Origin: a virus
Length of the DNA: 64,000 nucleotides
Direction: 5' to 3' (one strand)
Virus record (IMG/VR): IMGVR_UViG_3300020187_002434
Coordinates: 51,241-115,240 of that record
Shown here: one piece after another, positions 1-64,000 of the stretch
How the letters are laid out: each line of letters opens with the position of its first letter
Numbering within the stretch: the stretch's first letter is position 1
Translations under genes and position numbers: made by a program
The notes under the pieces: generated by a model
Told to the model about the DNA's origin: nothing
Seen by the model: only the letters and a program-made list of their open reading frames with translations
The model's database searches: none

Positions 1-1067
1 CCTTCCATCATATCGTCATTAAATCTTGATGTCTCATAAAAAAAATCTCCATTAGGGTTTTCATATGACCATAGATAATAACCTATCGCATCTTCACCGA
101 CCTCATCCTCCATAAAGTCCAAATAATTCTTAAGTTCATTACTGAAATTAAAAATTGCGTTCTCACCATCAAACCTATCAAAGAAGTGAGATGTTAATGA
201 TTCATACATAGATGTCTTAGGGTTATTTTTTACTTTCTTTAGAGTTTCGTAGTCATCCCCACGTTCCGTCAGTTTATTAATCTCTTCCTTTATTGGTGCA
301 AATCTTTCTAATAAAAAACTAAATTTTTCCCCGTGGTCCTGTTGATTGTATACCTCAGGTGTGCCGTTACCATGAGGTACAAGTAATGCCATTTTACCGT
401 ATGTTCTGTCTGAAGATTTTTTATCTATAATGTAATATAGTTTACCTCTTGATGTATATCTGTTAAAATAGTCGTCGTTATCAGTACTGGTGGTACACCA
501 TTTAGTACTTGCTCCGTAGTAACATGATGATTTATGTGATAATGGACGTATTATTAAAAATCTATCGTTTTCATAAACTCTATCTACTTCTTTTTTTACT
601 TCTTTTTCAGTCCTTATCTCATCTAAATAATCTTCGTACTTATTAACAAAACGAAATAAATCGTGAATGGTATCAAACGAGGTAATGTCTTTTGGTTTTG
701 ACCTTATCTTTTTTTCTGTACTTTCACTACTAAAATTTCCTTCTATATTTAAGATATTAAACATATTATCAACCTTTTCAGGTGATAATCTTTCAACAAT
801 ATCATGATACTTTTTAATATTGACCCATATAATACTTGCGACTGAAATTGGGTCCCCTCCTCCTACAACTGAAGAAGTGGGTTTATTAATTTCATCTATA
901 AATTTTTTAACACCCCATTCAGAATACTTTTTAGTTAAGCTTGGGTCGTTATTTATAATTATTTCGGCATATTTTATCGCCTCGTCACCTAACGGTTCAA
1001 GTTGATTTCGGAACTTATCTATTATACGCTCCTTTTTACCTTCTAATAATAGAGTTATAAACTTCAT
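1..1067 (-). CDS. Virion-type protein of unknown function, C-terminus cut by the window edge
   Basis: The frame opens with an ATG that overlaps the stop of the upstream 474-aa gene (TAATG) and runs off the left edge after about 355 residues. It starts MKFITLLLEGKKERI, a short hydrophobic segment ending L-L-E-G that resembles the N-terminal tag of many proteins here. Around residues 180-225 it has a Cys/Trp-rich block (SCYYGASTKWCTTST, then F-x-x-Y, GKLYYIID and YGKMALL). I have the impression that blocks of this kind recur in large-phage hypothetical proteins, but I know no function. The one-base overlap suggests translational coupling with its neighbour. Confidence 0.75.
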   Translation of the reverse strand, partial: MKFITLLLEGKKERIIDKFRNQLEPLGDEAIKYAEIIINNDPSLTKKYSEWGVKKFIDEINKPTSSVVGGGDPISVASIIWVNIKKYHDIVERLSPEKVDNMFNILNIEGNFSSESTEKKIRSKPKDITSFDTIHDLFRFVNKYEDYLDEIRTEKEVKKEVDRVYENDRFLIIRPLSHKSSCYYGASTKWCTTSTDNDDYFNRYTSRGKLYYIIDKKSSDRTYGKMALLVPHGNGTPEVYNQQDHGEKFSFLLERFAPIKEEINKLTERGDDYETLKKVKNNPKTSMYESLTSHFFDRFDGENAIFNFSNELKNYLDFMEDEVGEDAIGYYLWSYENPNGDFFYETSRFNDDMME

Positions 1068-2491
1068 TAGTCATATGCTGCACATCCTATACCACCACTG
1101 TCTTCAAAAAATCCGACACCACCACCGCTCTTAATAAAATTAAAAATCTTACGGTTTCTCCCTCCTGTTGGTTGTGTATCACTTGTTATTTTAATATCCC
1201 ATTCACCAATTTTATCATCAGTACCAGGTTCACTCTTTTCTGTATCATAATCAAATTTAACAGCCAATTGTATTATACAATATTTATACTGTTCATATTC
1301 ATTTGGTGAACTGTGTGGTTCTTGCCCATTAAATGTTCTGTCACCCTCTTGTTTAAATGAATTAGGGTCACCACCACCATCAGAAAATTGATTTGGACTT
1401 GGTGGATTTGGTCCTGATGAACCGTCACCATTTCTACCATTAGAATTTAAAGTGACATTTACTGTACTTATGTCGGGTACTAAAGAACTTAATTCATTAA
1501 CTATGTAACTATATACACTTTCAGCTCTCTCTTGAGAAAGTTCTTTAAAATTCATTTGCTGAGCCTCTCCTGTATTTCTGTATCTTGACGCTGATGTCGC
1601 AATTACAAATGGGTAGTTTTCACCGTCTACTTTATTCGCCACTGAAACTTTAGCATCTGGAAATTGTTTTAGAAAATCGGTAATATCACCTTTAAATTTT
1701 TTAGTCCACTCAACGACGCCTTGACCCACTCTTGTTGAGTTGTTAGGGAATGGTTCACCTTCAGTTTTCTTGTCTATTGAGTGATTAACTTTAACCGCGG
1801 GTATTACAGTTTCATCTTTTTCTTCTTTTGATAACTTACCAGGTATTAGACGTATTGATTTAATATTTTTTCTACATTCACCTATATCAGGAGTACTTTC
1901 ATCTTTCTTTTCAGGGTATTTTTTAGTACACCAATCGATAAAATATTGAATGAACCCTTCTTTATTTTCTTCTGTCATAGGAGGAACATCGGCACCTGAT
2001 TGTCTTTTGTCTTTTCCTTTTACACCCTTACTACCAGTTTTACAAGCGTTAAGTGATGACTCATTAAAGTCCGGATTTAACGAATCTTCGCCGAGAGGGA
2101 ATCCGAATTTTACTTGACCTAAACGGTCACCGTTTTGGTCTTCAATATTTCTTAACTCTTTTACAGAGTTACGATATTGGCTTTCATCTTTAAAATATGA
2201 TTTAGGGATGTAATTGTAACTACTGTATAGATATTGTCCATCAACACCTCTTCTTGTTGTTGTTTTTTCCGGTAACTTTTCAGACTCTAATTCTGAAACA
2301 GGGAATCTATATTTGAAATAATATCTTGGTGAACAACTGAAATCATCACCAGCACTTTCCCAATAAATTTTACTCTTTTCATCTAATAATGAGACAAACA
2401 CTCTTTCTATATTGTCAGTTTGTTCTAAAACTAACTCCAACCCCATAATTTGTCTCATGCGGTTAACTTCATTTATAATATTACGCTTCAT
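1067..2491 (-). CDS. N-terminally tagged protein with an OmpA-like C-terminal region
   Basis: The 474-aa product begins with the tag-like segment INEVNRMRQIMGLELVLEQ. Residues about 300-350 (SASRYRNTG, N-F-K-E-L-S, then RAESVYSYIV) resemble the R-x-N-T-G, N-x-x-L-S-x-x-R-A-x-S-V-x-x-Y core of OmpA-like peptidoglycan-binding domains. A low-complexity Gly/Pro/Asn linker follows. The middle is rich in Lys and Asp with scattered Cys. A TATTTATA box lies 13 nt before the ATG. The OmpA assignment is moderate because the domain is degenerate; a packaged or cell-wall-interacting virion protein is the inference. Confidence 0.8.
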   Translation of the reverse strand: MKRNIINEVNRMRQIMGLELVLEQTDNIERVFVSLLDEKSKIYWESAGDDFSCSPRYYFKYRFPVSELESEKLPEKTTTRRGVDGQYLYSSYNYIPKSYFKDESQYRNSVKELRNIEDQNGDRLGQVKFGFPLGEDSLNPDFNESSLNACKTGSKGVKGKDKRQSGADVPPMTEENKEGFIQYFIDWCTKKYPEKKDESTPDIGECRKNIKSIRLIPGKLSKEEKDETVIPAVKVNHSIDKKTEGEPFPNNSTRVGQGVVEWTKKFKGDITDFLKQFPDAKVSVANKVDGENYPFVIATSASRYRNTGEAQQMNFKELSQERAESVYSYIVNELSSLVPDISTVNVTLNSNGRNGDGSSGPNPPSPNQFSDGGGDPNSFKQEGDRTFNGQEPHSSPNEYEQYKYCIIQLAVKFDYDTEKSEPGTDDKIGEWDIKITSDTQPTGGRNRKIFNFIKSGGGVGFFEDSGGIGCAAYD

Positions 2492-2504
2492 TGTAATTTT
2501 TCTT

Positions 2505-2512
2505 TATAAATA
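2505..2512 (-). promoter_or_regulatory. Late-type TATTTATA box
   Basis: TATTTATA on the coding strand, 13 nt upstream of the ATG of the 474-aa tagged protein; one of about 29 boxes of this class in the window. Confidence 0.5.
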
Positions 2513-2513
2513 G

Positions 2514-2544
2514 TTTGTATAAAGAAAAACTTTCACTATCTTTA
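2514..2544 (+). promoter_or_regulatory. Host-type promoter of the CAP protein gene
   Basis: TTTG at 2514-2517, a 19-nt spacer and TATCTTTA at 2537-2544, close to the Bacteroidetes consensus TTTG/TAnnTTTG. The box covers the first possible ATG (2544), which favours the second ATG at 2550 as the start. Confidence 0.5.
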
Positions 2545-2549
2545 TGTTT

Positions 2550-3113
2550 ATGAAGAATCTATTACCCCTCCTTTTTTGTTTGATTTCATTAACGACCACA
2601 TCTCAAATTACATGGGAAGGTGCTAAATGTTATTATATTGATGATAAGGGTAATGAGGTTGAAGTTTCATGTGAAGGATATATCCCAACACCAGTACCTC
2701 AGGTAAATATTGATTCTCTTTGTTGGGAAATGGAAAAACGTTTTGTAAATACATTAAACGAATGGAGAGTAAATCATGGATTGAATGGATTAGAATACGA
2801 TGATGACATGGAATCTCTACTGACTGTGCCTTGGAATGAAAATCAGGTAAAAACAGGTAAAGTTGGTCATGGTGAAGGGTATAACAGTTTCACAAATCGG
2901 ATTGATTGGGCGGGTTTTGATACTTGTGGTGAATGTTGTGGGTCTAATCATAGGTCGGATGTTAATAATGTTTCTCAGTTTTTTTTACAGTATCAAAAAA
3001 GTCCCCCACACTGGAAAATTTTAACAAATAGTAAGTATAACTATATTTCTGTATCAGTTCTTTATGACCGAGAAACAAATACTTATTATTCTGTAGTAAA
3101 TGTTCGAAAGTGA
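2550..3113 (+). CDS. Secreted CAP/SCP-domain protein
   Basis: The 187-aa product has a signal peptide (MKNLLPLLFCLISLTTTSQ) with a Bacteroidetes-style SQ end. The rest matches the CAP (SCP/PR-1) fold in outline: N-x-x-R helix (NTLNEWRVNHGL), a GHGEG segment, a central CGECCG turn, S-P-P-H-W-K-I-L (the family S-P-x-H-x-x-x-L), and a final strand pair ending YYSVVNVRK. It should act in the periplasm or outside the cell. The start at 2550 is preferred because the alternative ATG at 2544 lies inside the promoter box. CAP proteins have varied roles, so the activity is unknown. Confidence 0.8.
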   Translation: MKNLLPLLFCLISLTTTSQITWEGAKCYYIDDKGNEVEVSCEGYIPTPVPQVNIDSLCWEMEKRFVNTLNEWRVNHGLNGLEYDDDMESLLTVPWNENQVKTGKVGHGEGYNSFTNRIDWAGFDTCGECCGSNHRSDVNNVSQFFLQYQKSPPHWKILTNSKYNYISVSVLYDRETNTYYSVVNVRK

Positions 3114-3144
3114 TTTGATTGTTTAAGATTTATATTTATATTTG
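3114..3144 (+). promoter_or_regulatory. Host-type promoter of the tmRNA
   Basis: TTTG at 3114-3117, a 19-nt spacer and a perfect TATATTTG at 3137-3144; the mature tmRNA begins 20 nt downstream. Confidence 0.7.
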
Positions 3145-3163
3145 TAGTGTTCTTTGAAAATAT

Positions 3164-3550
3164 GGGGGTGTTTTATGGATTTGACCGGTATGGTCAGGTG
3201 TAGAGTGCACGTAGTGAGAGGATACCTATCACTTTAATCTACGGTTTCAATTTGTAACAGGCGAAACTTTCGCAAAACTTCAGGCTGTCGGTTTACTCCG
3301 CACTGAAGAGGTTTACGCTGCCTAAGGCATCGTTTACCACGGGTCGGTCAGGACGTTAACCTTGGAACAGAAGTCCGTTGTAGTGGTGGAAAAATGACTG
3401 AACCCTAAATCGAGTCATACATCTATTGTCAGTGGAGGATGTTAAAATTCAACTGAATATTTCGGATTATTAAGAATTAATAATGAACTAAACGTGTAGG
3501 ACTCTATATTTGAAATATTTGGGACCTGGGTTCGAGCCCCAGCACCTCCA
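3164..3550 (+). ncRNA. ssrA: tmRNA (one-piece transfer-messenger RNA)
   Basis: The 5' GGGGGTG (3164-3170) pairs with 3' CACCTCC (3543-3549), followed by a discriminator A. The T-arm CTGGG-TTCGAGC-CCCAG sits just inside the 3' end, and no full CCA is encoded. The interior is long and structured. An open frame at 3260-3325 begins GGC GAA ACT and ends GTT TAC GCT GCC TAA, reading GETFAKLQ...EEVYAA, 21 residues. This is a plausible but unusually long tag with the usual terminal Ala-Ala. Trans-translation rescues stalled ribosomes and marks products for ClpP-type proteases; this phage also encodes a ClpP. The exact resume codon is inferred. Confidence 0.88.
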
Positions 3551-3569
3551 CAAATAAATCCCCTATTGT

Positions 3570-3601
3570 TTTGGCAGTAGGGGATTTTTGACTTATATTT
3601 G
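3570..3601 (+). promoter_or_regulatory. Host-type promoter of the DUF6011-like gene
   Basis: TTTG at 3570-3573, a 20-nt spacer and TATATTTG at 3594-3601, about 30 nt upstream of the ATG at 3632. The spacer overlaps the tail of a small hairpin after the tmRNA. Confidence 0.65.
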
Positions 3602-3631
3602 TATCACAATCACCACATAAACAATATTAAT

Positions 3632-4219
3632 ATGACTCAAGAACAAGTAATCGAAGAAGTGCAGAACTACAACGGAACCAACAATTTTATGAACTCACTC
3701 AAAAGAGGTCTTAATAAGTTTAACTCACTGACCGATAATCAAACCGCAGCAGCTATTCGTGTTATCGAGGGTGCTCGTCGTCATGAACAGGCTCAACAGC
3801 GTTTGAATATCACTTTGGTTGGTGATACCATCAAGATTGGTCGTAAGATTGCATTGGGTATTAAAGAAGAGTATGGTCTTGAGTTTCACCCCATCCTTAT
3901 CGATGTAACTGCGGTTACGGGTATGACTGACCGAGCACTTCGGGTCAAAGGCAAGTTGACGAAAGAAAACGGAGGTGTATGTCGTTGTTGCGCTAAAACC
4001 CTTACTGATGATGTTTCTAAGTTGACAGGTATCGGTCCTGTGTGTTCTAAGTATGTTGGTGTTGCTCATCCTCGTAGCGCTTACGACACTGTCGCAATCG
4101 AGAATTATAAAAAGGATATGTCTCGAAAAATTGATGAGATTGGTGAGTTTGAGTTTTGGATTCCTAAAAGGGCGATTGTTAAGTGGAATGGTATGGGAGG
4201 AGTGATGGTGAAGATGTGA
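3632..4219 (+). CDS. DUF6011-like zinc-binding protein
   Basis: The 195-aa product starts at the ATG giving MTQEQVIEEV; an in-frame TTG 33 nt upstream lies inside the promoter box and is rejected. Near residues 122-150 it has C-R-C-C-A-K-T-L-T-D-D followed by TGIGPVCSKY. This matches the C-x-x-C, L-T-D, G-I-G-P-x-C pattern of the DUF6011 zinc module of many phages. That module often sits beside helicase or DNA-binding domains, but none is evident here. Codon use is less AT-rich than in neighbouring genes. A strong terminator follows. Confidence 0.75.
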   Translation: MTQEQVIEEVQNYNGTNNFMNSLKRGLNKFNSLTDNQTAAAIRVIEGARRHEQAQQRLNITLVGDTIKIGRKIALGIKEEYGLEFHPILIDVTAVTGMTDRALRVKGKLTKENGGVCRCCAKTLTDDVSKLTGIGPVCSKYVGVAHPRSAYDTVAIENYKKDMSRKIDEIGEFEFWIPKRAIVKWNGMGGVMVKM

Positions 4220-4222
4220 GAA

Positions 4223-4246
4223 GGGGGGGTAACACCCCCCTTTTTT
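4223..4246 (+). terminator. Rho-independent terminator after the DUF6011-like gene
   Basis: G6 and C6 arms around a short loop, followed by six T residues. Confidence 0.8.
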
Positions 4247-4301
4247 GTTTTTTATATATTTGTAGATATTTATTACAATAAACTGTAAAAAAATATTTAA
4301 T

Positions 4302-4532
4302 ATGGGAACAGCAGAAATTAAAAGTCTTATTAGACACGGATTAACCGCAATTGGTACTTTGTTGGTACTAACAGGTTTGAACACATGGATACCTTTGGTA
4401 GACTTATTAACTGAGAATTTAGATTCAGTAATAAATGCTATCGAGGTTCTAATAGGTTTAGGAATAGCGGTCTTTGGATTCTTTAGGAACAAAGATAGAT
4501 TCGAAATAGTTAAGGAGGCCGAGGCCAAATAA
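4302..4532 (+). CDS. Putative holin (two-helix membrane protein)
   Basis: A 76-aa protein with two hydrophobic helices (about residues 13-32 and 44-60) separated by a short acidic turn, and a charged C-terminus starting FFRNKDRFE. This arrangement resembles small two-TM holins of phages infecting Bacteroidetes, but holins are recognised more by architecture than sequence. The gene is monocistronic, flanked by two strong terminators, with TATATTTG at 4255-4262. Endolysin-type genes lie elsewhere in the window. Confidence 0.6.
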   Translation: MGTAEIKSLIRHGLTAIGTLLVLTGLNTWIPLVDLLTENLDSVINAIEVLIGLGIAVFGFFRNKDRFEIVKEAEAK

Positions 4533-4553
4533 TAAAAACCTTTAAAATTAAAA

Positions 4554-4581
4554 CCCCCGAACAAATCGGGGGTTTTTTTTT
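4554..4581 (+). terminator. Rho-independent terminator after the holin candidate
   Basis: CCCCCGA and TCGGGGG arms with a 5-nt loop, followed by a run of T residues. Confidence 0.85.
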
Positions 4582-4623
4582 GACTAATAAATTATTATAT
4601 TTTATATTATAAAAAAAAACATA

Positions 4624-5121
4624 ATGAGTAACGTACTTGTACTAAATTCTGATTTTTCACCATTAAATATCACAACTTTACATAGAGGGTTTATATTGGT
4701 GAACAAAGGTAAAGCAGAAATAGTAAAAAAGGGAGACCGTGATATCGTCACCACTATAGGTAAATTTGTTCGTCCCGTAATTATAAGGTTATTAAATTAT
4801 ATTAGATATCGAAGAACCTCATTAAAAGTTAATAGAAAAAGAATTTTTAAAAGAGATAAGTCTACCTGCCAATATTGCGGTTCAAAAAAAAATCTAACTA
4901 TCGACCACATTATACCTCGTTCTCGTGGAGGTAAGAATACTTGGAAAAATTTGGTTACTTGTTGTTCTAGATGTAATGTTACAAAAGGTAATAAAACCCC
5001 TAACGAGTGGGGTGTTAAGTTAATAAATAGACCTCATGAACCCTCTGTATTTTCTTCCTTATTATACGAAGAAGCTGAGGTTATATGGGACGATTTTAGG
5101 AAAGGATTTTCTACTTATTGA
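4624..5121 (+). CDS. HNH endonuclease-like protein
   Basis: The 165-aa product has C-Q-Y-C-G (about residue 85) then TIDHIIPRSRGG, N-L-V-T-C-C-S-R-C-N and K-G-N-K-T-P, a complete HNH motif with two zinc CxxC pairs. The N-terminal half (VLVLNSDFSPLN, HRGFILVNKGKAE) is typical of a widespread free-standing HNH family in bacteria and phages. It could be a homing-type nuclease or a DNA-processing enzyme; the family role is not settled. It stands alone between the holin candidate and the adhesin gene. Confidence 0.85.
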   Translation: MSNVLVLNSDFSPLNITTLHRGFILVNKGKAEIVKKGDRDIVTTIGKFVRPVIIRLLNYIRYRRTSLKVNRKRIFKRDKSTCQYCGSKKNLTIDHIIPRSRGGKNTWKNLVTCCSRCNVTKGNKTPNEWGVKLINRPHEPSVFSSLLYEEAEVIWDDFRKGFSTY

Positions 5122-5132
5122 CCGTTATAAAC

Positions 5133-5140
5133 TATTTATA
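5133..5140 (+). promoter_or_regulatory. Late-type TATTTATA box
   Basis: TATTTATA 37 nt upstream of the adhesin ATG, further away than most copies of this box. Confidence 0.35.
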
Positions 5141-5177
5141 GGTGTAGTTCTTCATAAACAAGTAAACCTATAAATTA

Positions 5178-8174
5178 ATGAATTTTACTTTTTTTAATAA
5201 GGCACGCCGTGTGCTTTTAATACCTTTAATGCTCTTGTTTTCAGTAGTATTAAGGGCTCAATGTGACGTTTTTATAGAACAGGGTTCTGTAGTCGTCACT
5301 GATAATGGTAGTGGTGTCAAGTTTCAATTTGACGTTACAAACAATTCGGGTAGTGAATGGGAAGGGGACGTACTTAAGATGTATTGGTCACTTAATTCAA
5401 GTGCACCAATATGGACCATAGATTATACCTCAAACAACAATGTTGGACCCTTACCTCCTGGTCAGACTAGGACAATAACAACCCCTTGGTTCGACATTCC
5501 AAATCTCCCTTCATGGTTTCCTGAAGACCCAGGTCCTGGTGGAGTAAATGATTTATCGTGGGAAGAGTCTATGGAATGGGCGTATTATGGTTTATCTTTC
5601 CCTTTTGATGGGGCTTGGTCACAATTTAATCTTAGGTTAGGTAGTTGTGGGTTAGCTGATGGCGCTTGGGTATATAACTCAGACGGAACACCATACTACG
5701 GACCTTTTAATACTGATTGTCCTGATGTAAATAATGATGCGTTTTGTGATTGTGATGTTAATTTCCTTGGATTTGACCCTGAAACATATGACGTAAGTAT
5801 TGAAGTAGTATCACATTGGAACTGTGGCACTTCTTTAAATACGGTGGGTCAGTCGGGACAAATGGATTATGTAAATATGGTTCAAATAGGTGCACACGTA
5901 CCTGGTTGGGATTATGAATGGGGTTGTACCGCATCTGAATATCATTTAGGATGGACATTTGATAATCCTGTATCATTTGCTGAGTATTACGCGGGTGATA
6001 CAATAAATTATAATATGTTTGCTGACGATACATTTTATGATGATTGTTTCCAAAGTATCTTAGAGTCTGATACATTAACTTCATGTTTGGAAGTTGTATT
6101 ATGGCAAATAAACTATTCGGAAACTGCGATTATTGGTGAAATTGATGGTGGTTGGGCCCAGACGTGTGGATTATGTGCGGACCAAACACAGTTTTATCCT
6201 GACATATCAATGGAATTAAATTCTATTAATGTATGTGATGCACCACCCCCTATTTACCCTGGTTGTACTGACCCTTTAGCAGAAAACTTTAATGGTAATG
6301 CGGGGTATGATGACGGGACTTGTACTTTTGCACCTGTATACGGTTGTCAAGACCCTATCGCTTGTAATTATAATCAACAAGCAACCGAAAATGATGACTC
6401 ATGTATATATTGTGATACTCCAGAGGGAGAAGAATTATGTAATGAATATCATGGCGATAGCACTTATTGGGAGTTTTATAGTAATCTATTCGACTGTGAT
6501 GATGAAGTAATATATACTCCTGACGCAGGTGGATATGTTTCATTTGTAAATGCAGTGTGTGATGACGGGATAGTTTCTAACGAAATTAGTATAATAGTAG
6601 TTAACCCTGATACGGGTAATTTTAATTCAAATGACACATTATTTGTGTATTGTGTAGAAGTACCTGAATTAGGTCTTGATACTTGTTTAAATGGTAATTT
6701 AAACGGTACTGATTGGATTGAACCTGGTGGGGGTCAGTTAATATGGACTATTAATGTACCTGATTTTATAACTCAACTAACAATTAATGTATATGATGTT
6801 GAAGGTGAGATTGATGAATATTCATATAACAATACGTTCTTATACTTAAATAATATAAGTGACCCCGATGTATGTCTTGTTTTAGGATGTACAGACCCAA
6901 TAGCGGAAAATTATAATCCGTTAGCAACTGAGGATGATGGAAGTTGTGAATATATGGTTGATTTATCATTAGATAGTATAACTATAAACGAATACTGTGA
7001 CGGATTTACCCCATACTGGGTTCCTACGTTACATCTAAACAATCTAACCAATCCCGCGATAAATGAATACTGTATTAAAGTTCAAGTCTTAGGACAAACA
7101 AACGACACTATTTGTTTTAATGCGATGGGTACAACAATAAACTCATTCGGTGATATCTCTATTGAGTGGCCTAACCCCATATACTCATATGGTGTTGTTA
7201 GTGTACACGTTTTAGACGTAAATGGTGAGAGTCCTAACTCATGGGAAAATTTCGGAGAAGATGATAATATTAGTAATAATATACTTGTCCTTACAATCGG
7301 AGGTTCCGGAATTAATTGCAATGTTGCGGGATGTATCGACGATACTGCTAATAACTATAATCCTGACGCAAATGTGGATGATGGTAGTTGTACTTACGAT
7401 ATATTCGGATGTACCGATGAAAGCGCTAATAATTACAATCCCAATGCGAATTTAGACGATGGTACATGTACGTATGATATTTATGGTTGTACAGATGAAG
7501 AAGCAAATAACTACAACTCAACAGCTAACGTGGACGATGGGTCTTGTACTTATGACGTTTTCGGCTGTACAGACTCAACCGCAAATAATTATAACCTCTT
7601 AGCTACAGTCGATGACGGTTCTTGTGAATATGATGTATTTGGGTGTACTGATGAAAGTGCTAACAATTATAATTCACTTGCTAACGTGGATGATGGTAGT
7701 TGTACTTACGATATATTAGGGTGTACCGATTTAAACGCTAACAATTATAATATGTTCGCAAATGTAAATGATGGGTCATGTGAATATGACGTGTTTGGAT
7801 GTACTAACATGGACGCATTAAATTATAATTTTGAAGCGACGATAGAAGATGGTACTTGTGTTTTTCCTAGTCCTTGTGATGAATTCGACGGTCAGGCATT
7901 TGCACCTAACGCATTTAGTCCTAATAATGACGGTTTAAACGATTCTTGGGGGGTAATAACCGACGAAGAGTGTTGGAACACATGGGAAGTATCTATTTTC
8001 AATAGATGGGGTCAAGTGGTCTTTAAAATCGATAATCCTAATGGAAGATGGGATGGAAGTTTTAATAATGGTGGGTATTACGTACAAGACGGAGTTTACG
8101 CTTACACAATTAGGGCAGTGGCATGGAATTTGGAGGTCTTGGATACGAGTGGTTATATAACCGTTCTCAGGTAA
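5178..8174 (+). CDS. Secreted repeat adhesin with type-B T9SS C-terminal domain
   Basis: The 998-aa product has a basic, hydrophobic signal peptide ending LRAQ. A β-rich region is followed by at least ten copies of a Cys/Asp-rich unit (GCTDxxAxNYNxxAxxDDGSC), seven of them in tandem at residues about 718-896 with a 26-residue period. The last about 95 residues (FAPNAFSPNNDGLND, IFNRWGQVVF, GRWDG, G-V-Y-A-Y-T-I) are a canonical gliding-motility-associated C-terminal domain (CHU_C, type-B sorting signal). Host family members are exported by the T9SS and displayed on the surface, often needing a PorP/SprF partner; such a partner is encoded at 14987-15961. A cell-surface or virion-associated adhesin is inferred. 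Confidence 0.9.
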   Translation: MNFTFFNKARRVLLIPLMLLFSVVLRAQCDVFIEQGSVVVTDNGSGVKFQFDVTNNSGSEWEGDVLKMYWSLNSSAPIWTIDYTSNNNVGPLPPGQTRTITTPWFDIPNLPSWFPEDPGPGGVNDLSWEESMEWAYYGLSFPFDGAWSQFNLRLGSCGLADGAWVYNSDGTPYYGPFNTDCPDVNNDAFCDCDVNFLGFDPETYDVSIEVVSHWNCGTSLNTVGQSGQMDYVNMVQIGAHVPGWDYEWGCTASEYHLGWTFDNPVSFAEYYAGDTINYNMFADDTFYDDCFQSILESDTLTSCLEVVLWQINYSETAIIGEIDGGWAQTCGLCADQTQFYPDISMELNSINVCDAPPPIYPGCTDPLAENFNGNAGYDDGTCTFAPVYGCQDPIACNYNQQATENDDSCIYCDTPEGEELCNEYHGDSTYWEFYSNLFDCDDEVIYTPDAGGYVSFVNAVCDDGIVSNEISIIVVNPDTGNFNSNDTLFVYCVEVPELGLDTCLNGNLNGTDWIEPGGGQLIWTINVPDFITQLTINVYDVEGEIDEYSYNNTFLYLNNISDPDVCLVLGCTDPIAENYNPLATEDDGSCEYMVDLSLDSITINEYCDGFTPYWVPTLHLNNLTNPAINEYCIKVQVLGQTNDTICFNAMGTTINSFGDISIEWPNPIYSYGVVSVHVLDVNGESPNSWENFGEDDNISNNILVLTIGGSGINCNVAGCIDDTANNYNPDANVDDGSCTYDIFGCTDESANNYNPNANLDDGTCTYDIYGCTDEEANNYNSTANVDDGSCTYDVFGCTDSTANNYNLLATVDDGSCEYDVFGCTDESANNYNSLANVDDGSCTYDILGCTDLNANNYNMFANVNDGSCEYDVFGCTNMDALNYNFEATIEDGTCVFPSPCDEFDGQAFAPNAFSPNNDGLNDSWGVITDEECWNTWEVSIFNRWGQVVFKIDNPNGRWDGSFNNGGYYVQDGVYAYTIRAVAWNLEVLDTSGYITVLR
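7329..7866 (+). repeat. Seven tandem 78-bp coding repeats in the adhesin
   Basis: Seven in-frame copies of a 26-residue unit, G-C-[TI]-[DN] ... A-x-N-Y-N ... [DE]-D-G-[ST]-C-x-[YF]. Each unit has two Cys and an Asp-rich turn, which suggests calcium binding or disulphide-stabilised repeats. Copies differ at many synonymous sites, so they are not a very recent expansion. Confidence 0.9.
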
Positions 8175-8190
8175 ACAATCGATTAAATAA

Positions 8191-8218
8191 AAAAGTGACC
8201 TTCGGGTCACTTTTTTTT
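8191..8218. terminator. Bidirectional terminator with UUCG loop
   Basis: AAAGTGACC-TTCG-GGTCACTTT, with A and T runs on both sides, between the adhesin and the convergent minus-strand operon. Confidence 0.9.
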
Positions 8219-8227
8219 ATATAAGAA

Positions 8228-8254
8228 AAAAGGACTGACACCGCCAGTCCTTTT
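8228..8254 (-). terminator. Terminator of the 8.3-12.2 kb minus-strand operon
   Basis: Arms AAAAGGACTG and CAGTCCTTTT around a 7-nt loop; the T run follows on the minus strand. Confidence 0.8.
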
Positions 8255-8288
8255 CATAGATTTAATTTTACCCCCTTTTTTTAAAAGT

Positions 8289-8924
8289 TTATGAGAAGAC
8301 CTTATCTCTAATGCCTCTCAATTTCGAGTCCATATTTGACTCAATGGAATCCAATAAAGATTCCAACGCCGTTGTAAACTTATCTTCAATATCTCTTTTA
8401 AATCTATCGTTATCAATTTGCTTCATCACAATTTCTTTTGTCGTATCTGTAAGTCCTTCTAAGTATTTTTCTTCAAATTCTCTTGTGAATACATCGGCGA
8501 TACTTCTCGGTAAGAACTTCTTATCCGTAAATATTTTAGAAAATTCCTCTTCTTCAATTTCTGATATTGTCTGAGACAATACATCCTTTTCAAAACCATC
8601 AATATTAAGTTTACCCTCTAAAAAAAATAATAACTTATCTTTTAACGTGTCTATAACTTTAGAACCATCATCACCCATAATACCTTTAAGTGTCATAATT
8701 AAATCTTCATTAACTACGGATTCACTAATACCCATTTTTATCAAATGATTAGCCTCTAAAAATAATTTATTAAAGAATTTGGTGGTATGAATTTTAGAAT
8801 TAAAGTTAACAGACTCAGATATAATACCTAATCTTCCTTTAACAATTTTAGATTCAGTAAGACTATTAAGTTTTTTAGTTTCTAATTCTATTAGATTCTT
8901 TTTAACTATGTGTTTTAGACTCAT
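8289..8924 (-). CDS. Helical protein of unknown function, last gene of a virion-type operon
   Basis: The 211-aa product starts at an ATG overlapping the previous stop (ATGA), giving MSLKHIVKKNLIEL; a longer in-frame extension has no such support. It is almost entirely charged and helical, with no Cys and no membrane segment. Near its N-terminus it has L-T-E-S and I-S-E-S, close to the L-x-E motif of the N-terminal tags. It may be a small internal or scaffold-type protein. I do not recognise a family. Confidence 0.75.
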   Translation of the reverse strand: MSLKHIVKKNLIELETKKLNSLTESKIVKGRLGIISESVNFNSKIHTTKFFNKLFLEANHLIKMGISESVVNEDLIMTLKGIMGDDGSKVIDTLKDKLLFFLEGKLNIDGFEKDVLSQTISEIEEEEFSKIFTDKKFLPRSIADVFTREFEEKYLEGLTDTTKEIVMKQIDNDRFKRDIEDKFTTALESLLDSIESNMDSKLRGIRDKVFS

Positions 8925-10327
8925 TTTTCTTTGGGTTTCCACGCATTTATTGATTCTGTGAATTCCTTACTATTAACTCTCACTCTTTCATAAATATCTG
9001 AGTTTTCAGGTTTTTTAAGTTTAAAACCTTTTTTTTTTAAGTTTTCTAAAAATTCCTTCTGAGACTTCGTAAATTCGTTTGTAAGACCTTCCCCATTTAG
9101 TAATGACTGTAAACCTTTCTTTTCTTTACCCTTCATAACCTCTTCAAAAGGTTGTTCTTTTTTCATCGATTGATTATGTGTGTTGATATAACTATCTCTT
9201 TGTATTTCCTCTTTTTCTCCCCCTCCAAATTCAACTTCAGGTATCTTATCACCACCGACTATCTTAAAATCTCTATAATCAGGACCCTCATTATTAGTAA
9301 TGGTAAAATATATTATACCACCGTCCAATAATTTACCTAATCCATTCATCTGAGAATTAAAAGGAAGTTCAATATTTGCATTATTATAGTAAGAACCCAA
9401 TCTAACGACAGGTTCTCCCGTTTTTTTATCTTCACCTTTAGCGACTACTACTGACCTAATAAATGCAATATCTTCAGGATATTTTTTCATTAAATCCATA
9501 AATTCTTTATTTATTTCTTCACGGTCTTTATCTGTAAAAACTACTTTTTGTTTTCCTTTGTCATTTGCAGTATAAAAATTAAATTCTTTTAACTTTTCAT
9601 CTATTTTTTCTGGTATTGAATTTTCCATTTCATTTTCTTTTAATACGTCTTTTAACCCTTCATTAACTTTATTTGTACACCAATTAGAATCTGAAAATTC
9701 TTGCCATGAACCACTACTCGGCGGGTCTATAAAACCCCATTTTCCACCTCTTTCTTCTATCGGTAACGGTATATTTTTTCTACCTGTTTGTGAATCAGCA
9801 AAAAAGACAATTCTCTCATCTTCGTATTGACTGTTTGGTTCTCTTTGAACGAATATTAAAGGCCAAACTCTTCCACAAGGTATACCTTTCAAGTAATCGA
9901 CCACATCTCTAAATTGTTGATTTACAGTTGAGCTTACACCGCTTTTACCTAAATTTAATTTCTCTTTTTTTAACTCTCTACCACTTTTTTGTCTTGCGGG
10001 TGGTGATGGCGGTGTTCCTCCTGGGTTAGGTTGTGTTGTCGAGCCTGTTGTAGGAGATGGCGTAGTACTACCAGTAGGAGGAGGTGTTGTACTTATCTTT
10101 TTAGTGTAGTACGCTTTTGGTGGCATTGGAGGACCTGTGACAGTATCATCTTGATATAATTTATAATCTGAAATGTTATCACCGTTAGATGTGATTTTGT
10201 TTTTTAAATTTGGTTCATTATCCGGTCCTTCCCATCCTGCACCAGAAGGTGTGCCACTTTTTTTTTCAGTTTGTCCCCAACTAGTGGATTGTTCGTTTAG
10301 TATTATTTTATTTGACATTATATTCAT
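8921..10327 (-). CDS. Tagged virion-type protein sharing a domain with the M23 peptidase
   Basis: The 468-aa product begins MNIMSNKIILNEQ (short tag form). Residues about 80-115 are a Pro/Thr/Gly linker. Residues about 135-225 contain C-G-R-V-W-P-L-I-F-V-Q-R-E-P-N, then E-R-G-G-K-W-G-F-I-D and S-N-W-C-T-N-K. This is clearly related to the C-terminus of the M23 peptidase at 46693-47616. The rest is acidic and helical. Its ATG overlaps the upstream stop (ATGA) and its own stop overlaps the next ATG, so the three genes form a tightly coupled operon. Confidence 0.85.
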   Translation of the reverse strand: MNIMSNKIILNEQSTSWGQTEKKSGTPSGAGWEGPDNEPNLKNKITSNGDNISDYKLYQDDTVTGPPMPPKAYYTKKISTTPPPTGSTTPSPTTGSTTQPNPGGTPPSPPARQKSGRELKKEKLNLGKSGVSSTVNQQFRDVVDYLKGIPCGRVWPLIFVQREPNSQYEDERIVFFADSQTGRKNIPLPIEERGGKWGFIDPPSSGSWQEFSDSNWCTNKVNEGLKDVLKENEMENSIPEKIDEKLKEFNFYTANDKGKQKVVFTDKDREEINKEFMDLMKKYPEDIAFIRSVVVAKGEDKKTGEPVVRLGSYYNNANIELPFNSQMNGLGKLLDGGIIYFTITNNEGPDYRDFKIVGGDKIPEVEFGGGEKEEIQRDSYINTHNQSMKKEQPFEEVMKGKEKKGLQSLLNGEGLTNEFTKSQKEFLENLKKKGFKLKKPENSDIYERVRVNSKEFTESINAWKPKEK

Positions 10328-12180
10328 TTTGATTTAAAATCACCATTATCATATACATAATAAGTATCAGTTCCATTACCTTTTCTTGACACTACATACC
10401 ATGTTTTACCACCGTCCTCACCTGCTTTTTTCGCAGATAAGTAATTATATACATCCTCACTTAAATTATCCCTTACGAATGATTTGAAACTATCTTCCTC
10501 ATTCTTATACGTAACAATCTCGGCAGATGGTAGAAGATTACGGACCTTATTTACTATTTCCATAATTATTCCATCAAATTCACTCATGTCGTACTTTCCT
10601 TGTGAGGCTGTTTCTATAAATGCATCAACTATAGAATAACCCATACTGTCCTGAACGCTACCTAAACCTCCAGGTACAAGCCTTTCAATAATATTAACCA
10701 TAGTTCCAACAAAGCTATTAGGGTCATCTTCCCCTTTCTGTCTAAGAACATCAAAAAGAACTCCAACTCTTTCGTAGGCCCATTCACTTAATCCTTGTTT
10801 CCATATTGTATTAAAATCAATTTTAAAATTATTTAAATCCGTATCAAACATATCGGAAAGCCCGTCTAATAATGAGTTCCAACCAGACTCAATTAAACCT
10901 CTCAGAATATCAAATACAAATATAATAACCGATTGTGCAAACCAACCTACAAAATAACCAACAAGTGATTGTGCCAAATAAACTAATGCATATTTCAACT
11001 TTTTACCTCCAGTTTCTCCTGCGGATGTCCTAATTAAACCCAAATACTGCTTATTTAAACCTGCAAATTGATTTGTAAGCATAAATTGACCTACTGACGT
11101 TCTAGGGTCAATTAATGATTTTACGGCCTCCATTCTTTGACCTTTAGTTAATAATTGTTTTACTGTTAATAATAATTCACCTGAAAATGACTTCATAACG
11201 TCTCCCATTATTTCTCCCACACCCTCTCCGGACTTCTCCCAAGTGTCATTAAAAATACTAAAAAACGGTATTTCACCATCCCTAATTAAATTTGTTATTT
11301 CAGAATCTAAACCTGCATCGGCAAGAACTTCTGCGGCCGCTCCGTCTTTTTTAATTTCTAACTGGTTTAATAATCTTGTTATTGCAACTGCATAAGCTTC
11401 TGTAATTTCTTTAATTTTTTTATCTGAATTTTGTTGACTTTTGGCAATTGCGACATCAGTTATGTAACCCGCATTTAATTCCTTAATTTCCTGTTTTACC
11501 TTATCAAAACTTTTTACAAACAATGTAAAGAAATCTTGAATAAATAATGTTGGAGTTTTATCATCAATAACTTTTCTGAGCTTTCTCATTTGTCTCTTAC
11601 TTAGTTTAGTAGGGGCTACACCTGATAAAGTATCTACAAAACTACTTGGTTTATTAACGTATATATCTAATTGTTTTTTTACAGTATCAAAAATCCCATT
11701 TACATTAATAGGTTTTTGTGGTGAGTCACCAACAACACGATTTAATGCCGTTACTAACTCGGTACCGGGTTTCTTCATTCCTTTTCTTAATTTTTCTAAA
11801 AATTCTCTCTCACTCATACTATTCTTTCTTTGGATATCCTTTAAAAATCCTTTATAAAATTCTAATGCAAGTTCATCGTCGTCATTTATAAGTTTACCCA
11901 ATAGAGTTTTTTCAGTTTCACCCATTTCGGATACTCTACCATTAAAATCTTCTAAAATATAAATAAGACTATCAAAATTTTCTCTTTTGAACGTTGTACC
12001 ACCTATTTCTATTTCTAAAAAATCACTTTTTTTAAGTGCCTTATTGACATATTTTAATATGTTATCGTATACACTGCTACCAATACTTTCTTTTAATATC
12101 GTTTTAGGTAAAGACATAATTTCCTTCATCCTATGTATTTCAATAAGAATATTAGGGTTAGTTAAATGTAATAGGTCCAT
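10324..12180 (-). CDS. Large tagged protein with a membrane-like segment
   Basis: The 618-aa product has an N-terminal tag-like region (I-E-I-H-R-M-K-E-I-M-S-L, ending ILKES). It is long and helical with a strongly hydrophobic stretch near residues 400-435 (YLAQSLVGYFVGWFAQSVII), then an amphipathic region, and ends in a compact segment with WYVV and YYVYDNGDF. The architecture fits an ejected virion protein that can insert in a membrane, but that is inference; I recognise no family. First gene of a three-gene operon, with a TATTTATT box 10 nt before the ATG. Confidence 0.8.
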   Translation of the reverse strand: MDLLHLTNPNILIEIHRMKEIMSLPKTILKESIGSSVYDNILKYVNKALKKSDFLEIEIGGTTFKRENFDSLIYILEDFNGRVSEMGETEKTLLGKLINDDDELALEFYKGFLKDIQRKNSMSEREFLEKLRKGMKKPGTELVTALNRVVGDSPQKPINVNGIFDTVKKQLDIYVNKPSSFVDTLSGVAPTKLSKRQMRKLRKVIDDKTPTLFIQDFFTLFVKSFDKVKQEIKELNAGYITDVAIAKSQQNSDKKIKEITEAYAVAITRLLNQLEIKKDGAAAEVLADAGLDSEITNLIRDGEIPFFSIFNDTWEKSGEGVGEIMGDVMKSFSGELLLTVKQLLTKGQRMEAVKSLIDPRTSVGQFMLTNQFAGLNKQYLGLIRTSAGETGGKKLKYALVYLAQSLVGYFVGWFAQSVIIFVFDILRGLIESGWNSLLDGLSDMFDTDLNNFKIDFNTIWKQGLSEWAYERVGVLFDVLRQKGEDDPNSFVGTMVNIIERLVPGGLGSVQDSMGYSIVDAFIETASQGKYDMSEFDGIIMEIVNKVRNLLPSAEIVTYKNEEDSFKSFVRDNLSEDVYNYLSAKKAGEDGGKTWYVVSRKGNGTDTYYVYDNGDFKSK

Positions 12181-12190
12181 AGTTTTTTAT

Positions 12191-12198
12191 AATAAATA
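12191..12198 (-). promoter_or_regulatory. Late-type TATTTATT box
   Basis: Box 10 nt upstream of the 618-aa protein gene. Confidence 0.5.
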
Positions 12199-12199
12199 C

Positions 12200-12230
12200 T
12201 TGGCAGAATAAAAAAAAATTAATATATTTG
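12200..12230 (+). promoter_or_regulatory. Host-type promoter
   Basis: TTG at 12200-12202, a 20-nt spacer and TATATTTG at 12223-12230, divergent from the late box and 23 nt before the 74-aa gene. Confidence 0.65.
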
Positions 12231-12253
12231 TAGAGAACAAAATTAATTCAATA

Positions 12254-12478
12254 ATGAAATACTCAGTTAAGGAAGTTGTTATTTATAAAAAAGAAACAGT
12301 AACAATAAGGGAAGTACATAAAGTTGGTAGTACTTATGCTTATGTTCTGAGTAGTGGTGAAAGTTGTTTTGAGGATGAATTACGTAAATCATCTAAAGAC
12401 CGTTATGTCTCACATGTCAATAACTTAATTAGAGAGAATATGGACGATATTTTAAAGTACTGTTTTAGTCCTGTCTAA
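12254..12478 (+). CDS. Small protein of unknown function
   Basis: A 74-aa protein (MKYSVKEVVIYKKE) whose first half looks like a small β-barrel (VTIREVHKVGSTYAYVLSSG) and second half like a charged helix. It has its own host-type promoter and a leader resembling those of other early-type genes (AGAACAAAA). Its 3' end overlaps the convergent 603-aa gene by 14 bp. No family recognised. Confidence 0.7.
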   Translation: MKYSVKEVVIYKKETVTIREVHKVGSTYAYVLSSGESCFEDELRKSSKDRYVSHVNNLIRENMDDILKYCFSPV

Positions 12479-14276
12479 AAACAGATGAGTCGCAGCTATA
12501 TTGTGTTAGTCTCATATCTGGTTCCGACTTTCTTTTACGTAATCCATCATAAAAATATATGGTGCCGTCAATATCATAGGATATCTCTTGTTCCCTTTCA
12601 ACACTACTATCGTTTTTTCTTCTATTATATTTTATTTCTTTTGCGTTTGGGTGATTGATAACACACGGATAGTCTTCTTTAAATTTATTCTTTTTTTCTT
12701 CGTCGCTTTTTGGTTTATCATCTGTACCCGAAACTAGTTCAAATATAGTTTTATTATTAGATTCCTCTAAAGTACGTAACGCTTCATAAAGTGATTCCAT
12801 TGACTCCTCAGCTACTTTATCAGGGTTTTGACCTAACGCCCTTATAGTAGACGCCCCTAAAATTGTAGTAAATATACCACCCATCTGTAATCCCATATTT
12901 AAAGTAGATTTTAAAAAGTTTGTTTCTTCAAGTATTTCAGATACGGCCTCTAAAGATTTTTTAGTTAATGGTTTTGACATACCAGACTCATTCAATTTAA
13001 TAATTGCGTCGTCTACATATTTTTTAAAATTACCCGCCTTTGTGATTAATTCTCTACTTGAGGCATAAAAAGAATAAACAAGAGACCTTTCTTCTTTTGA
13101 CAGATTTTTTAACGCCGACCAAATTACTGTAGGTTTAACCTCACCTGACAAGAATTTAATATAGTTTGTTATAAATCCAATAACCCTAACGAATGATGTT
13201 TTACCTATCTTTGTCCCTAATTGTTTAAATACTGAAGAGCCTATGTCACCGAATAAAGGTATCAAACCGATAGATAATGATATAAGTGCACCAAATTTAT
13301 CATTTTTATTTTTCCATAAATCGTAAGCATGTGCAAATTCAATAGAAAATGATGCGACTGGATTTATAAAAAACATAAGACCAGCTAATAAATCACACCA
13401 AAATTCTTCATAGGCATAATCAATACCTATTAATTTAAATGCCCCAACATTCTTACCTTCAGTACCAAACCATTCATCAAAAATACTATCCTCACCACAA
13501 ACAAGTGAAGATAATTGTTTGAAACCAATCTCTGACATTTCAGAAGCTTCATTCCACCATATTTCTAAACCACTTGCTTGTAAAACTTCTTTTTTAGGTT
13601 GTTGGTAGATATTATTGTTATCATTTTTATAGTATTTAAAATACCAATCAATACTAAAAGGATTATTTTTATTACTCTCAGTGTTTAGATTCTTAGATAT
13701 TTTACCCCCTAATAGAGTACGATAATTAGTGCCGTTTATTTTTAGTTTTTGAGAAACGCCATTAGGGTAAATTCTCTGTAGTTGGTCATATAACGAATTT
13801 CTTAATCCACTCTCAAACTCTTCTCCGTATTTTTCACCGTATTCATTAAACCAATCGTCCATAGTTTTATCTGATGAGTTATTAATAGGAGACTCGATAA
13901 AACTTTCATACAACTCCTTCCAGTTAGAATTAATTGTTTTTATTACTTTAGTGTTTTCCGGAAAATACATTACTCCTTTTGGTGTGTTATACATACACCA
14001 CCCTTTATACACGGGGTGTTCGACTGTTCCTGCAACTGCTAAATCAGGACTACCACAATTTTTAGGGTACCCGAAATCACTCCCTGTTATATCTTCATCC
14101 GATTGATATTGTTTAATTTTAATAGGGTCATTCTTTATTGAGGATGATATTTTACCTACCTCAACATCTCTTAATGGTCCTGATGGTTTTTTATCTTGTT
14201 CAGATAAAACTTTAGACCTATCGTAATTCATAAGTCTATTCATCTCCACTAACTGTATTCTAATATTTTCCTCCAT
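12465..14276 (-). CDS. Large tagged protein with hydrophobic central region
   Basis: The 603-aa product begins MEENIRIQLVEMNRLM and continues to VLSEQ, a clear N-terminal tag. The N-terminal third has a Cys/Trp patch (YKGWCMYNTPKGVMYF). Residues about 275-360 are hydrophobic (FINPVASFSIEFAHAYDLW, then ISLSIGLIPLFGDIGSSVF). They resemble the GLIPxxGDI segment seen ahead of toxin domains in some polymorphic toxins and in some phage ejection proteins. The C-terminal ~60 residues form a small Cys-containing tail. A function in cell-envelope passage is possible but unproven. Confidence 0.8.
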   Translation of the reverse strand: MEENIRIQLVEMNRLMNYDRSKVLSEQDKKPSGPLRDVEVGKISSSIKNDPIKIKQYQSDEDITGSDFGYPKNCGSPDLAVAGTVEHPVYKGWCMYNTPKGVMYFPENTKVIKTINSNWKELYESFIESPINNSSDKTMDDWFNEYGEKYGEEFESGLRNSLYDQLQRIYPNGVSQKLKINGTNYRTLLGGKISKNLNTESNKNNPFSIDWYFKYYKNDNNNIYQQPKKEVLQASGLEIWWNEASEMSEIGFKQLSSLVCGEDSIFDEWFGTEGKNVGAFKLIGIDYAYEEFWCDLLAGLMFFINPVASFSIEFAHAYDLWKNKNDKFGALISLSIGLIPLFGDIGSSVFKQLGTKIGKTSFVRVIGFITNYIKFLSGEVKPTVIWSALKNLSKEERSLVYSFYASSRELITKAGNFKKYVDDAIIKLNESGMSKPLTKKSLEAVSEILEETNFLKSTLNMGLQMGGIFTTILGASTIRALGQNPDKVAEESMESLYEALRTLEESNNKTIFELVSGTDDKPKSDEEKKNKFKEDYPCVINHPNAKEIKYNRRKNDSSVEREQEISYDIDGTIYFYDGLRKRKSEPDMRLTQYSCDSSVFRQD

Positions 14277-14280
14277 ATCA

Positions 14281-14288
14281 AATAAATA
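14281..14288 (-). promoter_or_regulatory. Late-type TATTTATT box
   Basis: Box only 4 nt upstream of the ATG of the 603-aa protein, an example of the short-gap class. Confidence 0.45.
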
Positions 14289-14969
14289 TTACGTTAAAGT
14301 ATTTGATTTACCTCTATTAATTCCAGATTCCCATTTACTATTTTGGTCAATCATATTTCCCTTACCTCTACTTATATTAGAATTCCATACATTAATAGTT
14401 AATTGATTTGCAGGTCCACGAGTTAAACCTGTTTCCCATGTAGAAGTATTACTGTTTGTAGAACTAGAATCTCCTCCTGTAGTTTCTCCTCCACCTTCAT
14501 CTTGTTCGTTAAACTCAGACTCTACATTACCATATATTTCGGGATACCTAAGACCAAACATTTTAAGTAATTCACCTGCCTTAGCATTCGCTTCATCCTC
14601 TATTTTACCACCAACATTTTGTATTTTACCTTCAAGTTCACCGTCTTCATTTTGATGATGATGAACCAATTCATGTGCGACCGACCTCATAACGTCTTGT
14701 AACGCTCTTTCTTTAGTATATACCGTAACTTCAGCATTCTCTATATCTGCATTTTCACCGTCTTCGTACCTATAAACCGCAGTTGTATCTACTTTGGATT
14801 TATCCTCCGTGTAATCAATACGAACGTTATTTTTTATATTTAATTCTTTAACAGTTAAATCAACAAACTTATCTAATAAAATTCTTTCATTATTATCAAA
14901 TGATTCATCACCCTCATTAATACTCATAAGGGTTTTTATTCTATTGATATCTTCGTTAAGTAAATTCAT
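14289..14969 (-). CDS. Tagged HExxH metallopeptidase with C-terminal repeats
   Basis: The 226-aa product starts MNLLNEDINRIKTLMSINEG, one of the clearest tags. The longer reading would need a TTG inside the upstream box. Residues about 92-125 contain VAHELVHHHQNEDG, then a downstream E-D-E-A-N-A-K-A-G-E. This is a zincin signature with a plausible third ligand. After an acidic linker come three short repeats of the form W-x-[ST]-x-[IL]-x-R-G-x-x-N. A virion-carried peptidase acting on the cell envelope or in head maturation is possible; the substrate is unknown. Confidence 0.8.
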   Translation of the reverse strand: MNLLNEDINRIKTLMSINEGDESFDNNERILLDKFVDLTVKELNIKNNVRIDYTEDKSKVDTTAVYRYEDGENADIENAEVTVYTKERALQDVMRSVAHELVHHHQNEDGELEGKIQNVGGKIEDEANAKAGELLKMFGLRYPEIYGNVESEFNEQDEGGGETTGGDSSSTNSNTSTWETGLTRGPANQLTINVWNSNISRGKGNMIDQNSKWESGINRGKSNTLT

Positions 14970-14973
14970 ATTC

Positions 14974-14981
14974 AATAAATA
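14974..14981 (-). promoter_or_regulatory. Late-type TATTTATT box
   Basis: Box 4 nt upstream of the zincin ATG; the spacing supports the MNLLNED start. Confidence 0.45.
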
Positions 14982-14986
14982 CTACG

Positions 14987-15961
14987 TTAGAAAGAACATG
15001 ACGGAACTGTAATTTTTTTTTCACTTGTTTTATTGTTTATTTTTATTACAACAGATATTTCATGAGCACCACCTGTGGTGGGACCTAATTGTGATATAGT
15101 AACATCATAATTGTAAAAGAACATTAATTCTCCCGTATCTACACCCATATTTAATAATAAAGCATCCCTATAAGAGTATCCTTCTACAAGTCTTAACCCA
15201 CCACCAAATAAGAATTTACCTTTTCTAATATTATTATTTAATGTTAGTTGTGTGAACTGACCTTGTCGTAGTATTGAAATTGATGGTGTATAAGTCACGT
15301 CTTCATTCCTATCGGTAGATTTATCTAAGGGTATTATCACCCCTCCGTGAATATTATATTTTACTGGTAAGTAACTTTCTCCATATATTAACGTTTGGTT
15401 CGGTTGGTTTATATGTGACACACTAAATCCTGCAAACCATTTATGATTAAATAAAAGTATTCCTGTACCTACATCAAAATAATTAACTTTAAAGTTATTT
15501 AAAAAAGATTCATTTGTGTAATTAGTAAACGCGACACCGTTAAAAGAATCTTCAAAGAACAGTTTTTTACTATCTATGAAATTTTGCTTATAACTAAATT
15601 CCAAACCAAATTTAATATTTAAATTATTAGTTAGTTTTTGTTGATTACTATAATAGGTGTTAAATGAATTTAATGAGTATATTCCATTGGCGGACCTATC
15701 ATTCATCATTAATATACCGAAACCACTTTTCAAATCTCTAATATATTGTTCGTAAGTTACAACGCTAGTTACGTATTGACTACCTAATGATGGCCAATGA
15801 TTTCTATATGTCATACTTAACTCAGGACAATTCCTTGACCCAGCGAATGCGGGATTCAAGTACAAAACACTACTGTTTATTTGTGAAAATGAAACGTCTT
15901 GAGAAAAACCTATTGCAAACAAACTTAAAAACCCAAAAATTAATAAAATCTTCTTAATCAT
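14987..15961 (-). CDS. PorP/SprF family type IX secretion outer-membrane protein
   Basis: The 324-aa product has a signal peptide ending AIGFSQ, then DVSFSQINSSVLYLNPAFAGS, the family hallmark at the mature N-terminus, followed by TYRNHWPSLG. Later come MNDRSANGIY, GFSVSHINQPN, Y-D-V-T-I-S-Q-L-G and GGAHEISVVI, and the end ...SCSF. Length and order match full PorP/SprF β-barrels. In gliding Bacteroidetes these proteins work with cell-surface proteins carrying CHU_C domains, helping their secretion or anchoring. A matching cargo is encoded at 5178-8174. A phage copy is surprising. The start at 15961 is chosen because an upstream in-frame start would lie inside the TATTTATA box. Confidence 0.9.
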   Translation of the reverse strand: MIKKILLIFGFLSLFAIGFSQDVSFSQINSSVLYLNPAFAGSRNCPELSMTYRNHWPSLGSQYVTSVVTYEQYIRDLKSGFGILMMNDRSANGIYSLNSFNTYYSNQQKLTNNLNIKFGLEFSYKQNFIDSKKLFFEDSFNGVAFTNYTNESFLNNFKVNYFDVGTGILLFNHKWFAGFSVSHINQPNQTLIYGESYLPVKYNIHGGVIIPLDKSTDRNEDVTYTPSISILRQGQFTQLTLNNNIRKGKFLFGGGLRLVEGYSYRDALLLNMGVDTGELMFFYNYDVTISQLGPTTGGAHEISVVIKINNKTSEKKITVPSCSF

Positions 15962-15964
15962 ACC

Positions 15965-15972
15965 TATAAATA
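15965..15972 (-). promoter_or_regulatory. Late-type TATTTATA box
   Basis: Box 3 nt upstream of the PorP/SprF ATG. Confidence 0.45.
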
Positions 15973-15992
15973 TCAAAAAATATGTCTATTTA

Positions 15993-16023
15993 TTTGTAGA
16001 TTAACTAAATATACTTATATTTG
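15993..16023 (+). promoter_or_regulatory. Host-type promoter giving a nearly leaderless mRNA
   Basis: TTTG at 15993-15996, a 19-nt spacer and TATATTTG at 16016-16023. The ATG starts 5 nt after the box, so the transcript should have almost no leader. Confidence 0.65.
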
Positions 16024-16027
16024 TAAT

Positions 16028-16537
16028 ATGAAACACTACCTCACCCTTTTATCTTTAGTTTTACTCTTCTCAGGATGTTATCAATATGCGGAACATACCT
16101 ACCCTACTATGGACGGCACATATATCCTTAGGTCTATTACTGTAAACAGTACAGATATATTAAATTCCGAACTTGTAGACGACGACCCTCTTTCATTAAT
16201 CTACCCTAACCCTATTGGTCCTTTGGATTCCATGAAAGTAAATAAGAGTCGTATTAGTATTAGTGGTGACCGTTTATTTGCTGGATACTACTTAGAAAAT
16301 GGAGGAGACCATTGGAGAGTAGAATATCCAGTTAATATTACTCAAGACTTCGTTACAGGTCGATGGGTTAATATGAATGTTTCTTATAATACCCCACAAC
16401 TTAACACGTATCGTCATTACGTAATTATAGAGGATGGTTTAGAATATTTAATTTTAGAATGTCCAAAACAATATCCAGAGGGTGTTGAAGGTAATGAATA
16501 TAGTTATTCATTAACTTTTTATAGGGAAGGACCTTAA
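16028..16537 (+). CDS. Lipoprotein of unknown function
   Basis: A 169-aa product with a lipoprotein signal (L-V-L-L-F-S-G-C at residues 10-17), so it should be lipid-anchored in the envelope. The mature part is β-rich (YILRSITVNSTDI, YRHYVIIEDGLEYLILEC) and could be a small lipocalin-like barrel. It has a near-leaderless host-type promoter, and its stop overlaps the convergent gene's stop (TTAA). It may alter the infected cell's surface. Confidence 0.75.
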   Translation: MKHYLTLLSLVLLFSGCYQYAEHTYPTMDGTYILRSITVNSTDILNSELVDDDPLSLIYPNPIGPLDSMKVNKSRISISGDRLFAGYYLENGGDHWRVEYPVNITQDFVTGRWVNMNVSYNTPQLNTYRHYVIIEDGLEYLILECPKQYPEGVEGNEYSYSLTFYREGP

Positions 16538-17058
16538 TCTAGAAGGTTCTTAACCTGTTCTATATTCTTAATGAATTTTTCTGGGTTATCTATCGCCCAT
16601 TGTTTAACAGACTCAGGTAGGGAAGATTTTTTTAGTTCCTGAAGTACTATTTTAACCTTATCCTTACCTATAGACTCATTTATTTCGTTACTAACCATTA
16701 CGTCACCTAACATACTAAACAGCTTATGTTTTAGTTGTGGAGTTGGAGCAACAAACGTAATCTCAAAACCGTTATCGTCAGCCCATCGAATTAGTTCGTC
16801 TCCATTTAAAAATTGTTGTCTTTTTTGTGGAAATTTATCTACAAGTTTAGATGGAGAAGCTACTACCGAAACTATTTTTAAGGTGGGTGTAATAATTATT
16901 GCAATTTTTTGCTCATCCATACCAAAAAAAACTTGTTTAGTTAAAAATATTCTACCTAAAAGTTTAAGAATAAAGTCTTCATAAGAACTTTTCTCTCTTT
17001 CAGGTTTATTCGGAACATTAAATGAGCCGGATTCGTTAAGATATTTTTTATCTGCCAT
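16534..17058 (-). CDS. Conserved-looking protein of unknown function with short tag
   Basis: The 174-aa product begins MADKKYLNESG, containing the L-N-E-S form of the tag end. The middle (KIAIIITPTLKIVSVVAS, then FLNGDELIRWADDNGFEITFVAPT) looks like an α/β fold, and the end is helical. The ATG at 17058 is preferred to an in-frame GTG 3 nt upstream. A TATTTATA box lies 6 nt before it. No family recognised. Confidence 0.75.
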   Translation of the reverse strand: MADKKYLNESGSFNVPNKPEREKSSYEDFILKLLGRIFLTKQVFFGMDEQKIAIIITPTLKIVSVVASPSKLVDKFPQKRQQFLNGDELIRWADDNGFEITFVAPTPQLKHKLFSMLGDVMVSNEINESIGKDKVKIVLQELKKSSLPESVKQWAIDNPEKFIKNIEQVKNLLD

Positions 17059-17064
17059 CACATC

Positions 17065-17072
17065 TATAAATA
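17065..17072 (-). promoter_or_regulatory. Late-type TATTTATA box
   Basis: Box 6 nt upstream of the 174-aa protein gene. Confidence 0.45.
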
Positions 17073-17076
17073 TGCG

Positions 17077-17385
17077 TTACCTATAATCGGCGTCAGGTAA
17101 TTTAGTCTCATAAATTAAATAATATTCATTTAAAAATGAAACTAAATTATCGTTGTCAATAAAGAAGTCGTCCTCCTCTTCAAACCCTAAATCCCAATCA
17201 TCATCCATATCACTAAAAATGTCAAAAGAAGTAAAGTTTTCTCCATACCCAAAATCCTGTAAGTATTGAAACTCTATGGTATCAGACCTAACTAAATCTT
17301 CTCCATCATTTCTTAATCTAAATTCTACCTCAACAACGTTATTGTCTTTATTAATAAAGTTTGTTATTATTTCTACGACTTCCAT
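17077..17385 (-). CDS. Small acidic protein
   Basis: A 102-aa, strongly acidic product (long Asp/Glu stretch around residues 60-80) with a β-strand-rich first half (VVEVEFRLRNDGEDLV). It is divergent from another acidic small gene at 17432. Such acidic proteins can be inhibitors or DNA mimics in phages, but nothing here shows that. Confidence 0.7.
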   Translation of the reverse strand: MEVVEIITNFINKDNNVVEVEFRLRNDGEDLVRSDTIEFQYLQDFGYGENFTSFDIFSDMDDDWDLGFEEEDDFFIDNDNLVSFLNEYYLIYETKLPDADYR

Positions 17386-17431
17386 TTTTTTATTTTAAAT
17401 CTTTTATTTTATTACAAATATCAAAAAAATC

Positions 17432-17743
17432 ATGAAAAGACAATTATTAATAGACGAATATTCATTTAACGATGGAGAATTGAATATAATTTTTCAAGAT
17501 GGGGATAAAAATTACCGAGAAGATAACATAGATGAAGATATTTTCGAATCTTATATTACCGCATCAGGTAGATTAGAAGGGTTTGAAGATATGTGGGATG
17601 GGTATAGTGAGTCTCATTATACTAAAGACTATATTATGGACTATTCCTACTGGTTAAGTGAAATTTGTGAGAGTAGTGACATTTTAGATTTTATTTACTA
17701 TTATTACGAAAGTAATAAATTACCTAAAATACTTGAAGAATGA
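17432..17743 (+). CDS. Small acidic protein, coupled to rmlC
   Basis: A 103-aa acidic, aromatic-rich product (many Tyr, Asp and Glu; for example DFIYYYYES). Its stop overlaps the ATG of the RmlC gene (ATGA), so the two are translated together. No family recognised. Confidence 0.7.
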   Translation: MKRQLLIDEYSFNDGELNIIFQDGDKNYREDNIDEDIFESYITASGRLEGFEDMWDGYSESHYTKDYIMDYSYWLSEICESSDILDFIYYYYESNKLPKILEE

Positions 17744-18381
17744 ATTTAATCTCCACTTCCTTTGATAACGTATATCTTATTGAGGAACCTGTCCATACTG
17801 ATGATAGGGGTTTTTTTATGGAAACATGGAATGAAATAGGATACTCTAATAGAAAGTTACTTAAAGATATACCTTCACTAAAAGCAATACAGAATGACGA
17901 TTCATTATTCTCAACTCTGTTTGTTCAAGATAACCTATCTAAATCAAAATTAGGGGTCTTTAGAGGACTACATTATCAAACAGGTGACTTTCCTCAGCCC
18001 AAATTAGTTAGAGTATTAAAAGGGTCCGTAATCGATTTTATAGTTGATTTGAGAGAGGATTCTAAAACCTACGGTAAGTTTGAGTTTTTTGAATTAAATG
18101 ATAAAAATAATATGAGTTTATTTATTCCCTCATACTTCGCTCACGGATTTTTATCTTTAGAAGACGATACTCTTCTTTCTTACAAGTGTGGTAGTTATTA
18201 CAGTAAAGAAAGTGAAGGAAGCGTAAATTATAATGACCCAGTCATCAGACATGTAATTAACAATAAAGACACAATTAAAGACGTTATAGAAATTAACTTA
18301 CCTCATCATAATGAAAAAGATTTACTCATATCTGATAAAGATAAAAACGCACCAAAATTCCTTTATAGAAGGCATGAATGA
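17740..18381 (+). CDS. rmlC: dTDP-4-dehydrorhamnose 3,5-epimerase (RmlC-like)
   Basis: The 213-aa product has the RmlC cupin core: DDRGFFMETWN, Q-D-N-L-S, V-F-R-G-L-H-Y-Q with the catalytic His near residue 78, K-L-V-R-V-L-K-G-S-V-I-D, FAHGFLSLEDD, and Y-K-C-G-S-Y-Y then N-Y-N-D-P. Full family length is about 180-200, so there is a modest insertion near residues 35-55 and a short C-terminal extension. It should make dTDP-6-deoxy-4-ketosugars for surface glycans or for phage structures. No other rml gene is visible, so it probably feeds on a host intermediate. Confidence 0.88.
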   Translation: MNLISTSFDNVYLIEEPVHTDDRGFFMETWNEIGYSNRKLLKDIPSLKAIQNDDSLFSTLFVQDNLSKSKLGVFRGLHYQTGDFPQPKLVRVLKGSVIDFIVDLREDSKTYGKFEFFELNDKNNMSLFIPSYFAHGFLSLEDDTLLSYKCGSYYSKESEGSVNYNDPVIRHVINNKDTIKDVIEINLPHHNEKDLLISDKDKNAPKFLYRRHE

Positions 18382-18550
18382 ATATGAATTGTTTTCACAT
18401 ACAGAAAAAATAATTGATTCTTTAAATAAAAAGGAACAATGCAATTCAACTTTACGATATATAGAGTTGTATTATAAAAGAACTGAAAATTTTGTACTAT
18501 ACAATACTTTGTTACGAAAACTTAATAATAAAAAATCCCTCCTAATGTGA
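18374..18550 (+). CDS. Small helical protein overlapping the rmlC end
   Basis: A 58-aa product (MNEYELFSHTEKIIDSLNKK) starting 8 nt before the end of rmlC. The last residues are encoded inside the terminator hairpin. Helical and charged; no family. A longer in-frame start inside rmlC is less likely. Confidence 0.6.
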   Translation: MNEYELFSHTEKIIDSLNKKEQCNSTLRYIELYYKRTENFVLYNTLLRKLNNKKSLLM

Positions 18551-18560
18551 GGGATTTTTT
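18531..18560. terminator. Bidirectional terminator
   Basis: AAAAATCCCTC and GAGGGATTTTT arms around a 7-nt loop, between convergent genes. Confidence 0.85.
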
Positions 18561-18562
18561 AT

Positions 18563-19435
18563 TTAGATAAATTTCTTAAATCTATCAAACATTTCTACTA
18601 TTCGTTCTTTTTGTTTTATAAAGTCTTCCATTAGGTCTTCGTCAACATCTTCATATGTCTCACCACATCCTTCACACACATCTTCCTCCTCAACCTCTTC
18701 GTATGTTTCACCACATCCTTCACACACATCTTCCTCATCAACCTCTTCGTATGTTTCACCATCCATGGAACCGTCTGAATTGAAATTATAAGCCCCCATT
18801 TCACCACTATACTTTTCCTTACCGTCTAAGTCTTGATTCATATCTGAATCAACATCATCATACTCGGCAGCACTCATCTCACCCCCAAACATTTGCATGA
18901 TGGAATCAATATCCATACCATAAGAATCGGAAATATCAGTTGTAGAGTCATCAAATTGTTCAGGACCTCCAGATTCAAAGTCGTAAGCTGATTCTACATC
19001 TGACACATCCATATCATCAGCCGCGTATTCTTTAACTTCCTCCTGTAATGATTTACACTTTTCACTATTCATGTTTAAGAATAATTGAGCCTGTTTCTCT
19101 GGTTTTCCACCTTCTTTTCGGGCTTTTTCAACACAGTCACATGTAACTTCACCCCCACAGTATTCAGTAAAACTACCTTTATCCATATCAACTTTCTGAA
19201 TCCAATCTTTATCTTCTTCACTAACAACAGATTCGTTAACCAAATGATTTTTGTATTGACCGACCTCACCTCTGTTGTTAACGGTAATACCTTGTGAATC
19301 TGATGGACCTTCGTCCTGTAATAATGGTTGTGGACCTGATGGAATATTACCAGTAGCATATCCGTTGTAGAATGCTGAGTGTTGCTGAAGGATTGAATTT
19401 CTCTCTTCGTCTGACATTGTAGAATAACCTCTCAT
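18563..19435 (-). CDS. Tagged acidic protein with repeated CxxC motifs
   Basis: The 290-aa product starts MRGYSTMSDEERNSILQQHS, very like the tag of the 205-aa protein at 59115 (SEEEKNSIREQHS). An in-frame start 48 nt upstream would include the TATTTATA box, so the ATG at 19435 is chosen. The middle is rich in Asp, Ser and Gly, with a CGGEVTCDCVEKARKEG cluster. Near the C-terminus two copies of V-C-E-G-C-G-E-T-Y-E form a zinc-ribbon-like pair in an acidic context, followed by a helix. Probably a packaged or structural protein. Confidence 0.8.
   Translation of the reverse strand: MRGYSTMSDEERNSILQQHSAFYNGYATGNIPSGPQPLLQDEGPSDSQGITVNNRGEVGQYKNHLVNESVVSEEDKDWIQKVDMDKGSFTEYCGGEVTCDCVEKARKEGGKPEKQAQLFLNMNSEKCKSLQEEVKEYAADDMDVSDVESAYDFESGGPEQFDDSTTDISDSYGMDIDSIMQMFGGEMSAAEYDDVDSDMNQDLDGKEKYSGEMGAYNFNSDGSMDGETYEEVDEEDVCEGCGETYEEVEEEDVCEGCGETYEDVDEDLMEDFIKQKERIVEMFDRFKKFI
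18645..18757 (-). repeat. Tandem 48-bp coding repeat (CxxC unit)
   Basis: Two nearly identical 48-bp units, plus a partial third, encode E-E-D-V-C-E-G-C-G-E-T-Y-E-E-V in the 290-aa tagged protein, suggesting recent expansion. Confidence 0.8.
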
Positions 19436-19448
19436 GACTATTTTTTTA

Positions 19449-19456
19449 TATAAATA
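19449..19456 (-). promoter_or_regulatory. Late-type TATTTATA box
   Basis: Box 13 nt upstream of the chosen ATG of the CxxC-repeat protein. Confidence 0.5.
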
Positions 19457-19500
19457 TGTTTTACTTACAGAATAATTTGACATCTTAAATAAAGATTTGT

Positions 19501-19764
19501 ATGTTTAAAACAAAAATGGATAAAACTAAGTACTTCGATTTTGCTGAGGGAGCTGTAATGTTAGATGGTTTTGATGACTGTGTAATAGGTATTTCAGAGT
19601 CTTTCGGAGAAGAACCTCGTCTTATATACTCCAAAATACAGATAATAAAAAAGTTAATGGAGGATATGACAGAAGACGAAGCTGTTGAATACTACTACTA
19701 TAATATAGTTGGTGGTTATTTTGGTATACAAAACCCGATTTTCATTCAAGATAATTTGGATTGA
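19501..19764 (+). CDS. Conserved phage protein of unknown function
   Basis: An 87-aa product with V-M-L-D-G-F-D-D-C-V-I-G, then a middle helix with E-D-M-T-E-D-E-A-V-E-Y, and N-I-V-G-G-Y-F-G-I-Q-N-P-I-F. I know this pattern from small proteins in many unrelated phages; its function is unknown to me. The true start may be the internal MDKTKYF at 19516. Confidence 0.8.
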   Translation: MFKTKMDKTKYFDFAEGAVMLDGFDDCVIGISESFGEEPRLIYSKIQIIKKLMEDMTEDEAVEYYYYNIVGGYFGIQNPIFIQDNLD

Positions 19765-19786
19765 TTGGTATAAAGTCGTATATTTG
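19755..19786 (+). promoter_or_regulatory. Host-type promoter
   Basis: TTTG at 19755-19758, a 20-nt spacer and TATATTTG at 19779-19786. Confidence 0.6.
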
Positions 19787-19806
19787 TTTTCACAAAAGAG
19801 AATAAT

Positions 19807-20217
19807 ATGACTGTACATGAACTTAGTGACTACTTCAACCAATCTCCGAACATGGCAAAAGTTTATAAAGAACATAAGTCCATCGGTCGTTTGATTCGTA
19901 GTAATATGTTTAAGTACTCTAATCCTCGTCGTTGGAATAATAAGGACTTGACTTATAAAATCACGTACATTAAGGTCGACAAGAGTGAAAATTTAATAGT
20001 CAATCTCAAAGTCTCAGGTACGATGGGTAATAATTGGGGTGGAGAAAAGGGGACTTGTGTTACTGAATATGTTAAAGTTAATTTCTCAAGTTCCCGTAGA
20101 CGTAATGATGATATTCGTAGGGCGGTTCGAGAAGATGTTCAAAAGTTTTTCCGTCTTTTCGGTATGGATAGTTATAGGGTTGAGATTGGTAAGATTAAAG
20201 TGTGTAAAGAACTTTAA
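19807..20217 (+). CDS. Small basic protein of unknown function
   Basis: A 136-aa basic product (SSSRRRNDDIRRAVRED near residues 94-110) with its own host-type promoter. The C-terminus (FGMDSYRVEIGKIKVCKEL) weakly resembles that of the 111-aa protein at 30354, which has the same kind of promoter and leader, so they may be distant paralogues. Codon use is less AT-rich than in the virion genes. Its stop overlaps the convergent PPK2 gene. Confidence 0.75.
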   Translation: MTVHELSDYFNQSPNMAKVYKEHKSIGRLIRSNMFKYSNPRRWNNKDLTYKITYIKVDKSENLIVNLKVSGTMGNNWGGEKGTCVTEYVKVNFSSSRRRNDDIRRAVREDVQKFFRLFGMDSYRVEIGKIKVCKEL

Positions 20218-22799
20218 AGTTTTACCGTAAAATACTTAAAAGCTAACGGACCTAATTTCCTCAATTCTCGGTTAATATTATTAGTAGTTAACTCTTGCTC
20301 TTTATCTTGTAGATTTCTAAATGCTACTGATATCATAACCTGTTGTGACTTCTCTGCAAGTTGCAACAGGTTTTCTTTTTCATCCTCATCTTCAATTTGT
20401 TGGTAACTACCCTGTAATTCTTGTATCTTTAAATATTTTTCCAAGAAGTCTCTACCGCTCCAAGTAAAATCAGGTGATTGCATCATATTAACAATACCAC
20501 TATCTCTTAACGCCTTTAAAAAATCAAAGATATAACCACCATTATCCATTTTTAGAAGGGGTAGTAATGGTTTCATTTCATCAATAAAATTTTCATTAAT
20601 TGTTGTAATAGACTCAGGATATGTATCACTAATAGTACCCTCATTTTTATCGGGGTAATCTGAATTCTTTAATATATGTCTAAGTAAGTTTAAAGAACCA
20701 ATTCTTTTGTCGTTAGTATCCACAACAGTCCAAGGAACCTCACCTTTACCCAAGTCAAAAACTTTTTCTTTGTATTCTGTATAGTCATCCCACTTTTCTA
20801 AAGACTTTTCATCATTAGGTGAAAATTTCCAATATTTTAAAGGCGAAGACTTTCTTAAATCAAATCTTTTTTCTTGTGTTTTAGGTGTTATTGATAACCA
20901 AAACTTATATAAGTCAGTTCCCCTACTAACTAAAGACTTTTCAAAATCATTAACATTATTCATAAACCCCTCATATTCTTCATCAGTTCCATATCCCATA
21001 ACTGGTTCCACAATTCCTCTGTTATACCAACTACGGTCAAAAAAAGTAATTTTACCAGGTTCAATATGTTGTTCATATCTTTTAAACCAATCCTCCCTTT
21101 CTTCAGGTGTTGGTATTCCCAAGGCAACCACATTAAAATATTTTGGGTCTAAATATTTAGTTATGGTTCTTATCGTTGAGCCTTTACCTGCAGTGTCTCT
21201 ACCTTCGAATACTACTGCGATAGATTTACCTGTCTGCTTGATGTGTTCTTGTAATTTTAATAACTCAACTTGTAATGGTAGTAACTCTTTTTTAAATTGT
21301 TTTTTACCTATGGAAGATATCTCAGGCTCCTCGCCTCCGTAAACTAACTCATCTTCAACATTAAAATCATCATCTTCAAATTCTGACGATTTTCTATTAC
21401 CGATAGAATTAACTAAGATTTCTAAATATTCTCTGGCGTTTATTCTTGGGTTACCTGATTTTAAAAATTTTCTTTCTAAGTTTCTTATTACTAAGTTGTT
21501 TATATCCTCATCTTTTAGTTGAGATAGTAAATCTTCCATTTCTGACGGGTCAATATCTTTACTTCTTAATACGTTAGATAAATCTTCTTTAGATTCATCC
21601 ATTTGACTGGGAAGGTCTATCAATCCTTTATCTTTCATTATTCTCGCCAGTCTATCTCCATATAAATCAATAACTCTTTTTAAGAATAAATCAGGATTTT
21701 TTCTAATATATTGAATTATATCAAACCTGACATTTTTAGAGTATTTTCCAAATAAGTCTGATATTTTGTCGTCTTTTCTATACGAGTCTTTACGATAAAA
21801 CAGGTTTTTTATTTCTTTATTACTGACCTTAGGAAACGTAATAATTTTACAATCACCTCCAACCTTACCCTGTGGTAATGAAATACTATTTACACTTTTC
21901 CCACTTTTATAATTATTAATAACTAAATCAATTAAACTATCGGTGTCATTTAAACAATATGAAATATATTCATCATTTAAAATAGAAAAAATCCATTTTA
22001 GTGACTTTTCTTCACCGGACACCGCACTCTTCCCCTCTGTTTCTCCTACAACGAAAGATACTTTCATCATTAGTTTTTTATATGGATTAAACTCATCATC
22101 TTTATCCATTAAATCTATAGGTCTTTTTAAATCATCTATTTCATACCCATCCTCAACCATTTTAATTTTTGCGGCCTTAAACCCACTAGATAATGAACCT
22201 AAGTCAAATCGTTCACCTGGTTGTGTCAATTTAACTGAGTAATAATCCTCACCGATTTTTATATCTTCTTTTCGTTGAGATATTATAGGTTTACCTCCTG
22301 TAAGTCCTGCTAATAACCCTTCAAAATTAAATCCTCTACCGTCTTTATCTTTTTTAAATGATAAGAAGTACTCATAAAATCTAATTTTATCAACTAATCT
22401 TTTTAATGTGTTTTCTAAATCAATATCTTTATTAATGTCAAAAAATGTTAGTCCTTCACTACTTAAAATCTTTTTTATCACATTACTTGAAGACATCTTT
22501 GTTTTTGGTATCGGACCTAACGTAGACATTATTTTACTTAGAGTTGTTGATGTCGCGTCTATTTCTTCTTTAATTACATCTTGATTTTCTTTAACCCACA
22601 CATCTTCATCACCAACTAAATTAAGGGTTCTACCGTTATCCCACTCAACATAATATAATGGTTCATTGCTCCATGGGTCAGACCCAATACCAATAACAGT
22701 ACCTTTAGTGCCGACAGTTATTGGGGAGTAAGGGTCACTCATAACAATTAAAGTGACTCTATCACCTTTTTTTAAATTTGGGTTAATATCCATACTCAT
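20214..22799 (-). CDS. Polyphosphate kinase 2 domain in a large phage fusion protein
   Basis: The 861-aa product has three parts. Residues about 8-68 (KKGDRVTLIVMSD, GTKGTVIGIG, V-E-W-D-N-G-R-T-L) match the SH3-like DUF4314 module. Residues about 70-490 are a helical region I cannot assign. Residues about 495-720 are a full PPK2 domain: Walker A EGRDTAGKGS, lipid-like A-L-G-I-P-T-P-E-E-R, Walker B F-F-D-R-S-W-Y-N-R-G, and lid R-K-S-S-P-L-K-Y-W-K. A helical tail follows. PPK2 enzymes phosphorylate NDPs or NMPs using polyphosphate. All key residues are present, so activity is likely. The usual family length is about 250-300, so about 600 residues are extra. Confidence 0.92.
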   Translation of the reverse strand: MSMDINPNLKKGDRVTLIVMSDPYSPITVGTKGTVIGIGSDPWSNEPLYYVEWDNGRTLNLVGDEDVWVKENQDVIKEEIDATSTTLSKIMSTLGPIPKTKMSSSNVIKKILSSEGLTFFDINKDIDLENTLKRLVDKIRFYEYFLSFKKDKDGRGFNFEGLLAGLTGGKPIISQRKEDIKIGEDYYSVKLTQPGERFDLGSLSSGFKAAKIKMVEDGYEIDDLKRPIDLMDKDDEFNPYKKLMMKVSFVVGETEGKSAVSGEEKSLKWIFSILNDEYISYCLNDTDSLIDLVINNYKSGKSVNSISLPQGKVGGDCKIITFPKVSNKEIKNLFYRKDSYRKDDKISDLFGKYSKNVRFDIIQYIRKNPDLFLKRVIDLYGDRLARIMKDKGLIDLPSQMDESKEDLSNVLRSKDIDPSEMEDLLSQLKDEDINNLVIRNLERKFLKSGNPRINAREYLEILVNSIGNRKSSEFEDDDFNVEDELVYGGEEPEISSIGKKQFKKELLPLQVELLKLQEHIKQTGKSIAVVFEGRDTAGKGSTIRTITKYLDPKYFNVVALGIPTPEEREDWFKRYEQHIEPGKITFFDRSWYNRGIVEPVMGYGTDEEYEGFMNNVNDFEKSLVSRGTDLYKFWLSITPKTQEKRFDLRKSSPLKYWKFSPNDEKSLEKWDDYTEYKEKVFDLGKGEVPWTVVDTNDKRIGSLNLLRHILKNSDYPDKNEGTISDTYPESITTINENFIDEMKPLLPLLKMDNGGYIFDFLKALRDSGIVNMMQSPDFTWSGRDFLEKYLKIQELQGSYQQIEDEDEKENLLQLAEKSQQVMISVAFRNLQDKEQELTTNNINRELRKLGPLAFKYFTVKL

Positions 22800-22815
22800 A
22801 AAAAATACCTTTTAT

Positions 22816-22823
22816 CATAAATA
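22816..22823 (-). promoter_or_regulatory. Late-type box, TATTTATG variant
   Basis: Box 16 nt upstream of the PPK2 fusion gene. Confidence 0.4.
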
Positions 22824-22844
22824 TACTAAATAACCTAATATTTA

Positions 22845-22852
22845 TATTTATA
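22845..22852 (+). promoter_or_regulatory. Late-type TATTTATA box
   Basis: Box 10 nt upstream of the tagged membrane protein, divergent from the PPK2 gene box. Confidence 0.5.
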
Positions 22853-22862
22853 ATATAAAGTT

Positions 22863-23501
22863 ATGAAGGTAATTTTAACTGAAAGTCAATTTAACACGTT
22901 ATTAAAAGAGAATTACAAGGAGAAGGTCGGAGGTTCTCTAATGAATCTTAGTAAATTCTCAAATAAAGTAGTCAGAGACGCGTCAAACCAACTAAAATTT
23001 GATTTTAGATTTTTAGTCACTTATGGTGCAGGTATAGGCTCTATACTACAATCGGTATTTGATTATTTAGAAGGTAACTTTACAGGTCTGAGTGAAACTC
23101 AGTTAGCGGGATTGGCTGTTATGGCGGTAGGGGTTGTGTTTTTTGAAAATAAAGATTTAAAGTCTCAAATAAAAAATATTGAGTCGATGGGTTTAAGTTC
23201 TGAATTAGATAACGTTGTTAGTTATACTCAAAATTTAAAAAATAAATTTTCTAATATTTTAAGGGTTTTAGGTTTGTCTATTCACAGAACATCAAATATT
23301 ATATCATATAGTTTTTTAATACCATTACTCTCTATTATTATAGAAATTGTAACATTACATGGTGTTGAATCTTCCCAATTTAGTATGTTAATTGAGAGTT
23401 TATTAACATCGGGTCTTATTGCCGTAGAGGGTGTAGCGTTAAGAGATATATTAATGAAGGCTGGTGATATTATTAGTCAAAAGACTGTTAATCAAAAGTA
23501 A
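22863..23501 (+). CDS. Tagged membrane protein
   Basis: The 212-aa product begins MKVILTESQFNTLLKEN, a clear tag, and then has several hydrophobic helices (about residues 54-70, 80-97, 145-165 and 170-195). A membrane protein with a capsid-targeting-like N-terminus would be unusual and might be injected into the host envelope. Divergent from the PPK2 gene; both have TATTTAT boxes. No family recognised. Confidence 0.8.
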   Translation: MKVILTESQFNTLLKENYKEKVGGSLMNLSKFSNKVVRDASNQLKFDFRFLVTYGAGIGSILQSVFDYLEGNFTGLSETQLAGLAVMAVGVVFFENKDLKSQIKNIESMGLSSELDNVVSYTQNLKNKFSNILRVLGLSIHRTSNIISYSFLIPLLSIIIEIVTLHGVESSQFSMLIESLLTSGLIAVEGVALRDILMKAGDIISQKTVNQK

Positions 23502-23796
23502 ATTCTTTATCCACTACATAGTAAAAGACATCCATAGCCCAATATAAGTTTTTGACTTTACCCTTCTCTCTTTCTTTACTTATTTTTTTAATCTTCTCTT
23601 TATCTCCTGAGATTACTCCAACAATTTTTTTACCACTAGGTAGGTCTATATGTTTATGAGTATTAATCGATATTGGTTCAGGTTTATCAAAATCCTTTAA
23701 CCTCTTCACTAATTGTTTTTTACTCCCACCATATGATAACCTACGAGTTTTACAATAATTTTTTAATTCTACTAATGAAAGTGAGTTATAATCCAT
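23488..23796 (-). CDS. SAP-domain protein
   Basis: The 102-aa product starts with a SAP motif (LSLVELKNYCKTRRLSYGG then K-K-Q-L-V-K-R-L), a short helix-turn-helix that binds nucleic acid. The basic remainder includes KEREKGKVKN. It may be a DNA-associated or packaged protein. Convergent overlap of 14 bp with the tagged membrane protein gene. Confidence 0.75.
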   Translation of the reverse strand: MDYNSLSLVELKNYCKTRRLSYGGSKKQLVKRLKDFDKPEPISINTHKHIDLPSGKKIVGVISGDKEKIKKISKEREKGKVKNLYWAMDVFYYVVDKEFTFD

Positions 23797-23820
23797 AAAG
23801 ACTAAATTACTAATTTAATC

Positions 23821-24195
23821 TCATAATTCAAAATCTTTTTTTAATTGTTCAATATCCATTCTAAGTTTTTCATCTCTTTCAATAGAATCTGTAGCACTTT
23901 CAAAGTCTACGTCTTTTTTGTTTTTAGATGAATAATCAGTATCGGTAGAATATGCTTTATTATGTGAACCTCCCGAATCTAACCCCTTTTCTAATCTAAT
24001 TAATCTTTTATGTATTTCCTTAATAGAATTTTCTACATCTGACCAATTTTCAATACTTTGTAAAATTATAGTATCTGATAAAAATTCAGGTAAATCATAA
24101 TCAACAACGTCTGATGTATTCCCGTAAAGACCTTGTTCTTTAATAGTCTGTATAATTACTTTATTTAGTTGGGTTTCTGTTAACTTAATTTTCAT
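23821..24195 (-). CDS. Small tagged protein
   Basis: The 124-aa product starts MKIKLTETQLNKVIIQTIKEQ, a model tag ending I-K-E-Q. The rest is hydrophilic and probably coiled coil (residues 60-80 and 105-124). Its ATG overlaps the stop of the upstream zincin gene (ATGA). Function unknown. Confidence 0.8.
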   Translation of the reverse strand: MKIKLTETQLNKVIIQTIKEQGLYGNTSDVVDYDLPEFLSDTIILQSIENWSDVENSIKEIHKRLIRLEKGLDSGGSHNKAYSTDTDYSSKNKKDVDFESATDSIERDEKLRMDIEQLKKDFEL

Positions 24196-25034
24196 CTTAC
24201 TTTATATTTTTCTTTGTACTTATTAGTTAAAAAAAGTACTAGTTCATTAATATCTTCGTTATTTAGATTATGAACATTTTTATTTCTATTAAACCAATCC
24301 CTCATTGTTTTTTCTATCGGTTCTTTTCTAAGTTTGTTTACTCTTCTAAAACCTTTTAACTCTGCGGGTATTTCATGTGGCTGTTTATAATACTCTTTAT
24401 CTTTAGGTCTATCATCTGAATTATCCTCAAAAGGGTCTTTTTCATCATCTGGACTTCCCCATGAGGTTTGATAAACGTGTTCTAATTCGTGCGCAATTAT
24501 ATCATTTAAATCCGCAATTACATCATATAAAATTTTAGGTAAACCATTAGGGTTAATTATAAGATTAATTGTTATTGTATCACCCTCATCAACTGTCTGA
24601 CCATCAATTAAGTAACCGTCTTTTAGGTTAGGGTCTAACTGATATGTAAATTCTACACTAAACTCAGGTATGTTTTTAAAGTCATACTCAAATTCTTCCC
24701 CGTCTGTTATTTTTTCAGGTAAGTAATGATTTCCTGTTTCTTTACTTTTAATAATATTAACTAATGTCCTAACAATTTCTCTTATAGGTGCGTCTGTAAC
24801 TCTTCTTTCAACTACTAACCCTTCTATCAGTATCTTACCCCTTTCTTTCAAGTGTTCTTTAATTTGAAACACTAATTCTTCGACTATAGTATTTGGATTT
24901 TCGTCTTCATAAAATCCTGTTTTGATTCTGAAGTAGTTTTTACTCACTAAGGACTCTGCATAAGGAATGTTATTTGTCTTAACGACAACCATTTCCATTA
25001 TACCATCATAATAATCTTTAAATTCTTCACTCAT
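24192..25034 (-). CDS. Putative zinc metallopeptidase (HExxH)
   Basis: The 280-aa product has I-I-A-H-E-L-E-H-V-Y-Q-T-S-W-G near residue 180 and a downstream P-H-E-I-P-A-E-L that could supply the third zinc ligand. The N-terminal part is α/β-like. The ATG at 25034 overlaps the stop of the preceding gene (ATGAGTGA); the longer reading from 25055 is possible. One of three HExxH proteins in the window. Not obviously tagged. Confidence 0.7.
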   Translation of the reverse strand: MSEEFKDYYDGIMEMVVVKTNNIPYAESLVSKNYFRIKTGFYEDENPNTIVEELVFQIKEHLKERGKILIEGLVVERRVTDAPIREIVRTLVNIIKSKETGNHYLPEKITDGEEFEYDFKNIPEFSVEFTYQLDPNLKDGYLIDGQTVDEGDTITINLIINPNGLPKILYDVIADLNDIIAHELEHVYQTSWGSPDDEKDPFEDNSDDRPKDKEYYKQPHEIPAELKGFRRVNKLRKEPIEKTMRDWFNRNKNVHNLNNEDINELVLFLTNKYKEKYKVR

Positions 25035-25518
25035 TATCCTCAAATATAATATCATTAATTTTTAATTCATAGTCTTCCATACCAATTAATCTTGCAAGTC
25101 TACCAAATTGACTATCCCAATTATAACTACTACTTTTAAATTGTTTTTTAAAAAAATCAAATAAATCTCCAAGTTTTGAGTCCACAACTAGTGTATTAAT
25201 ATCAGTATCACCTAATATGACGTTTTTTAATACAATATCGCAACTTAACGACTTATAAATTTTACCCATACTATTTATCACTGAAAACTTTTTAGGTATA
25301 AATTTAATTTCACATTTTATTTTCGTTGGTGTAGAAAATAAAAAAATCTCATCCTCCATATGTCTAAAGGTAGATAGTAGGTGTAACCTATCTTTAAAAT
25401 TAACAGAATCTTTTTTTAACTCTTCAATAGTTTCATCCCTGTTTTGTATTACGTCTTTAGCGTAATAATCATCAGGTCGGTTATAAAGATAGTCGGGTAA
25501 TTCAATGTCTAATTCCAT
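25027..25518 (-). CDS. Protein of unknown function, coupled to a zincin
   Basis: A 163-aa α/β-like product (MELDIELPDYLYNRPDDYY) with a β-rich middle (KIKCEIKFIPKKFSVIN) and an acidic end. First gene of a three-gene coupled group with the zincin and the 124-aa tagged protein. A TATTTATT box is 4 nt upstream. No family recognised. Confidence 0.75.
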   Translation of the reverse strand: MELDIELPDYLYNRPDDYYAKDVIQNRDETIEELKKDSVNFKDRLHLLSTFRHMEDEIFLFSTPTKIKCEIKFIPKKFSVINSMGKIYKSLSCDIVLKNVILGDTDINTLVVDSKLGDLFDFFKKQFKSSSYNWDSQFGRLARLIGMEDYELKINDIIFEDNE

Positions 25519-25522
25519 AACA

Positions 25523-25530
25523 AATAAATA
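25523..25530 (-). promoter_or_regulatory. Late-type TATTTATT box
   Basis: Box 4 nt upstream of the 163-aa protein gene. Confidence 0.45.
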
Positions 25531-26376
25531 TTACAAACTTTGTAACATTTCAATAAGTTTTGGATGTGGGTAAATATCAAACTTATCTTTTCTAAAATTA
25601 GTGTGTGACCATATCCCCGAACCACCCTCATTCGCTAATGGTTGGTAGTCAAAAGGTTTCCAATTGTTTCTTTTAGCATCTGTATATAACCTTAACGCAT
25701 AATTAGTATTTCTACCATGTAATCCGTCTTCGAGTAGCATTTTACCATTCATACCTAAGTACCCCTTACTATTTAAAAATTTCTGTTGTTTAAGTATAGG
25801 TAAATCCTTTATTGTATCATCATAAGATTCAAATAATTCATTAATGCCCTTACACACGTCAATATTATATTTTTCAGATAAAGTAGATATCAAATACTTA
25901 ATAGACGAGATTTGTTTATCTGTATAGTTGTGATAATATCTAAATCCTCTCCAATTTTTACCTAAATCAATTACATCTTCATCAGGTACTTTAGAATTGA
26001 CATATGTGAAATATTGACCGTCTTGAGACCTCGTTAGAGGTCCGTAATTACATATTTCAATACCTATTGATTGTTTATTTAACTGTGAGTTGTTTGAATT
26101 TTTAGTCCCTAAGTGATGTGCCCAATATTTTAAATCAAAACACTCCACAATATTACCGTCCCACTTAGTGTCTCCATCTCTAGTTGATTTATTTCCTATT
26201 ACAAAATGAGTCGCAACCCTTAAAGATTTACCTCCTTTAGTTTTATCTCTATCCCACGCATACACAACCCAATCAGGTCTATGACTACCAGCAGTATGAT
26301 GTAGTACTATAGATTTCTTTTCCGTTTCATCCGGAAAAAATTCATCTTTTGGAAGGTGTAATTTATTTATCTTCAT
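25531..26376 (-). CDS. N-acetylmuramoyl-L-alanine amidase (endolysin candidate)
   Basis: The 281-aa product has the amidase_2 (T7 lysozyme-like) core: I-V-L-H-H-T-A-G (zinc His near residue 27), ATHFVIG, K-Y-W-A-H-H-L-G (about residue 91) and Q-S-I-G-I-E-I-C-N-Y-G. It would cut the amide between MurNAc and L-Ala in peptidoglycan. No signal peptide is visible, which fits a holin-released cytoplasmic endolysin. The C-terminal ~100 residues (LRLYTDAKRNNWKPFDYQP) are an extra region of unknown role. Confidence 0.88.
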   Translation of the reverse strand: MKINKLHLPKDEFFPDETEKKSIVLHHTAGSHRPDWVVYAWDRDKTKGGKSLRVATHFVIGNKSTRDGDTKWDGNIVECFDLKYWAHHLGTKNSNNSQLNKQSIGIEICNYGPLTRSQDGQYFTYVNSKVPDEDVIDLGKNWRGFRYYHNYTDKQISSIKYLISTLSEKYNIDVCKGINELFESYDDTIKDLPILKQQKFLNSKGYLGMNGKMLLEDGLHGRNTNYALRLYTDAKRNNWKPFDYQPLANEGGSGIWSHTNFRKDKFDIYPHPKLIEMLQSL

Positions 26377-26412
26377 AATAATATTATTAGATTTGTCTTA
26401 TATAATATAAAT

Positions 26413-27000
26413 ATGAAAAAAATAACTTTATTATTTAACTTATTACTTTCATTTACCGCATTATGGTCTCAAAATGAAAAAAATATTGTTACGGATATTT
26501 TTATTGTAAAATATTCTGAAACTTTAGAGCAACCTACATTTATTTTTTATGAGGTAAAGTGCCCTAACGGTAATCAATCAAGAAGTGGTCTAAACTTTAA
26601 AAAATATGAAGGAGTACATACCTCGGATAATGACGATTACGTAGATAATATATGGGATAAAGGTCACTTAGCACCCGCAGCCGCATTTAACTGTGATTTA
26701 GAAACCTTAAAAAAAACATTTTCTTTTTTAAATTGTGCGTTACAGCATCAGTCGTTAAATAGGGGTCCTTGGAGAGAGTTAGAAGAGTTTGAGCGTAACT
26801 TATCTAAAATTTTCGATAAAGTTTTTGTTGAAATAACTTGTCATTTTAGTGAAAATTCGTTAGTATTACCAACTGGAGCAACAGTTCCTGACGGATTTAG
26901 TAAAAATATAACATTTAATAATACCATTGAATGTTTTTATTTTCCTAATTCAGATGTGTCAGGAATTGATTGGTCAGAATTTAGAATAACTAATAAATAA
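26413..27000 (+). CDS. Secreted DNA/RNA non-specific endonuclease
   Basis: The 195-aa product has a signal peptide ending TALWSQ. Its ββα-metal nuclease core has [11 protein letters not shown] (the DRGH motif with Lys in place of Arg; catalytic His near residue 84) and [18 protein letters not shown] with the metal-binding Asn. It should degrade DNA outside the cytoplasm, perhaps released host DNA or incoming phage DNA. Divergent from the amidase gene; dnaK follows 22 nt later. Confidence 0.88.
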
Positions 27001-27022
27001 AATAATAAAAATTAAATTAAGT

Positions 27023-28903
27023 ATGGGAAAAGTTATTGGAATCGATTTGGGTACAACTAATTCATGTGTTTCTGTAGTTGAAGCGGGTACTCCTATCGTA
27101 ATAGTCAATTCTGAAGGTAGAAGAACAACACCTTCAATAGTTTCATTTAAAGATGGTGACCGCATTGTTGGAGATGCAGCAAAACGTCAATCTATTACAA
27201 ATCCAGAGAATACAATATACTCTGTTAAACGTTTTATCGGTAGTACCTATTCAGAGGTTTCGAAAGAAGTTAAAAAAATGCCATATAAAATATCTAAAGG
27301 TGACGGTGGAAAAGTCATAATAAATGTTAATGATAGAGATTATGTACCACAAGAAATTTCGGCAATTGTTTTACAAAATTTGAAAAAAACTGCTGAAGAT
27401 TATTTAGGAGAAAAAGTAACACAAGCCGTTATTACGGTACCTGCATATTTTAACGATTCACAAAGAAACGCAACAAAAGAAGCGGGTGAAATTGCTGGTC
27501 TTGAGGTACTTAGAATAATTAACGAACCTACTGCAGCTGCACTATCTTACGGTTTAGATAAAGAAGGAGATAAAAAAGTTGCAGTATATGACTTAGGTGG
27601 TGGTACTTTTGACATATCTATTTTAGATATGGGTGATGGGGTATTTGAAGTTTTATCCACTAACGGAGACACTCATTTAGGTGGAGATAACTTTGACGAG
27701 GTTTTAATTGATTGGATGATAAATAAATTTAAAGAGGAGTCGGGTATTGACGTATCTAAGGATTCTATGGCGATACAGAGACTTCGTGACGCATCTGAGA
27801 AATCTAAAATCGAATTATCATCGTCAAGTTCAACAGAGATTAATTTACCTTATCTCTCTGCAGGTTCAGAAGGTCCAAAACATTTTGTATGTAAATTAAC
27901 TAGGTCTGAATTTGAAAGGATGGTAGAGGATTTAGTAAAGAAGACCATTTCTCCTTGTCGTAAGGCGGTAAAATCGGCAAATCTAAAAGTAGATGATATT
28001 GATGAAGTAATTTTAGTAGGAGGTTCAACAAGAATGCCATGTATACAAAATGCCGTTGAAAAGTTCTTTAAGAAGACCCCATCTAAAGGAGTTAACCCTG
28101 ATGAGGTAGTCGCTATGGGTGCGTCTATACAGGGTGGGGTACTTGCTGGTGATGTTAATGACGTTCTTTTATTGGATGTAACTCCTTTATCTTTAGGTAT
28201 TGAAACAATGGGTGGTATTATGACAAGGTTAATCGAATCTAACACGACAATACCCACATCAAAATCTCAGGTATTTTCAACGGCGGTAGATAATCAACCC
28301 GCTGTTGATATTCATGTATTACAAGGTGAAAGACCTTTATCTTCAGACAATAGAACGTTAGGTAGATTCCAATTAACAGATTTACCCCCATCACCAAGAG
28401 GGATACCTCAAATAGAAGTGACGTTTGATATTGACGCCAACGGTATTATAAATGTAAGTGCAAAAGACAAGGCTACTGATAAGGTGCAAAATATACGTAT
28501 AGAATCAGGAAATGGTTTGTCAGATGAAGAAATTGAAAGAATGAAGAAAGACTCTTTAAAGAATGAGGAGTCTGATAATAAAAAGAAATCTGAGATTGAA
28601 AAATTAAATGAGGTAGACTCTATGATTTTTCAAACCGAAAAACAGATAAAAGAATTCGGGGATAAATTAAGTGACACAGACAAAGACAATTTAAATAATA
28701 GTTTAAGTAAATTAAAATCCTCATATGAGGAAAAAGATTTTAATTCTATTGACGAGGATTTAAATTTGTTAAATGAAACATGGTCATCAATATCAACAAA
28801 ATTATACGAAAATAATCAAGAAGATGATTCTAATCAATCAGATTCTTTAGATGACGATATAGATGTAAATGATGTGGAATTTGAAGAAGTAAAAACACAT
28901 TAA
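27023..28903 (+). CDS. dnaK: Hsp70 chaperone DnaK, full length
   Basis: The 626-aa product begins [20 protein letters not shown], has all Hsp70 nucleotide-binding signatures ([23 protein letters not shown]), the linker [16 protein letters not shown], the substrate-binding β-domain, a helical lid, and an acidic tail ending V-E-F-E-E-V-K-T-H, as in bacterial DnaK. Length is normal. It is transcribed with a downstream FKBP gene 18 nt away. Phage DnaK is rare; virion protein folding or chaperone takeover is the likely role. The closest relatives are probably Bacteroidetes DnaK proteins. Confidence 0.97.
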
Positions 28904-28921
28904 AATTAAATAAATAAAATT

Positions 28922-29350
28922 ATGAAAGTTAAAAACGGAGACAGTGTCAAGGTCCATTATATCGGCACTTTAAATGATGGAAATGAGTTTGATAATTCAT
29001 ATAAAAGAGGTTCTACACTTGATTTCAAAGTAGGTGGAGGGCAAATGATTAAAGGATTTGATGACGCCATGGTTGAGATGGAAGTAGGTGATAAAAAAAG
29101 TATTAACATTAATCCTGAAGAGGCGTATGGTCCTCGTAGAGAGGAGGCGATAACTTCAGTCTCTAAAGATAATTTTCCACCTGATTTTGTAGCTAAAGAA
29201 GGTGAGATGGTACAGGGAAGTACAGAGAGCGGACAACCAATCACAGCGTTAATTTTAGAGATAAAAGATGATGAAATTATCTTAGATATGAATCATCCTT
29301 TAGCGGGAGAAGAGTTAAATTTTCAAATCGAACTTTTAGAAATAGTATAA
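28922..29350 (+). CDS. FKBP-type peptidyl-prolyl isomerase (SlyD-like)
   Basis: The 142-aa product has the FKBP core V-K-V-H-Y-I-G-T-L, G-N-E-F-D-N-S, GGGQMIKGFDDAMVEMEVGD, and a SlyD-type IF insertion (PEEAYGPRREEAITSVSKDNF) with the returning strand G-Q-P-I-T-A and the end N-H-P-L-A-G-E. It should speed prolyl isomerisation and may chaperone. It is the second gene after dnaK, suggesting a folding operon. No metal-binding His-rich tail. Confidence 0.92.
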   Translation: MKVKNGDSVKVHYIGTLNDGNEFDNSYKRGSTLDFKVGGGQMIKGFDDAMVEMEVGDKKSININPEEAYGPRREEAITSVSKDNFPPDFVAKEGEMVQGSTESGQPITALILEIKDDEIILDMNHPLAGEELNFQIELLEIV

Positions 29351-29413
29351 TTAATTTGTTTTTATTAATTATCATCTCTATATTTATCATGAAGATTTTA
29401 ATTTAAATTTAAA

Positions 29414-29623
29414 ATGAGTAAAATTTCTTATGATGACTATTTGGGTCATGACCCATTTTTTTCACCTTGTATACATTGTGGATGTTCTGAGTTTCATATG
29501 GATTGGGATGAAATGATTTACAAATGTTCCGATTGTCAGAAACCCATAGAATCAGAAAATAACAATTATGGAAAAGAAAAAAGACCCAAAGAAGGAGTTA
29601 AAAAATTTAAAGGAGAAGACTAG
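29414..29623 (+). CDS. Small zinc-ribbon protein
   Basis: A 69-aa product with C-I-H-C-G-C then Y-K-C-S-D-C-Q, a zinc ribbon of the Cx2C...Cx2C type, followed by a basic tail. It may bind nucleic acid or protein. Its 3' end overlaps the next small gene in another frame. Confidence 0.65.
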   Translation: MSKISYDDYLGHDPFFSPCIHCGCSEFHMDWDEMIYKCSDCQKPIESENNNYGKEKRPKEGVKKFKGED

Positions 29624-29705
29624 TCTTTTATACTGGAAAGTTGATTATTACAATACATCAGATATTGGATATCCAGATGAAGAAACCTATTTATCTAAAA
29701 AATAG
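29568..29705 (+). CDS. Small protein, overlapping the zinc-ribbon gene
   Basis: A 45-aa frame with a Lys-rich start and an aromatic, acidic end (LLYWKVDYYNTSDIGYPDEE). It overlaps the previous gene by 56 bp in a different frame and ends 4 nt before the next ATG, a packing typical of this phage. Composition is protein-like; expression is unproven. Confidence 0.5.
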   Translation: MEKKKDPKKELKNLKEKTSLLYWKVDYYNTSDIGYPDEETYLSKK

Positions 29706-29709
29706 GTAT

Positions 29710-29853
29710 ATGAAATTTGATACATCATTAAGAAAGAAAATAATATTTTTTATTTTCTTTCTTATGCCAGGAGGATTTATTCTATTGTCTATTATGCTTT
29801 TTTTTGATGAATTTATTTTAAACAGAAACCATGAAGAAATTAACCCTAAGTAA
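29710..29853 (+). CDS. Small single-pass membrane protein
   Basis: A 47-aa product (MKFDTSLRKK, then about 20 hydrophobic residues, then charged). Its 3' end overlaps the transglycosylase start. A role with the lytic transglycosylase or holin-like activity is possible. A longer in-frame start further upstream would overlap the previous small gene. Confidence 0.5.
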   Translation: MKFDTSLRKKIIFFIFFLMPGGFILLSIMLFFDEFILNRNHEEINPK

Positions 29854-30319
29854 AATATTCTTTTTTTTAATTTTTATTTTCTCATTCCCTATGATTTCAT
29901 ATGAGAGAGCGAATAATATAGGGTTCAGAAACTTACGTATCAAACCTATTGAAACTAAAAGGGTTGTTCGAGTACCACAAAAAGTTGTTATCGGGATGAT
30001 TCAAGTGGAAAGTAATGGTAACGATAGTGCTTACAATAAATCTGAAGAGGCTGTTGGTTGTTTACAGATAAGACCTATTATGGTAAGAGAAGTAAATCGT
30101 ATTTTAAAAAAACAAGGAAAAGAACATAGGTTTAAAATGAAGGACAGGTGGGATAGAAATAAATCTTTAGATATGTTTTGGGTTTGGAAGGACTACCATC
30201 ATCCAAACAGTGAAGATGAGGTAATTGCGAGAAATTGGAATGGAGGTCCCAACGGGTACATTAAAAAGTCAACGGAAAAGTATTGGGAAAAGGTTAGTAG
30301 TTGTTTGGAATATAAGTAA
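29831..30319 (+). CDS. Lytic transglycosylase-like protein
   Basis: The 162-aa product has a signal anchor (residues 8-24), then V-I-G-M-I-Q-V-E-S-N-G-N-D with the likely catalytic Glu near residue 62, VGCLQIRPIM, and A-R-N-W-N-G-G-P-N-G-Y. These are the elements of SLT-type transglycosylases in short form. It would cleave glycan strands of peptidoglycan. It may be a lysis or envelope-remodelling enzyme. Confidence 0.8.
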   Translation: MKKLTLSKIFFFLIFIFSFPMISYERANNIGFRNLRIKPIETKRVVRVPQKVVIGMIQVESNGNDSAYNKSEEAVGCLQIRPIMVREVNRILKKQGKEHRFKMKDRWDRNKSLDMFWVWKDYHHPNSEDEVIARNWNGGPNGYIKKSTEKYWEKVSSCLEYK

Positions 30320-30335
30320 TTGTTTTGTATATTTG
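30304..30335 (+). promoter_or_regulatory. Host-type promoter
   Basis: TTTG at 30304-30307, a 20-nt spacer and TATATTTG at 30328-30335, followed by a leader rich in GAACA. Confidence 0.65.
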
Positions 30336-30353
30336 TAAAACAGAACAGAACAA

Positions 30354-30689
30354 ATGATTGTAGAAAAACTCACAACACGTCAGTACGGTAAACTTTTCAA
30401 ACAACTTGTTGGTACTATTAAATCTAATAATAGTAACTTTGACGGTACTATTGAAGTTACTCGTCTTCGTAAATATGATGATGTTAATCCTCAATATCAC
30501 GGTGGTGAAGTAGATATTATTTACCGTGGAACTATATTGGCGGCGAATGGTAGAAATTATAATGGAAATCAGTTTGGTGGTGGAAGAATTCGTAGATATT
30601 TTCGCGCCCAATTTGGTAACCATCTTGATATGTACACTCGCCCTTTTGGTATTGATAAAGTAAAAATTTGTAAAATAACATTTGAATAA
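30354..30689 (+). CDS. Small basic protein of unknown function
   Basis: A 111-aa product (MIVEKLTTRQYGKLFKQLVG) with a β-rich middle and basic end (GGGRIRRYFRAQFG). Host-type promoter and leader like those of the genes at 19807 and 31627. It overlaps the next gene by one base (TAATG). Possible distant paralogue of the 136-aa protein at 19807. Confidence 0.75.
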   Translation: MIVEKLTTRQYGKLFKQLVGTIKSNNSNFDGTIEVTRLRKYDDVNPQYHGGEVDIIYRGTILAANGRNYNGNQFGGGRIRRYFRAQFGNHLDMYTRPFGIDKVKICKITFE

Positions 30690-31336
30690 TGAAAAAGTAT
30701 ATTGTTCGTTTTTATGGGTGGGAGGAAGAGATGAATGGATTTAATCTTTCTCAAGAGCAAGCGGATAAGCTTGATGAAGCACTTGAAAGTGGTGAATATG
30801 AATCACTTGATAGTATCGGTATGGATATTGAAGAAATTCTTGGTGTTGAATTCTTTGAAGGTGACGCATTTTCTACGACTAAGGCAAATTACTTAACTGA
30901 AAATACATACGTTTATGTTTATGATGAAAATGAGAATGAACTATTCTCCTTTGGTTTGGATGAAATGGGTGATATTGAAGACCATAACGAAGAATACGAT
31001 TATGAAGATGTAACCCAAATTGAGTTCGTTCCTGAAAAAGGTGGTGTTGAAAATACTCTTTTTGTTTCATCATCAAGTAAAGGAGGTCTTTATGAGTTTC
31101 ATATTGAAAGTGACGAAGTACCAAAACCTGAAGATTTTTCTATTGTGACGGGCATGATTGAGATAATAGACTTATATTACGAGTTTATTGATAACGTTTA
31201 CTTTAAGGGTGAAAAACTTGAAATTGAGGAATGGTTGGATAATCGTGGCAAAGGAATTTATCTACATTACACCAAACTTCAAGACCTTTATGATTTTTGG
31301 GAAAAAAATGGTATTAAAAATCCATACGTGGATTGA
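30689..31336 (+). CDS. Acidic protein of unknown function
   Basis: A 215-aa acidic product (MKKYIVRFYGWEEEMNGF) with two apparent α/β lobes; the second ends LDNRGKGIYLHYTKLQDL. Translationally coupled to the previous gene through TAATG. No family recognised. Confidence 0.75.
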   Translation: MKKYIVRFYGWEEEMNGFNLSQEQADKLDEALESGEYESLDSIGMDIEEILGVEFFEGDAFSTTKANYLTENTYVYVYDENENELFSFGLDEMGDIEDHNEEYDYEDVTQIEFVPEKGGVENTLFVSSSSKGGLYEFHIESDEVPKPEDFSIVTGMIEIIDLYYEFIDNVYFKGEKLEIEEWLDNRGKGIYLHYTKLQDLYDFWEKNGIKNPYVD

Positions 31337-31370
31337 CAATATTATTTTAATGTTGTATCGTAATACAACA

Positions 31371-31453
31371 GGAGGGATGCCAGAGTGGTTAATGGAGCAG
31401 TTTGCTAAACTGTCGTCGGTAACGACGCGTGGGTTCGAATCCCACTCCCTCCG
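31371..31453 (+). tRNA. tRNA-Ser (GCT)
   Basis: Acceptor GGAGGGA/TCCCTCC, anticodon loop TTGCTAA, a long variable arm, and T-loop TTCGAAT. The 3' CCA is not fully encoded. First tRNA of the cluster. Confidence 0.93.
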
Positions 31454-31466
31454 CAAAAATTAAAAA

Positions 31467-31583
31467 ATGAACTTTAAATATAACATATCAAACAATACAG
31501 AACATTTTGAATACACGGTGTATTTGACTGAAGAAGAATTCAAATCAATTAATTTCGAAAATTACTCAACTACATTTGGTTAA
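31467..31583 (+). CDS. Very small protein
   Basis: A 38-aa frame (MNFKYNISNNTEHFEYTVYL) between two tRNAs and a promoter, preceded by an A-rich leader (AAAATTAAAAA). Protein-like composition; unproven. Confidence 0.45.
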   Translation: MNFKYNISNNTEHFEYTVYLTEEEFKSINFENYSTTFG

Positions 31584-31606
31584 ATGAATAATAAGTCATA
31601 TATTTG
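31575..31606 (+). promoter_or_regulatory. Host-type promoter
   Basis: TTTG at 31575-31578, a 20-nt spacer and TATATTTG at 31599-31606, then the GTAGAACAAAA leader. Confidence 0.65.
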
Positions 31607-31626
31607 TAGAACAAAACAAATAAACA

Positions 31627-31881
31627 ATGTCAAAAGAAAAACTGTATCGTAGTTCAAATGGTGACTACCTTTACTTGTTCAACTGGAAATGTGGTGGGTT
31701 CAATGACGTGTGGGCACCCAATAAGCGTGAAGCTTATAAGCGTGTAATGAAGGAGCGTAAGGAGTCGGAGGAAAAATACCCTAATCATTCTAAACTTCGT
31801 CCTGACTATGATTCAATGCGTCGTTGCACTTATAGTGAATATCAGGAACAAAATAAAATGGGTTGGCTACTATCAATCTAA
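31627..31881 (+). CDS. Small basic protein of unknown function
   Basis: An 84-aa product (MSKEKLYRSSNGDYLYLFNW) rich in Lys, Arg, Tyr and Trp, with a host-type promoter. It lies within the tRNA cluster. Less AT-rich codons than the tagged genes. No family recognised. Confidence 0.7.
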   Translation: MSKEKLYRSSNGDYLYLFNWKCGGFNDVWAPNKREAYKRVMKERKESEEKYPNHSKLRPDYDSMRRCTYSEYQEQNKMGWLLSI

Positions 31882-31887
31882 TTATAT

Positions 31888-31961
31888 GACTTCGTAGCTC
31901 AGTTGGTTAGAGCATCTCACTTTTAATGAGAGGGTCCTGGGTTCGAGTCCCAGCGGGGTTA
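31888..31961 (+). tRNA. tRNA-Lys (TTT)
   Basis: Acceptor GACTTCG/CGGGGTT with G-U pairs, D-arm GCTC...GAGC, anticodon loop CTTTTAA, T-loop TTCGAGT. Confidence 0.9.
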
Positions 31962-32247
31962 CTTCATCTACCTAAAATTATATCAACATGAAATATTAGC
32001 AATAACAAACAAATCAGCTTAATTTAAAATTTATAACTAATGTAAACAAAGACATTCTCTGAGTAGGGTAAGAATAAAGGAGAGTGTTATAACAAAACTT
32101 CTTGCGTGAGTTGGTAAGGTAGCAGCGCAAGTCTTGTCAGACGCTTACCAAGTCATGGACGAGTGGTGTAAGAAGGTTCCGTTCAAGTTAATGAGAGCGG
32201 GTAGACCCAAACAATGGTGGAGTACCAATCAAAATCTCCACTGAAAT
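31962..32247 (+). other. Structured non-coding stretch in the tRNA cluster
   Basis: No convincing frame. GC content rises from 32041 on. CTTGCG at 32101 can pair with CGCAAG about 25 nt later; alternatively GGTAAG near 32113 pairs with CTTACC near 32145. Near the end TGGTGGAG and CTCCACT form a hairpin. A TTCAAGT near 32183 looks like a T-loop but has no matching stem. It may be a decayed tRNA or an unknown structured RNA. Confidence 0.45.
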
Positions 32248-32329
32248 ACCGATGTGGCGTAATTGGTAGCCGCGACAGTCTTAGGAACTGTTGTCGAAAG
32301 ACGTGTAGGTTCGAGTCCTATCATCGGTA
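32248..32329 (+). tRNA. tRNA-Leu (TAG)
   Basis: Acceptor ACCGATG/CATCGGT, anticodon loop CTTAGGA, variable arm TGTCGAAAGACG, T-loop TTCGAGT. Confidence 0.93.
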
Positions 32330-32336
32330 CTTATAT

Positions 32337-32411
32337 GGTGACTATAGTTCAGTTGGTTAGAACGTCTGATTGTGGTTCAGAAGGTCGTCGGTTCGACTCC
32401 GATTAGTCACC
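32337..32411 (+). tRNA. tRNA-His (GTG)
   Basis: Acceptor GTGACTA/TAGTCAC with an extra 5' G facing the discriminator C, as expected for tRNA-His. Anticodon loop TTGTGGT. Confidence 0.93.
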
Positions 32412-32419
32412 CATTATAA

Positions 32420-32489
32420 GGTCAGATGTCCGATTGGAAGGTGTAGGTACGCAATACCTATAACGGTGGTTCGAATCCATCTCTGACCT
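32420..32489 (+). tRNA. tRNA-Cys (GCA)
   Basis: Acceptor GGTCAGA/TCTGACC, anticodon stem TAGGT/ACCTA with loop ACGCAAT, T-loop TTCGAAT. The D-arm is short. Confidence 0.88.
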
Positions 32490-32513
32490 CAATTTGAATG
32501 AAAACTGTAAATT

Positions 32514-32792
32514 ATGTATGACCCAAAACAAGACCCTGCCTTTACAAATAACCCTTATCTAACAGATTATGAATTTAATTATGATTTAATGATGGACCCA
32601 TGTAGTAACCCAAATCCACCTTCATGGTGTGAAGACGGTACTGGAGGTCCTTGTAATAACCCTGACCACGGACCTTATTGTGATGGTGTTCACGCAGTAC
32701 CATGTGATGGTGGAATTATGATGTTATTTCTTTCTGCAATATTTGGGGTATCATTAATCAAAAAAAGATTTGTTTTATCGAGATATATGTAG
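32514..32792 (+). CDS. Small Cys/Pro-rich protein with a C-terminal membrane anchor
   Basis: The 92-aa product is rich in Cys, Pro, Asp and Asn (CSNPNPPSWCEDG) and ends V-P-C-D-G-G-I, a hydrophobic helix, then KKR. The P-x-D-G-G-I-x-x-L-L-x-x-G-x-x-x-G-x-K-K pattern is one I recognise from the C-termini of many Flavobacteria small membrane proteins. No N-terminal signal is seen. It lies between tRNAs; function unknown. Confidence 0.65.
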   Translation: MYDPKQDPAFTNNPYLTDYEFNYDLMMDPCSNPNPPSWCEDGTGGPCNNPDHGPYCDGVHAVPCDGGIMMLFLSAIFGVSLIKKRFVLSRYM

Positions 32793-32819
32793 TATATTTA
32801 TATTCGTTATTTAACATAT

Positions 32820-32893
32820 GCACCCCTAGCTCAGTTGGATAGAGCATCTGCCTTCTAAGCAGACGGTCACAGGTTCGAATCCTGTGGGGTGTA
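32820..32893 (+). tRNA. tRNA-Arg (TCT)
   Basis: Acceptor GCACCCC/GGGGTGT, anticodon loop CTTCTAA, T-loop TTCGAAT. Confidence 0.94.
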
Positions 32894-32911
32894 CAAAAAA
32901 TCTACAATAGA

Positions 32912-32942
32912 TTTGGTAGTTCAAAAAAGTTACTTATCTTTG
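32912..32942 (+). promoter_or_regulatory. Host-type promoter inside the tRNA cluster
   Basis: TTTG at 32912-32915, a 19-nt spacer and TATCTTTG at 32935-32942, upstream of tRNA-Leu (TAA). The downstream TAGTGTTCTTT matches the sequence after the tmRNA promoter. Confidence 0.6.
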
Positions 32943-32960
32943 TAGTGTTCTTTACAGAAT

Positions 32961-33046
32961 GCCCGGATGGTGGAAGTGGTAGACACGACAGACTTAAAAT
33001 CTGTTTCGCCGAACGGTGAGTGTGGGTTCGAGTCCCACTCCGGGTA
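32961..33046 (+). tRNA. tRNA-Leu (TAA)
   Basis: Acceptor GCCCGGA/TCCGGGT, anticodon loop CTTAAAA, variable arm with CGCCGAACGGTG, T-loop TTCGAGT. Confidence 0.93.
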
Positions 33047-33135
33047 CTAAGATAAAGTTCTTTGATATGATGGTATAGTAAATAAGTAAAACTTTCGCTG
33101 ATGACCCCTCTGCGACAAAAAAGGGGAACCAATAC

Positions 33136-33209
33136 GGGGACGTAGCTCAATTGGTTAGAGCATCAAGCTTATATCTTGAAGGTCGGAGGTTCGATTCCTC
33201 TCGTCCCTA
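33136..33209 (+). tRNA. tRNA-Ile (TAT)
   Basis: Acceptor GGGGACG/CGTCCCT with one G-U pair, anticodon loop CTTATAT, T-loop TTCGATT. It reads AUA codons, common in this AT-rich genome. Confidence 0.9.
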
Positions 33210-33654
33210 CTAAAACTATAATAAAATGGGGGGTCGTCTCTTCGTCCTGATGTGTGGCGACCTCCCGATATAACAAATCGCGTGTGAGGTGAATATGGGG
33301 CTTCGGCCCCTACCTCACACACAACAAGCCGTGTAGTCGTGAAAGGAGTGGTGACTGGAAGCGACCTGAGTACTAGAAAACTCAGACCTGTGTGAAAGCA
33401 ATCTGTGGGTTGGATGCGCCGACTAAGTAGTATCTTTTGATACCTTACCCTTATTCTAGTTTGGGTGTCGTTCGGAGAGTAGTGGGTTCGAATCCCATCA
33501 CATTGGCTAAATTTAAATCACTAAACCCTCCTACTGACAAGGAGGGGAGGTAAAGATGAACGGGGTATGTCAGAATCCTCAGTAATCGGTGTAACGGTTC
33601 GAATCCGTCAGGGGTATTGTCCTTGTAACTATCGGAGTATACACCACCTCAATT
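33210..33654 (+). ncRNA. Unidentified structured RNA region with orphan T-arms
   Basis: About 440 nt without a frame and visibly richer in GC than its surroundings. Seen: a hairpin GGGGGGTCG/CGACCTCCC (33228-33266); a long stem GTGTGAGGT/ACCTCACAC with an inner GGGGC-TTCG-GCCCC (33282-33320); CTGAGT/ACTCAG (near 33370); GTATC-TTTT-GATAC (near 33432). There are two tRNA-like T-arms (33482-33498 and near 33596-33607). The first is followed by CACATTG, which can pair with TGATGTG at 33248-33254, leaving about 260 nt between ends. It could be a tRNA with an intron, decayed tRNAs, or a new RNA. Confidence 0.5.
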
Positions 33655-33730
33655 GCCACTATAGCTTAGTTGGTAGAGCAGCTGATTTGTAATCAGCAGG
33701 TCGGCGGTTCGAGTCCGTCTAGTGGCTCCA
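33655..33730 (+). tRNA. tRNA-Thr (TGT), CCA encoded
   Basis: Acceptor GCCACTA/TAGTGGC, anticodon loop TTTGTAA, T-loop TTCGAGT, with TCCA at the 3' end. It is the only tRNA here with a complete encoded CCA. Confidence 0.94.
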
Positions 33731-33741
33731 TATAAAAAAGA

Positions 33742-33821
33742 GGGGGTATCGCATAGTGGCAATTGCGGCTGACTGTAAATCAGCTCCTTCGGGTTCGGAG
33801 GTTCGAGTCCTTCTACCCCCA
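33742..33821 (+). tRNA. tRNA-Tyr (GTA)
   Basis: Acceptor GGGGGTA/TACCCCC, anticodon loop CTGTAAA, a variable arm CTCCTTCGGGTTCGGAG and T-loop TTCGAGT. Confidence 0.92.
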
Positions 33822-33824
33822 CAT

Positions 33825-33898
33825 TCTCCCTTAGCTCAGTTGGTTAGAGCATCTGACTGTTAATCAGAGGGTCCTTGGTTCGAGCCCAAGAGGGAGAG
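33825..33898 (+). tRNA. tRNA-Asn (GTT)
   Basis: Acceptor TCTCCCT/AGGGAGA, anticodon loop CTGTTAA, T-loop TTCGAGC. Last tRNA before the cluster terminator. Confidence 0.93.
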
Positions 33899-33919
33899 CG
33901 GCGCCTGAAGACTGAGAGA

Positions 33920-33954
33920 AGGGGAGTGACTATTAATTTAGTCCTCCTCTTTTT
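33920..33954 (+). terminator. Terminator of the tRNA cluster
   Basis: AGGGGAG plus TGACTA pairs with TAGTC plus CTCCTCT around TTAATT, followed by a T run. Confidence 0.8.
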
Positions 33955-33955
33955 G

Positions 33956-33963
33956 TATTTATA
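33956..33963 (+). promoter_or_regulatory. Late-type TATTTATA box
   Basis: Box 14 nt upstream of the 311-aa gene, directly after the tRNA terminator. Confidence 0.5.
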
Positions 33964-33977
33964 AATAAAATAATAAA

Positions 33978-34913
33978 ATGAAAATAGGATTATGGCACGA
34001 AGGACTTGTAGGGGACGACCTACAAACCAATGAATCAAGTTTTAGTACATATGCAAGTGAGTATGTTAAATTTGTTACTGACAATAATATAGACAGGGCA
34101 TTTTTTATATTACATGACCCCAATAGTAAAGACGGTAGATACCTTAAAAACGGATGGTTTGAAAAATATTGGTTAAATAAACTACCTAAAAATTGTGAGG
34201 TAGGACTTTTAATTGATACCGAACCTGGTTCTTCATGGGTAAACTCCAACCCTATATTAACTTCAGGTGATAGTATGGAAATTGCATTTCAATATATATC
34301 AACATTAAATAACACTTCGGGTAATAAACAAATAACGTGCGTGTCTTTTGATTCTGAGGATGTATCGGGTTCAGGTAAGTGGGGAGATGGATATTATAGT
34401 GTGGACGGAATTAAATGGATTAACAATATGGTGGGTAAGTATATTACTAACCCAAACTTTGATTGGGGGTTTGCTGGTCAATCTAACGACCCTAACAAAC
34501 TTAACAACTACAGGGAAGTATATTGGGTTGGTGAGTTACTAAATTGTGGTTGTACTGGAATTTTAGCTAAAAACGATAGTCTTAAATGTCAGTGTCCGAA
34601 TACGCCTTACTGTAAAAATAAAAACGATATAAACGGAATTTTAAATACTCCGATAGGTGATTACCTAAAAAAACCTGAATTAACTGGTTCTACAATATGG
34701 ACTATGTTTTCAGTAGAAAGTACATCTAAAACTGATTGTGTATCATTACCTTACGCTAGTAACTCTAAACACCCGTGTGGTATTATGGACGCTTTTGGTG
34801 TGTGGGATAAATCGGACTTTATGTCTTTTTTAAATGAGGTTGAGTTAAAATATGGAATTAAACAAGTTATGATTTATGAGTGGCAATTCATTCCGAAAAA
34901 GTGGTTAATATAA
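33978..34913 (+). CDS. Possible TIM-barrel enzyme of unknown activity
   Basis: A 311-aa product (MKIGLWHEGLVGDD) with alternating short β and α segments (DRAFFILHDPN, CEVGLLIDTEPGSSW, ITCVSFDSEDVSG, DWGFAGQSNDPN, QVMIYEWQFIP), suggesting a glycoside-hydrolase-like barrel. The acidic residues at strand ends (LIDTEPG, SFDSEDV) could be catalytic. A Cys cluster near residue 190-215 is unusual. No signal peptide. The late-type box suggests a virion or late protein. Confidence 0.65.
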   Translation: MKIGLWHEGLVGDDLQTNESSFSTYASEYVKFVTDNNIDRAFFILHDPNSKDGRYLKNGWFEKYWLNKLPKNCEVGLLIDTEPGSSWVNSNPILTSGDSMEIAFQYISTLNNTSGNKQITCVSFDSEDVSGSGKWGDGYYSVDGIKWINNMVGKYITNPNFDWGFAGQSNDPNKLNNYREVYWVGELLNCGCTGILAKNDSLKCQCPNTPYCKNKNDINGILNTPIGDYLKKPELTGSTIWTMFSVESTSKTDCVSLPYASNSKHPCGIMDAFGVWDKSDFMSFLNEVELKYGIKQVMIYEWQFIPKKWLI

Positions 34914-35094
34914 ATATTATTAACCACAACGGCCACCCCAATACTACCCATAATCTGTCCAAGTAGTTCATAGTTATTCCTGATTTCTGAATTGGATTTT
35001 CTAATATAACCGCAACGACTATACCTAATGTAAAGTAGATGCAAACAGTTCTAATGTTAGTTATGTCATTAATGAATAGTTCAATAAGGCTCAT
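34888..35094 (-). CDS. Small two-helix membrane protein
   Basis: A 68-aa product with two hydrophobic helices (CIYFTLGIVVAVIL and LDRLWVVLGWPLWLIIFIL). It overlaps the convergent 311-aa gene by 26 bp and has a TATTTATG box 2 nt upstream of its ATG. It may be a holin or antiholin-type protein. Confidence 0.6.
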   Translation of the reverse strand: MSLIELFINDITNIRTVCIYFTLGIVVAVILENPIQKSGITMNYLDRLWVVLGWPLWLIIFILTTFSE

Positions 35095-35096
35095 AC

Positions 35097-35104
35097 CATA
35101 AATA
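35097..35104 (-). promoter_or_regulatory. Late-type box, TATTTATG variant
   Basis: Box 2 nt upstream of the small membrane protein gene. Confidence 0.35.
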
Positions 35105-35128
35105 CTTTTTTATATCAAAATTTAATCA

Positions 35129-35136
35129 TATCTTTG
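35129..35136 (+). promoter_or_regulatory. Probable host-type -7 box TATCTTTG
   Basis: TATCTTTG 4 nt before an ATG; the -33 position has only TTTT. Suggests a nearly leaderless small transcript. Confidence 0.4.
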
Positions 35137-35140
35137 TATT

Positions 35141-35290
35141 ATGACAAACGAAGATTTACAAAAACTTAAAGATAATATTTCAGAATACAGAGAAGATGAA
35201 GGATATGAGCGAACTTTTGAAAATGGAGGACAGAATTACTATAATATCTCCTTTTACCCGATGTCTTGTTTTGGAAAACGAGGGTCGTAA
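35141..35290 (+). CDS. Very small acidic protein
   Basis: A 49-aa frame (MTNEDLQKLKDNISEYRED) right behind a -7 box. It overlaps the next frame for 86 bp. Both frames look protein-like, so either they are true overlapping genes or a frameshift joins them into one longer protein. Confidence 0.5.
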   Translation: MTNEDLQKLKDNISEYREDEGYERTFENGGQNYYNISFYPMSCFGKRGS

Positions 35291-35342
35291 GGTGATTAAA
35301 CCATACCAGGTATATAAAACTTGGGTTATTGACATTAGATAA
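35205..35342 (+). CDS. Very small protein in an overlapping frame
   Basis: A 45-aa frame (MSELLKMEDRITIISPF, ending KTWVIDIR) in the +1 frame relative to the previous gene. The C-terminal half (VLENEGRKVIKPYQVYK) looks like a real small β domain. Confidence 0.45.
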   Translation: MSELLKMEDRITIISPFTRCLVLENEGRKVIKPYQVYKTWVIDIR

Positions 35343-35407
35343 TGTATTACTATATTTACATGAGGAAAGGGTTCTTTGACATAAACAAATATTAAAATTT
35401 AAAAATC

Positions 35408-35746
35408 ATGAATACAGAAATAATGTTTTTTGTAGGGGGTATTTTAATGTCAGGTCTAATAGGTTTGGTATTTTGGGTATCTTCGAACAGAAAAGAAATA
35501 GTTAGTATTAAAGCGGAAGACGAGTCATTGTCAGACCTTTTAAAACAATTACAAAATGAAGTTAAAGACTTAGAACTAAATGTTCATAAATTCGTTGATA
35601 ATATGTACAGAGATACTGATGATAAGTTCAACAATTTTGATAAAGGATTGGATAGTAGATTAGATAAAATGGAAAACCGTCTCCACACTATGTATGAAGA
35701 CGGTTGTAAACCAGTTGATAAACTTAAAACTCAGTTAAACGGGTAA
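35408..35746 (+). CDS. Membrane-anchored coiled-coil protein
   Basis: A 112-aa product with an N-terminal TM helix (residues 6-25) and a long coiled coil (about 35-105). This resembles an inner-membrane spanin or a simple scaffold protein, but no partner lies next to it. It ends 1 bp before the convergent metalloprotease gene. Confidence 0.65.
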   Translation: MNTEIMFFVGGILMSGLIGLVFWVSSNRKEIVSIKAEDESLSDLLKQLQNEVKDLELNVHKFVDNMYRDTDDKFNNFDKGLDSRLDKMENRLHTMYEDGCKPVDKLKTQLNG

Positions 35747-35747
35747 A

Positions 35748-37763
35748 TTAGTTAAAGAACTCTTTCTTAATTTGATAATTACCATTAGTGTATTTTATTT
35801 TCTTAATATAAATTCCTGATGAGGTTATCTCACTTAAATTAATCTTAGCACCGTAGATATTATAGTATTCTATATTTTCTACGGTGTTTTGATTTTCAGG
35901 AATTTGTATTCCTTTAGAATTAATAATTTGTTTAACCGACTCAGGGATTTCAGTTTCTAACATCATACCATTCTCACACTGTAGACCAAATACGGAAATA
36001 AAGTCTAATATATCGTCAACACCAATAATACTATCCTGATTAAAATCTAACGGACTACATTCTACAGTTAATCCAAAGTTTTGTAGTAAAGGAAATAAGT
36101 CAGAGGTACCTACAATACCATCTTCATCTAAATCCCAAGGACAATCACCTAATGGTGGACATACATCAACAGGAGGACCCACATAAAAAGGTAATATCTC
36201 TTCATCTCCCCAATTTCCTGTTACTGTGTTTAGAGTGTCATTACCATTTATAATAGAAGTCGGACCCCCACAAGGGTAAAACATACCATTTCCAAATAAA
36301 TCTTCTAAAACTAAAACATAATTTCCTTCTTCTAAACAATATGTGTTAGTTTCAACCTCACATGCGTATACTTCATTATCATAGTAACCCCCCTCATCAA
36401 TTAATTCCTCAGTATCTGAGTTGTATAGACTCCATTCGAATCCATAAGGTAAAGCATCAAATTCTATAGTAATGTCTATAAAAGTACCTTCATAATTGTT
36501 AATTTGAAGGGTATTAGTATTATTATCTTCATATATGTCACCTAATACTTCTACATTAACCTCTATATCTGAGATACCGTATTCTATATTGATATTAGGT
36601 ATTATTATAACTTCACTTTCAGCAAAACCTAAATTTCCTACCCAATTAATAGAACTACTTTCACCATTTAGAGAATAATTAATAGTGGCTTCAGTTAATG
36701 TATCACCAAAACTCTGTAAGTTGAAAATTATATCCTTTGTGGTTGAACATCCCAAATTAGGAACTGATAACCCATTAATAGAAACGTCTATCCCCCCAAC
36801 GGCACCACATGCTAAATTATTATCCACAACTCCAGGTCTAAAAGTTTCTAATTGGGATAACATTCTTAAAGTCTGTCCTTGGGTAAAACTTTCCATACAA
36901 TTATCAGTAGTATAATCCATAAAATTCTCTATTAAATCACCACCACAAGCACCTCCATTTAAGGGACATCCAATGTTTCCTGTAGTGACAGGTGTATCAC
37001 ATACTTTATCCCCTTGTGTTTCACAGTTAGTGTTGGTAGGGGTACATGTACTTGTTTGATTAAATGTGTGAAATAACCCACAATAGTGTCCCATTTCATG
37101 AACCAGAGTTCTATTTAACCCATAACTACCTACATTAGTAATTCCAAAAGCGTTAGTCCCCATAAATACCCCATAATTAGTTGGGGGTAAATAAGCGAAC
37201 CCTAACGGACTACCAAAAGGCGCTATAAAAACATTACAATAATTATTTCTATCATATCCAATTTGATTGGATACTTGAATGTGGTTATTGTAAAAAGCCG
37301 TAGCGTCCCACTCCTCTATATTTAAATTATCCCAATCATAATATCTAATACCTTCAATAGGTTCTCCATCAGTAGAAGCATTTGCTATACAAAAATTTAT
37401 CTGTGTGTTTGCAGTAGGTACATCACTAAATTCTCCCGCAAAATTATCATTTAAATTATCAAAAGCTTCTTGTATAAATTCCACAGGTAAATGGTAGTCA
37501 GTTCCGTAGGGTTCACCAAAATGAATTACATGAACTATTACAGGAATTGTAATAGGTAAATCTGATTTGTTTGAAATTCTTATCGTCTCTTCTGATTTTT
37601 TCGCTATAGATTCAAGTTTTTGGTAGCTCCTTTTAAATTTAGGGTCTTTTAGTTGCTGTTCAAATAATATATCAGTACCACATCTCGTGGGTTCCTGAGA
37701 AAATATTATGTTATTAAATAAACTAAATAAAAATACTAAAATTAAAGGTCTTAAAAATGTCAT
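35748..37763 (-). CDS. Secreted M43-type metalloprotease with T9SS sorting tail
   Basis: The 671-aa product has a signal peptide ending IIFSQ. A zincin domain of the cytophagalysin/pappalysin (M43) type has H-E-M-G-H-Y-C-G-L-F-H near residue 220, paired Cys residues, then E-N-F-M-D-Y-T (Met-turn). After β-rich domains comes a dockerin-like pair of Asp-rich loops (D-L-D-E-D-G-I-V-G and D-F-N-Q-D-S-I-I-G). A short C-terminal type-A T9SS signal (YYNIYGAKI, S-S-G-I-Y-I-K-K-I) follows. It should be exported by the host T9SS and cut extracellular proteins. Typical Bacteroidetes secreted protease; unexpected in a phage. Confidence 0.88.
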   Translation of the reverse strand: MTFLRPLILVFLFSLFNNIIFSQEPTRCGTDILFEQQLKDPKFKRSYQKLESIAKKSEETIRISNKSDLPITIPVIVHVIHFGEPYGTDYHLPVEFIQEAFDNLNDNFAGEFSDVPTANTQINFCIANASTDGEPIEGIRYYDWDNLNIEEWDATAFYNNHIQVSNQIGYDRNNYCNVFIAPFGSPLGFAYLPPTNYGVFMGTNAFGITNVGSYGLNRTLVHEMGHYCGLFHTFNQTSTCTPTNTNCETQGDKVCDTPVTTGNIGCPLNGGACGGDLIENFMDYTTDNCMESFTQGQTLRMLSQLETFRPGVVDNNLACGAVGGIDVSINGLSVPNLGCSTTKDIIFNLQSFGDTLTEATINYSLNGESSSINWVGNLGFAESEVIIIPNINIEYGISDIEVNVEVLGDIYEDNNTNTLQINNYEGTFIDITIEFDALPYGFEWSLYNSDTEELIDEGGYYDNEVYACEVETNTYCLEEGNYVLVLEDLFGNGMFYPCGGPTSIINGNDTLNTVTGNWGDEEILPFYVGPPVDVCPPLGDCPWDLDEDGIVGTSDLFPLLQNFGLTVECSPLDFNQDSIIGVDDILDFISVFGLQCENGMMLETEIPESVKQIINSKGIQIPENQNTVENIEYYNIYGAKINLSEITSSGIYIKKIKYTNGNYQIKKEFFN

Positions 37764-37851
37764 TACTTATGGTAGAGTAGATTGTACTACTCGTATATAA
37801 ATAGATTTATTTTTTAAGTTATCCATGTAGGATTATTCCTATTAAAATAAC

Positions 37852-37882
37852 TTTGATAAATGATTATTTTTTACTATATTTA
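37852..37882 (+). promoter_or_regulatory. Host-type promoter variant
   Basis: TTTG at 37852-37855, a 19-nt spacer and TATATTTA at 37875-37882, followed by a 43-nt leader to the small lipoprotein gene. Confidence 0.45.
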
Positions 37883-37925
37883 ATTAGTTGGATTTATATC
37901 CATAAACTTTTTAAAACTTATAAAA

Positions 37926-38150
37926 ATGAAAAATTTAATATTTTTATCCGCTGTCGCTTTATTGTCTTCATGTGGAACGGTAAATGAAGAAACTGAAGTT
38001 ACTATTACAGACACTACTAATCAATGTTGTGATACTACTGTAGTTGACACAACAGTAGTTAACATTTTTGACCCAACAGGTATTAGTAACGTTCAAGAAC
38101 TTCTTGACACTTTATCTAATATGCCCGAAGGAACTATAGTTAAAGATTAA
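37926..38150 (+). CDS. Small lipoprotein
   Basis: A 74-aa product with a lipobox (L-L-S-S-C near residue 16), then a Thr/Asp/Cys-rich mature part (QCCDTTVVDTTVV). It should be lipid-anchored in the cell envelope. Followed closely by a small membrane protein and an ATPase. Confidence 0.7.
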   Translation: MKNLIFLSAVALLSSCGTVNEETEVTITDTTNQCCDTTVVDTTVVNIFDPTGISNVQELLDTLSNMPEGTIVKD

Positions 38151-38156
38151 TAACCG

Positions 38157-38294
38157 ATGTCGAAAAAAAACTACGAAGATTTATACCAAGGAAGAAGAAA
38201 GAATCAACTAGAATTTAGTTATAAAGTGGTTATTCTTGGGTACTATGGAATTATCCTTAGTATTTTATGTTTTATGTTATATCATTATTTGTAA
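38157..38294 (+). CDS. Small single-pass membrane protein
   Basis: A 45-aa frame (MSKKNYEDLYQGRRKNQ, then one TM helix). It begins 7 nt after the lipoprotein stop and overlaps the next ATG (TAATG), indicating a real coupled gene. Confidence 0.6.
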   Translation: MSKKNYEDLYQGRRKNQLEFSYKVVILGYYGIILSILCFMLYHYL

Positions 38295-38842
38295 TGAAAC
38301 GTACTAAAATAATAAATTTGTTCGCGGGACCTGGGGCTGGTAAATCAACCATAGCCTCAGGTCTTTTTCACGAAATGAAAAAACGTCATATTAAATGTGA
38401 CGCCCCTTATGAGTTTCCAAAAGAACTTGCTTGGAATGAATCTAATAAAGAAATAAAAGACCAGCTTTACGTCATCGCAAATCAACATAGGGGTATTGTT
38501 AGGTCTTATGGTATTGTTGATTACATTATTTTAGATTCTCCTTTACTATTATCGTTAGCGTATAGAGATAATTACACTTCAGAATATCCCGCGAATTTAT
38601 ATGGGGAAAGTTTTGAGCGTATGATGTTAGATATTCATAACAAATATGATAATATTAATATATTTTTAGATAGACCTGAAAATATACACGAATATGAAGG
38701 TAGGTTTCATAATGAAGATATGTCAAAAAAACTAGATAGAAGAATAATTTCTATTTTAGAAGTTAACAACATCCCTTTTATAAAAATGAAAGTTGATAAA
38801 AATACTATAGATAGTATTTTAAATTTAATCAATTATCCTTGA
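38294..38842 (+). CDS. P-loop ATPase/kinase-like protein
   Basis: A 182-aa product with Walker A FAGPGAGKST near residue 10, D-Y-I-I-L-D-S-P-L-L (Walker B-like), and L-D-R-P then E-G-R-F (lid-type Arg). It resembles the AAA_28/NadR-type nucleoside kinase group often found in phages. The start uses the ATG overlapping the previous stop; an upstream in-frame start would lie inside the small membrane gene. Substrate unknown. Confidence 0.8.
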   Translation: MKRTKIINLFAGPGAGKSTIASGLFHEMKKRHIKCDAPYEFPKELAWNESNKEIKDQLYVIANQHRGIVRSYGIVDYIILDSPLLLSLAYRDNYTSEYPANLYGESFERMMLDIHNKYDNINIFLDRPENIHEYEGRFHNEDMSKKLDRRIISILEVNNIPFIKMKVDKNTIDSILNLINYP

Positions 38843-41800
38843 GCCTCAGTCCAAGATATTCTACATTTTACATTACCCGCTTGTGAACCGTTATTCTTAG
38901 CGAATATTGTTAAGGTGTCTGGACCGTCAGGGAAAGAGTTAGGACCCCCTAAAACACTATTACTTAAATCTCTAACGTCTGATATGTCAAGAGTGGATGA
39001 TGTGGCTCTCGTACCACCTTCGTCTGTAAGGAACAGTCCTATAACATCACCACCAATAACCTCAGTATTATCTGTGTGGTCAACGTACTGTGATATACTT
39101 CCATTACCCGCAGCATCCCAATTACTTTCAGTTTCGAATAATGTTGATTCTCCGTTTATTTTAACAGTTATCGTAAACTGACCTGTAGCAACAACACCTA
39201 TTGTTTTTAGTGTGACTAAAGAACGATTGATTAAGTTTCTAACTCCATAAAACCCTGGAATACCATAATCAACGCTAGGTGCTAATCGAATTGTTAATAA
39301 CGCCTCTTCATTCCCCGCAGTAATTGTTTTATTACCCGCATTTGACGCAGTAAATAAGTATGATTTATCCACATCAAATTTACCGTCCATAATTACTGAG
39401 ACACCCCAGTGACTTAAAGTAGGTGAAAAGTTTTGATTAACGGATAACCAAGTATCATTAACAGAACCTGTAGTATTTCCTGCTGATAAAAACCCTACAT
39501 TTCTATTAACTAAATTAAGTGTAGTATTATCACCAGATTCACTTCCTTTAGTATATTCTATATATTCATTATTAATGTTTATAGTACCGGCACTTGGTAA
39601 ATAATACGCATCTTCAGTAAGTATGTCTAATGTTGTTGATGAGGTGGTCATTGAAGATTTTAAGTAACCGCTTTTAGAAACTGTATTAATTTCAAATCTA
39701 GCAGGTAAGTTACCTGTCCTCATATAAGCCTCTGTGTTAAGATTATTATTTACAAATTCATGAAAGTAGAACACTTCTCCTTGCGTTCCTCTCATACCGT
39801 ACCTAATTTTACCCGCACCGTACCATGAATAATCTAGGAATACCATTTGCATTTTTGATGCGTCAAATACATAACCAGAAGGACCGCTACCATCTAAAAC
39901 ATCTAAATTAAAGTCAGACCTTTTAACCCTTTGTTCTACAGTCTTAACGAGTTTTATTCTCTCTACTGTCGAACCTTTATAGTCAGGTGCTACTGTTATC
40001 TGAGTGTCACTATCAATGGATGTTATATAATAAGCTTGACCTTTAATAACTACAAAATCACCTTCATATAGTTGTGTGGTAAATTTAGTGCCGTCACCTG
40101 TAACTATAGATGAATCTGTCGTTGCAGTTATAAATCCTGATATCTGAGTAGTACTATTTCTTTTTACGCAGTATAACTCATCCCCATCATGCTCAAAGAA
40201 TAATCCGTTCTGTTGGTCGAATAGACCTGACCTTACAACTGCATCATTCCACTCATTTACAATAATTCTAATAAGACCACCAGGATTAGTATCGGTAGGT
40301 ACACTTCCTGAATCTATTGGTATTTGTAGTGAAAAATCTTTAGGACTTGATACTCCATTTATAGATGTGCCACTAACGTTGTATGGGTTTGAACCGCCAC
40401 TAACAGTAAATCCTTCTAATGTTATTTTAATCGATTCTAAATAATCTCCAGGTAGTTTAAATCCGTGTACTTGGTCAGTCTCAATAAACATATCATAATA
40501 TGGATATGTTGTAGCGTCGTAATTACTTGTATCTACACTGTACAGAAATACATCATAAGTTGGTTTAAATAGGATACCAGTACTGAACTGTATACCTTTA
40601 CCTGATTGGTATCTAAAGTACCCTCTAGTCTGCCTTACAATTTGACAATTAGGTGAATATCCCTCAGGGCTAATTTGAACCCCTCCATCAAAGTATCTAT
40701 GTATTGCACTTCCATTATTTCTAACATAAACTTTAGTTGTGGAATCCGAAACTGTATTAGAGTTCGTATAGTCGCTATCAGACGCACCTAAGAACTCAAC
40801 TTCAGTATTACTTAATACTTTAGTGATTTCAAAAGAACCTATCCAATCCGTATCCGAAGATGCGGAATCCACCACATAAATAGTAGAACCTATAAATAAT
40901 GAGTGGTTGGTTGAAAATGTGACTTTGAGGTTACGTCCTCCACTAACACGAGATACGGAGGTAAGAGGTAGTTCGGAGGAAAAATAAAACCCTCCAGTAT
41001 AAATGACAGTATAATCAGTTTTTTGGTTACCTACATATGTTGTTGGCGAGTTAGGGATTATACCAAACGAAGTCGAACCTGAAGTACTTACAATTAGGAA
41101 AGATGTGTCTAAATATGTAGGGTCTTTAGTTTCTTTGAAAATGATGGGTTGACCAACATAGAAAGGAATTGTTGGTGCTACCGTTACTGTAACTTGCAGA
41201 CCGTCTCTTGATATAGTATCTAGATTTAATGAAAACGCTTGTCTTGTAAAATATGGTGATGTGGTATTAACTGTCGGTGACCACGATAATATTCGTTCAG
41301 ATGTTCTTGGGTCGTCTAAAGCGACTATAGTTGCCGCAGAACCGAACTTCTCGTAATGACACTCAATTTTATTTTGACCTTCAAAAAACTTGACGTAAAC
41401 AATTTTATCAACTTGGCTTTGTGTACTAGAACCATTAGGGGCATACTCTGCTTTCCAAATAAACACCCTATTTGGTGAAGTACCTGTACTACGTTTGGAG
41501 TATTTAGCTACCTCCATATCAGTACCAAACATCTTCAATATTGGTCCATATGCGGTATTTCCAGGGTAAGACGATTGACCTATATTTGAAATGTCTCCGT
41601 TACCCGTTGCTCTAGTTCCAAAAAATAACACACCGTTATTATTACCCCTTACAGTATTAAATGTAAAACCATTGACAGTAACATTAAACCCTATACTTCC
41701 ATTTCTAGATGCTGAAGTATCATTATTGTCAGGATTACTAAAGTTTTCTATCGTGGTAAAACTCGCACTTTCTAAAGAAGTGTCGTAAGTAATACTAGTC

Positions 41801-42294
41801 GTATTTGCTGGTGTTACTAAAGTCGAGGGTGATATTGATGTTATTTGTTCCGCGGTAAATGCTGGTTCGTTAGCTTTTTGATATATACCAGGTATGTTAG
41901 CTTGTAGTTGAACAGTTTCCCATTTTGTAGGTTGTAAAGAATATTCAAAGTCGGTATCAATAAGTGATTGTGGATTACTTACTCTCATCTTATCCACAGG
42001 GTCACTATATGGACCATCGGGTACTATTTTTTGACCTCCCTTATCAGCATATATTTGTAAATAATCAGTATCAGACATGGTCGATGTGTCATACTCTAAA
42101 GTCAATGTAGTAAGATTTGTGTCTTTGTCATAAGTGGCGCTACCTCCTCTACCTTGTTGTGCAAAATTATATATTATAAGGTTATCGGTCGTGTTAGTTA
42201 TTAATAACCATTCTTTTACATTGTAGTTACCTCTAACTATAATTTTTTTCTCACTTGCATCGAAAGTGTAATTTTCTAATAATGTTTTAGCCAT
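38833..42294 (-). CDS. Large tail/baseplate structural protein
   Basis: The 1153-aa product begins MAKTLLENYTFDASEKKIIV with I-I-Y-N-F-A-Q-Q-G and TLTLEYDTSTMSDTDYLQIY. I recognise this start from virion structural proteins of T4-like marine phages. The rest is β-rich, with repeated Gly/Ser/Thr strands and a segment (YVFDASKMQMVFLDYSWYGAGKIRYG) typical of these baseplate or tail-fibre proteins. Precise position in the virion is unknown. No TATTTATA box; the leader is AAGAAAAT. Confidence 0.8.
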   Translation of the reverse strand: MAKTLLENYTFDASEKKIIVRGNYNVKEWLLITNTTDNLIIYNFAQQGRGGSATYDKDTNLTTLTLEYDTSTMSDTDYLQIYADKGGQKIVPDGPYSDPVDKMRVSNPQSLIDTDFEYSLQPTKWETVQLQANIPGIYQKANEPAFTAEQITSISPSTLVTPANTTSITYDTSLESASFTTIENFSNPDNNDTSASRNGSIGFNVTVNGFTFNTVRGNNNGVLFFGTRATGNGDISNIGQSSYPGNTAYGPILKMFGTDMEVAKYSKRSTGTSPNRVFIWKAEYAPNGSSTQSQVDKIVYVKFFEGQNKIECHYEKFGSAATIVALDDPRTSERILSWSPTVNTTSPYFTRQAFSLNLDTISRDGLQVTVTVAPTIPFYVGQPIIFKETKDPTYLDTSFLIVSTSGSTSFGIIPNSPTTYVGNQKTDYTVIYTGGFYFSSELPLTSVSRVSGGRNLKVTFSTNHSLFIGSTIYVVDSASSDTDWIGSFEITKVLSNTEVEFLGASDSDYTNSNTVSDSTTKVYVRNNGSAIHRYFDGGVQISPEGYSPNCQIVRQTRGYFRYQSGKGIQFSTGILFKPTYDVFLYSVDTSNYDATTYPYYDMFIETDQVHGFKLPGDYLESIKITLEGFTVSGGSNPYNVSGTSINGVSSPKDFSLQIPIDSGSVPTDTNPGGLIRIIVNEWNDAVVRSGLFDQQNGLFFEHDGDELYCVKRNSTTQISGFITATTDSSIVTGDGTKFTTQLYEGDFVVIKGQAYYITSIDSDTQITVAPDYKGSTVERIKLVKTVEQRVKRSDFNLDVLDGSGPSGYVFDASKMQMVFLDYSWYGAGKIRYGMRGTQGEVFYFHEFVNNNLNTEAYMRTGNLPARFEINTVSKSGYLKSSMTTSSTTLDILTEDAYYLPSAGTININNEYIEYTKGSESGDNTTLNLVNRNVGFLSAGNTTGSVNDTWLSVNQNFSPTLSHWGVSVIMDGKFDVDKSYLFTASNAGNKTITAGNEEALLTIRLAPSVDYGIPGFYGVRNLINRSLVTLKTIGVVATGQFTITVKINGESTLFETESNWDAAGNGSISQYVDHTDNTEVIGGDVIGLFLTDEGGTRATSSTLDISDVRDLSNSVLGGPNSFPDGPDTLTIFAKNNGSQAGNVKCRISWTEAQG

Positions 42295-42300
42295 ATTTTC

Positions 42301-42378
42301 TTTAGTATTATGACATAGCTATTGATATAGCTATGTTTGTTTAGTATTATGACATGGCTATTGTCATAGCCATGTTTG
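42301..42378. repeat. Two tandem 39-bp repeats, each with a perfect hairpin
   Basis: Copies at 42301-42339 and 42340-42378. Each contains a 9-bp stem with a 4-nt loop: CATAGCTAT/ATAGCTATG and CATGGCTAT/ATAGCCATG. The one stem difference is compensated on the other arm. The second copy overlaps the 3' end of the 127-aa gene, and the first encodes a near-copy of its last residues ending in a stop. Confidence 0.85.
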
Positions 42379-42730
42379 TATTATCCATTAGGTCACCGTA
42401 TAAGACCCAATTATCGGTTGATAGTTGTTTTAATTTGACAACCGAACCTTCTTTTTCGGTCATTAGGTCTGCTTTTGATGTGATTGTTACACCCTGAGCA
42501 CCCACAAAAGTAATCTGACCTGTATTTGATTGCTCTATTGTTATTTCACCTGACGATGTAAACTCTACTGATGAGTTCGCAGGAACAGTAAACACTGAAT
42601 CAGTAGTTCCTAAATATTCTATGTATCCTCCAACATCATCATTTGTAAACTGATATGTTGACCTATCACTTACAGTTGTTATGCTTGATGGAATTGGTTT
42701 TATTTCTACACCCGATATTTTAAGCCCCAT
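42347..42730 (-). CDS. Small β-rich virion protein
   Basis: A 127-aa product (MGLKISGVEIKPIPSS) that is all β-strand and Thr/Ser/Val-rich (SVFTVPANSSVEFTSSGEITIEQS), like the attachment or trimer domain of a tail fibre or head fibre. It precedes the 1153-aa structural gene in the same operon. It has a real Shine-Dalgarno (AAGGAG, 7 nt before the ATG), rare in this window. The C-terminus is encoded inside the hairpin repeat. Confidence 0.7.
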   Translation of the reverse strand: MGLKISGVEIKPIPSSITTVSDRSTYQFTNDDVGGYIEYLGTTDSVFTVPANSSVEFTSSGEITIEQSNTGQITFVGAQGVTITSKADLMTEKEGSVVKLKQLSTDNWVLYGDLMDNTNMAMTIAMS

Positions 42731-42799
42731 ATAATTACTCCTTTTTAATAAGTACCTTAAAAACCATAATAAAAAATTTTTTATTTAAAATATTATACT

Positions 42800-42807
42800 T
42801 ATATTTG
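42800..42807 (+). promoter_or_regulatory. Host-type -7 box before tRNA-Met
   Basis: TATATTTG 17 nt upstream of the tRNA; no clear TTTG at the -33 position. Confidence 0.45.
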
Positions 42808-42823
42808 TATTTGTATTCAAACC

Positions 42824-42897
42824 GCGCCCATAGCTCAGTTGGTTAGAGCATCCGACTCATAATCGGCAGGTCCTAGGTTCAAGTCCTAGTGGGCGCA
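42824..42897 (+). tRNA. tRNA with CAT anticodon (Met, or Ile-lysidine)
   Basis: Acceptor GCGCCCA/TGGGCGC, anticodon loop CTCATAA, T-loop TTCAAGT. An elongator Met or a lysidine-modified Ile tRNA; the first acceptor pair G-C argues against an initiator. Confidence 0.9.
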
Positions 42898-42910
42898 CAA
42901 ACACATTACG

Positions 42911-43387
42911 ATGAATATTTTTATTTTAGATACCGATGTTAAAAAATGTGCTGAATATCATAACGACAAACATGTCGTTAAGATGATACTTGAAAGCGCA
43001 CAACTATTATGTGGAGTTCATCACATGACAGAATCTAGTATGGATTACGTACCATATAAGTTATCTCATAAAAATCATCCTTGCTCGATATGGGCTCGTG
43101 AAAATATGTCAAACTACTTATGGTTATGTGAACTTGGTCTTGAACTATGTAAGGAATATACATACCGTTACGGTCGTCGACACAAATCACAGGAGGTTAT
43201 TGAATGGTGTATTGAAAATCGTCCTAAAATACCTGAAGATGATTTTACTACCCCACCTAAGGCAATGCCTGAAGAATATAAAGTAAATGATGTTGTCCAG
43301 TCATATCGTAATTACTATATAGGTGAGAAAAAATCTTTTAGTAAATGGAAAAATAGAGATTCACCTGTTTGGTTTAATCTAAATTAG
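42911..43387 (+). CDS. Conserved phage protein of unknown function
   Basis: A 158-aa product (MNIFILDTDVKKCAEYHNDKH, then H-V-V-K-M-I-L-E-S-A-Q-L-L). It has K-N-H-P-C-S-I-W-A-R-E-N, Y-T-Y-R-Y-G-R-R-H-K-S and S-Y-R-N-Y-Y-I-G-E-K near the end. I recognise this pattern in many phage and environmental sequences; the conserved His, Asp, Lys and Arg suggest an enzyme acting on nucleic acid, but I cannot name it. Directly follows the tRNA. Confidence 0.75.
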   Translation: MNIFILDTDVKKCAEYHNDKHVVKMILESAQLLCGVHHMTESSMDYVPYKLSHKNHPCSIWARENMSNYLWLCELGLELCKEYTYRYGRRHKSQEVIEWCIENRPKIPEDDFTTPPKAMPEEYKVNDVVQSYRNYYIGEKKSFSKWKNRDSPVWFNLN

Positions 43388-43415
43388 TAATTACATTTAC
43401 GTAAAATAAACTATT

Positions 43416-43505
43416 ATGATTTACATAGCTAATTTAATACTTACAATTTATGCGGTGACGATTACTTACTCTGTTATAAAATTAATCAAAATAAATAATG
43501 AATAA
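43416..43505 (+). CDS. Very small membrane peptide
   Basis: A 29-aa hydrophobic frame (MIYIANLILTIYAVTITYSV) whose 3' end overlaps the next ATG. A plausible coupled membrane peptide; unproven. Confidence 0.4.
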   Translation: MIYIANLILTIYAVTITYSVIKLIKINNE

Positions 43506-43857
43506 ATACTTTCAATTTTCAGGTACTATTAATGGTACAAATTACTTTCTAAGAAATCTGTTGTCTACTTTTATCGCATTTGGCGGAGGGTGGATGATTG
43601 GTTATGGGTTGGCTACAGAAGCCACATATCTTTTTATGTTGGGGTTATTACTACTACTTCCAACTATATGGTTTAATATCTGTACAATATTTAAAAGGTC
43701 AAACGCTTTATTTCCACAACAAGCGATATGGATTACAGTCGGTATGATAACCTTTCAGGTACTCGGAGAGATTAATGAATTATTTTCTATCGTCCCTCTT
43801 ATTATGGGATTGATTCTTTTGTTTAAAAATTCTAATATAGAAACACACGAAGGTTAA
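43498..43857 (+). CDS. DUF805-like membrane protein
   Basis: A 119-aa product with [14 protein letters not shown] near the start (compare the F-x-G-R-x-x-R-x-x-F-x-x start of DUF805 proteins) and about four hydrophobic helices (residues 22-38, 45-60, 78-92, 95-110). Role unknown. Confidence 0.65.
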
Positions 43858-43864
43858 ACCTTTA

Positions 43865-43949
43865 GGAGAGATGGCAGAGCGGTCGAATGCGACGGTCTTG
43901 AAAACCGTTGTACCGAAAGGTACCGGGGGTTCGAATCCCTCTCTCTCCA
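43865..43949 (+). tRNA. tRNA-Ser (TGA)
   Basis: Acceptor GGAGAGA/TCTCTCC, anticodon loop CTTGAAA, long variable arm GTACCGAAAGGTAC, T-loop TTCGAAT. Confidence 0.93.
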
Positions 43950-43970
43950 CATAATTTAAAAATTAAAAAA

Positions 43971-44642
43971 ATGGAATACGGAGAAGATTTTAAAAAGTAT
44001 GCAATGAGTGACCATAATATCTCATCATTTAATATGGATTATTATGAAAAACAAATTAAAGGTTCACTCACACCATATATTCTTGAAGAAAGGGAAATGA
44101 GAGTTACTCAGATGGATATATTCTCTAGATTAATGAGGGACCGTGTATTGTGGGTGGCCGGTGGTGTTGATGACCGTATGTCAACAGTGGTCCAAGCTCA
44201 ACTAATGTATCTTGACTCTGTAGATAATTTAGATATTACAATGCATATCGATTCTCCAGGTGGTTCAGTTAAATCTGGTTTGTCTATGGTAGATGTGATG
44301 CAGTATATTAAATCGGACATTGTTACTGTAAATACGGGAATGGCAGCTTCTATGGGTTCAGTACTATTAGGTGCGGGGACTAAAGGAAAAAGGTCGTCAC
44401 TAAGATTTTCAAAGACAATGTTACACCAATCTAGCGGAGGGGCTTATGGAAATATTCAAGACGCTAGAATTAATTTTGAAGAGTGGGAAAAAGTTAATAA
44501 AATTCTTTTTGAATTACTCGGAGAGTTCTGTGGTAAAGACCCAAAACAGGTTATTGAAGACTCCTCAAGGGACTTTTGGATGGACGCTAATGAAGCACTT
44601 GAGTATGGTATTATCGATGAGGTGATAAAAGTTAAGTCGTAA
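43971..44642 (+). CDS. clpP: ClpP-family serine protease
   Basis: The 223-aa product has a complete ClpP fold signature: H-I-D-S-P-G-G-S-V-K-S-G, then G-M-A-A-S-M-G-S-V-L with the nucleophile Ser near residue 127, M-L-H-Q-S-S-G-G with His near 151, and S-R-D-F-W-M-D-A-N-E-A-L-E-Y-G with Asp 49 residues later, the usual spacing. The N-terminal ~45 residues carry no recognisable propeptide. It needs a Clp ATPase, none of which is in the window, so it may use the host's. With the tmRNA it could form a degradation route. The ATG is 22 nt after tRNA-Ser. Confidence 0.95.
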   Translation: MEYGEDFKKYAMSDHNISSFNMDYYEKQIKGSLTPYILEEREMRVTQMDIFSRLMRDRVLWVAGGVDDRMSTVVQAQLMYLDSVDNLDITMHIDSPGGSVKSGLSMVDVMQYIKSDIVTVNTGMAASMGSVLLGAGTKGKRSSLRFSKTMLHQSSGGAYGNIQDARINFEEWEKVNKILFELLGEFCGKDPKQVIEDSSRDFWMDANEALEYGIIDEVIKVKS

Positions 44643-44690
44643 TCTTTAAAATATTTTAGTAAGAATATTGTTATACTTAGAATTTTAATA

Positions 44691-44698
44691 TATTTATC
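44691..44698 (+). promoter_or_regulatory. Late-type box, TATTTATC variant
   Basis: Box 30 nt upstream of the GAF-like gene. Confidence 0.3.
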
Positions 44699-44728
44699 GT
44701 GTGTATAATAACGTTAATATAGTAAAAA

Positions 44729-45352
44729 ATGGATTTTATAAAAATTTTAGAGGTGTTACTTACTTCAATTACTTCAATTGTAGTAGCTTTGGTCGGTGCT
44801 GGGTTTTTTAAGAGATATAATGATAAAAAAACAAAATTAGAATCTAAGGGTACTTTACTCGCTCAAATTAAAAAGGATGAGATAGTTCATTTAGCGATAA
44901 GAGATGTCAGACGTAGATATAATGCGGATAGAGTTTATGTATGGCAATTTCATAACGGAGGGTATTTCTACACTTCATCCCCTATGCAAAAATTATCAAT
45001 AACCTATGAAAGGTGTTCCCAAGGACTAGAAAGAAAATCTGAAAAAAATCAAAATCATTTAATAACTAACTTTACCACGTATATAAAAGATGTGATGGAC
45101 GGTAAAATGTATTTTCCAGATATAACAAAATTACAAGATATTGGATTGAGGTCATTGGCACAATCTCAAGGAACTACTTCTCATTGCGCGACTCCTATTT
45201 ACGATAAACAAGGCCATTTAATAGCTTTGTTATGTTTAGATTGGGTTTGGAGTGATATACCCTCTGAATTTTTAAAAAAGGACGGAACGTTCACACAAGA
45301 TTTTATAGATGAGTTTAGTAAAGATTCTGACACATTAGACCCTTACTTATGA
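44729..45352 (+). CDS. Membrane-anchored GAF-like domain protein
   Basis: The 207-aa product has an N-terminal TM helix (residues 9-27), then D-R-V-Y-V-W-Q-F-H-N-G-G-Y-F-Y and a later H-C-A-T-P-I-Y-D-K-Q-G-H-L-I-A-L-L-C-L-D. This layout is typical of a small GAF sensor fold. No output domain is attached. It is coupled to the next membrane gene (ATGA). Ligand and role unknown. Confidence 0.7.
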   Translation: MDFIKILEVLLTSITSIVVALVGAGFFKRYNDKKTKLESKGTLLAQIKKDEIVHLAIRDVRRRYNADRVYVWQFHNGGYFYTSSPMQKLSITYERCSQGLERKSEKNQNHLITNFTTYIKDVMDGKMYFPDITKLQDIGLRSLAQSQGTTSHCATPIYDKQGHLIALLCLDWVWSDIPSEFLKKDGTFTQDFIDEFSKDSDTLDPYL

Positions 45353-45582
45353 ATGTATTAAACGCATATAAAAAAAATTACAGTATAATAAAAGTTATTA
45401 TATTATTATCTATATTATCTGTAGTTAATACGTTAGAGGGGTTTTTATACGCCGAGTATGGGTTTTCTAATGTATTTATATTTACAGAAATATTTAGCTT
45501 TGCACTTACTATGATAATAGTGCTTGGAATATGGTGTGGGTGGGAAAAAGATAAATGTACTACTTACACTAAAGATAAATAA
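45349..45582 (+). CDS. Small membrane protein
   Basis: A 77-aa product with two TM helices (residues 13-30 and 40-62) and a charged, Cys-containing tail. Its ATG overlaps the stop of the GAF-like gene, so the two probably work together. No family. Confidence 0.65.
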   Translation: MNVLNAYKKNYSIIKVIILLSILSVVNTLEGFLYAEYGFSNVFIFTEIFSFALTMIIVLGIWCGWEKDKCTTYTKDK

Positions 45583-45584
45583 CT

Positions 45585-46412
45585 TTAGTAAGCTCGTATA
45601 CTAACCTCAGGATTATTACTTCCGTATGTTGATGGTTTTTTTTGAATTCTATACCTTGGGTGATTTAATGTGATACCCTCTAATCTTATTGAAACGAAAT
45701 TTGTGTCATACCCTCCCCATTCGTCTTCGAATAGTATAGTATCTGCAGTGTTATCAATAAGCATAATCTCACTATCGTACTTCTCAGATATTGTTTTAAA
45801 GTCGTTTACTGAATTATATTTACCTATATTATTTTTAACTTCATCAACAAATTCACTATTTTGAGTAAGTACTGTTGAATAAACGATATCGATAGATTCC
45901 TCATTATCATCAATTTCTCCATCTCCTTCACATTCAGGACATTCATAATTTCCATCTCCTGAACACGCATCACAGTAAACATACTCATCTCCATTACAAT
46001 CTGAACATGACTCATCATCGTCATCACTACCACACTTATCACATGGTACTTGACCATCTCCACCACACTCATCACACTCTACTTGACCCTCACCTCCACA
46101 ATAATCACAATCAGACTTATTAAAATACTCATAACCATCGGATTCCATAGTATCAATCATAAATATGTTATCTGTTTTTCTAACTGCTTCGATATCCGTA
46201 TCACCATTTAATAAGTTATAAGCCGCAAATATACCTCTAACCATTACAATATCTTCAGTGTTTTCTAAAATATTAAAAGTTATAACGTTTTTTAAAGATA
46301 CTTGAGCGATATACGATACTGAAGGTTTTTTACCTTTAATTCCTTTATTTAATAGTTCCATAGAGACCAATTGAGCCAAAACTTTACCTATTTTTAAAAT
46401 ATTTTCTTCCAT
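45585..46412 (-). CDS. DnaJ-type zinc-finger protein without J domain
   Basis: The 275-aa product begins MEENILKIGKVLAQLV. At residues about 100-170 it has repeated C-x-x-C-x-G-x-G units (CGGEGQVECDECGGDGQV, C-S-D-C-N-G-D, CDACSGDG, CPECEGDGEI), the DnaJ central zinc domain, here with extra acidic inserts. No J domain or HPD motif is present. The flanks are α/β. DnaJ-type zinc domains bind unfolded clients, and a phage DnaK is encoded at 27023. A TATTTATA box is 13 nt upstream, so it may be a virion-associated chaperone. Confidence 0.8.
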   Translation of the reverse strand: MEENILKIGKVLAQLVSMELLNKGIKGKKPSVSYIAQVSLKNVITFNILENTEDIVMVRGIFAAYNLLNGDTDIEAVRKTDNIFMIDTMESDGYEYFNKSDCDYCGGEGQVECDECGGDGQVPCDKCGSDDDDESCSDCNGDEYVYCDACSGDGNYECPECEGDGEIDDNEESIDIVYSTVLTQNSEFVDEVKNNIGKYNSVNDFKTISEKYDSEIMLIDNTADTILFEDEWGGYDTNFVSIRLEGITLNHPRYRIQKKPSTYGSNNPEVSIRAY

Positions 46413-46425
46413 AACCTAATAATAC

Positions 46426-46433
46426 TATAAATA
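46426..46433 (-). promoter_or_regulatory. Late-type TATTTATA box
   Basis: Box 13 nt upstream of the DnaJ-type zinc protein gene. Confidence 0.5.
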
Positions 46434-46438
46434 GTAAG

Positions 46439-46446
46439 TATTTATA
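46439..46446 (+). promoter_or_regulatory. Late-type TATTTATA box
   Basis: Box 17 nt upstream of the 79-aa gene, divergent from the preceding box. Confidence 0.45.
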
Positions 46447-46463
46447 TAATATACGATAGTAAA

Positions 46464-46703
46464 ATGGGTCATATTAGAAAAAATATTAAAAGGGTTTTAA
46501 AAGAGTACGATAAAGAGGAATTATTTGACTACACACCAAATTTTTCCGCGGATGAATTACTCAAGTATATAGAATCAGAATGGGACGTAGAGATGTTGAG
46601 TTTAGTTAACTCAAAAATAAATGAGAGGATTGATTTCTTAAACCGTATTGCTGACATGAGTGCCAAGAAAGAAGTTAAAGGTTTTAAAAGATATGAAGAT
46701 TAA
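46464..46703 (+). CDS. Small tagged-like helical protein
   Basis: A 79-aa product starting MGHIRKNIKRVLKEYDKEE, basic and helical like the tags, then a helical domain. Its stop overlaps the M23 gene ATG by 11 nt in another frame. Function unknown. Confidence 0.65.
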   Translation: MGHIRKNIKRVLKEYDKEELFDYTPNFSADELLKYIESEWDVEMLSLVNSKINERIDFLNRIADMSAKKEVKGFKRYED

Positions 46704-47616
46704 ATTAATCGATATACTATTAGAAGAAGTTACTGAGTCTCAACTACTACCGTCACCAATCGGACCTACTAGTGAAACTTCTTCGTTTGGTTCTCGTTCT
46801 ATCGGTGGAGTAAGGGGTCAACATAACGGTATAGATTTACACTCACCTGTGGGTACTCAGATACTTAATCCGGCTAGTGGTAGAGTTATAACAGCAAAAA
46901 AAGTCGATGAGACATGGAATGAAGTACTTATTAGAACAGAAAACAAACCTAATGGTAATGATAGGTGTGGTTCTCGTGTTGTCATAGAACATACATCAGG
47001 AATACTAAACGGTCTAAAAACTATTTACTGTCATTTGTCAGAAATAAATGTGGGTAAGGGTGATGTTATTGAAGAAGGTCAATTAATTGGTCTTACAGGT
47101 GGTAAACGTAATAGTAAAGGGTCAGGTAGAACTATCGGTCCACACTTACATTTAGGGGTTAAAAATAATAATGAACCTTTAGACCCTAAAAACTACTTTT
47201 CATTCAAACGGGGAGGTCTTGGAGTGTCATCCGTACAAAGTAATAGTACAAATACAGGAACCACTAAAAGTTCACCTATAATACCTTCGGAGTACATTAA
47301 AAATAATTTAAAAAAGAAGGCCATAGGTAAAAATAAAGTTGAAGTAAATAATCAACTTAAAGACCTTAAAAATTACCTTTTCTACGATATTAAGTGTGCA
47401 AGAGCGTTTCCTGTAATATATGTACAATGGGAACCTAACCCACAAAATGAACCTGAACGGGTTGTATTATTTGGGGATTTGCAAGATGGTACACCTTATC
47501 AAGTGATTCCTGTAGAAAAAAGAGGTGGTGAGTGGGGATTTATTGATTCTTCTGTAGGTGAATGGCAAGAATTTTCAGAATCTAATTGGTGTACGAATAA
47601 GTACAGACTTAAGTAA
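46693..47616 (+). CDS. Virion-associated M23 peptidase with a phage-specific C-terminal domain
   Basis: The 307-aa product begins MKIKLIDILLEEVTES, a tag-like start. Residues about 38-170 are an M23 (LytM) domain: G-Q-H-N-G-I-D-L with H and D ligands, and G-P-H-L-H-L-G. It should be a D,D- or endopeptidase on peptidoglycan. The last ~90 residues (P-V-I-Y-V-Q-W-E-P-N, K-R-G-G-E-W-G-F-I-D, S-N-W-C-T-N-K) match the 468-aa protein at 8921. A GTG-initiated longer reading from 46660 is possible. Probably a packaged lysin. Confidence 0.85.
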   Translation: MKIKLIDILLEEVTESQLLPSPIGPTSETSSFGSRSIGGVRGQHNGIDLHSPVGTQILNPASGRVITAKKVDETWNEVLIRTENKPNGNDRCGSRVVIEHTSGILNGLKTIYCHLSEINVGKGDVIEEGQLIGLTGGKRNSKGSGRTIGPHLHLGVKNNNEPLDPKNYFSFKRGGLGVSSVQSNSTNTGTTKSSPIIPSEYIKNNLKKKAIGKNKVEVNNQLKDLKNYLFYDIKCARAFPVIYVQWEPNPQNEPERVVLFGDLQDGTPYQVIPVEKRGGEWGFIDSSVGEWQEFSESNWCTNKYRLK

Positions 47617-47858
47617 GTAAAACCTAAAACCGTTAATTTATTGTTTTTATTTAATAATGTGATAGGTTACTAACTATACTATTTTTAAGTTTTTAATATA
47701 TTTATATGTAAATTCATAAACTTAAAAAGTATTACTGAATGGTTTAAACATATTTTTATTAAAATAATTTTGTTTATAACCAATCCCTACCCTATATTTA
47801 CTAAAAACAATTACACTGTAGAAATACTCGTATATTTACTTTTTATAAAAAATTAAAA
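47617..47858. other. AT-rich intergenic region
   Basis: 242 bp without a supportable frame. It contains a TATTTATA at about 47697-47704 with no ATG-led gene behind it and TATATTTA at 47831-47838 ahead of the next gene, a possible host-type -7 box without a clear -33 element. Confidence 0.5.
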
Positions 47859-48074
47859 ATGATGGAAAAGACTGGTAGTATTAAGTTTCTTAACCAAGAA
47901 ATTAAAAAGCTTGAAAAAATCAGAAGTGAACTTCAGGAGAGATGTCTCCATAAAGAAACGTCAATTAAATTTATAACTACGGATACTACTCCAAGACTTA
48001 TCTGTAGTAATTGTGATAAATCTATCGGATATCCTGATAAGGAACAGTTAGACGTATTTCTTACAGGTCGGTAG
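47859..48074 (+). CDS. Small zinc-binding protein
   Basis: A 71-aa product (MMEKTGSIKFLNQEIKKLEK) with an N-terminal coiled coil, then C-L-H-K-E-T and I-C-S-N-C-D-K, a possible Cys/His zinc site. An internal start MEKTG is equally possible. Function unknown. Confidence 0.7.
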   Translation: MMEKTGSIKFLNQEIKKLEKIRSELQERCLHKETSIKFITTDTTPRLICSNCDKSIGYPDKEQLDVFLTGR

Positions 48075-48276
48075 CGTTTTTTGTTTTTATGTCCTAATAT
48101 TATTACGTATAACCGATTTTAAGGTTGTTATTTAAACTATCTTTATCTTTACATATACCGATAAGGTTTATGTTAGTTTCGTTTAATAACGACTCTCTTT
48201 TTGTGCCTAACTGTATTATATTTTGATACTTACTGGTGACTCCGTAATTTTTATTTATAATTATTACATAAAAAAT
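48075..48276. other. Intergenic region with a start-less minus-strand frame
   Basis: No ATG-led gene. On the minus strand, about 48262 to 48103, an open frame reads protein-like (QNIIQLGTKRESLLNE, then ICKDKDSLNNN) up to a TAA but has no ATG, GTG or TTG start after the upstream terminator. It may be a gene relic. Confidence 0.4.
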
Positions 48277-48302
48277 AAACCCCCCACTATTGTGGAGGGT
48301 TT
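48277..48302 (-). terminator. Terminator after the 48.3-48.9 kb genes
   Basis: AAACCCTCCAC and GTGGGGGGTTT arms around AATA (minus strand), followed by a T-rich run. Confidence 0.75.
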
Positions 48303-48332
48303 ATTACTATTCTAAAATACTTTTACTTAAAG

Positions 48333-48512
48333 TCAAAGGAGAATACCTTTATTTAAAATCAAAGGAGACTCATCCTTGTTTGATTTAACATAAAACAGTT
48401 TTTCTGTTTCTTCAATAATCAATTCCTTATTACTGTAACGTCTTGGGTAGTTTTTGTAAACATACTCCGTAACTTTTTCTTTGACTTCCTTGTCCATTGT
48501 AATTGTTTCCAT
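48333..48512 (-). CDS. Small protein of unknown function
   Basis: A 59-aa frame (METITMDKEVKEKVTEYVYK) 14 bp downstream of the 122-aa gene and followed by a terminator. Charged and helical. The DNA near its 3' end has a short repeat (TCAAAGGAGA twice, 26 bp apart). Confidence 0.65.
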   Translation of the reverse strand: METITMDKEVKEKVTEYVYKNYPRRYSNKELIIEETEKLFYVKSNKDESPLILNKGILL

Positions 48513-48526
48513 TTTCTTTTTTTATT

Positions 48527-48895
48527 TTAATAATTTAGTGTTGTTGCTTCCATTTTCCAATTACCATACCGACTATACTCTTCGTTAGGTTCTCCAACCT
48601 CTAACCAAGTTTCGGCACCCTTCTCACGGCTATCGTCAAAAACTTCCATCTCTGGCCACTCATCAAAAATCAATAGAGAGGCATCATCCTCATCATCAAA
48701 GTTTCCTTTGTTTTCTTCAAACCAATCATAATCATCTTTAATCTCTTCAAGATACTCCAACAACTCTTCGGCGGTATTACCCTCATACGCGGGAGTACAT
48801 TTACGAAGTGATTCAACGTCGACTTCAATAGGTTCGGAAGCCTGTGCTATCCGATAAGATTCGCAAAAGCGAACATAAACTTTTTCTTCTGACAT
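48527..48895 (-). CDS. Small acidic protein of unknown function
   Basis: A 122-aa acidic product (MSEEKVYVRFCESYRIAQAS) with Asp/Glu-rich middle (NFDDEDDASLLIFDEW). Host-type promoter upstream, unlike the tagged genes nearby. Less AT-rich codons. It may be an early protein. No family. Confidence 0.75.
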   Translation of the reverse strand: MSEEKVYVRFCESYRIAQASEPIEVDVESLRKCTPAYEGNTAEELLEYLEEIKDDYDWFEENKGNFDDEDDASLLIFDEWPEMEVFDDSREKGAETWLEVGEPNEEYSRYGNWKMEATTLNY

Positions 48896-48919
48896 TTTTG
48901 TTTTATTTTTTGTTCAGTA

Positions 48920-48951
48920 CAAATGTAAAACAAAAATCCCTTACAGACAAA
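48920..48951 (-). promoter_or_regulatory. Host-type promoter on the minus strand
   Basis: TTTG (48948-48951), a 20-nt spacer and TACATTTG (48920-48927), then a GAACAAAA leader like those of the plus-strand early genes. Confidence 0.6.
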
Positions 48952-48964
48952 TAATTTTTAATAA

Positions 48965-49768
48965 TTAATCTCTTTGTGTACTAGAACTATAATTAACCCC
49001 TTCTTTCCATCCGTATTCGCTGAGTATTTTTTTCATCTCATTTTCAATTTCTCTTTGCACACTATAAGTATAACAAGGGTGAATATCTCTCCCTCTTGGG
49101 TGTATTTGCACTTCACTATTGTAACTTTTCCTAACTCGGAAAACTATACTATGAATACAATTATGAGTATCTAAGTCCTTTATTCGTTTCCTAATTTCTT
49201 TTCTAAATACGTTTTTTATATAACTTTCTATACCACTTATTACGTGTCTTTTTATAACGATACTGGCCTCTTGAGGGAAATATCTTCTAAAAAATGAGTT
49301 TAGTCTGTTATCTATTATGTTTGTGGTACGAGCCCAATTGCCGTCTGTTTGAAGTGCCTTTTCCAAATCAATAGTTGGTGTTATAGAATATGGGTCACTT
49401 CTGGATGTATTTTTTTTAACATCAGGAAAGTTAAACGATAACCAATCAGGATATAAACTTGGGTTTTGTCTTTTATCCATCACAATAAACGCACTTGCAT
49501 AATCTATGACAGTGGAAGTAATTTTATTTCTTTCCCTACGTACAGTATCATATAATTTTTGATTAGCAGTACGGTATTGTTTTTGTAATTCATCGTACTT
49601 TTCTCTACTAATTTTACGGTTTGTTGTCTTATGTCTATACACCTTTTCCTCCCATTGCCAACGGTAAGAATATAACCTATCCTTAATTTTTTTAACTCTC
49701 TTATCAAGACGGTCAATATAGTCTTGGTTCACCTTAAGAACCGACATTTCATTTAATTGTTCAGACAT
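48965..49768 (-). CDS. Basic protein of unknown function
   Basis: A 267-aa basic, largely helical product (MSEQLNEMSVLKVNQDY) with many Arg and Lys residues and coiled-coil segments. The C-terminal half has FFRRYFPQEASIVIKRHVIS and a Cys/His patch. ATGA overlap with the upstream tagged gene suggests a virion operon. It could bind DNA; no family recognised. Confidence 0.75.
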   Translation of the reverse strand: MSEQLNEMSVLKVNQDYIDRLDKRVKKIKDRLYSYRWQWEEKVYRHKTTNRKISREKYDELQKQYRTANQKLYDTVRRERNKITSTVIDYASAFIVMDKRQNPSLYPDWLSFNFPDVKKNTSRSDPYSITPTIDLEKALQTDGNWARTTNIIDNRLNSFFRRYFPQEASIVIKRHVISGIESYIKNVFRKEIRKRIKDLDTHNCIHSIVFRVRKSYNSEVQIHPRGRDIHPCYTYSVQREIENEMKKILSEYGWKEGVNYSSSTQRD

Positions 49769-50105
49769 TACAAAACTTATTTAAATCAATTTTTAGTGTT
49801 TCTAACTCATTTTCATCGACAATACTACCAGGTACTAAATTGTAACCATCATTTCTTGTTAATTTTTTAGAACTACACCTATATGTTATTGAATGTGATT
49901 TATTACCCTTACTCACTAAGTCTGCACTTATCAAATCACCCTCTCCTACGATATTTTCTAATTCCAATCTTCCGTCAAATTGTACATCGAGTCCTTTTTG
50001 AAATCCCACGTCATAACCTGTTTTAGCAAAATTAATAACTTGCTCATTTAGGTTATAAAGACCCCTAATTTTACTCTTTTCTAACTCAGTAATCGTAAAC
50101 TTCAT
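49761..50105 (-). CDS. Small tagged protein
   Basis: The 114-aa product starts MKFTITELEKSKIRGLYNLNEQ, a model tag ending L-N-E-Q. The rest is a small β-r fold (HSITYRCSSKKLTRN) with two Cys. A TATTTATA box is 4 nt upstream. Confidence 0.8.
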   Translation of the reverse strand: MKFTITELEKSKIRGLYNLNEQVINFAKTGYDVGFQKGLDVQFDGRLELENIVGEGDLISADLVSKGNKSHSITYRCSSKKLTRNDGYNLVPGSIVDENELETLKIDLNKFCNV

Positions 50106-50109
50106 ATAT

Positions 50110-50117
50110 TATAAATA
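50110..50117 (-). promoter_or_regulatory. Late-type TATTTATA box
   Basis: Box 4 nt upstream of the 114-aa tagged protein. Confidence 0.5.
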
Positions 50118-50513
50118 TTACCAACCTATTAAACGGCTAACAGGTAATTTAAAAGTTTTTTCAAACCATTTTTTATATAATTCCTCAAATTTATTACCTA
50201 AATACCCTATTTCCGTTGAAAAATAATCTTTTGAGTAATAGAGTAGTGGAAAATCTCCTTCCATAAACTCGTTATTTGTAAAAGTAACGTTTTCTAAGTA
50301 TTTTGGGTCATATAAGGCGAACCAGTCATTAATCTCAGGTAATGAATCGACATCGTCTTTAAAAAACTGTAAAACGTCCTTTTTACCGTCAATAAACTTA
50401 TTAAATTCACCAACATCACTTAAATCCCACACATTTGTTACGGGTTTTTCGTGTTTTTTCATTAATTTGTCAAAAGCTGAAACTAATTGTGACTGTTCTA
50501 TCAGTATTTCCAT
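50118..50513 (-). CDS. Small tagged-like protein
   Basis: The 131-aa product starts MEILIEQSQLVSAFDKLMKK, a tag-like amphipathic helix with an early I-E-Q. The rest is aromatic and acidic (DWFALYDPKYLENVTF). TATTTATA 3 nt upstream. Function unknown. Confidence 0.75.
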   Translation of the reverse strand: MEILIEQSQLVSAFDKLMKKHEKPVTNVWDLSDVGEFNKFIDGKKDVLQFFKDDVDSLPEINDWFALYDPKYLENVTFTNNEFMEGDFPLLYYSKDYFSTEIGYLGNKFEELYKKWFEKTFKLPVSRLIGW

Positions 50514-50516
50514 ACA

Positions 50517-50524
50517 TATAAATA
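50517..50524 (-). promoter_or_regulatory. Late-type TATTTATA box
   Basis: Box 3 nt upstream of the 131-aa gene. Confidence 0.45.
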
Positions 50525-50530
50525 TATTTT

Positions 50531-50544
50531 TATTTATATTTATA
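50531..50544 (+). promoter_or_regulatory. Two overlapping late-type TATTTATA boxes
   Basis: Boxes at 50531-50538 and 50537-50544, 9 nt before the 55-aa gene. Confidence 0.45.
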
Positions 50545-50553
50545 AATAAAAAA

Positions 50554-50721
50554 ATGAAAAAGATTTATGAGTTTAGAGATGAGTTAATGAGAAGAAAAAT
50601 TGAAGGGTTCGCACAGTTCTATATAGACGAAAAAGGAAAGTACTTTTCAATTGATGAATTTATTAAAGAAGTTGACGAATTAAGGGTATGTAGTTGTCCC
50701 CCAACTGTAAATAAGGACTGA
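50554..50721 (+). CDS. Small protein of unknown function
   Basis: A 55-aa product (MKKIYEFRDELMRRKIEGF) starting at the ATG after the TATTTATA boxes; a longer frame would begin inside the divergent gene. Ends with V-C-S-C-P-P. Function unknown. Confidence 0.65.
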   Translation: MKKIYEFRDELMRRKIEGFAQFYIDEKGKYFSIDEFIKEVDELRVCSCPPTVNKD

Positions 50722-50726
50722 TTACC

Positions 50727-50757
50727 TTTGATTTATGTATTAAATTTACTATATTTG
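50727..50757 (+). promoter_or_regulatory. Host-type promoter of the lipoprotein gene
   Basis: TTTG at 50727-50730, a 19-nt spacer and TATATTTG at 50750-50757. Confidence 0.65.
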
Positions 50758-50784
50758 TAGTATTAAACTAAAAAAATACTTATT

Positions 50785-51219
50785 ATGAAAAAATACCTTT
50801 TTATTACCTTATCAGTTATAATTTTATTCGGATGTACAAAAGAAACTTACCTCACCGAACCATTAATCACCCCACAAGTCGATAGTTTAACCAATAATCA
50901 GGAAGAGTTGAGTAATATTGAACTTTTCAACAGTATGAACCGAGATGTCGAGGTTGAATTGACTTTTTATGGTAACTTAGGTGTTGGTGCTCTAGTTATG
51001 GCTCCTACTTGGACAGATACAGTATTAACTCCTATTTACACCACGGTAGTAGACACTACAGAAACTTATACTTTAGGGGTCGGTGAGAGCTTCACAATTA
51101 TGGTACAATCATTTAATAGCTGTTACGTTCAACTGGATGTAACTTTAGATGATAACGAAACCTATTCACTATATGACGATAGTAATACTGGTTATCTATA
51201 CCACACCCTACAAAACTAA
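50785..51219 (+). CDS. Lipoprotein of unknown function
   Basis: A 144-aa product with a lipobox (I-L-F-G-C near residue 17). The mature domain is β-rich with a Thr-rich middle (PIYTTVVDTTETYTLGVG), like a small immunoglobulin-type or YARHG-free surface lipoprotein. Host-type promoter. Should sit in the cell envelope. Confidence 0.75.
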   Translation: MKKYLFITLSVIILFGCTKETYLTEPLITPQVDSLTNNQEELSNIELFNSMNRDVEVELTFYGNLGVGALVMAPTWTDTVLTPIYTTVVDTTETYTLGVGESFTIMVQSFNSCYVQLDVTLDDNETYSLYDDSNTGYLYHTLQN

Positions 51220-51275
51220 TTTAAGACCCATAACCTTTTTACCGATTGTAAGTGTCCTTAAACCGTAAAATCTGT

Positions 51276-52304
51276 TTATACCCCTCTATTGTCCATTACT
51301 GACCACACTTTTAGAGTCATATCACCTCTTAAAAGTGCCGCAATTAGTCTTCCTACCCCCCAATATAACTCTCCATTAACCATTGTTGACGGTTCTGCAG
51401 TTTTTGGGTCATAATTAATGTATTCTTCGTATCTTTCGGGATTTTGGTCGAATATTTCACCAGATTTTAGACCAAATTTACTTCCAATTTCGGTATCTGA
51501 GATGTGTTGTACGTCTTCTAACTCCAGTCTATACTTTGGGTTGGTCTTAATCATCTCCATAACATGTCTTGGAGTCCTTCCGATTGACTCTTTTACTGAA
51601 TCTGTCTGTAATAAGTTCAATAAATTCATAGTTATTGGGTAATTTGGGTCTAGCTCCCAATTTTTTATCAAATTTATGTCACTTTTTGACCCTTCAGGTC
51701 TTTCATCGATGATTTCTCTCTGAAATTCATCAGGAAAACGGTCTAAAATCTCGACCCACTTGTTATTTCCCTGTTCTATGGCTTTTTTTTTGTAACTTTC
51801 GAGGTTAATTTCAGACATTTTACTCTCAGAAATAACGTTCATCATATTTTTTATACGATTTACATCCTCAGATATCTGTTCCATATCAATTATATTCCAA
51901 TCACCCTCTCGGTCCAGCCAGTCGACATCAACCTCTTCTCCTTCATCATAACAAGGGTCACAATTATTTAAGGCGTTTTTTAAGTCATACTCATCATACG
52001 CTTCAACCTCATCTTGGTACGTTCTTCTTACTACCTCAGTACCTGAAAATTCAGTTCTTATCTTATATTTTTTGAGTTTTGGTATGATAATATCTTTATC
52101 TTCCATGTTACCCCAATCATCAAAAGTTTCTTTATTTTGAAACAATAATGCTGTTAAAAAATCGTGGTTTCCCACAATTGATGTTAAAGGGTGTGGTATC
52201 GGATAGTCGTAAATGTCGTAGTTTGAACTGTTCTCCCAAGGGTCTTTGTCCTTATACAATAATTTAGCAATACTCAGTACCTTATTAAAGTGACTTTTAT
52301 CCAT
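51276..52304 (-). CDS. ParB-like protein with an internal tag
   Basis: The 342-aa product (start MDKSHFNKVLSIAKLL) has an unusual layout. Residues 1-160 are an acidic domain with a Cys pair. Then comes MEQISEDVNRIKNMMNVISES, very like N-terminal tags of other genes (for example LNEDINRIKTLM). The C-terminus (PSTMVNGELYWGVGRLIAALLRGD) resembles the substrate-binding loop of ParB-like/sulfiredoxin folds. It may be two fused genes or have an internal start at the second Met. Confidence 0.7.
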   Translation of the reverse strand: MDKSHFNKVLSIAKLLYKDKDPWENSSNYDIYDYPIPHPLTSIVGNHDFLTALLFQNKETFDDWGNMEDKDIIIPKLKKYKIRTEFSGTEVVRRTYQDEVEAYDEYDLKNALNNCDPCYDEGEEVDVDWLDREGDWNIIDMEQISEDVNRIKNMMNVISESKMSEINLESYKKKAIEQGNNKWVEILDRFPDEFQREIIDERPEGSKSDINLIKNWELDPNYPITMNLLNLLQTDSVKESIGRTPRHVMEMIKTNPKYRLELEDVQHISDTEIGSKFGLKSGEIFDQNPERYEEYINYDPKTAEPSTMVNGELYWGVGRLIAALLRGDMTLKVWSVMDNRGV

Positions 52305-52339
52305 AACAGTAAAAAAATTCCCTATTAGAAGGATTTTTA

Positions 52340-52591
52340 TTAATCTTCGTCTTCGTCTTCGTCTTCTTCGTGACCACCTTCTAAGTCCAAGACTAATTTC
52401 TGACCACTGCAAGAACACTCACCATCTTTTAATAACATTGCGATATGGTCCAAAGTGATTTCAATTGCATCACCTTCTTCTTCGTCTTCTACTTCCATAT
52501 CCATGTCCATTTCGACTTCTCCTTGCTCTGCAAGAACTCTTTTTACAATATTTTCTAAATCTGATTCCTTAAGTTTAATAATTTTTTTCAT
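52340..52591 (-). CDS. Small tagged acidic protein
   Basis: The 83-aa product starts MKKIIKLKESDLENIVKRVLAEQ, nearly identical to the tag of the next gene upstream (52588-53016), after which the two proteins are unrelated. The rest is very acidic, has C-S-C, and ends in an (E-D)n tail made of repeated TCTTCG units. It is the clearest evidence that the tag is a movable module. Confidence 0.85.
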   Translation of the reverse strand: MKKIIKLKESDLENIVKRVLAEQGEVEMDMDMEVEDEEEGDAIEITLDHIAMLLKDGECSCSGQKLVLDLEGGHEEDEDEDED

Positions 52592-53016
52592 GATGTAAGT
52601 ATTTTATTTAGTGCTAATATGTTATTTAAATTATTTTTATAATTCTGAATCGCCTGTGCCATCTCATTAGACATTCCATCAACATTCGGAACAACTCTAT
52701 CGATATTTTTCAAAGCATTTTTAACATCATTATCCATACTTCTAACTAATGATTTAAGTTCTGCCTTTACCTTTTCTTCCTTTGGGTTTTGACCTTTTGG
52801 TAGTTCTTTTGGTTTTCCTGTTTTTACGTAACTTTTCTTAGTATCTCTAAAAGATTTTCTGTTTTGTTGTCTTGCTTTTACTGCTCCAACACCTCCGGCA
52901 ACTTTTGCTTTTAATCTATCAACAACCTGTTCGGTAGCCTCTTCTTCTTGCTCCGCAAGAACTCTTTTTATGATATTTTCTAAATCTGATTCCTTAAGTT
53001 TTATAATTTTTGCCAT
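52588..53016 (-). CDS. Tagged basic protein
   Basis: The 142-aa product starts MAKIIKLKESDLENIIKRVLAEQ. The mature part is basic (V-K-A-R-Q-Q-N-R-K-S, then KSYVKTGKPKELPKGQ) and then helical, a good candidate for a DNA-binding internal head protein. TATTTATA 14 nt upstream. The stop overlaps the start of the 83-aa paralogously tagged gene. Confidence 0.82.
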   Translation of the reverse strand: MAKIIKLKESDLENIIKRVLAEQEEEATEQVVDRLKAKVAGGVGAVKARQQNRKSFRDTKKSYVKTGKPKELPKGQNPKEEKVKAELKSLVRSMDNDVKNALKNIDRVVPNVDGMSNEMAQAIQNYKNNLNNILALNKILTS

Positions 53017-53030
53017 AATAGTATTTTTAT

Positions 53031-53038
53031 TATAAATA
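53031..53038 (-). promoter_or_regulatory. Late-type TATTTATA box
   Basis: Box 14 nt upstream of the 142-aa tagged protein. Confidence 0.5.
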
Positions 53039-53107
53039 TAAGACTTATGTAAAAACTTTAAAGTTTTTTGGCGATTACAGAACCTTTACATTACTTTATA
53101 CATTTTA

Positions 53108-53860
53108 TTATGATTCGAAATGTAATTTTATACAAGACTCATGGAATGGGAAGAACTTATTCATCCTGTTTTTCACCGATTTTTCTACTCTATCAATCAC
53201 CCACGAAGCATCCTGAAAATAACGAAGTGTGACACTATGTGGTTCCGCGTGTATGTCAAAATCTTTACCCATATCCTCATAAAATACAAATGAGTGTTCA
53301 CTCACAGGGCTTATTACCATATGTACTATTAAATCACACCCTTCTTTTTCTGAAGATACTATCTCCACACTATCGACTTGCCATACACCGTTTACGGACT
53401 CATTTACATCGGTTTCACCATCCCAATATATTCTATTGTCTTCAACATAGTTGTTTTCAAATGCATCTTTATTTAGTTTATCTCTTATAAGATTCTCAAG
53501 TTTATTGAATTCTACAGACTCATTAAATAAACCAAATTCACTTTTATAATACCCTTTGTTACCATCCAACGATATCTCATCATCAATCTCTTTCATTTTA
53601 TTTTCTAAGTATTCACTAACATCAGATGGAAGATTTTCATCGTCTATCATACCATACTTTTTCAAAGAATTTCTAATATTACTAAACTCATTTTGAATTT
53701 TGTAATGTTCCGACCATATAGAATCCGGAGCGTCTGTAACTCTAAGTATTTCAGATTCAGTAAATCCGTTTTCTAAAAATAAAGACCTTAATTTTCTATA
53801 TAATACGTATAGATTACTATCTAAGTCAGTTTGTATAATAAATTTTAGTGATGGTGACAT
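53108..53860 (-). CDS. Protein of unknown function
   Basis: A 250-aa product (MSPSLKFIIQTDLDSNLYVL) that is helical and acidic in its first half and β-rich in its second (CDLIVHMVISPVSEHSFVFYE). No tag, membrane segment or recognised family. It is 6 bp downstream of the spanin-like pair. Confidence 0.75.
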   Translation of the reverse strand: MSPSLKFIIQTDLDSNLYVLYRKLRSLFLENGFTESEILRVTDAPDSIWSEHYKIQNEFSNIRNSLKKYGMIDDENLPSDVSEYLENKMKEIDDEISLDGNKGYYKSEFGLFNESVEFNKLENLIRDKLNKDAFENNYVEDNRIYWDGETDVNESVNGVWQVDSVEIVSSEKEGCDLIVHMVISPVSEHSFVFYEDMGKDFDIHAEPHSVTLRYFQDASWVIDRVEKSVKNRMNKFFPFHESCIKLHFES

Positions 53861-53865
53861 ATTAA

Positions 53866-54279
53866 TTATTCATTACTTAATACTACAGGTAAAATAGCCG
53901 TTAATACGGTGGTTAATATTGTGACATTACGTGTGTTTCTTAATCTTTTTATTTTATCCTCTTTAGATACAATTTCTAAAGATTGGTAAGTAGTCTTATC
54001 AATTAAACCTTGATTTATGAACATCAAAGAATCTGTAGTCGTTTTAAATTTATCAATTAATATATTGTTCTGTTCTACAATACTATTCAAATCATTTACT
54101 TGAGATAAAAGGGAGTCTACTTCCATTTTACACAAATCATACTTAATTAAATCACTAGCGATTTGTTTGGCTTGGATTGTTGGAATGCAAACTAAGTCTT
54201 CACTCACTGTATCGCTTTGCGAAAAAATCGGAAAGCTCATTATGAGACATATTGTCGATACCATTAAGTGTCTTATCAT
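53866..54279 (-). CDS. Exported coiled-coil protein with C-terminal membrane segment, possible outer spanin partner
   Basis: The 137-aa product has a signal peptide (ending P-I-F-S-Q), a coiled coil (about residues 50-115) and a C-terminal hydrophobic helix (VTILTTVLTAILPVVL). It overlaps the previous gene by 80 bp, an arrangement like Rz/Rz1 spanin pairs. It lacks a lipobox, so the assignment is tentative. The start could be the internal MVSTIC. Confidence 0.6.
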   Translation of the reverse strand: MIRHLMVSTICLIMSFPIFSQSDTVSEDLVCIPTIQAKQIASDLIKYDLCKMEVDSLLSQVNDLNSIVEQNNILIDKFKTTTDSLMFINQGLIDKTTYQSLEIVSKEDKIKRLRNTRNVTILTTVLTAILPVVLSNE

Positions 54280-54577
54280 AATCTTTTTTTAACTTATCTA
54301 TCTGTTTATTCCTGTTTTGAATTGTAGTGTTTAAACTATCTACCTTCGACTCGGTTTCAACTAAAGTAACCTCTAAACGTTCTTTTAATTTAGTTGCGTC
54401 ATCAACTTTATCCTGTAACTTGTCTTTCTCTTCTTCTAATAAAGAATCAAATCTTTCTTCAGCAGCCATAACAGCCTTATCTACAAAATTTTTAGTCATG
54501 GACCAAACCGCAACTCCGCCTAATATACCTCCTATTAGTAATCCGACTCCTAAGGAAATTAACCTAACATTTTTCAT
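54200..54577 (-). CDS. Inner-membrane spanin-like protein
   Basis: A 125-aa product with an N-terminal TM helix (residues 7-26) and a long periplasmic coiled coil (about 35-105), the architecture of inner-membrane spanins. It overlaps the next gene by 80 bp in another frame. Spanins fuse inner and outer membranes at the end of lysis. Confidence 0.65.
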   Translation of the reverse strand: MKNVRLISLGVGLLIGGILGGVAVWSMTKNFVDKAVMAAEERFDSLLEEEKDKLQDKVDDATKLKERLEVTLVETESKVDSLNTTIQNRNKQIDKLKKDYDKTLNGIDNMSHNELSDFFAKRYSE

Positions 54578-54592
54578 ACTTCACCATATGAT

Positions 54593-55285
54593 TTATGCCT
54601 TCATCATCGAGGATGGAAAATCGGGTTTAGATGGAAAATCAGGTTTGTTAATCTTATCTCTTGGTGGTACTTTACCTCCTTCAAAACATTGTCCTATACC
54701 AACACATTGTAGCAAACCTTTTATTTTATCTTCATCAATACAGAAATCCTCTTTTAGTCCTCCCATAAACTTAGATATACATCCTTGTACTTTCTCACAG
54801 TCCACATTGATACCACCGTCTTTAACTGGTACAGTACCTATTTGACCACCACCTTTACACTTATCACAAATTTCTTTAGGGATACAACCTAATTCACATA
54901 ATTTACCTGTAGTTTCAGGTCCGATACCACCGTCAACTTTAAGTCCATTTTTTCCTTGAAATACTTCAACAACATCCTTAGTCATACTTCCAAAGATACC
55001 ATCAACAACTAATGGTTGTAGAGGTTCGATACCACATGCGTTTAACGCTTCTTGAAATAACTTAACCAACTCACCTTTAGCACCTCTCTTAAGTTGTCCT
55101 TTACCGACCAATACTTGACAAAATTCGTCAGCAATTGGTAAGTATTTTTTTACAGGTACTTCTTTTTTTGGTGGAGCGTCGGTCATTGGTGGAGATACGA
55201 CTTTCTCTTGTTCATTTAATAAACCCTTATATAGACTCTGTATACTCAGTTTTTCATTTTCGGATAGTATGATTCTTTTTCCCAT
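54593..55285 (-). CDS. Tagged peptidoglycan-binding protein
   Basis: The 230-aa product starts MGKRIILSENEKLSIQSLYKG and LLNEQ, one of the clearest tags. Residues about 65-135 contain a PG_binding_1-type domain (GAKGELVKLFQEALNACG, D-G-I-F-G-S-M-T-K-D-V-V, GLKVDGGIGPET). The C-terminal half is Cys-rich (CDKCKGGG, CEKVQGC, CVGIGQC). A packaged protein that binds peptidoglycan after ejection is likely; no catalytic domain is present. Confidence 0.85.
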   Translation of the reverse strand: MGKRIILSENEKLSIQSLYKGLLNEQEKVVSPPMTDAPPKKEVPVKKYLPIADEFCQVLVGKGQLKRGAKGELVKLFQEALNACGIEPLQPLVVDGIFGSMTKDVVEVFQGKNGLKVDGGIGPETTGKLCELGCIPKEICDKCKGGGQIGTVPVKDGGINVDCEKVQGCISKFMGGLKEDFCIDEDKIKGLLQCVGIGQCFEGGKVPPRDKINKPDFPSKPDFPSSMMKA

Positions 55286-55300
55286 AATATTAAGTTTTAC

Positions 55301-55308
55301 TATAAATA
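55301..55308 (-). promoter_or_regulatory. Late-type TATTTATA box
   Basis: Box 15 nt upstream of the tagged peptidoglycan-binding protein. Confidence 0.5.
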
Positions 55309-55320
55309 CTTTTATAAATG

Positions 55321-55346
55321 AAAAATCCCCATTAATGAGGATTTTT
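55321..55346 (-). terminator. Terminator after the cytidylyltransferase operon
   Basis: AAAATCC and GGATTTT arms, with T residues following on the minus strand. Confidence 0.7.
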
Positions 55347-55360
55347 CTTAATTAAAACAT

Positions 55361-55504
55361 TTATTTTTCATTCTTAAGTTCATCTCTTACGTCCCAATAA
55401 TGTTCTCTAAGTCTTCTACCGAGTTGTTGCTCATTAAGCTTTTCATCTATAATCCATTTTGTTATTACGGAAATAGGTAGGTGGTGATATTCTTTATTAC
55501 TCAT
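55361..55504 (-). CDS. Small protein coupled to the cytidylyltransferase
   Basis: A 47-aa helical product (MSNKEYHHLPISVITKWIID) whose ATG overlaps the end of the nucleotidyltransferase gene (ATGAGTAA). Charged C-terminus. Likely genuine because of the coupling and the downstream terminator. Confidence 0.65.
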   Translation of the reverse strand: MSNKEYHHLPISVITKWIIDEKLNEQQLGRRLREHYWDVRDELKNEK

Positions 55505-55952
55505 TTTCTACTCTATTAATAATTTGTGGATTCTGTTTAATGGTTTGTATAGTAATTAAGTCCTTAATCTTAGTCGTAGACCAGTTATGTGAACGAGTAG
55601 TATAGATAACGTCAATAGGTAAGTGGTCACCTGTATATCTTTTACCGATATAATCATCACCCAATATACGAATGTCAGGCTTATAAAAGGTCATCAATTC
55701 GAGGAGTTCTTCTTCCGTCTGATAGCAAACCACCTCATCGACATATTTTATCGACATAAGGGTCTTATATCGTTCATACAAGGGTATTACAGGTTTATAC
55801 TTAGTGTTCCTTGTTTCAGAGGGGTCACTTTGCAAAAATACCATAAAGTAATCACAATGTTCTTTAGCCGTTTCAAACGTATAAATGTAACCGGGGTGTA
55901 ATAAATCAAAATTACCCGCAGTAAATCCTATCTTTCCTTTTTTACTATCCAT
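55497..55952 (-). CDS. Cytidylyltransferase-like nucleotidyltransferase
   Basis: The 151-aa product has G-F-T-A-G-N-F-D-L-L-H-P-G-Y (HxGH-type motif, H-P-G-Y), then L-Q-S-D-P-S-E-T-R-N, L-G-D-D-Y-I-G-K-R and a C-terminal S-T-T-K-I-K. This matches TagD/RfaE-type nucleotidyltransferases, which activate glycerol-3-phosphate or sugar phosphates with CTP/ATP. With RmlC it points to surface-glycan or wall chemistry. Substrate unproven. Confidence 0.82.
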   Translation of the reverse strand: MDSKKGKIGFTAGNFDLLHPGYIYTFETAKEHCDYFMVFLQSDPSETRNTKYKPVIPLYERYKTLMSIKYVDEVVCYQTEEELLELMTFYKPDIRILGDDYIGKRYTGDHLPIDVIYTTRSHNWSTTKIKDLITIQTIKQNPQIINRVENE

Positions 55953-55989
55953 GTGGTAATAGTATTACATATAAAATATATTGTAAATA

Positions 55990-56017
55990 AAAAACCCCTC
56001 AACAATAAGGGGTTTTT
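55990..56017 (-). terminator. Terminator after the first Cys-rich lipoprotein
   Basis: AAAAACCCCT and AGGGGTTTTT arms around a short loop. Confidence 0.8.
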
Positions 56018-56040
56018 GTAATCACAAAAGGAATTATTGA

Positions 56041-56217
56041 TTATCCACAGCAGGACATATCACAACAATTTCCTTCACACTTTGTTTCATCACAGTGGTC
56101 CATTTGACAACATGTTGTCTCCTTAACACACTCTGACTCGGATTCACAACAGGACATTTCTGATGACGTTGCACAACTAAACAATCCGACAGATAACAGA
56201 ATAAATAAATGTTTCAT
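56041..56217 (-). CDS. Cys-rich lipoprotein, copy 1
   Basis: A 58-aa product with a lipoprotein signal (S-V-G-L-F-S-C, lipobox Cys 15). The mature part has ten further Cys, mostly as C-C pairs (CCESESEC, T-C-C-Q-M-D-H-C, KCEGNCCDMSCCG). A paralogue of identical length lies at 60580-60756. The pattern suggests metal binding or disulphide packing on the cell surface. Its ATG overlaps the stop of the 182-aa tagged gene (ATGA). Family not recognised. Confidence 0.75.
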   Translation of the reverse strand: MKHLFILLSVGLFSCATSSEMSCCESESECVKETTCCQMDHCDETKCEGNCCDMSCCG

Positions 56218-56762
56218 GTTGTTTTGTTATTATTATTACAGAATCCCTTAACAGGTACACCTGAACTGGATATAAAATTATCGATAGCTTTAGCCAATTC
56301 ATCACCCCTATCGTAAGAGACTCTTAATTCTTCGAGGACACCGTCTTTTAATTCCTTAGACATCTCAAAACTTCTACCCTTATTTACTGCTCTAATTATA
56401 TCATCGATGAGGTTCACCAACTTACTATCTAATTTATCTAACAATAAACCGATAGCTTCGTCAGGTGTGTTTACCTTTTCACCCACCTGAACTTTTTTAA
56501 TTACATTTTTAATTGCAAATACACACTGAGCAACAGCACCTTCGACGTTATCACAAAGACTGTCAGAATCTGCAAGACCATTTAAAGTTTTAAACAAGCT
56601 CATCATAACATTTTTATACTTAGTGACCAACTCAAGGGCAGTAATTTTAGGGGGTCTGTTCTGAACTTTATCCTTTACCTTATCAATAATATTTTCATCG
56701 ACTGAATACATGTTAAGAATGTCGTGTTTTTCAGACTCAGATATAATAATTCTTTTACTCAT
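56214..56762 (-). CDS. Tagged helical protein
   Basis: The 182-aa product starts MSKRIIISESEKHDILNMYSVDEN, a model tag. The mature part is helical with a few Cys and Asp. No family. A TATTTATA box is 13 nt upstream, and its stop couples to the Cys-rich lipoprotein. Confidence 0.8.
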   Translation of the reverse strand: MSKRIIISESEKHDILNMYSVDENIIDKVKDKVQNRPPKITALELVTKYKNVMMSLFKTLNGLADSDSLCDNVEGAVAQCVFAIKNVIKKVQVGEKVNTPDEAIGLLLDKLDSKLVNLIDDIIRAVNKGRSFEMSKELKDGVLEELRVSYDRGDELAKAIDNFISSSGVPVKGFCNNNNKTT

Positions 56763-56775
56763 AATATTCTTTTAT

Positions 56776-56783
56776 TATAAATA
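56776..56783 (-). promoter_or_regulatory. Late-type TATTTATA box
   Basis: Box 13 nt upstream of the 182-aa tagged protein. Confidence 0.5.
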
Positions 56784-56851
56784 TCACAAGAAAGAAAAAA
56801 GTTAACCCACATTATCTTAAAGAGTCACTACAGGAGTTCCCATAAGAAGTC

Positions 56852-56875
56852 GAAAAAAACACGTCCGAAAGGACG
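56852..56875 (-). terminator. Second hairpin downstream of the DoxX-like gene
   Basis: CGTCC-TTTC-GGACG (minus strand), followed by a T run. Confidence 0.6.
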
Positions 56876-56934
56876 AAAAAAAATTTTTCGGTAATCCGGC
56901 AGCAGAGAGATTTACAAACAAATAAGCAAAATAA

Positions 56935-56960
56935 AACCCCCAAACCGAAGAAAGGGGGTT
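56935..56960 (-). terminator. Terminator after the DoxX-like gene
   Basis: AACCCCC and GGGGGTT arms with a 12-nt loop, then a T-rich run on the minus strand. Confidence 0.75.
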
Positions 56961-56981
56961 AAATTTACAAACGTAATAGGA

Positions 56982-57347
56982 TTACGCTCTACGGAGATAA
57001 GTTTCATCACGAAGGATATAACCAATAAAGGCAAATGAACCCAACATAATAGGTGCCATAACTCCTGAACCCCCCATCATAGAGAGATGCATGACCACAG
57101 CTCCCGTCATAATGGAACCCAAAAGAACGGAACCATATAATGAAGTACGGGGGTATACAAACAAAATAACACCAAGAACTTCAAGAATACCCACCATAGT
57201 AAGGTAAGGGGTTAAGTTCATAAATGTAAAATTGTTTATCATCTCTTCTGTACCGAAGATTTTAGAGAATCCTCCCATTCCCAACATAACAGCAACAAAC
57301 GCCGTAAATAACCAACCTAAGTTGGCAAGTGTTAAATACTTTTTCAT
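56982..57347 (-). CDS. DoxX-like membrane protein
   Basis: A 121-aa product with four TM helices and G-x-x-K-I-F-G then P-Y-L-T-M-V-G-I-L-E-V-L-G, the pattern of DoxX-type proteins. Less AT-rich than neighbours. Its role in a phage is unclear; such proteins often accompany redox enzymes. Between two terminators, so a separate unit. Confidence 0.7.
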   Translation of the reverse strand: MKKYLTLANLGWLFTAFVAVMLGMGGFSKIFGTEEMINNFTFMNLTPYLTMVGILEVLGVILFVYPRTSLYGSVLLGSIMTGAVVMHLSMMGGSGVMAPIMLGSFAFIGYILRDETYLRRA

Positions 57348-57419
57348 AATATATAATTTTAGTTTTATATAATATATAAAATGATAAAATACTTGTAAAT
57401 AGATGATATATGAAGAAAC

Positions 57420-57575
57420 TTAACGATTACCGTTAATAAATTCCAAATCCTCGATTTCCTTAATAATACTGTCGACACTGAAATTAACACCGTTAGTCGT
57501 AGGTATCTGAAAATGAGTGGTACCCCTTTCCTTGAGAATATATAACATGTCCTTAACTTGTGAGAGATTATTCAT
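57420..57575 (-). CDS. Small protein of unknown function
   Basis: A 51-aa product (MNNLSQVKDMLYILKERGT) preceded by a TATTTATT box 3 nt upstream. Helix then β; no family. Less AT-rich codons than usual. Confidence 0.65.
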   Translation of the reverse strand: MNNLSQVKDMLYILKERGTTHFQIPTTNGVNFSVDSIIKEIEDLEFINGNR

Positions 57576-57578
57576 ACC

Positions 57579-57586
57579 AATAAATA
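57579..57586 (-). promoter_or_regulatory. Late-type TATTTATT box
   Basis: Box 3 nt upstream of the 51-aa gene. Confidence 0.4.
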
Positions 57587-57593
57587 TATTAAA

Positions 57594-58142
57594 TTATTTA
57601 ATACTAACAGTGATTTCTAAAGGAATCGTTACCTTCTTCTCATAAGGGGGACATACTTCCGTGTCGACGTCCCCGTCATAATCTATATACGTAATCTCTA
57701 CTTTACCCCCGTCAAGAAGAACCTGAGATATAGGGGGGTAAATTCTTTTATAGTTATTTGTTGATGACCCTATGAAACCATATTCTGTAATTTGATTATT
57801 GTTTTGTGAATCACCTACTAATAGACATCCTGATGTATCCTCAGCAGTATTTCCAATATGAATTAAAATATATTCAAATCCTGGTACATCCCTAACCCAT
57901 AACATCCCCTTATTAAAGTCTGTACCAAATCGTTCATTATAATCTTGGTTCATACCTCCTTCTGTTCTAAGAGTTACGTTGTATGTTCCTGATGGTACCC
58001 GTGTCTTACCTGATACCTTTTCATCTCTATACTCATCTTCCAAAGTATAAGATAGAAACTTACGTTTACCGTCAGTTACATCAAATAAAATCCCATTAGT
58101 TGATGTCCCCTCACTTGATATTCTTAATACTTCTAGTTTCAT
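57594..58142 (-). CDS. DUF5675-like protein
   Basis: A 182-aa product with G-I-L-F-D-V-T, F-L-S-Y-T-L-E-D-E, R-V-P-S-G-T-Y-N-V, I-L-I-H-I-G-N-T then S-G-C-L-L-V-G. These match the L-E-x-x, I-P-x-G-x-Y and H-x-G-N ... G-C-x-x-V-G pattern of DUF5675 phage proteins, which may be L,D-transpeptidase-like lysis or wall proteins. Activity unproven. Confidence 0.75.
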   Translation of the reverse strand: MKLEVLRISSEGTSTNGILFDVTDGKRKFLSYTLEDEYRDEKVSGKTRVPSGTYNVTLRTEGGMNQDYNERFGTDFNKGMLWVRDVPGFEYILIHIGNTAEDTSGCLLVGDSQNNNQITEYGFIGSSTNNYKRIYPPISQVLLDGGKVEITYIDYDGDVDTEVCPPYEKKVTIPLEITVSIK

Positions 58143-58149
58143 ATATTAA

Positions 58150-58503
58150 TCATTTAATAAAAGGTACCATATCTATATACCTAATATTAGCGTTTAATTT
58201 CTTATCGTTAAAAAATGTAGAATGTATTTCCGTTAACTTAGCAAAAATATCCCCCTTCACTCCCATACTGCCTATTCCTCTCATTCCTTTACAATCTTCT
58301 TTAACACTAACTTTAATTTTAGGGGTGATATATTCGTTAAATTTATCATTCATTCTTCTCTCAAAGTCATCTTTGGGTGGGTGTCGAACTAACGATTCAC
58401 TACCAGAAACAAATCCATCAAACTCAATCTTATCAATACATTTATGTACTGAAGGTAACATGTACTTTACGAGTAAACTATATTTTTCTTCAAAGTCTTC
58501 CAT
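58150..58503 (-). CDS. Protein of unknown function
   Basis: A 117-aa α/β product (MEDFEEKYSLLVKYMLP) with a basic C-terminus. The ATG at 58503 is chosen because a longer frame would include the TATTTATT box. 7 bp upstream of the DUF5675-like gene. Confidence 0.7.
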   Translation of the reverse strand: MEDFEEKYSLLVKYMLPSVHKCIDKIEFDGFVSGSESLVRHPPKDDFERRMNDKFNEYITPKIKVSVKEDCKGMRGIGSMGVKGDIFAKLTEIHSTFFNDKKLNANIRYIDMVPFIK

Positions 58504-58506
58504 ATA

Positions 58507-58514
58507 AATAAATA
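58507..58514 (-). promoter_or_regulatory. Late-type TATTTATT box
   Basis: Box 3 nt upstream of the 117-aa gene. Confidence 0.4.
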
Positions 58515-58548
58515 TCATTATGTTTGGATAATTGTACAGTTATCACTA

Positions 58549-58556
58549 TATTTATA
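58549..58556 (+). promoter_or_regulatory. Late-type TATTTATA box, possibly also host-type
   Basis: Box 2 nt before the ATG. TATATTTA here also follows a TTTG by about 20 nt, so it could be a host-type promoter variant with a leaderless transcript. Confidence 0.4.
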
Positions 58557-58558
58557 GT

Positions 58559-59068
58559 ATGAAACAATTACTAAGTATTTACCTTTCTTTTTTTTCGTTG
58601 TGTGTATATTCACAAACAGATAGTTTAGTTTATTACAGACCTAACTACTACACACAGTTTTTGTTGGATTCTTTAAATGTACCATTTATTCCATTGGATT
58701 TAAGAAATGATACATCATATAATAACAATGAATATATTAGTGAGTTTAATATCTATTTCGGTAATGACTTAGTTTATCTCCCTAATCAAAATACTGATTA
58801 CTATGATTTTTTAGAATCTGACCTTGAGGACCTTTTTGGTAATTTAAAGTCTTTATTAAAACCCGATGGTGTAATTGGTGAAAGATTTATTGAGGACGGA
58901 GATAATTTATATCGTTTAATTGAATACTTTGATATTGTAGATAATGAAAATATTAGGGTCTATTACTTTAAAACAACTCTATATAAATTAAGTACTAATG
59001 GTGGGTGGGTCTCAATTATTGACCCTCCTTCGGATAAGTTACCAAAATTTAACAAAACTTACATGTAA
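58559..59068 (+). CDS. Exported protein of unknown function
   Basis: A 169-aa product with a signal peptide (MKQLLSIYLSFFSLCVYSQ) and an acidic, aromatic mature part (YYRPNYYTQFLLDSLN, ENIRVYYFKTTLYKLS). The Bacteroidetes-style SQ end suggests export to the periplasm or surface. Function unknown. A bidirectional terminator follows. Confidence 0.72.
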   Translation: MKQLLSIYLSFFSLCVYSQTDSLVYYRPNYYTQFLLDSLNVPFIPLDLRNDTSYNNNEYISEFNIYFGNDLVYLPNQNTDYYDFLESDLEDLFGNLKSLLKPDGVIGERFIEDGDNLYRLIEYFDIVDNENIRVYYFKTTLYKLSTNGGWVSIIDPPSDKLPKFNKTYM

Positions 59069-59069
59069 T

Positions 59070-59095
59070 AAAAAAGGGTCAACTGACCCTTTTTT
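59070..59095. terminator. Bidirectional terminator
   Basis: AAAAAGGGTC-AACT-GACCCTTTTT between convergent genes. Confidence 0.85.
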
Positions 59096-59114
59096 ATTTA
59101 ATATATGTAATGAC

Positions 59115-59732
59115 TTATAAAGAATTTGATAATTCACCAAATCTCTCACTGATTTTATTACCAAACAATTTAATAACTTCTTCTTTATTTGATATAGTAC
59201 TTAATGCGTTTTTAAAACTATCAAATGCGCTTTTCTTATTATGTTCAAAATTAATTCTAAACCATGAAGGATTATCTGGATATGTCTCAACATTAAGGCC
59301 ATTCATGTCTTTTCTAATAACTACATATACTCCTCCATAAGTATCAGATTCAGAATCTGATATATAAGGATAACCGTCCTTCGAATAAAGAGGTTTATAT
59401 ACATTCCATTTTAGATTATGTATATCTCCTGCAATATCCTTTTCTTCATTATTTTCACCATAATTTTTTAATTTAAAAATGTATCCGTTAAAAAAAAACG
59501 GAGTTTCCTTGTTTTGACTAGCAACCGATAAGAAATTATTAAAGTTTCCATTATCTAATCCAAAGTCGGCATCGAACTTACTATATTTAATGTTTTCATA
59601 TAGGTCAACCTGACCCAATTGTTTGTTGACCATTTGCTGGAACTTCTCGTTCATCAGCTTCATACCACCTGAATGTTGTTCCCTTATAGAGTTTTTTTCT
59701 TCCTCCGATATGTTATTTAGTAAATGTTTCAT
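59115..59732 (-). CDS. Tagged protein of unknown function
   Basis: The 205-aa product starts MKHLLNNISEEEKNSIREQHSGG, a tag like that of the 290-aa protein at 18563. The rest is β-rich and aromatic (TYGGVYVVIRKDMNG) with a helical end. No family. TATTTATA 16 nt upstream. Confidence 0.78.
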   Translation of the reverse strand: MKHLLNNISEEEKNSIREQHSGGMKLMNEKFQQMVNKQLGQVDLYENIKYSKFDADFGLDNGNFNNFLSVASQNKETPFFFNGYIFKLKNYGENNEEKDIAGDIHNLKWNVYKPLYSKDGYPYISDSESDTYGGVYVVIRKDMNGLNVETYPDNPSWFRINFEHNKKSAFDSFKNALSTISNKEEVIKLFGNKISERFGELSNSL

Positions 59733-59748
59733 ATTAATATCATTTTAT

Positions 59749-59756
59749 TATAAATA
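59749..59756 (-). promoter_or_regulatory. Late-type TATTTATA box
   Basis: Box 16 nt upstream of the 205-aa tagged protein. Confidence 0.5.
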
Positions 59757-59782
59757 CTCAGTAACATTAAAAAATTACAATT

Positions 59783-59968
59783 TTATATACCTAATTCAGT
59801 TACCCTACCCATAATATACGATTTCTTCTTTTCCAATAAGGTAATTTGTTTAGTTTCACTTTCGTCTAAATCAAATTTATTCATTTTAATTGAATTAATT
59901 TGATTCTCCAATCGATGGTATTCATTCAAATAGTCATCATATAACTTAGCCTTTGCATTATCATTCAT
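59783..59968 (-). CDS. Small coiled-coil protein
   Basis: A 61-aa helical product (MNDNAKAKLYDDYLNEYHRL). Coiled-coil prediction by eye; no family. Spacing to neighbours is compact. Confidence 0.6.
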   Translation of the reverse strand: MNDNAKAKLYDDYLNEYHRLENQINSIKMNKFDLDESETKQITLLEKKKSYIMGRVTELGI

Positions 59969-60009
59969 ACTTAAAATTTAACAAATTAAATAATATAGTA
60001 TATGGTAAA

Positions 60010-60216
60010 TTACTTTTTACTGTATTTTACTTTTTTCTTATCATTTGGGAATCTACTGAAATTACCCATACCGTCGATATCCATTTCATCAGCCTCATTG
60101 GATAAACTCTTAAATTCTTTTTCTTGTTCTTTATGAGAACGATTAATCATTGTTAATAACCCCAACATATATAGGATGAAAATAATTGACCCGACAGTAA
60201 ACATAATAATTTGCAT
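60010..60216 (-). CDS. Small membrane protein
   Basis: A 68-aa product with one N-terminal TM helix and a basic tail. It lies 6 bp downstream of another small membrane gene. Function unknown. Confidence 0.62.
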   Translation of the reverse strand: MQIIMFTVGSIIFILYMLGLLTMINRSHKEQEKEFKSLSNEADEMDIDGMGNFSRFPNDKKKVKYSKK

Positions 60217-60221
60217 GATAA

Positions 60222-60449
60222 TCAGTTTTTGTTTTTGTAGTAATCATTTCGACGTTGACGAATAGTTGTCGACATACTCAAGATTGAAGGAACCCAAATC
60301 CCAACAAAGATACCCTCAAGTTGATATCCCATAAACCATAGTGTAACCGAATACAGGAATGAGATGAAAGCAAGAATAACGGGATAATAAATTTCCCAAA
60401 ATGTAATTAGTTTGTTTTTCATACCAAAAAGATAATAATAACTTTCCAA
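60222..60449 (-). CDS. Small two-helix membrane protein
   Basis: A 75-aa product with two hydrophobic helices and a basic tail (RQRRNDYYKNKN). The internal start MKNKLITFW at 60422 is equally plausible. Function unknown. Confidence 0.6.
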   Translation of the reverse strand: MESYYYLFGMKNKLITFWEIYYPVILAFISFLYSVTLWFMGYQLEGIFVGIWVPSILSMSTTIRQRRNDYYKNKN

Positions 60450-60526
60450 TTTCTCAAGTTTTTTCTGGAAATTTTCAGAGAGGTTTTTACCCCTTTTTCA
60501 GAAAGAGGGTCTTGTTTCTATATAAT

Positions 60527-60556
60527 AAAAAACCCCTCCGAGTTGGAGAGGTTTTT
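60527..60556 (-). terminator. Terminator after the second Cys-rich lipoprotein
   Basis: AAAAACCCCTCC and GGAGAGGTTTTT arms around a 5-nt loop. Confidence 0.75.
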
Positions 60557-60579
60557 AAAATCAGATAAGGATTGTTGGA

Positions 60580-60756
60580 TTATCCACAGCAGGACACATC
60601 ACAACAATTACCTTCACACTTGTCGGTATTACAGTGGTCCATTTCACAACATACAACATCTTTTGTACAATCTGTTTTAGATTCACAACAAGCCATCTCT
60701 GTTGATGCCGAACAACTGAATAATCCTAACGTTAAGATTACTAATAAATTTTTCAT
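60580..60756 (-). CDS. Cys-rich lipoprotein, copy 2
   Basis: A 58-aa product with a lipobox (L-G-L-F-S-C) and the same Cys layout as the copy at 56041 (CCESKTDC, V-C-C-E-M-D-H-C, KCEGNCCDVSCCG). The ATG at 60756 gives the same length as copy 1. A dense Cys lipoprotein of this kind is unfamiliar to me; metal binding at the surface is a guess. Confidence 0.75.
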   Translation of the reverse strand: MKNLLVILTLGLFSCSASTEMACCESKTDCTKDVVCCEMDHCNTDKCEGNCCDVSCCG

Positions 60757-60820
60757 GATAATTAATTTATAATTGTTTATACCAATATGTATGCCAATTT
60801 TCCCAAAAATTTTAATCAAT

Positions 60821-60849
60821 AAAAAACCCCTCCGTATTGGAGAGGTTCT
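60821..60849 (-). terminator. Terminator in a repeated intergenic element
   Basis: AACCCCTCC-GTATT-GGAGAGGTT, part of an element repeated at 61523 and, partly, at 62193. Confidence 0.75.
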
Positions 60850-60864
60850 TATTTTTTATTTTGG

Positions 60865-61509
60865 TCATAGAGGTGGTTTTGTCCCTGTTGGTTTTGGTAC
60901 TGTACCTCCAATATGCGCAATCGAGTCTAAATAACGTAATGCTTTAGACAACTCTTCAACCCTATACTTTAAATCAGGAGGAGTCATACTCATTAGTTTT
61001 CCCTTTGAAGTTCCACTATTCCTAACTTCTTCTACAAAATCTGGTAGTCTATATTTTTTAACACGGTTTATAAAATCTTTGAATTCAGTTTTACTTAAAT
61101 ACAACATGTCTTTTAACCATTTTAAGGGAAGATAGTCACCATCAATTTTTTGAGTTTGTATTAAATCACTTACGATATCAAAAGGTTCTTCGTATTGGTC
61201 TTCATATCCAGTACCTTTGACAGTACTATTCCAAAAACCACCTATGTTATTCAATATACTACGATTTGTTTCATTAGTATTCATAACTTGATTCACCATT
61301 TCCTTATTACGAATATCAAGTAACTCTTCCCTAGTTTTATTTAAGATAGGTAAAACTTCAGATAATGATTGTTGAACAGTTTTCATTTTTGATAGTTGGT
61401 CTAATTGGTCACCCACTTTAAACTCATCATTAGATTGTTCATCAATCAAACCATACATCTCTTGTATGTTTCTTTTTTCTTCTTCGGATAATAATATTTG
61501 TCGTCCCAT
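60865..61509 (-). CDS. Tagged helical protein
   Basis: The 214-aa product starts MGRQILLSEEEKRNIQEMYGLIDEQ, a model tag. The rest is helical with acidic and aromatic patches and a Pro/Thr-rich tail. The ATG at 61509 is preferred; a TATTTATT box is 16 nt upstream. No family. Confidence 0.8.
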   Translation of the reverse strand: MGRQILLSEEEKRNIQEMYGLIDEQSNDEFKVGDQLDQLSKMKTVQQSLSEVLPILNKTREELLDIRNKEMVNQVMNTNETNRSILNNIGGFWNSTVKGTGYEDQYEEPFDIVSDLIQTQKIDGDYLPLKWLKDMLYLSKTEFKDFINRVKKYRLPDFVEEVRNSGTSKGKLMSMTPPDLKYRVEELSKALRYLDSIAHIGGTVPKPTGTKPPL

Positions 61510-61525
61510 AGTATTATTGTTTACC

Positions 61526-61533
61526 AATAAATA
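61526..61533 (-). promoter_or_regulatory. Late-type TATTTATT box
   Basis: Box 16 nt upstream of the 214-aa tagged protein. Confidence 0.5.
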
Positions 61534-61553
61534 TCCAATTTTTCCAAAAAATT

Positions 61554-62189
61554 TTAATCAATAAAAAACCCCTCCGTATTGGAGAGGGTCTTATTCCAAC
61601 CTTCATACGCAATGGCTGTAGTACGTTCAAGTACTTCTGCAAAGTATTCTTCATTATCGTTAATTAAATCAACCATTACTGCCCTTTCATCTTCCCACCA
61701 ATTATCAGTCTTTAAATTATTTCTCATCCACTCGTTTTCAGACAGTGTTATTAAATAACGAGTTAAGTGTAATGATTCATGAGCCAAAATTCTGTTAATA
61801 TATCCTGGTGATGATGCTCTTTGCACATTTATAAATTCAAATAGTTGGTCCCTATAAAAATTGGTTAAACCACCAATATATGCATCATCCATTTCCGTCC
61901 TTCCTTCAGATTCCATTTTGGTTATGTGTTCCTCAGCACCTTCTCTAGTTAGACCTGCAATTTCATTAGTACCAAAAGCATCAAAAATAGATAAACTACT
62001 ATCCCCAAAAATTAAATGATAAGGTTGTAATTTAATGTCCTTTTTATCTATAACATCAAATACACCAACGGTAACTAATTCATGTAGTAAAACACCTGTT
62101 TTTTTGGGTAAAGAAATGGACTTACTGATAGATTTTTGTTCTCTATCTTCCAACTCTTCTTTTAATACTTTTCGGATTAATTCTTTCAT
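61554..62189 (-). CDS. Putative metallopeptidase, tag-like start
   Basis: The 211-aa product starts MKELIRKVLKEELEDRE, a tag-like helix. Near residue 135 it has R-I-L-A-H-E-S-L-H-L-T-R with a downstream acidic run (WWEDERAVMVDL) that could give the third ligand. The last residues are encoded by a terminator hairpin at 61563-61591, which suggests the end was altered by insertion or copying of that element. The start at 62189 is preferred because of the TATTTATT box. Confidence 0.7.
   Translation of the reverse strand: MKELIRKVLKEELEDREQKSISKSISLPKKTGVLLHELVTVGVFDVIDKKDIKLQPYHLIFGDSSLSIFDAFGTNEIAGLTREGAEEHITKMESEGRTEMDDAYIGGLTNFYRDQLFEFINVQRASSPGYINRILAHESLHLTRYLITLSENEWMRNNLKTDNWWEDERAVMVDLINDNEEYFAEVLERTTAIAYEGWNKTLSNTEGFFID
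61563..61591 (-). terminator. Terminator hairpin inside the gene end
   Basis: CCCCTCC-GTATT-GGAGAGGG, almost identical to the one at 60821, but lying inside the 3' end of the metallopeptidase gene. Confidence 0.65.
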
Positions 62190-62192
62190 ACA

Positions 62193-62200
62193 AATAAATA
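62193..62200 (-). promoter_or_regulatory. Late-type TATTTATT box
   Basis: Box 3 nt upstream of the metallopeptidase gene. Confidence 0.45.
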
Positions 62201-62656
62201 CCAAATTTTCTCAAAAATTTTATAAACAATTTTTTCAGGATTCCCATACAAATTTCATTTAGGCTATTGAACCCCCTTTTGACCCCCAAAACCCCCCAGG
62301 GGGAGGGGGGATACGGGACCCCATACAGGAGGGGGGGACCCCATAGGGGGGTATATAGGGGGGTTCTTAGGTAAACTCCATATGGGTCCCCCCTTAGTGT
62401 ATGTTTTTCTATGGGAGTCATGTCAGGACAACTACATATACAAATATAATAGGGGGAAGTTATGAACAGACAATATGTCAGGTGTTAATAACTATAGGGG
62501 GAATTGTTTGGTATTGTCAAATATTATTCGTATCTTTATGTTGACGCTCTGGAGTTTGGTAGGGGGAAAGTATAAGGCAGGTTGGAGTATACTCGGTCCC
62601 CCTCGAACTTGTGATGGTTACACCACGAAGTTACAACAATCTTTTTTAATACACAA

Positions 62657-62688
62657 CTTGTTTCTTAATTATTTTTGCCGTATATTTG
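62657..62688 (+). promoter_or_regulatory. Host-type promoter in the G-run region
   Basis: TTG at 62658-62660, a 20-nt spacer and TATATTTG at 62681-62688, about 100 nt upstream of the 129-aa gene. A degenerate copy lies in the preceding repeat. Confidence 0.5.
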
Positions 62689-62765
62689 TATTGACGCTTC
62701 AGATTTAGATAGGGGGAAAAATAAAGCATCAACCTAAGTTACGGCGAATTAAACTAATATCCAAA

Positions 62766-62773
62766 TATTTATT
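62766..62773 (+). promoter_or_regulatory. Late-type TATTTATT box
   Basis: Box 15 nt upstream of the 129-aa gene. Confidence 0.4.
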
Positions 62774-62788
62774 GTTAAATTATTCTAT

Positions 62789-63178
62789 ATGGAACAAGAT
62801 TATTTCAAGACTCTCCCCTCAGGTTACCTTGAGTATATTGATAAGTTGATGAACAACTTGGTTGTGGGTAATCACATGAGAGCTAATTGGAGTACTGAAT
62901 GGGAAATACGTTTGGATGATAAGAATGGTAATCCCGTATTTTCTATCTACGGTGATGTAGGTAGTGACTCCCCCATATATAGAATCATTTATTCCCCTCC
63001 AGCTTTCTTATTTAATATGGTTCCCATGGGGGGTGAAGGTCATCAGTTAGAATTCATGACTCAACTATATGAGAAGTATAATATTGAAGAGTTTGTTAAT
63101 AACTTCTTTGAAAAGAGGAATGAAGATATAGATATCATTGGTCACCATAGGGGGTTTGTCAAGAGGTCCGTCTTTTAA
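62789..63178 (+). CDS. Small protein of unknown function in the G-run region
   Basis: A 129-aa product (MEQDYFKTLPSGYLEYIDKL) with a β-rich middle (VFSIYGDVGSDSPIYRIIY) and basic end. Both G-run stretches flank it, and it is the only credible gene in the last 1.8 kb. Codons include unusual G runs (CATAGGGGG). No family. Confidence 0.7.
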   Translation: MEQDYFKTLPSGYLEYIDKLMNNLVVGNHMRANWSTEWEIRLDDKNGNPVFSIYGDVGSDSPIYRIIYSPPAFLFNMVPMGGEGHQLEFMTQLYEKYNIEEFVNNFFEKRNEDIDIIGHHRGFVKRSVF

Positions 63179-64000
63179 TAGGGTTTTATTTTATAACTTG
63201 TTCATAACTAATTCCTCCTGTTGATATCATTAGGGGGAATTGTTGATAACTTTTTATGTCATTTTATTTGGTTTTGTCAAAATGTCATGTGGACTTTGCT
63301 CACAGCACAATCCCTTTGGAGGGTTTTGTATTAGTATCCCCCCTCATATTTTCCAGCTAATAATAAATAAATCGATGATTTCATCGGCAGAATCCCCGAT
63401 TTTCTTTAGTTCCCCCTTTTCTAAATGTCCATTCTGAGTGTATTAAAAGGGGTATATAATTTCCAGATAAAAAGGTGCATTATAAAGGGGGTGTGGGTGA
63501 GACGAAGTCCTATAATCCCCTCCAACGTTTCCCTATCCCCAATTCCTTTAGAAACCTGACAAAATGTCCATGTAAATAGACTTTCTTAAGTGGTAAAATG
63601 TGGTAGAAAGTGGTGTAAAAATCCGAAGGATTATGTATTACTTATGAATACATTTTCGTATATGGTTTTCCTTTTATAAAACCTCTTAGTAAGTATGTCT
63701 TTAAAGTCTCTGAGGGGGAAGACTTCTTCGGTTATTATGGGGGGAATGTAACTATGAACGAAACATAACGACCCGTGTATACGGGGAGTGGTTCACGAAG
63801 TGAAATGTATAGTGAGTAGTTACATTTACTCCATAATAATATCATTCTATATAAGTTATAGAAAAGTTTTATTAGTATCATCACACTAATTCTAATAGTT
63901 ATTAGTTTCTTGGTATCTTAGAATCGTCCACGTAGTGGCTAGTTGTAATCCCCTACCCCTTTTGTTTTTATTAGTGAGTCTAAGTTAATAGTTAAGGGCT
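63179..64000. other. G-run-rich non-coding region, right part
   Basis: 822 bp without a credible gene; short frames such as 63240-63437 have no box, no tag and no coding look. TAGGGGGAATTGTT near 63230 repeats one near 62495. Other G runs lie near 63485, 63715 and 63740. Small hairpins occur at CCCGTGTATACGGG (near 63766) and TTCAC-GAA-GTGAA (near 63793). The region is unlike the rest of the window. Confidence 0.55.

Follow-up and report, generated by a model that had tools for sequence, protein, structure and literature searches.

Unrelated proteins of one phage begin with two classes of leader

Why should proteins with unrelated bodies begin alike in a single viral genome? We addressed this question in IMG/VR record IMGVR_UViG_3300020187_002434 (140 called proteins), and mainly in a stretch of 64,000 nt (positions 51,241 to 115,240 of the record), referred to below as the window. 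When residues 2-29 of 110 record proteins were compared all-against-all, 11 of 5995 pairs scored at least 40. Shuffled segments gave 0.4 such pairs on average, internal segments 0.87 (at most 3), and C-termini 2. One of the 11 pairs joins proteins that are related to each other, and an untagged gene takes part in two more; when related pairs were left out, 8 N-terminal pairs reached at least 42, compared to 0.2 for shuffled and 0.6 for internal segments. This confirms the claim of a preliminary description of this DNA that N-terminal segments are common to unrelated proteins, at a level above chance. The same motif-free test was weak in most relatives of the phage.

The tag is real, but what had been described as one common pattern merged two classes present in the record: T1, with the consensus K-I-I-[KR]-L-T-E-S-x-L...I-V-K-R-V-[IL]-x-E, and T2, with the consensus x-I-L-N-E-x-x-R-x-x-x-[LI]-M-G-I...E. 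A T1 profile built from 16 tags of other phages matched 8 record proteins at E<=0.03, each from residue 1 and 7 of them in the window, and a T2 profile built from 5 foreign tags matched 4 at E<=0.018, including 3 in the window; reversed-sequence controls gave best E values of 0.42 and 1.2, and the test is not fully independent since the foreign tags were chosen with profiles seeded from this phage. Tags fetched by a DNA pattern (see below), used as a profile, matched three record proteins, those at 52588 and 23821 and one outside the window.

Among the T1-tagged genes, 52588..53016 (minus strand, 142 aa, tag 52951-53016, MAKIIKLKESDLENIIKRVLAE/Q, the slash marking the tag end) scored best (E 1e-9 with the 16 tags of related phages, 1.2e-11 with the pattern-fetched tags). 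Its product is net basic (29 K+R, 19 D+E); a basic DNA-binding candidate had been announced earlier, in a cargo list that proved softer than claimed. Also on the minus strand lie 23821..24195 (124 aa, tag 24136-24195, IKE/Q; E 2.2e-5, and 8.7e-5 with pattern-fetched tags), 49761..50105 (114 aa, tag 50043-50105, LNE/Q; E 0.029), 56214..56762 (182 aa, tag 56694-56762, VDE/N; E 1.3e-4), 60865..61509 (214 aa, tag 61438-61509, IDE/Q; E 0.0012) and 54593..55285 (230 aa, tag 55211-55285, LNE/Q; E 1.2e-5), whose PG_binding_1 domain (E 6.8e-14) bears out the peptidoglycan binder of the preliminary description. The plus-strand gene 22863..23501 (212 aa, tag MKVILTESQFNTLLKE/N) matched with E 0.0011.

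All T2-tagged genes of the window are on the minus strand. Two of them, 1067..2491 (474 aa, tag approximately 2423-2491, MKRNIINEVNRMRQIMGLELVLE/Q; E 0.018) and 14289..14969 (226 aa, tag 14913-14969; E 8.6e-4), have no Pfam match; in the latter the motif HELVHHHQ (HExxH) was read off the translation. The third T2 tag (51276..51884; E 0.0029) starts at an internal ATG of the ORF 51276-52418; as the reading frame is open further upstream, we can only infer that ATG 51884 is the probable true gene start. Two genes are borderline: 12465..14276 (603 aa; E 0.12), with the tag end LSE/Q at residue 26 and a tag tail, YDRSK-x-L-x-E-Q, that was also found in G009|9691, and 10324..12180 (618 aa; E 0.42, or 7.9e-7 after iteration including this phage).

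Several further N-termini are weak candidates. The plus-strand ORF 46660-47616 encodes an M23 peptidase (Peptidase_M23, E 5.5e-20), which as candidate 46693..47616 has the N-terminus MKIKLIDILLE/EVTE/S, which neither the T1 nor the T2 profile recovered. A third class of short leaders is represented by 61554..62189 (minus strand, MKELIRKVLKE/E, a HESLH protein) and 46464..46703 (plus strand, MGHIRKNIKRVLKE/Y) and was kept only as weak because a profile from relatives gave E values of 0.12 and 0.68, respectively, which are not significant; on reversed proteins this profile reported 30 stretches. The MKKSQLR..IIRKEL type of Flavobacterium phage immuto also belongs to the short class. The peptidase cargo proposed earlier stands by Pfam for the M23 protein, with a weak tag, and has the HExxH motif alone as its basis in the proteins at 14289 (tagged) and 61554 (weak). 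The minus-strand gene 59115..59732 is unsupported (foreign T1 profile E 1.6; 0.099 with a profile holding this phage's own tags), and the other eight of the nine examples named in the preliminary description are supported. With 10 firm, 2 borderline and about 6 weak cases in the window, the figure of about twenty tagged proteins is reached only by adding the weak ones. No strong common motif was found upstream of the tag genes (TATAAATA in 9/141), and a single-sequence structure model built for one of the tagged proteins was of low quality (mean pLDDT 44.6) and not used.

The tag recurs in other phages and ends at an [IL]-x-E site

The search of other phages that had been suggested found the tag there as well, in N-terminal position. 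When a profile was built in one pass from seven of this phage's tags, it yielded 14 matches at E<=0.01 among 1052 proteins of 12 other phages (G005 and G013, which are near this phage, were dropped), at least three of them belonging to one body family; 13/14 begin at residue 12 or earlier (binomial p 4e-15), and reversed proteins gave none. A DNA pattern of the tag, which takes no account of the remaining gene sequence, retrieved at least 143 copies in at least 120 loci. Among the matches listed, 142 tags were scored (1/143, shorter than 30 residues, was dropped), and these fall into at least 95 single-linkage body clusters. [ILVM]-x-E, which is outside the search pattern, lies exactly at residues 20-22 in 132/142 of these listed tags and within residues 17-28 in all 142, against a background of 1.7% per position. 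The L/I-x-E site of the preliminary description is therefore conserved and has a sharp end. The tags carry two [IL]-x-E sites, 13 residues being the most frequent distance between them. Such a spaced pair occurs in 26/33 tagged and 55/906 untagged proteins (T1 and T2 together, G005 and G013 dropped), a count that is to some extent preset by the profile used to define a tag. Besides, one body family carries T1 in five phages and a shorter leader in three, and in two cases the tag lies inside a longer protein.

Rather than being a protease substrate, or chiefly one, the leader might dock proteins onto the prohead core or onto a different part of the virion such as the tail or baseplate, and the conservation of about 22 residues does exceed what a 3-residue cutting site needs. 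We consider this improbable, because outside the pattern no residue is more conserved than the glutamate at position 22 (92% of the 142 listed tags) and similarity drops right after this glutamate. Moreover, [ILVM]xE also precedes conserved domains of other proteins behind varied upstream sequence: it stands before the LAVWF domain in 34/34 distinct contexts and before the EYxG domain in 19/20, the 20th resembling another protein.

At the DNA level, codons at identical tag residues agree in 70% of cases within a contig, in excess of the 50% expected from codon usage, which indicates that recent copying of tag DNA contributes. Yet a recently copied element without protein function, be it a mobile repeat or a conserved translation start region, is already disfavoured as the source of the similarity and seems to us very improbable: the flanks of the tag DNA are unrelated (39% and 31% identity), codon agreement falls to 57% between contigs while the residues persist, and T1 and T2, unlike in sequence, both keep the spaced pair.

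With respect to its distribution, a 29-residue tblastn query of the tag had no match in the phage collection, and T1 was absent by profile (A3, including tags of this phage and relatives) from immuto, RM378 and the crAss-like phage phi14:2. In immuto, the T2 leader MKKQILSEQFxRMQxLAGIITE/S occurs twice, and four proteins begin with a MENFDLKKFLVEN-type leader. The tag profile matched 0/98 cellular genomes, which represent the class to which a bin labelled Euryarchaeota belongs, and not Bacteroidota. The hydrophobic N-terminal core of a secretion signal (Sec or type IX) was not found in the tags; as read from the sequence, lysine or arginine predominates at positions 14, 17 and 18.

A gp21-like protease accompanies the capsid gene

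The gp21-like protease predicted to lie elsewhere in the genome was found in the record outside the window (Peptidase_S77, E 4.6e-24), adjoining the genes for portal, gp23-type capsid protein and terminase. The catalytic residues of T4 gp21, His85 and Ser140, do not vary among T4, this phage, immuto and RM378. S77 is present in 17/18 related contigs found via the capsid protein, and an N-terminal T1 or T2 match in 12/13 capsid-found relatives, with none in G011. The capsid precursor has the site LINE/A in 14/14 cases (this phage and 13 relatives) and VSE/A in immuto, and the protease leader in the clade contains [IL]-x-E or a close variant. Both here and in immuto, [IL]xE is denser in a gene between portal and protease than anywhere else in the genome (first of 84 here and first of 112 in immuto). 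Position is the sole basis for naming the scaffold and core genes.

Co-occurrence was assessed in 50 tag contigs of at least 35 kb, drawn from 80 of the at least 120 loci (30 contigs <35 kb were left out). S77 was detected in 22, gp23 in 23 and both in 21; the 3 exceptions to the pairing lie at contig ends, and the 2 gp23-positive contigs without S77 stop before its expected place. The base rate of S77 is not clearly separated from that of random contigs of at least 35 kb (22/50 versus 3/14). Only the conditional result, co-occurrence given gp23, is telling in this evidence, and not the raw frequency. In six tag contigs of at least 100 kb, searches for S77, gp23 and TerL found none of the three; incompleteness of these contigs would explain this. 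Peptidase_S78 was absent from 28/28 S77-negative tag contigs, Terminase_6N was found in 1/28, and the TerL of this phage matched 0/6 of the largest S77-negative tag contigs versus 6/6 of the S77-positive ones tested. G020 lacks S77 and matches gp23 only below the threshold, RM378 and the random contig G094 have S77 without a T1 tag, and the random contig G090 has the tag and no S77.

Some tagged genes are remote from head genes in large contigs, and the phage possesses a ClpP-family gene (43908-44642). Both would suit tags acting outside the capsid, as protease substrates or ligands in cytoplasmic processing, degradation or regulation. We regard such a use as unlikely, slightly more so than docking: T4 gp21 acts in the prohead, according to excerpts of PMC9026906; 15/17 tagged genes are on the minus strand, which is that of the head genes, compared to 51/123 others (tags partly assigned by eye); and many of the immuto leaders lie, by inspection, at 102-126 kb, in the neighbourhood of terminase, portal and protease.

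Tagged bodies seldom match Pfam

After incomplete or short ORFs had been dropped, 131 tagged bodies remained, forming 90 clusters. At most 4/90 cluster representatives matched Pfam, with 2 Pfam families involved, and 90 length-matched untagged neighbours matched 40 Pfam families. Tagged bodies hence differ from ordinary genes. The host is inferred to belong to the Bacteroidota from type IX secretion domains and the Flavobacterium relative.

A model for loading, cutting and delivery of tagged proteins

Sequence evidence establishes that the leaders exist, that they move between unrelated bodies and end at a fixed [IL]-x-E, that the phage encodes the protease with its catalytic residues in place, and that tags occur together with the gp23/S77 module. 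Very probably the tags are capsid-targeting propeptides that load proteins into the prohead, are cut by S77 after [IL]-x-E and accompany a cargo that is partially injected. Tagged proteins would bind the prohead core via the short amphipathic N-terminal leader, and assembly of the gp23-type shell would enclose them. The S77 protease would then cut after the glutamate of [IL]-x-E, the cargo would be freed inside the head, and part of it would probably be injected with the DNA. The interpretation given in the preliminary description is in this sense partly supported, with presence in the particle, cutting and injection as its predicted components.

We further lean, with less confidence, towards a broader proposal: that a portable two-site tag, not recognisably T4's in sequence, serves generally as the loading ticket across a large uncultured T4-like group (records up to 326 kb), that each phage has many, mostly unknown capsid-delivered proteins, and that some composite precursors with internal tags are split by the prohead protease. 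The diversity of head-carried, injected phage proteins and their lack of matches make them difficult to find. If the loading-ticket proposal is true, the internal proteome of uncultured phages becomes readable from sequence. If the tag marks cargo, a motif search gives the virion place and mature N-terminus of many unknown proteins, which comprise at least 95 body clusters nearly invisible to Pfam. What such phages deliver at infection becomes a directly testable question, and a possible cargo tag becomes available for a second T4-like branch.

Comparison with known systems

In P1, according to excerpts of PMC9024508, the N-terminal 30 residues of DarB suffice to send a reporter to the capsid; in contrast to the tags described here, a search there for a sequence common to the Dar N-termini found none, and a separate scaffold appears to be absent. 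The giant phages phiKZ and SPN3US likewise have many inner-head cargo proteins, whose N-terminal propeptides are removed by a diverged gp21-like protease that cuts after glutamate. They differ, as far as excerpts of PMC5694885 describe, in that several propeptides exceed 100 residues, that the cutting motif is A-x-E or S-x-E, and that only two paralogues share 15 residues, no short many-protein motif being described there.

The closest parallels are with the T4 capsid targeting sequence (CTS), carried by the gp21-processed proteins IPI-IPIII and Alt: a short N-terminal leader on unrelated bodies with an [IL]-x-E end, an S77 protease with identical catalytic residues, and a gp23-type capsid protein with a matching propeptide site. 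IPII and IPIII start with MKTYQEFIAE/A, whose layout, compared by eye, is like that of the tag, the sequences being too short and too diverged to argue for descent. Further basic proteins, in T2, T4 and T6, also carry CTS-like sequences, according to excerpts of PMC9026906. Unlike the T4 CTS, which has 10 residues, the present tags have about 22, bear no recognisable sequence homology to it and contain two [IL]-x-E sites; at least two tag classes occur in one phage, tags can lie within a longer protein, and the cargo spans at least 95 body clusters compared to a few small basic proteins in T4. Judged from sequence, the best reading is that the tag acts like that of T4, with another sequence, a greater length, two sites and far wider use.

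Identification of a shared N-terminal tag on unrelated proteins

The preliminary description proposed similar N-terminal segments on proteins with unrelated bodies, and a comparison without a motif chosen beforehand bore this out: among N-terminal 28-mers of the 110 larger proteins of the record, 11 pairs scored at least 40 (including one pair of true homologues and two pairs with an untagged gene), compared to 0.4 pairs for shuffled, 0.87 for internal and 2 for C-terminal segments. Flavobacterium phage immuto had a comparable excess (14 N-terminal pairs at ≥42 vs 0.2), some of its pairs being signal peptides or tail-fibre paralogues; the same test gave no excess in the first half of crAss-like phi14:2 or in part of RM378, and little in most relatives examined singly.

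The N-terminal segments of the record comprised two classes, T1 and T2. A single-pass profile of seven tags of this phage produced 14 matches at E≤0.01 in 1052 proteins of 12 other phages, 13 of them N-terminal (p 4e-15); reversed proteins gave no match. Profiles of foreign tags recovered 8 T1 and 4 T2 tags of the record, all of them at the first residue save the one at internal ATG 51884, and had no match below E 0.42 in reversed proteins; since the foreign tags were originally chosen with profiles seeded from this phage, this is a consistency test. Three tags of the record were found by a profile of tags fetched with a DNA pattern. N-terminal T1 or T2 matches, one or more per phage, were present in 12 of the 13 relatives retrieved with the capsid protein; G011 had none. 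Judged from these sequence comparisons, the tag is real, and eight of the nine examples originally named held up, the gene at 59732 being the one that did not.

The T1 tag is a widespread cassette

The degenerate DNA pattern covered only the first 12 residues of the tag and was blind to downstream sequence. It matched at least 120 loci, with as many as four tags in a single 11-kb stretch among the matches listed, and at least 143 matches open genes whose bodies are mostly unrelated; the 142 tags scored among the matches listed formed 95 single-linkage body clusters. Residues 13-19, outside the pattern, were still basic and helix-like. The putative cutting site [ILVM]-x-E lay at exactly residues 20-22 in 132 of these 142 listed tags and within 17-28 in all of them, against a background of 1.7% per position. 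Similarity between tags dropped off past E22. The P1' residue was Q in 50 of 132, followed by S, E, N and D, and in tags with a longer helix (e.g. locus L151) the site still stood at the helix end.

Between contigs, codons at identical residues agreed in 57% (50% expected) and the flanks of the copies were unrelated, which argues that conservation acts on the protein. Within contigs agreement was 70%, showing that tags have to some extent been copied recently. T1-class profile counts reached 14, 11 and 11 per record; seven of nine random contigs had no T1-class match, G073, which carries the gp21-like protease domain Peptidase_S77 (S77), had 7 and G090 had 1. None of 98 cellular genomes matched the tag profile. 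On this sequence evidence the tag is a widespread cassette.

Head module and prohead protease

The window comprises the final 64 kb (51241-115240) of a viral record of 115,240 bases. A T4-like head module lies on the minus strand at ~31-41 kb of the record, outside the window, with genes for the large terminase (TerL), portal, gp23-type capsid protein and prohead protease, and a candidate scaffold gene assigned by its position. By capsid protein, the closest named relatives are immuto, Microcystis phage Mel-JY01 and Rhodothermus phage RM378. The gp21-like protease, predicted to lie elsewhere in the genome, is present (S77, E 4.6e-24) and aligns with the catalytic residues His85 and Ser140 of T4 gp21. 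S77 was found in 17 of 18 relatives retrieved by capsid protein; in the exception, G012, the capsid gene sits at the contig start. In the close relative G013 a TGA divides the S77 gene (region G013:C1:33442-33969, locus L135) into two ORFs, reflecting either a sequencing error or a real break. L147 (JABJFP010000288.1), the only capsid relative found among genome contigs, falls in a bin labelled Euryarchaeota, probably through mis-binning of a phage contig.

Of 50 contigs retrieved solely through the tag, S77 was present in 22, gp23 in 23 and both in 21. G026 and G045 end at most 1.3 kb from the gp23 match, where S77 is expected next, G049 ends 2.5 kb past S77, and G020, without S77, has a sub-threshold gp23 match. 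Six tag contigs of at least 100 kb have no S77; TerL is missing from all of them as well, and they therefore look like fragments. The S77 frequency in tag contigs (22/50) versus random contigs of at least 35 kb (3/14) is not decisive by itself.

The putative cutting site recurs in head proteins and before conserved domains

With a slash marking the putative cut, the capsid protein reads LYEN...LINE/A in this phage and all 13 relatives (14/14), T4 gp23 reads IFEN...FLTE/A at the corresponding place, the immuto capsid protein ILEN...VSE/A, and the protease leader I-K-E/S or a variant. The gene between portal and protease has the product with the highest [IL]-x-E content both in this phage (rank 1 of 84) and in immuto (rank 1 of 112). 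In 11 of the 13 relatives the gene in this position holds first or second rank, and the contigs of the remaining two, G003 and G012, do not extend to that place; such content would be expected for a shredded core protein.

Two conserved domains named by their sequence directly follow the site, as [ILVM]-x-E/D-LAVWF in 34 of 34 and [ILVM]-x-E/[AG]-EYxG in 19 of 20 distinct contexts, with varied upstream sequence, close relatives being counted in; the 20th resembles another protein. In this phage a single 304-residue protein contains both domains (L005:9637-10551). Two longer proteins, each with a short leader at the N-terminus, contain a complete internal T1 tag, at residue 294 in G012 (7109; L141:7109-8428) and at residue 133 in G004 (33509; L112:14709-16154); the latter has a C-terminal OmpA-like region (E 3.9e-4, short of the Pfam cut-off). 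This arrangement suggests that both may be composite precursors.

Putative cargo and neighboring genes

Of 90 representatives of tagged clusters, no more than 4 had a Pfam match (three peptidoglycan-binding, one DUF6576); among 90 untagged neighbors of matched length, 40 families were hit, with repair, ssDNA-binding and baseplate proteins among them. Among the firmly tagged window genes, 54593 is peptidoglycan-binding by Pfam and 14289 has an HExxH motif. The Amidase_2 gene (25531-26376) is untagged and the better candidate for a lysis enzyme. As the leader of the YMFFSNLEQ body family is T1 in five phages but shorter in three, leader and body swap partners. The ORF at 51276-52418 (-) has a run of arginines (RRRRRRRRR) at its start and overlaps the adjacent ORF; a T2 tag at ATG 51884 points to a true gene start further inside the 51276-52418 frame. 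The proteins of 8921-10327 (-) and 46660-47616 (+), the latter with an M23 peptidase domain, share a region (E 8e-30; residues 98-221 and 184-304, respectively) and have unlike N-termini. An M43 metallopeptidase (35748-37763, -; E 2.3e-14) is untagged, with a signal peptide apparent by eye.

The phage encodes Hsp70 (27023-28903), an FKBP isomerase (28922-29350) and a ClpP-family protease (43908-44642), all on the plus strand, and a ClpB-type AAA+ ATPase (L006:9292-11313); T1 and T2 profiles detected no tag on these four. An 861-aa protein (20214-22799, -) fuses DUF4314 to polyphosphate kinase 2 (PPK2, E 6.2e-70), and twelve tRNA genes lie at 31371-43950 (+), ten of them clustered at 31371-33899. 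Two further genes relate to type IX secretion: the protein of 5178-8174 (+) has a C-terminal domain of this system (CHU_C, E 4.6e-17), and that of 14987-15976 (-) is one of its membrane proteins, PorP/SprF (E 4e-45). The phage may use or modify this secretion system of its host.

Proposed mechanism and comparison with known systems

We propose that the tagged proteins are targeted to the prohead core, enclosed and then cut by S77, a course that we regard as quite probable. That at least some of the cargo is injected is favored less strongly, by analogy with the T4 internal proteins (IPs) and Alt (PMC9026906). The same source describes the capsid targeting sequence (CTS) of T4 and CTS-like leaders on further basic proteins in the T-even group; propeptides of giant phages and the DarB signal of P1 are likewise known (PMC5694885 and PMC9024508). 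No description of the tag was found in the titles, abstract openings and passages covered in the open-access literature, subscription journals lying largely outside it; the strings RLTESDL, KLTESDL and IRLTES were absent from the open-access papers searched, and PMC7077304, searched for Flavobacterium phage proteomics, matched in its reference list only.

[IL]-x-E occurred within residues 5-12 and also 16-30 in 26 of 33 profile-defined tagged N-termini compared to 55 of 906 untagged ones, a contrast partly built in because the defining profile contains these residues; the commonest spacing was 13 (13 of 26), and either one or both sites may be cut. The first half of the tag (MKKIIRLTE/S) has the same layout as the ten-residue T4 leader MKTYQEFIAE/A, in which residues 4 and 7 mostly govern targeting and 8 and 10 processing, according to PMC9026906. 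By analogy, the hydrophobic residues 4, 5 and 7 of the tag and its glutamates would take these targeting and processing roles.
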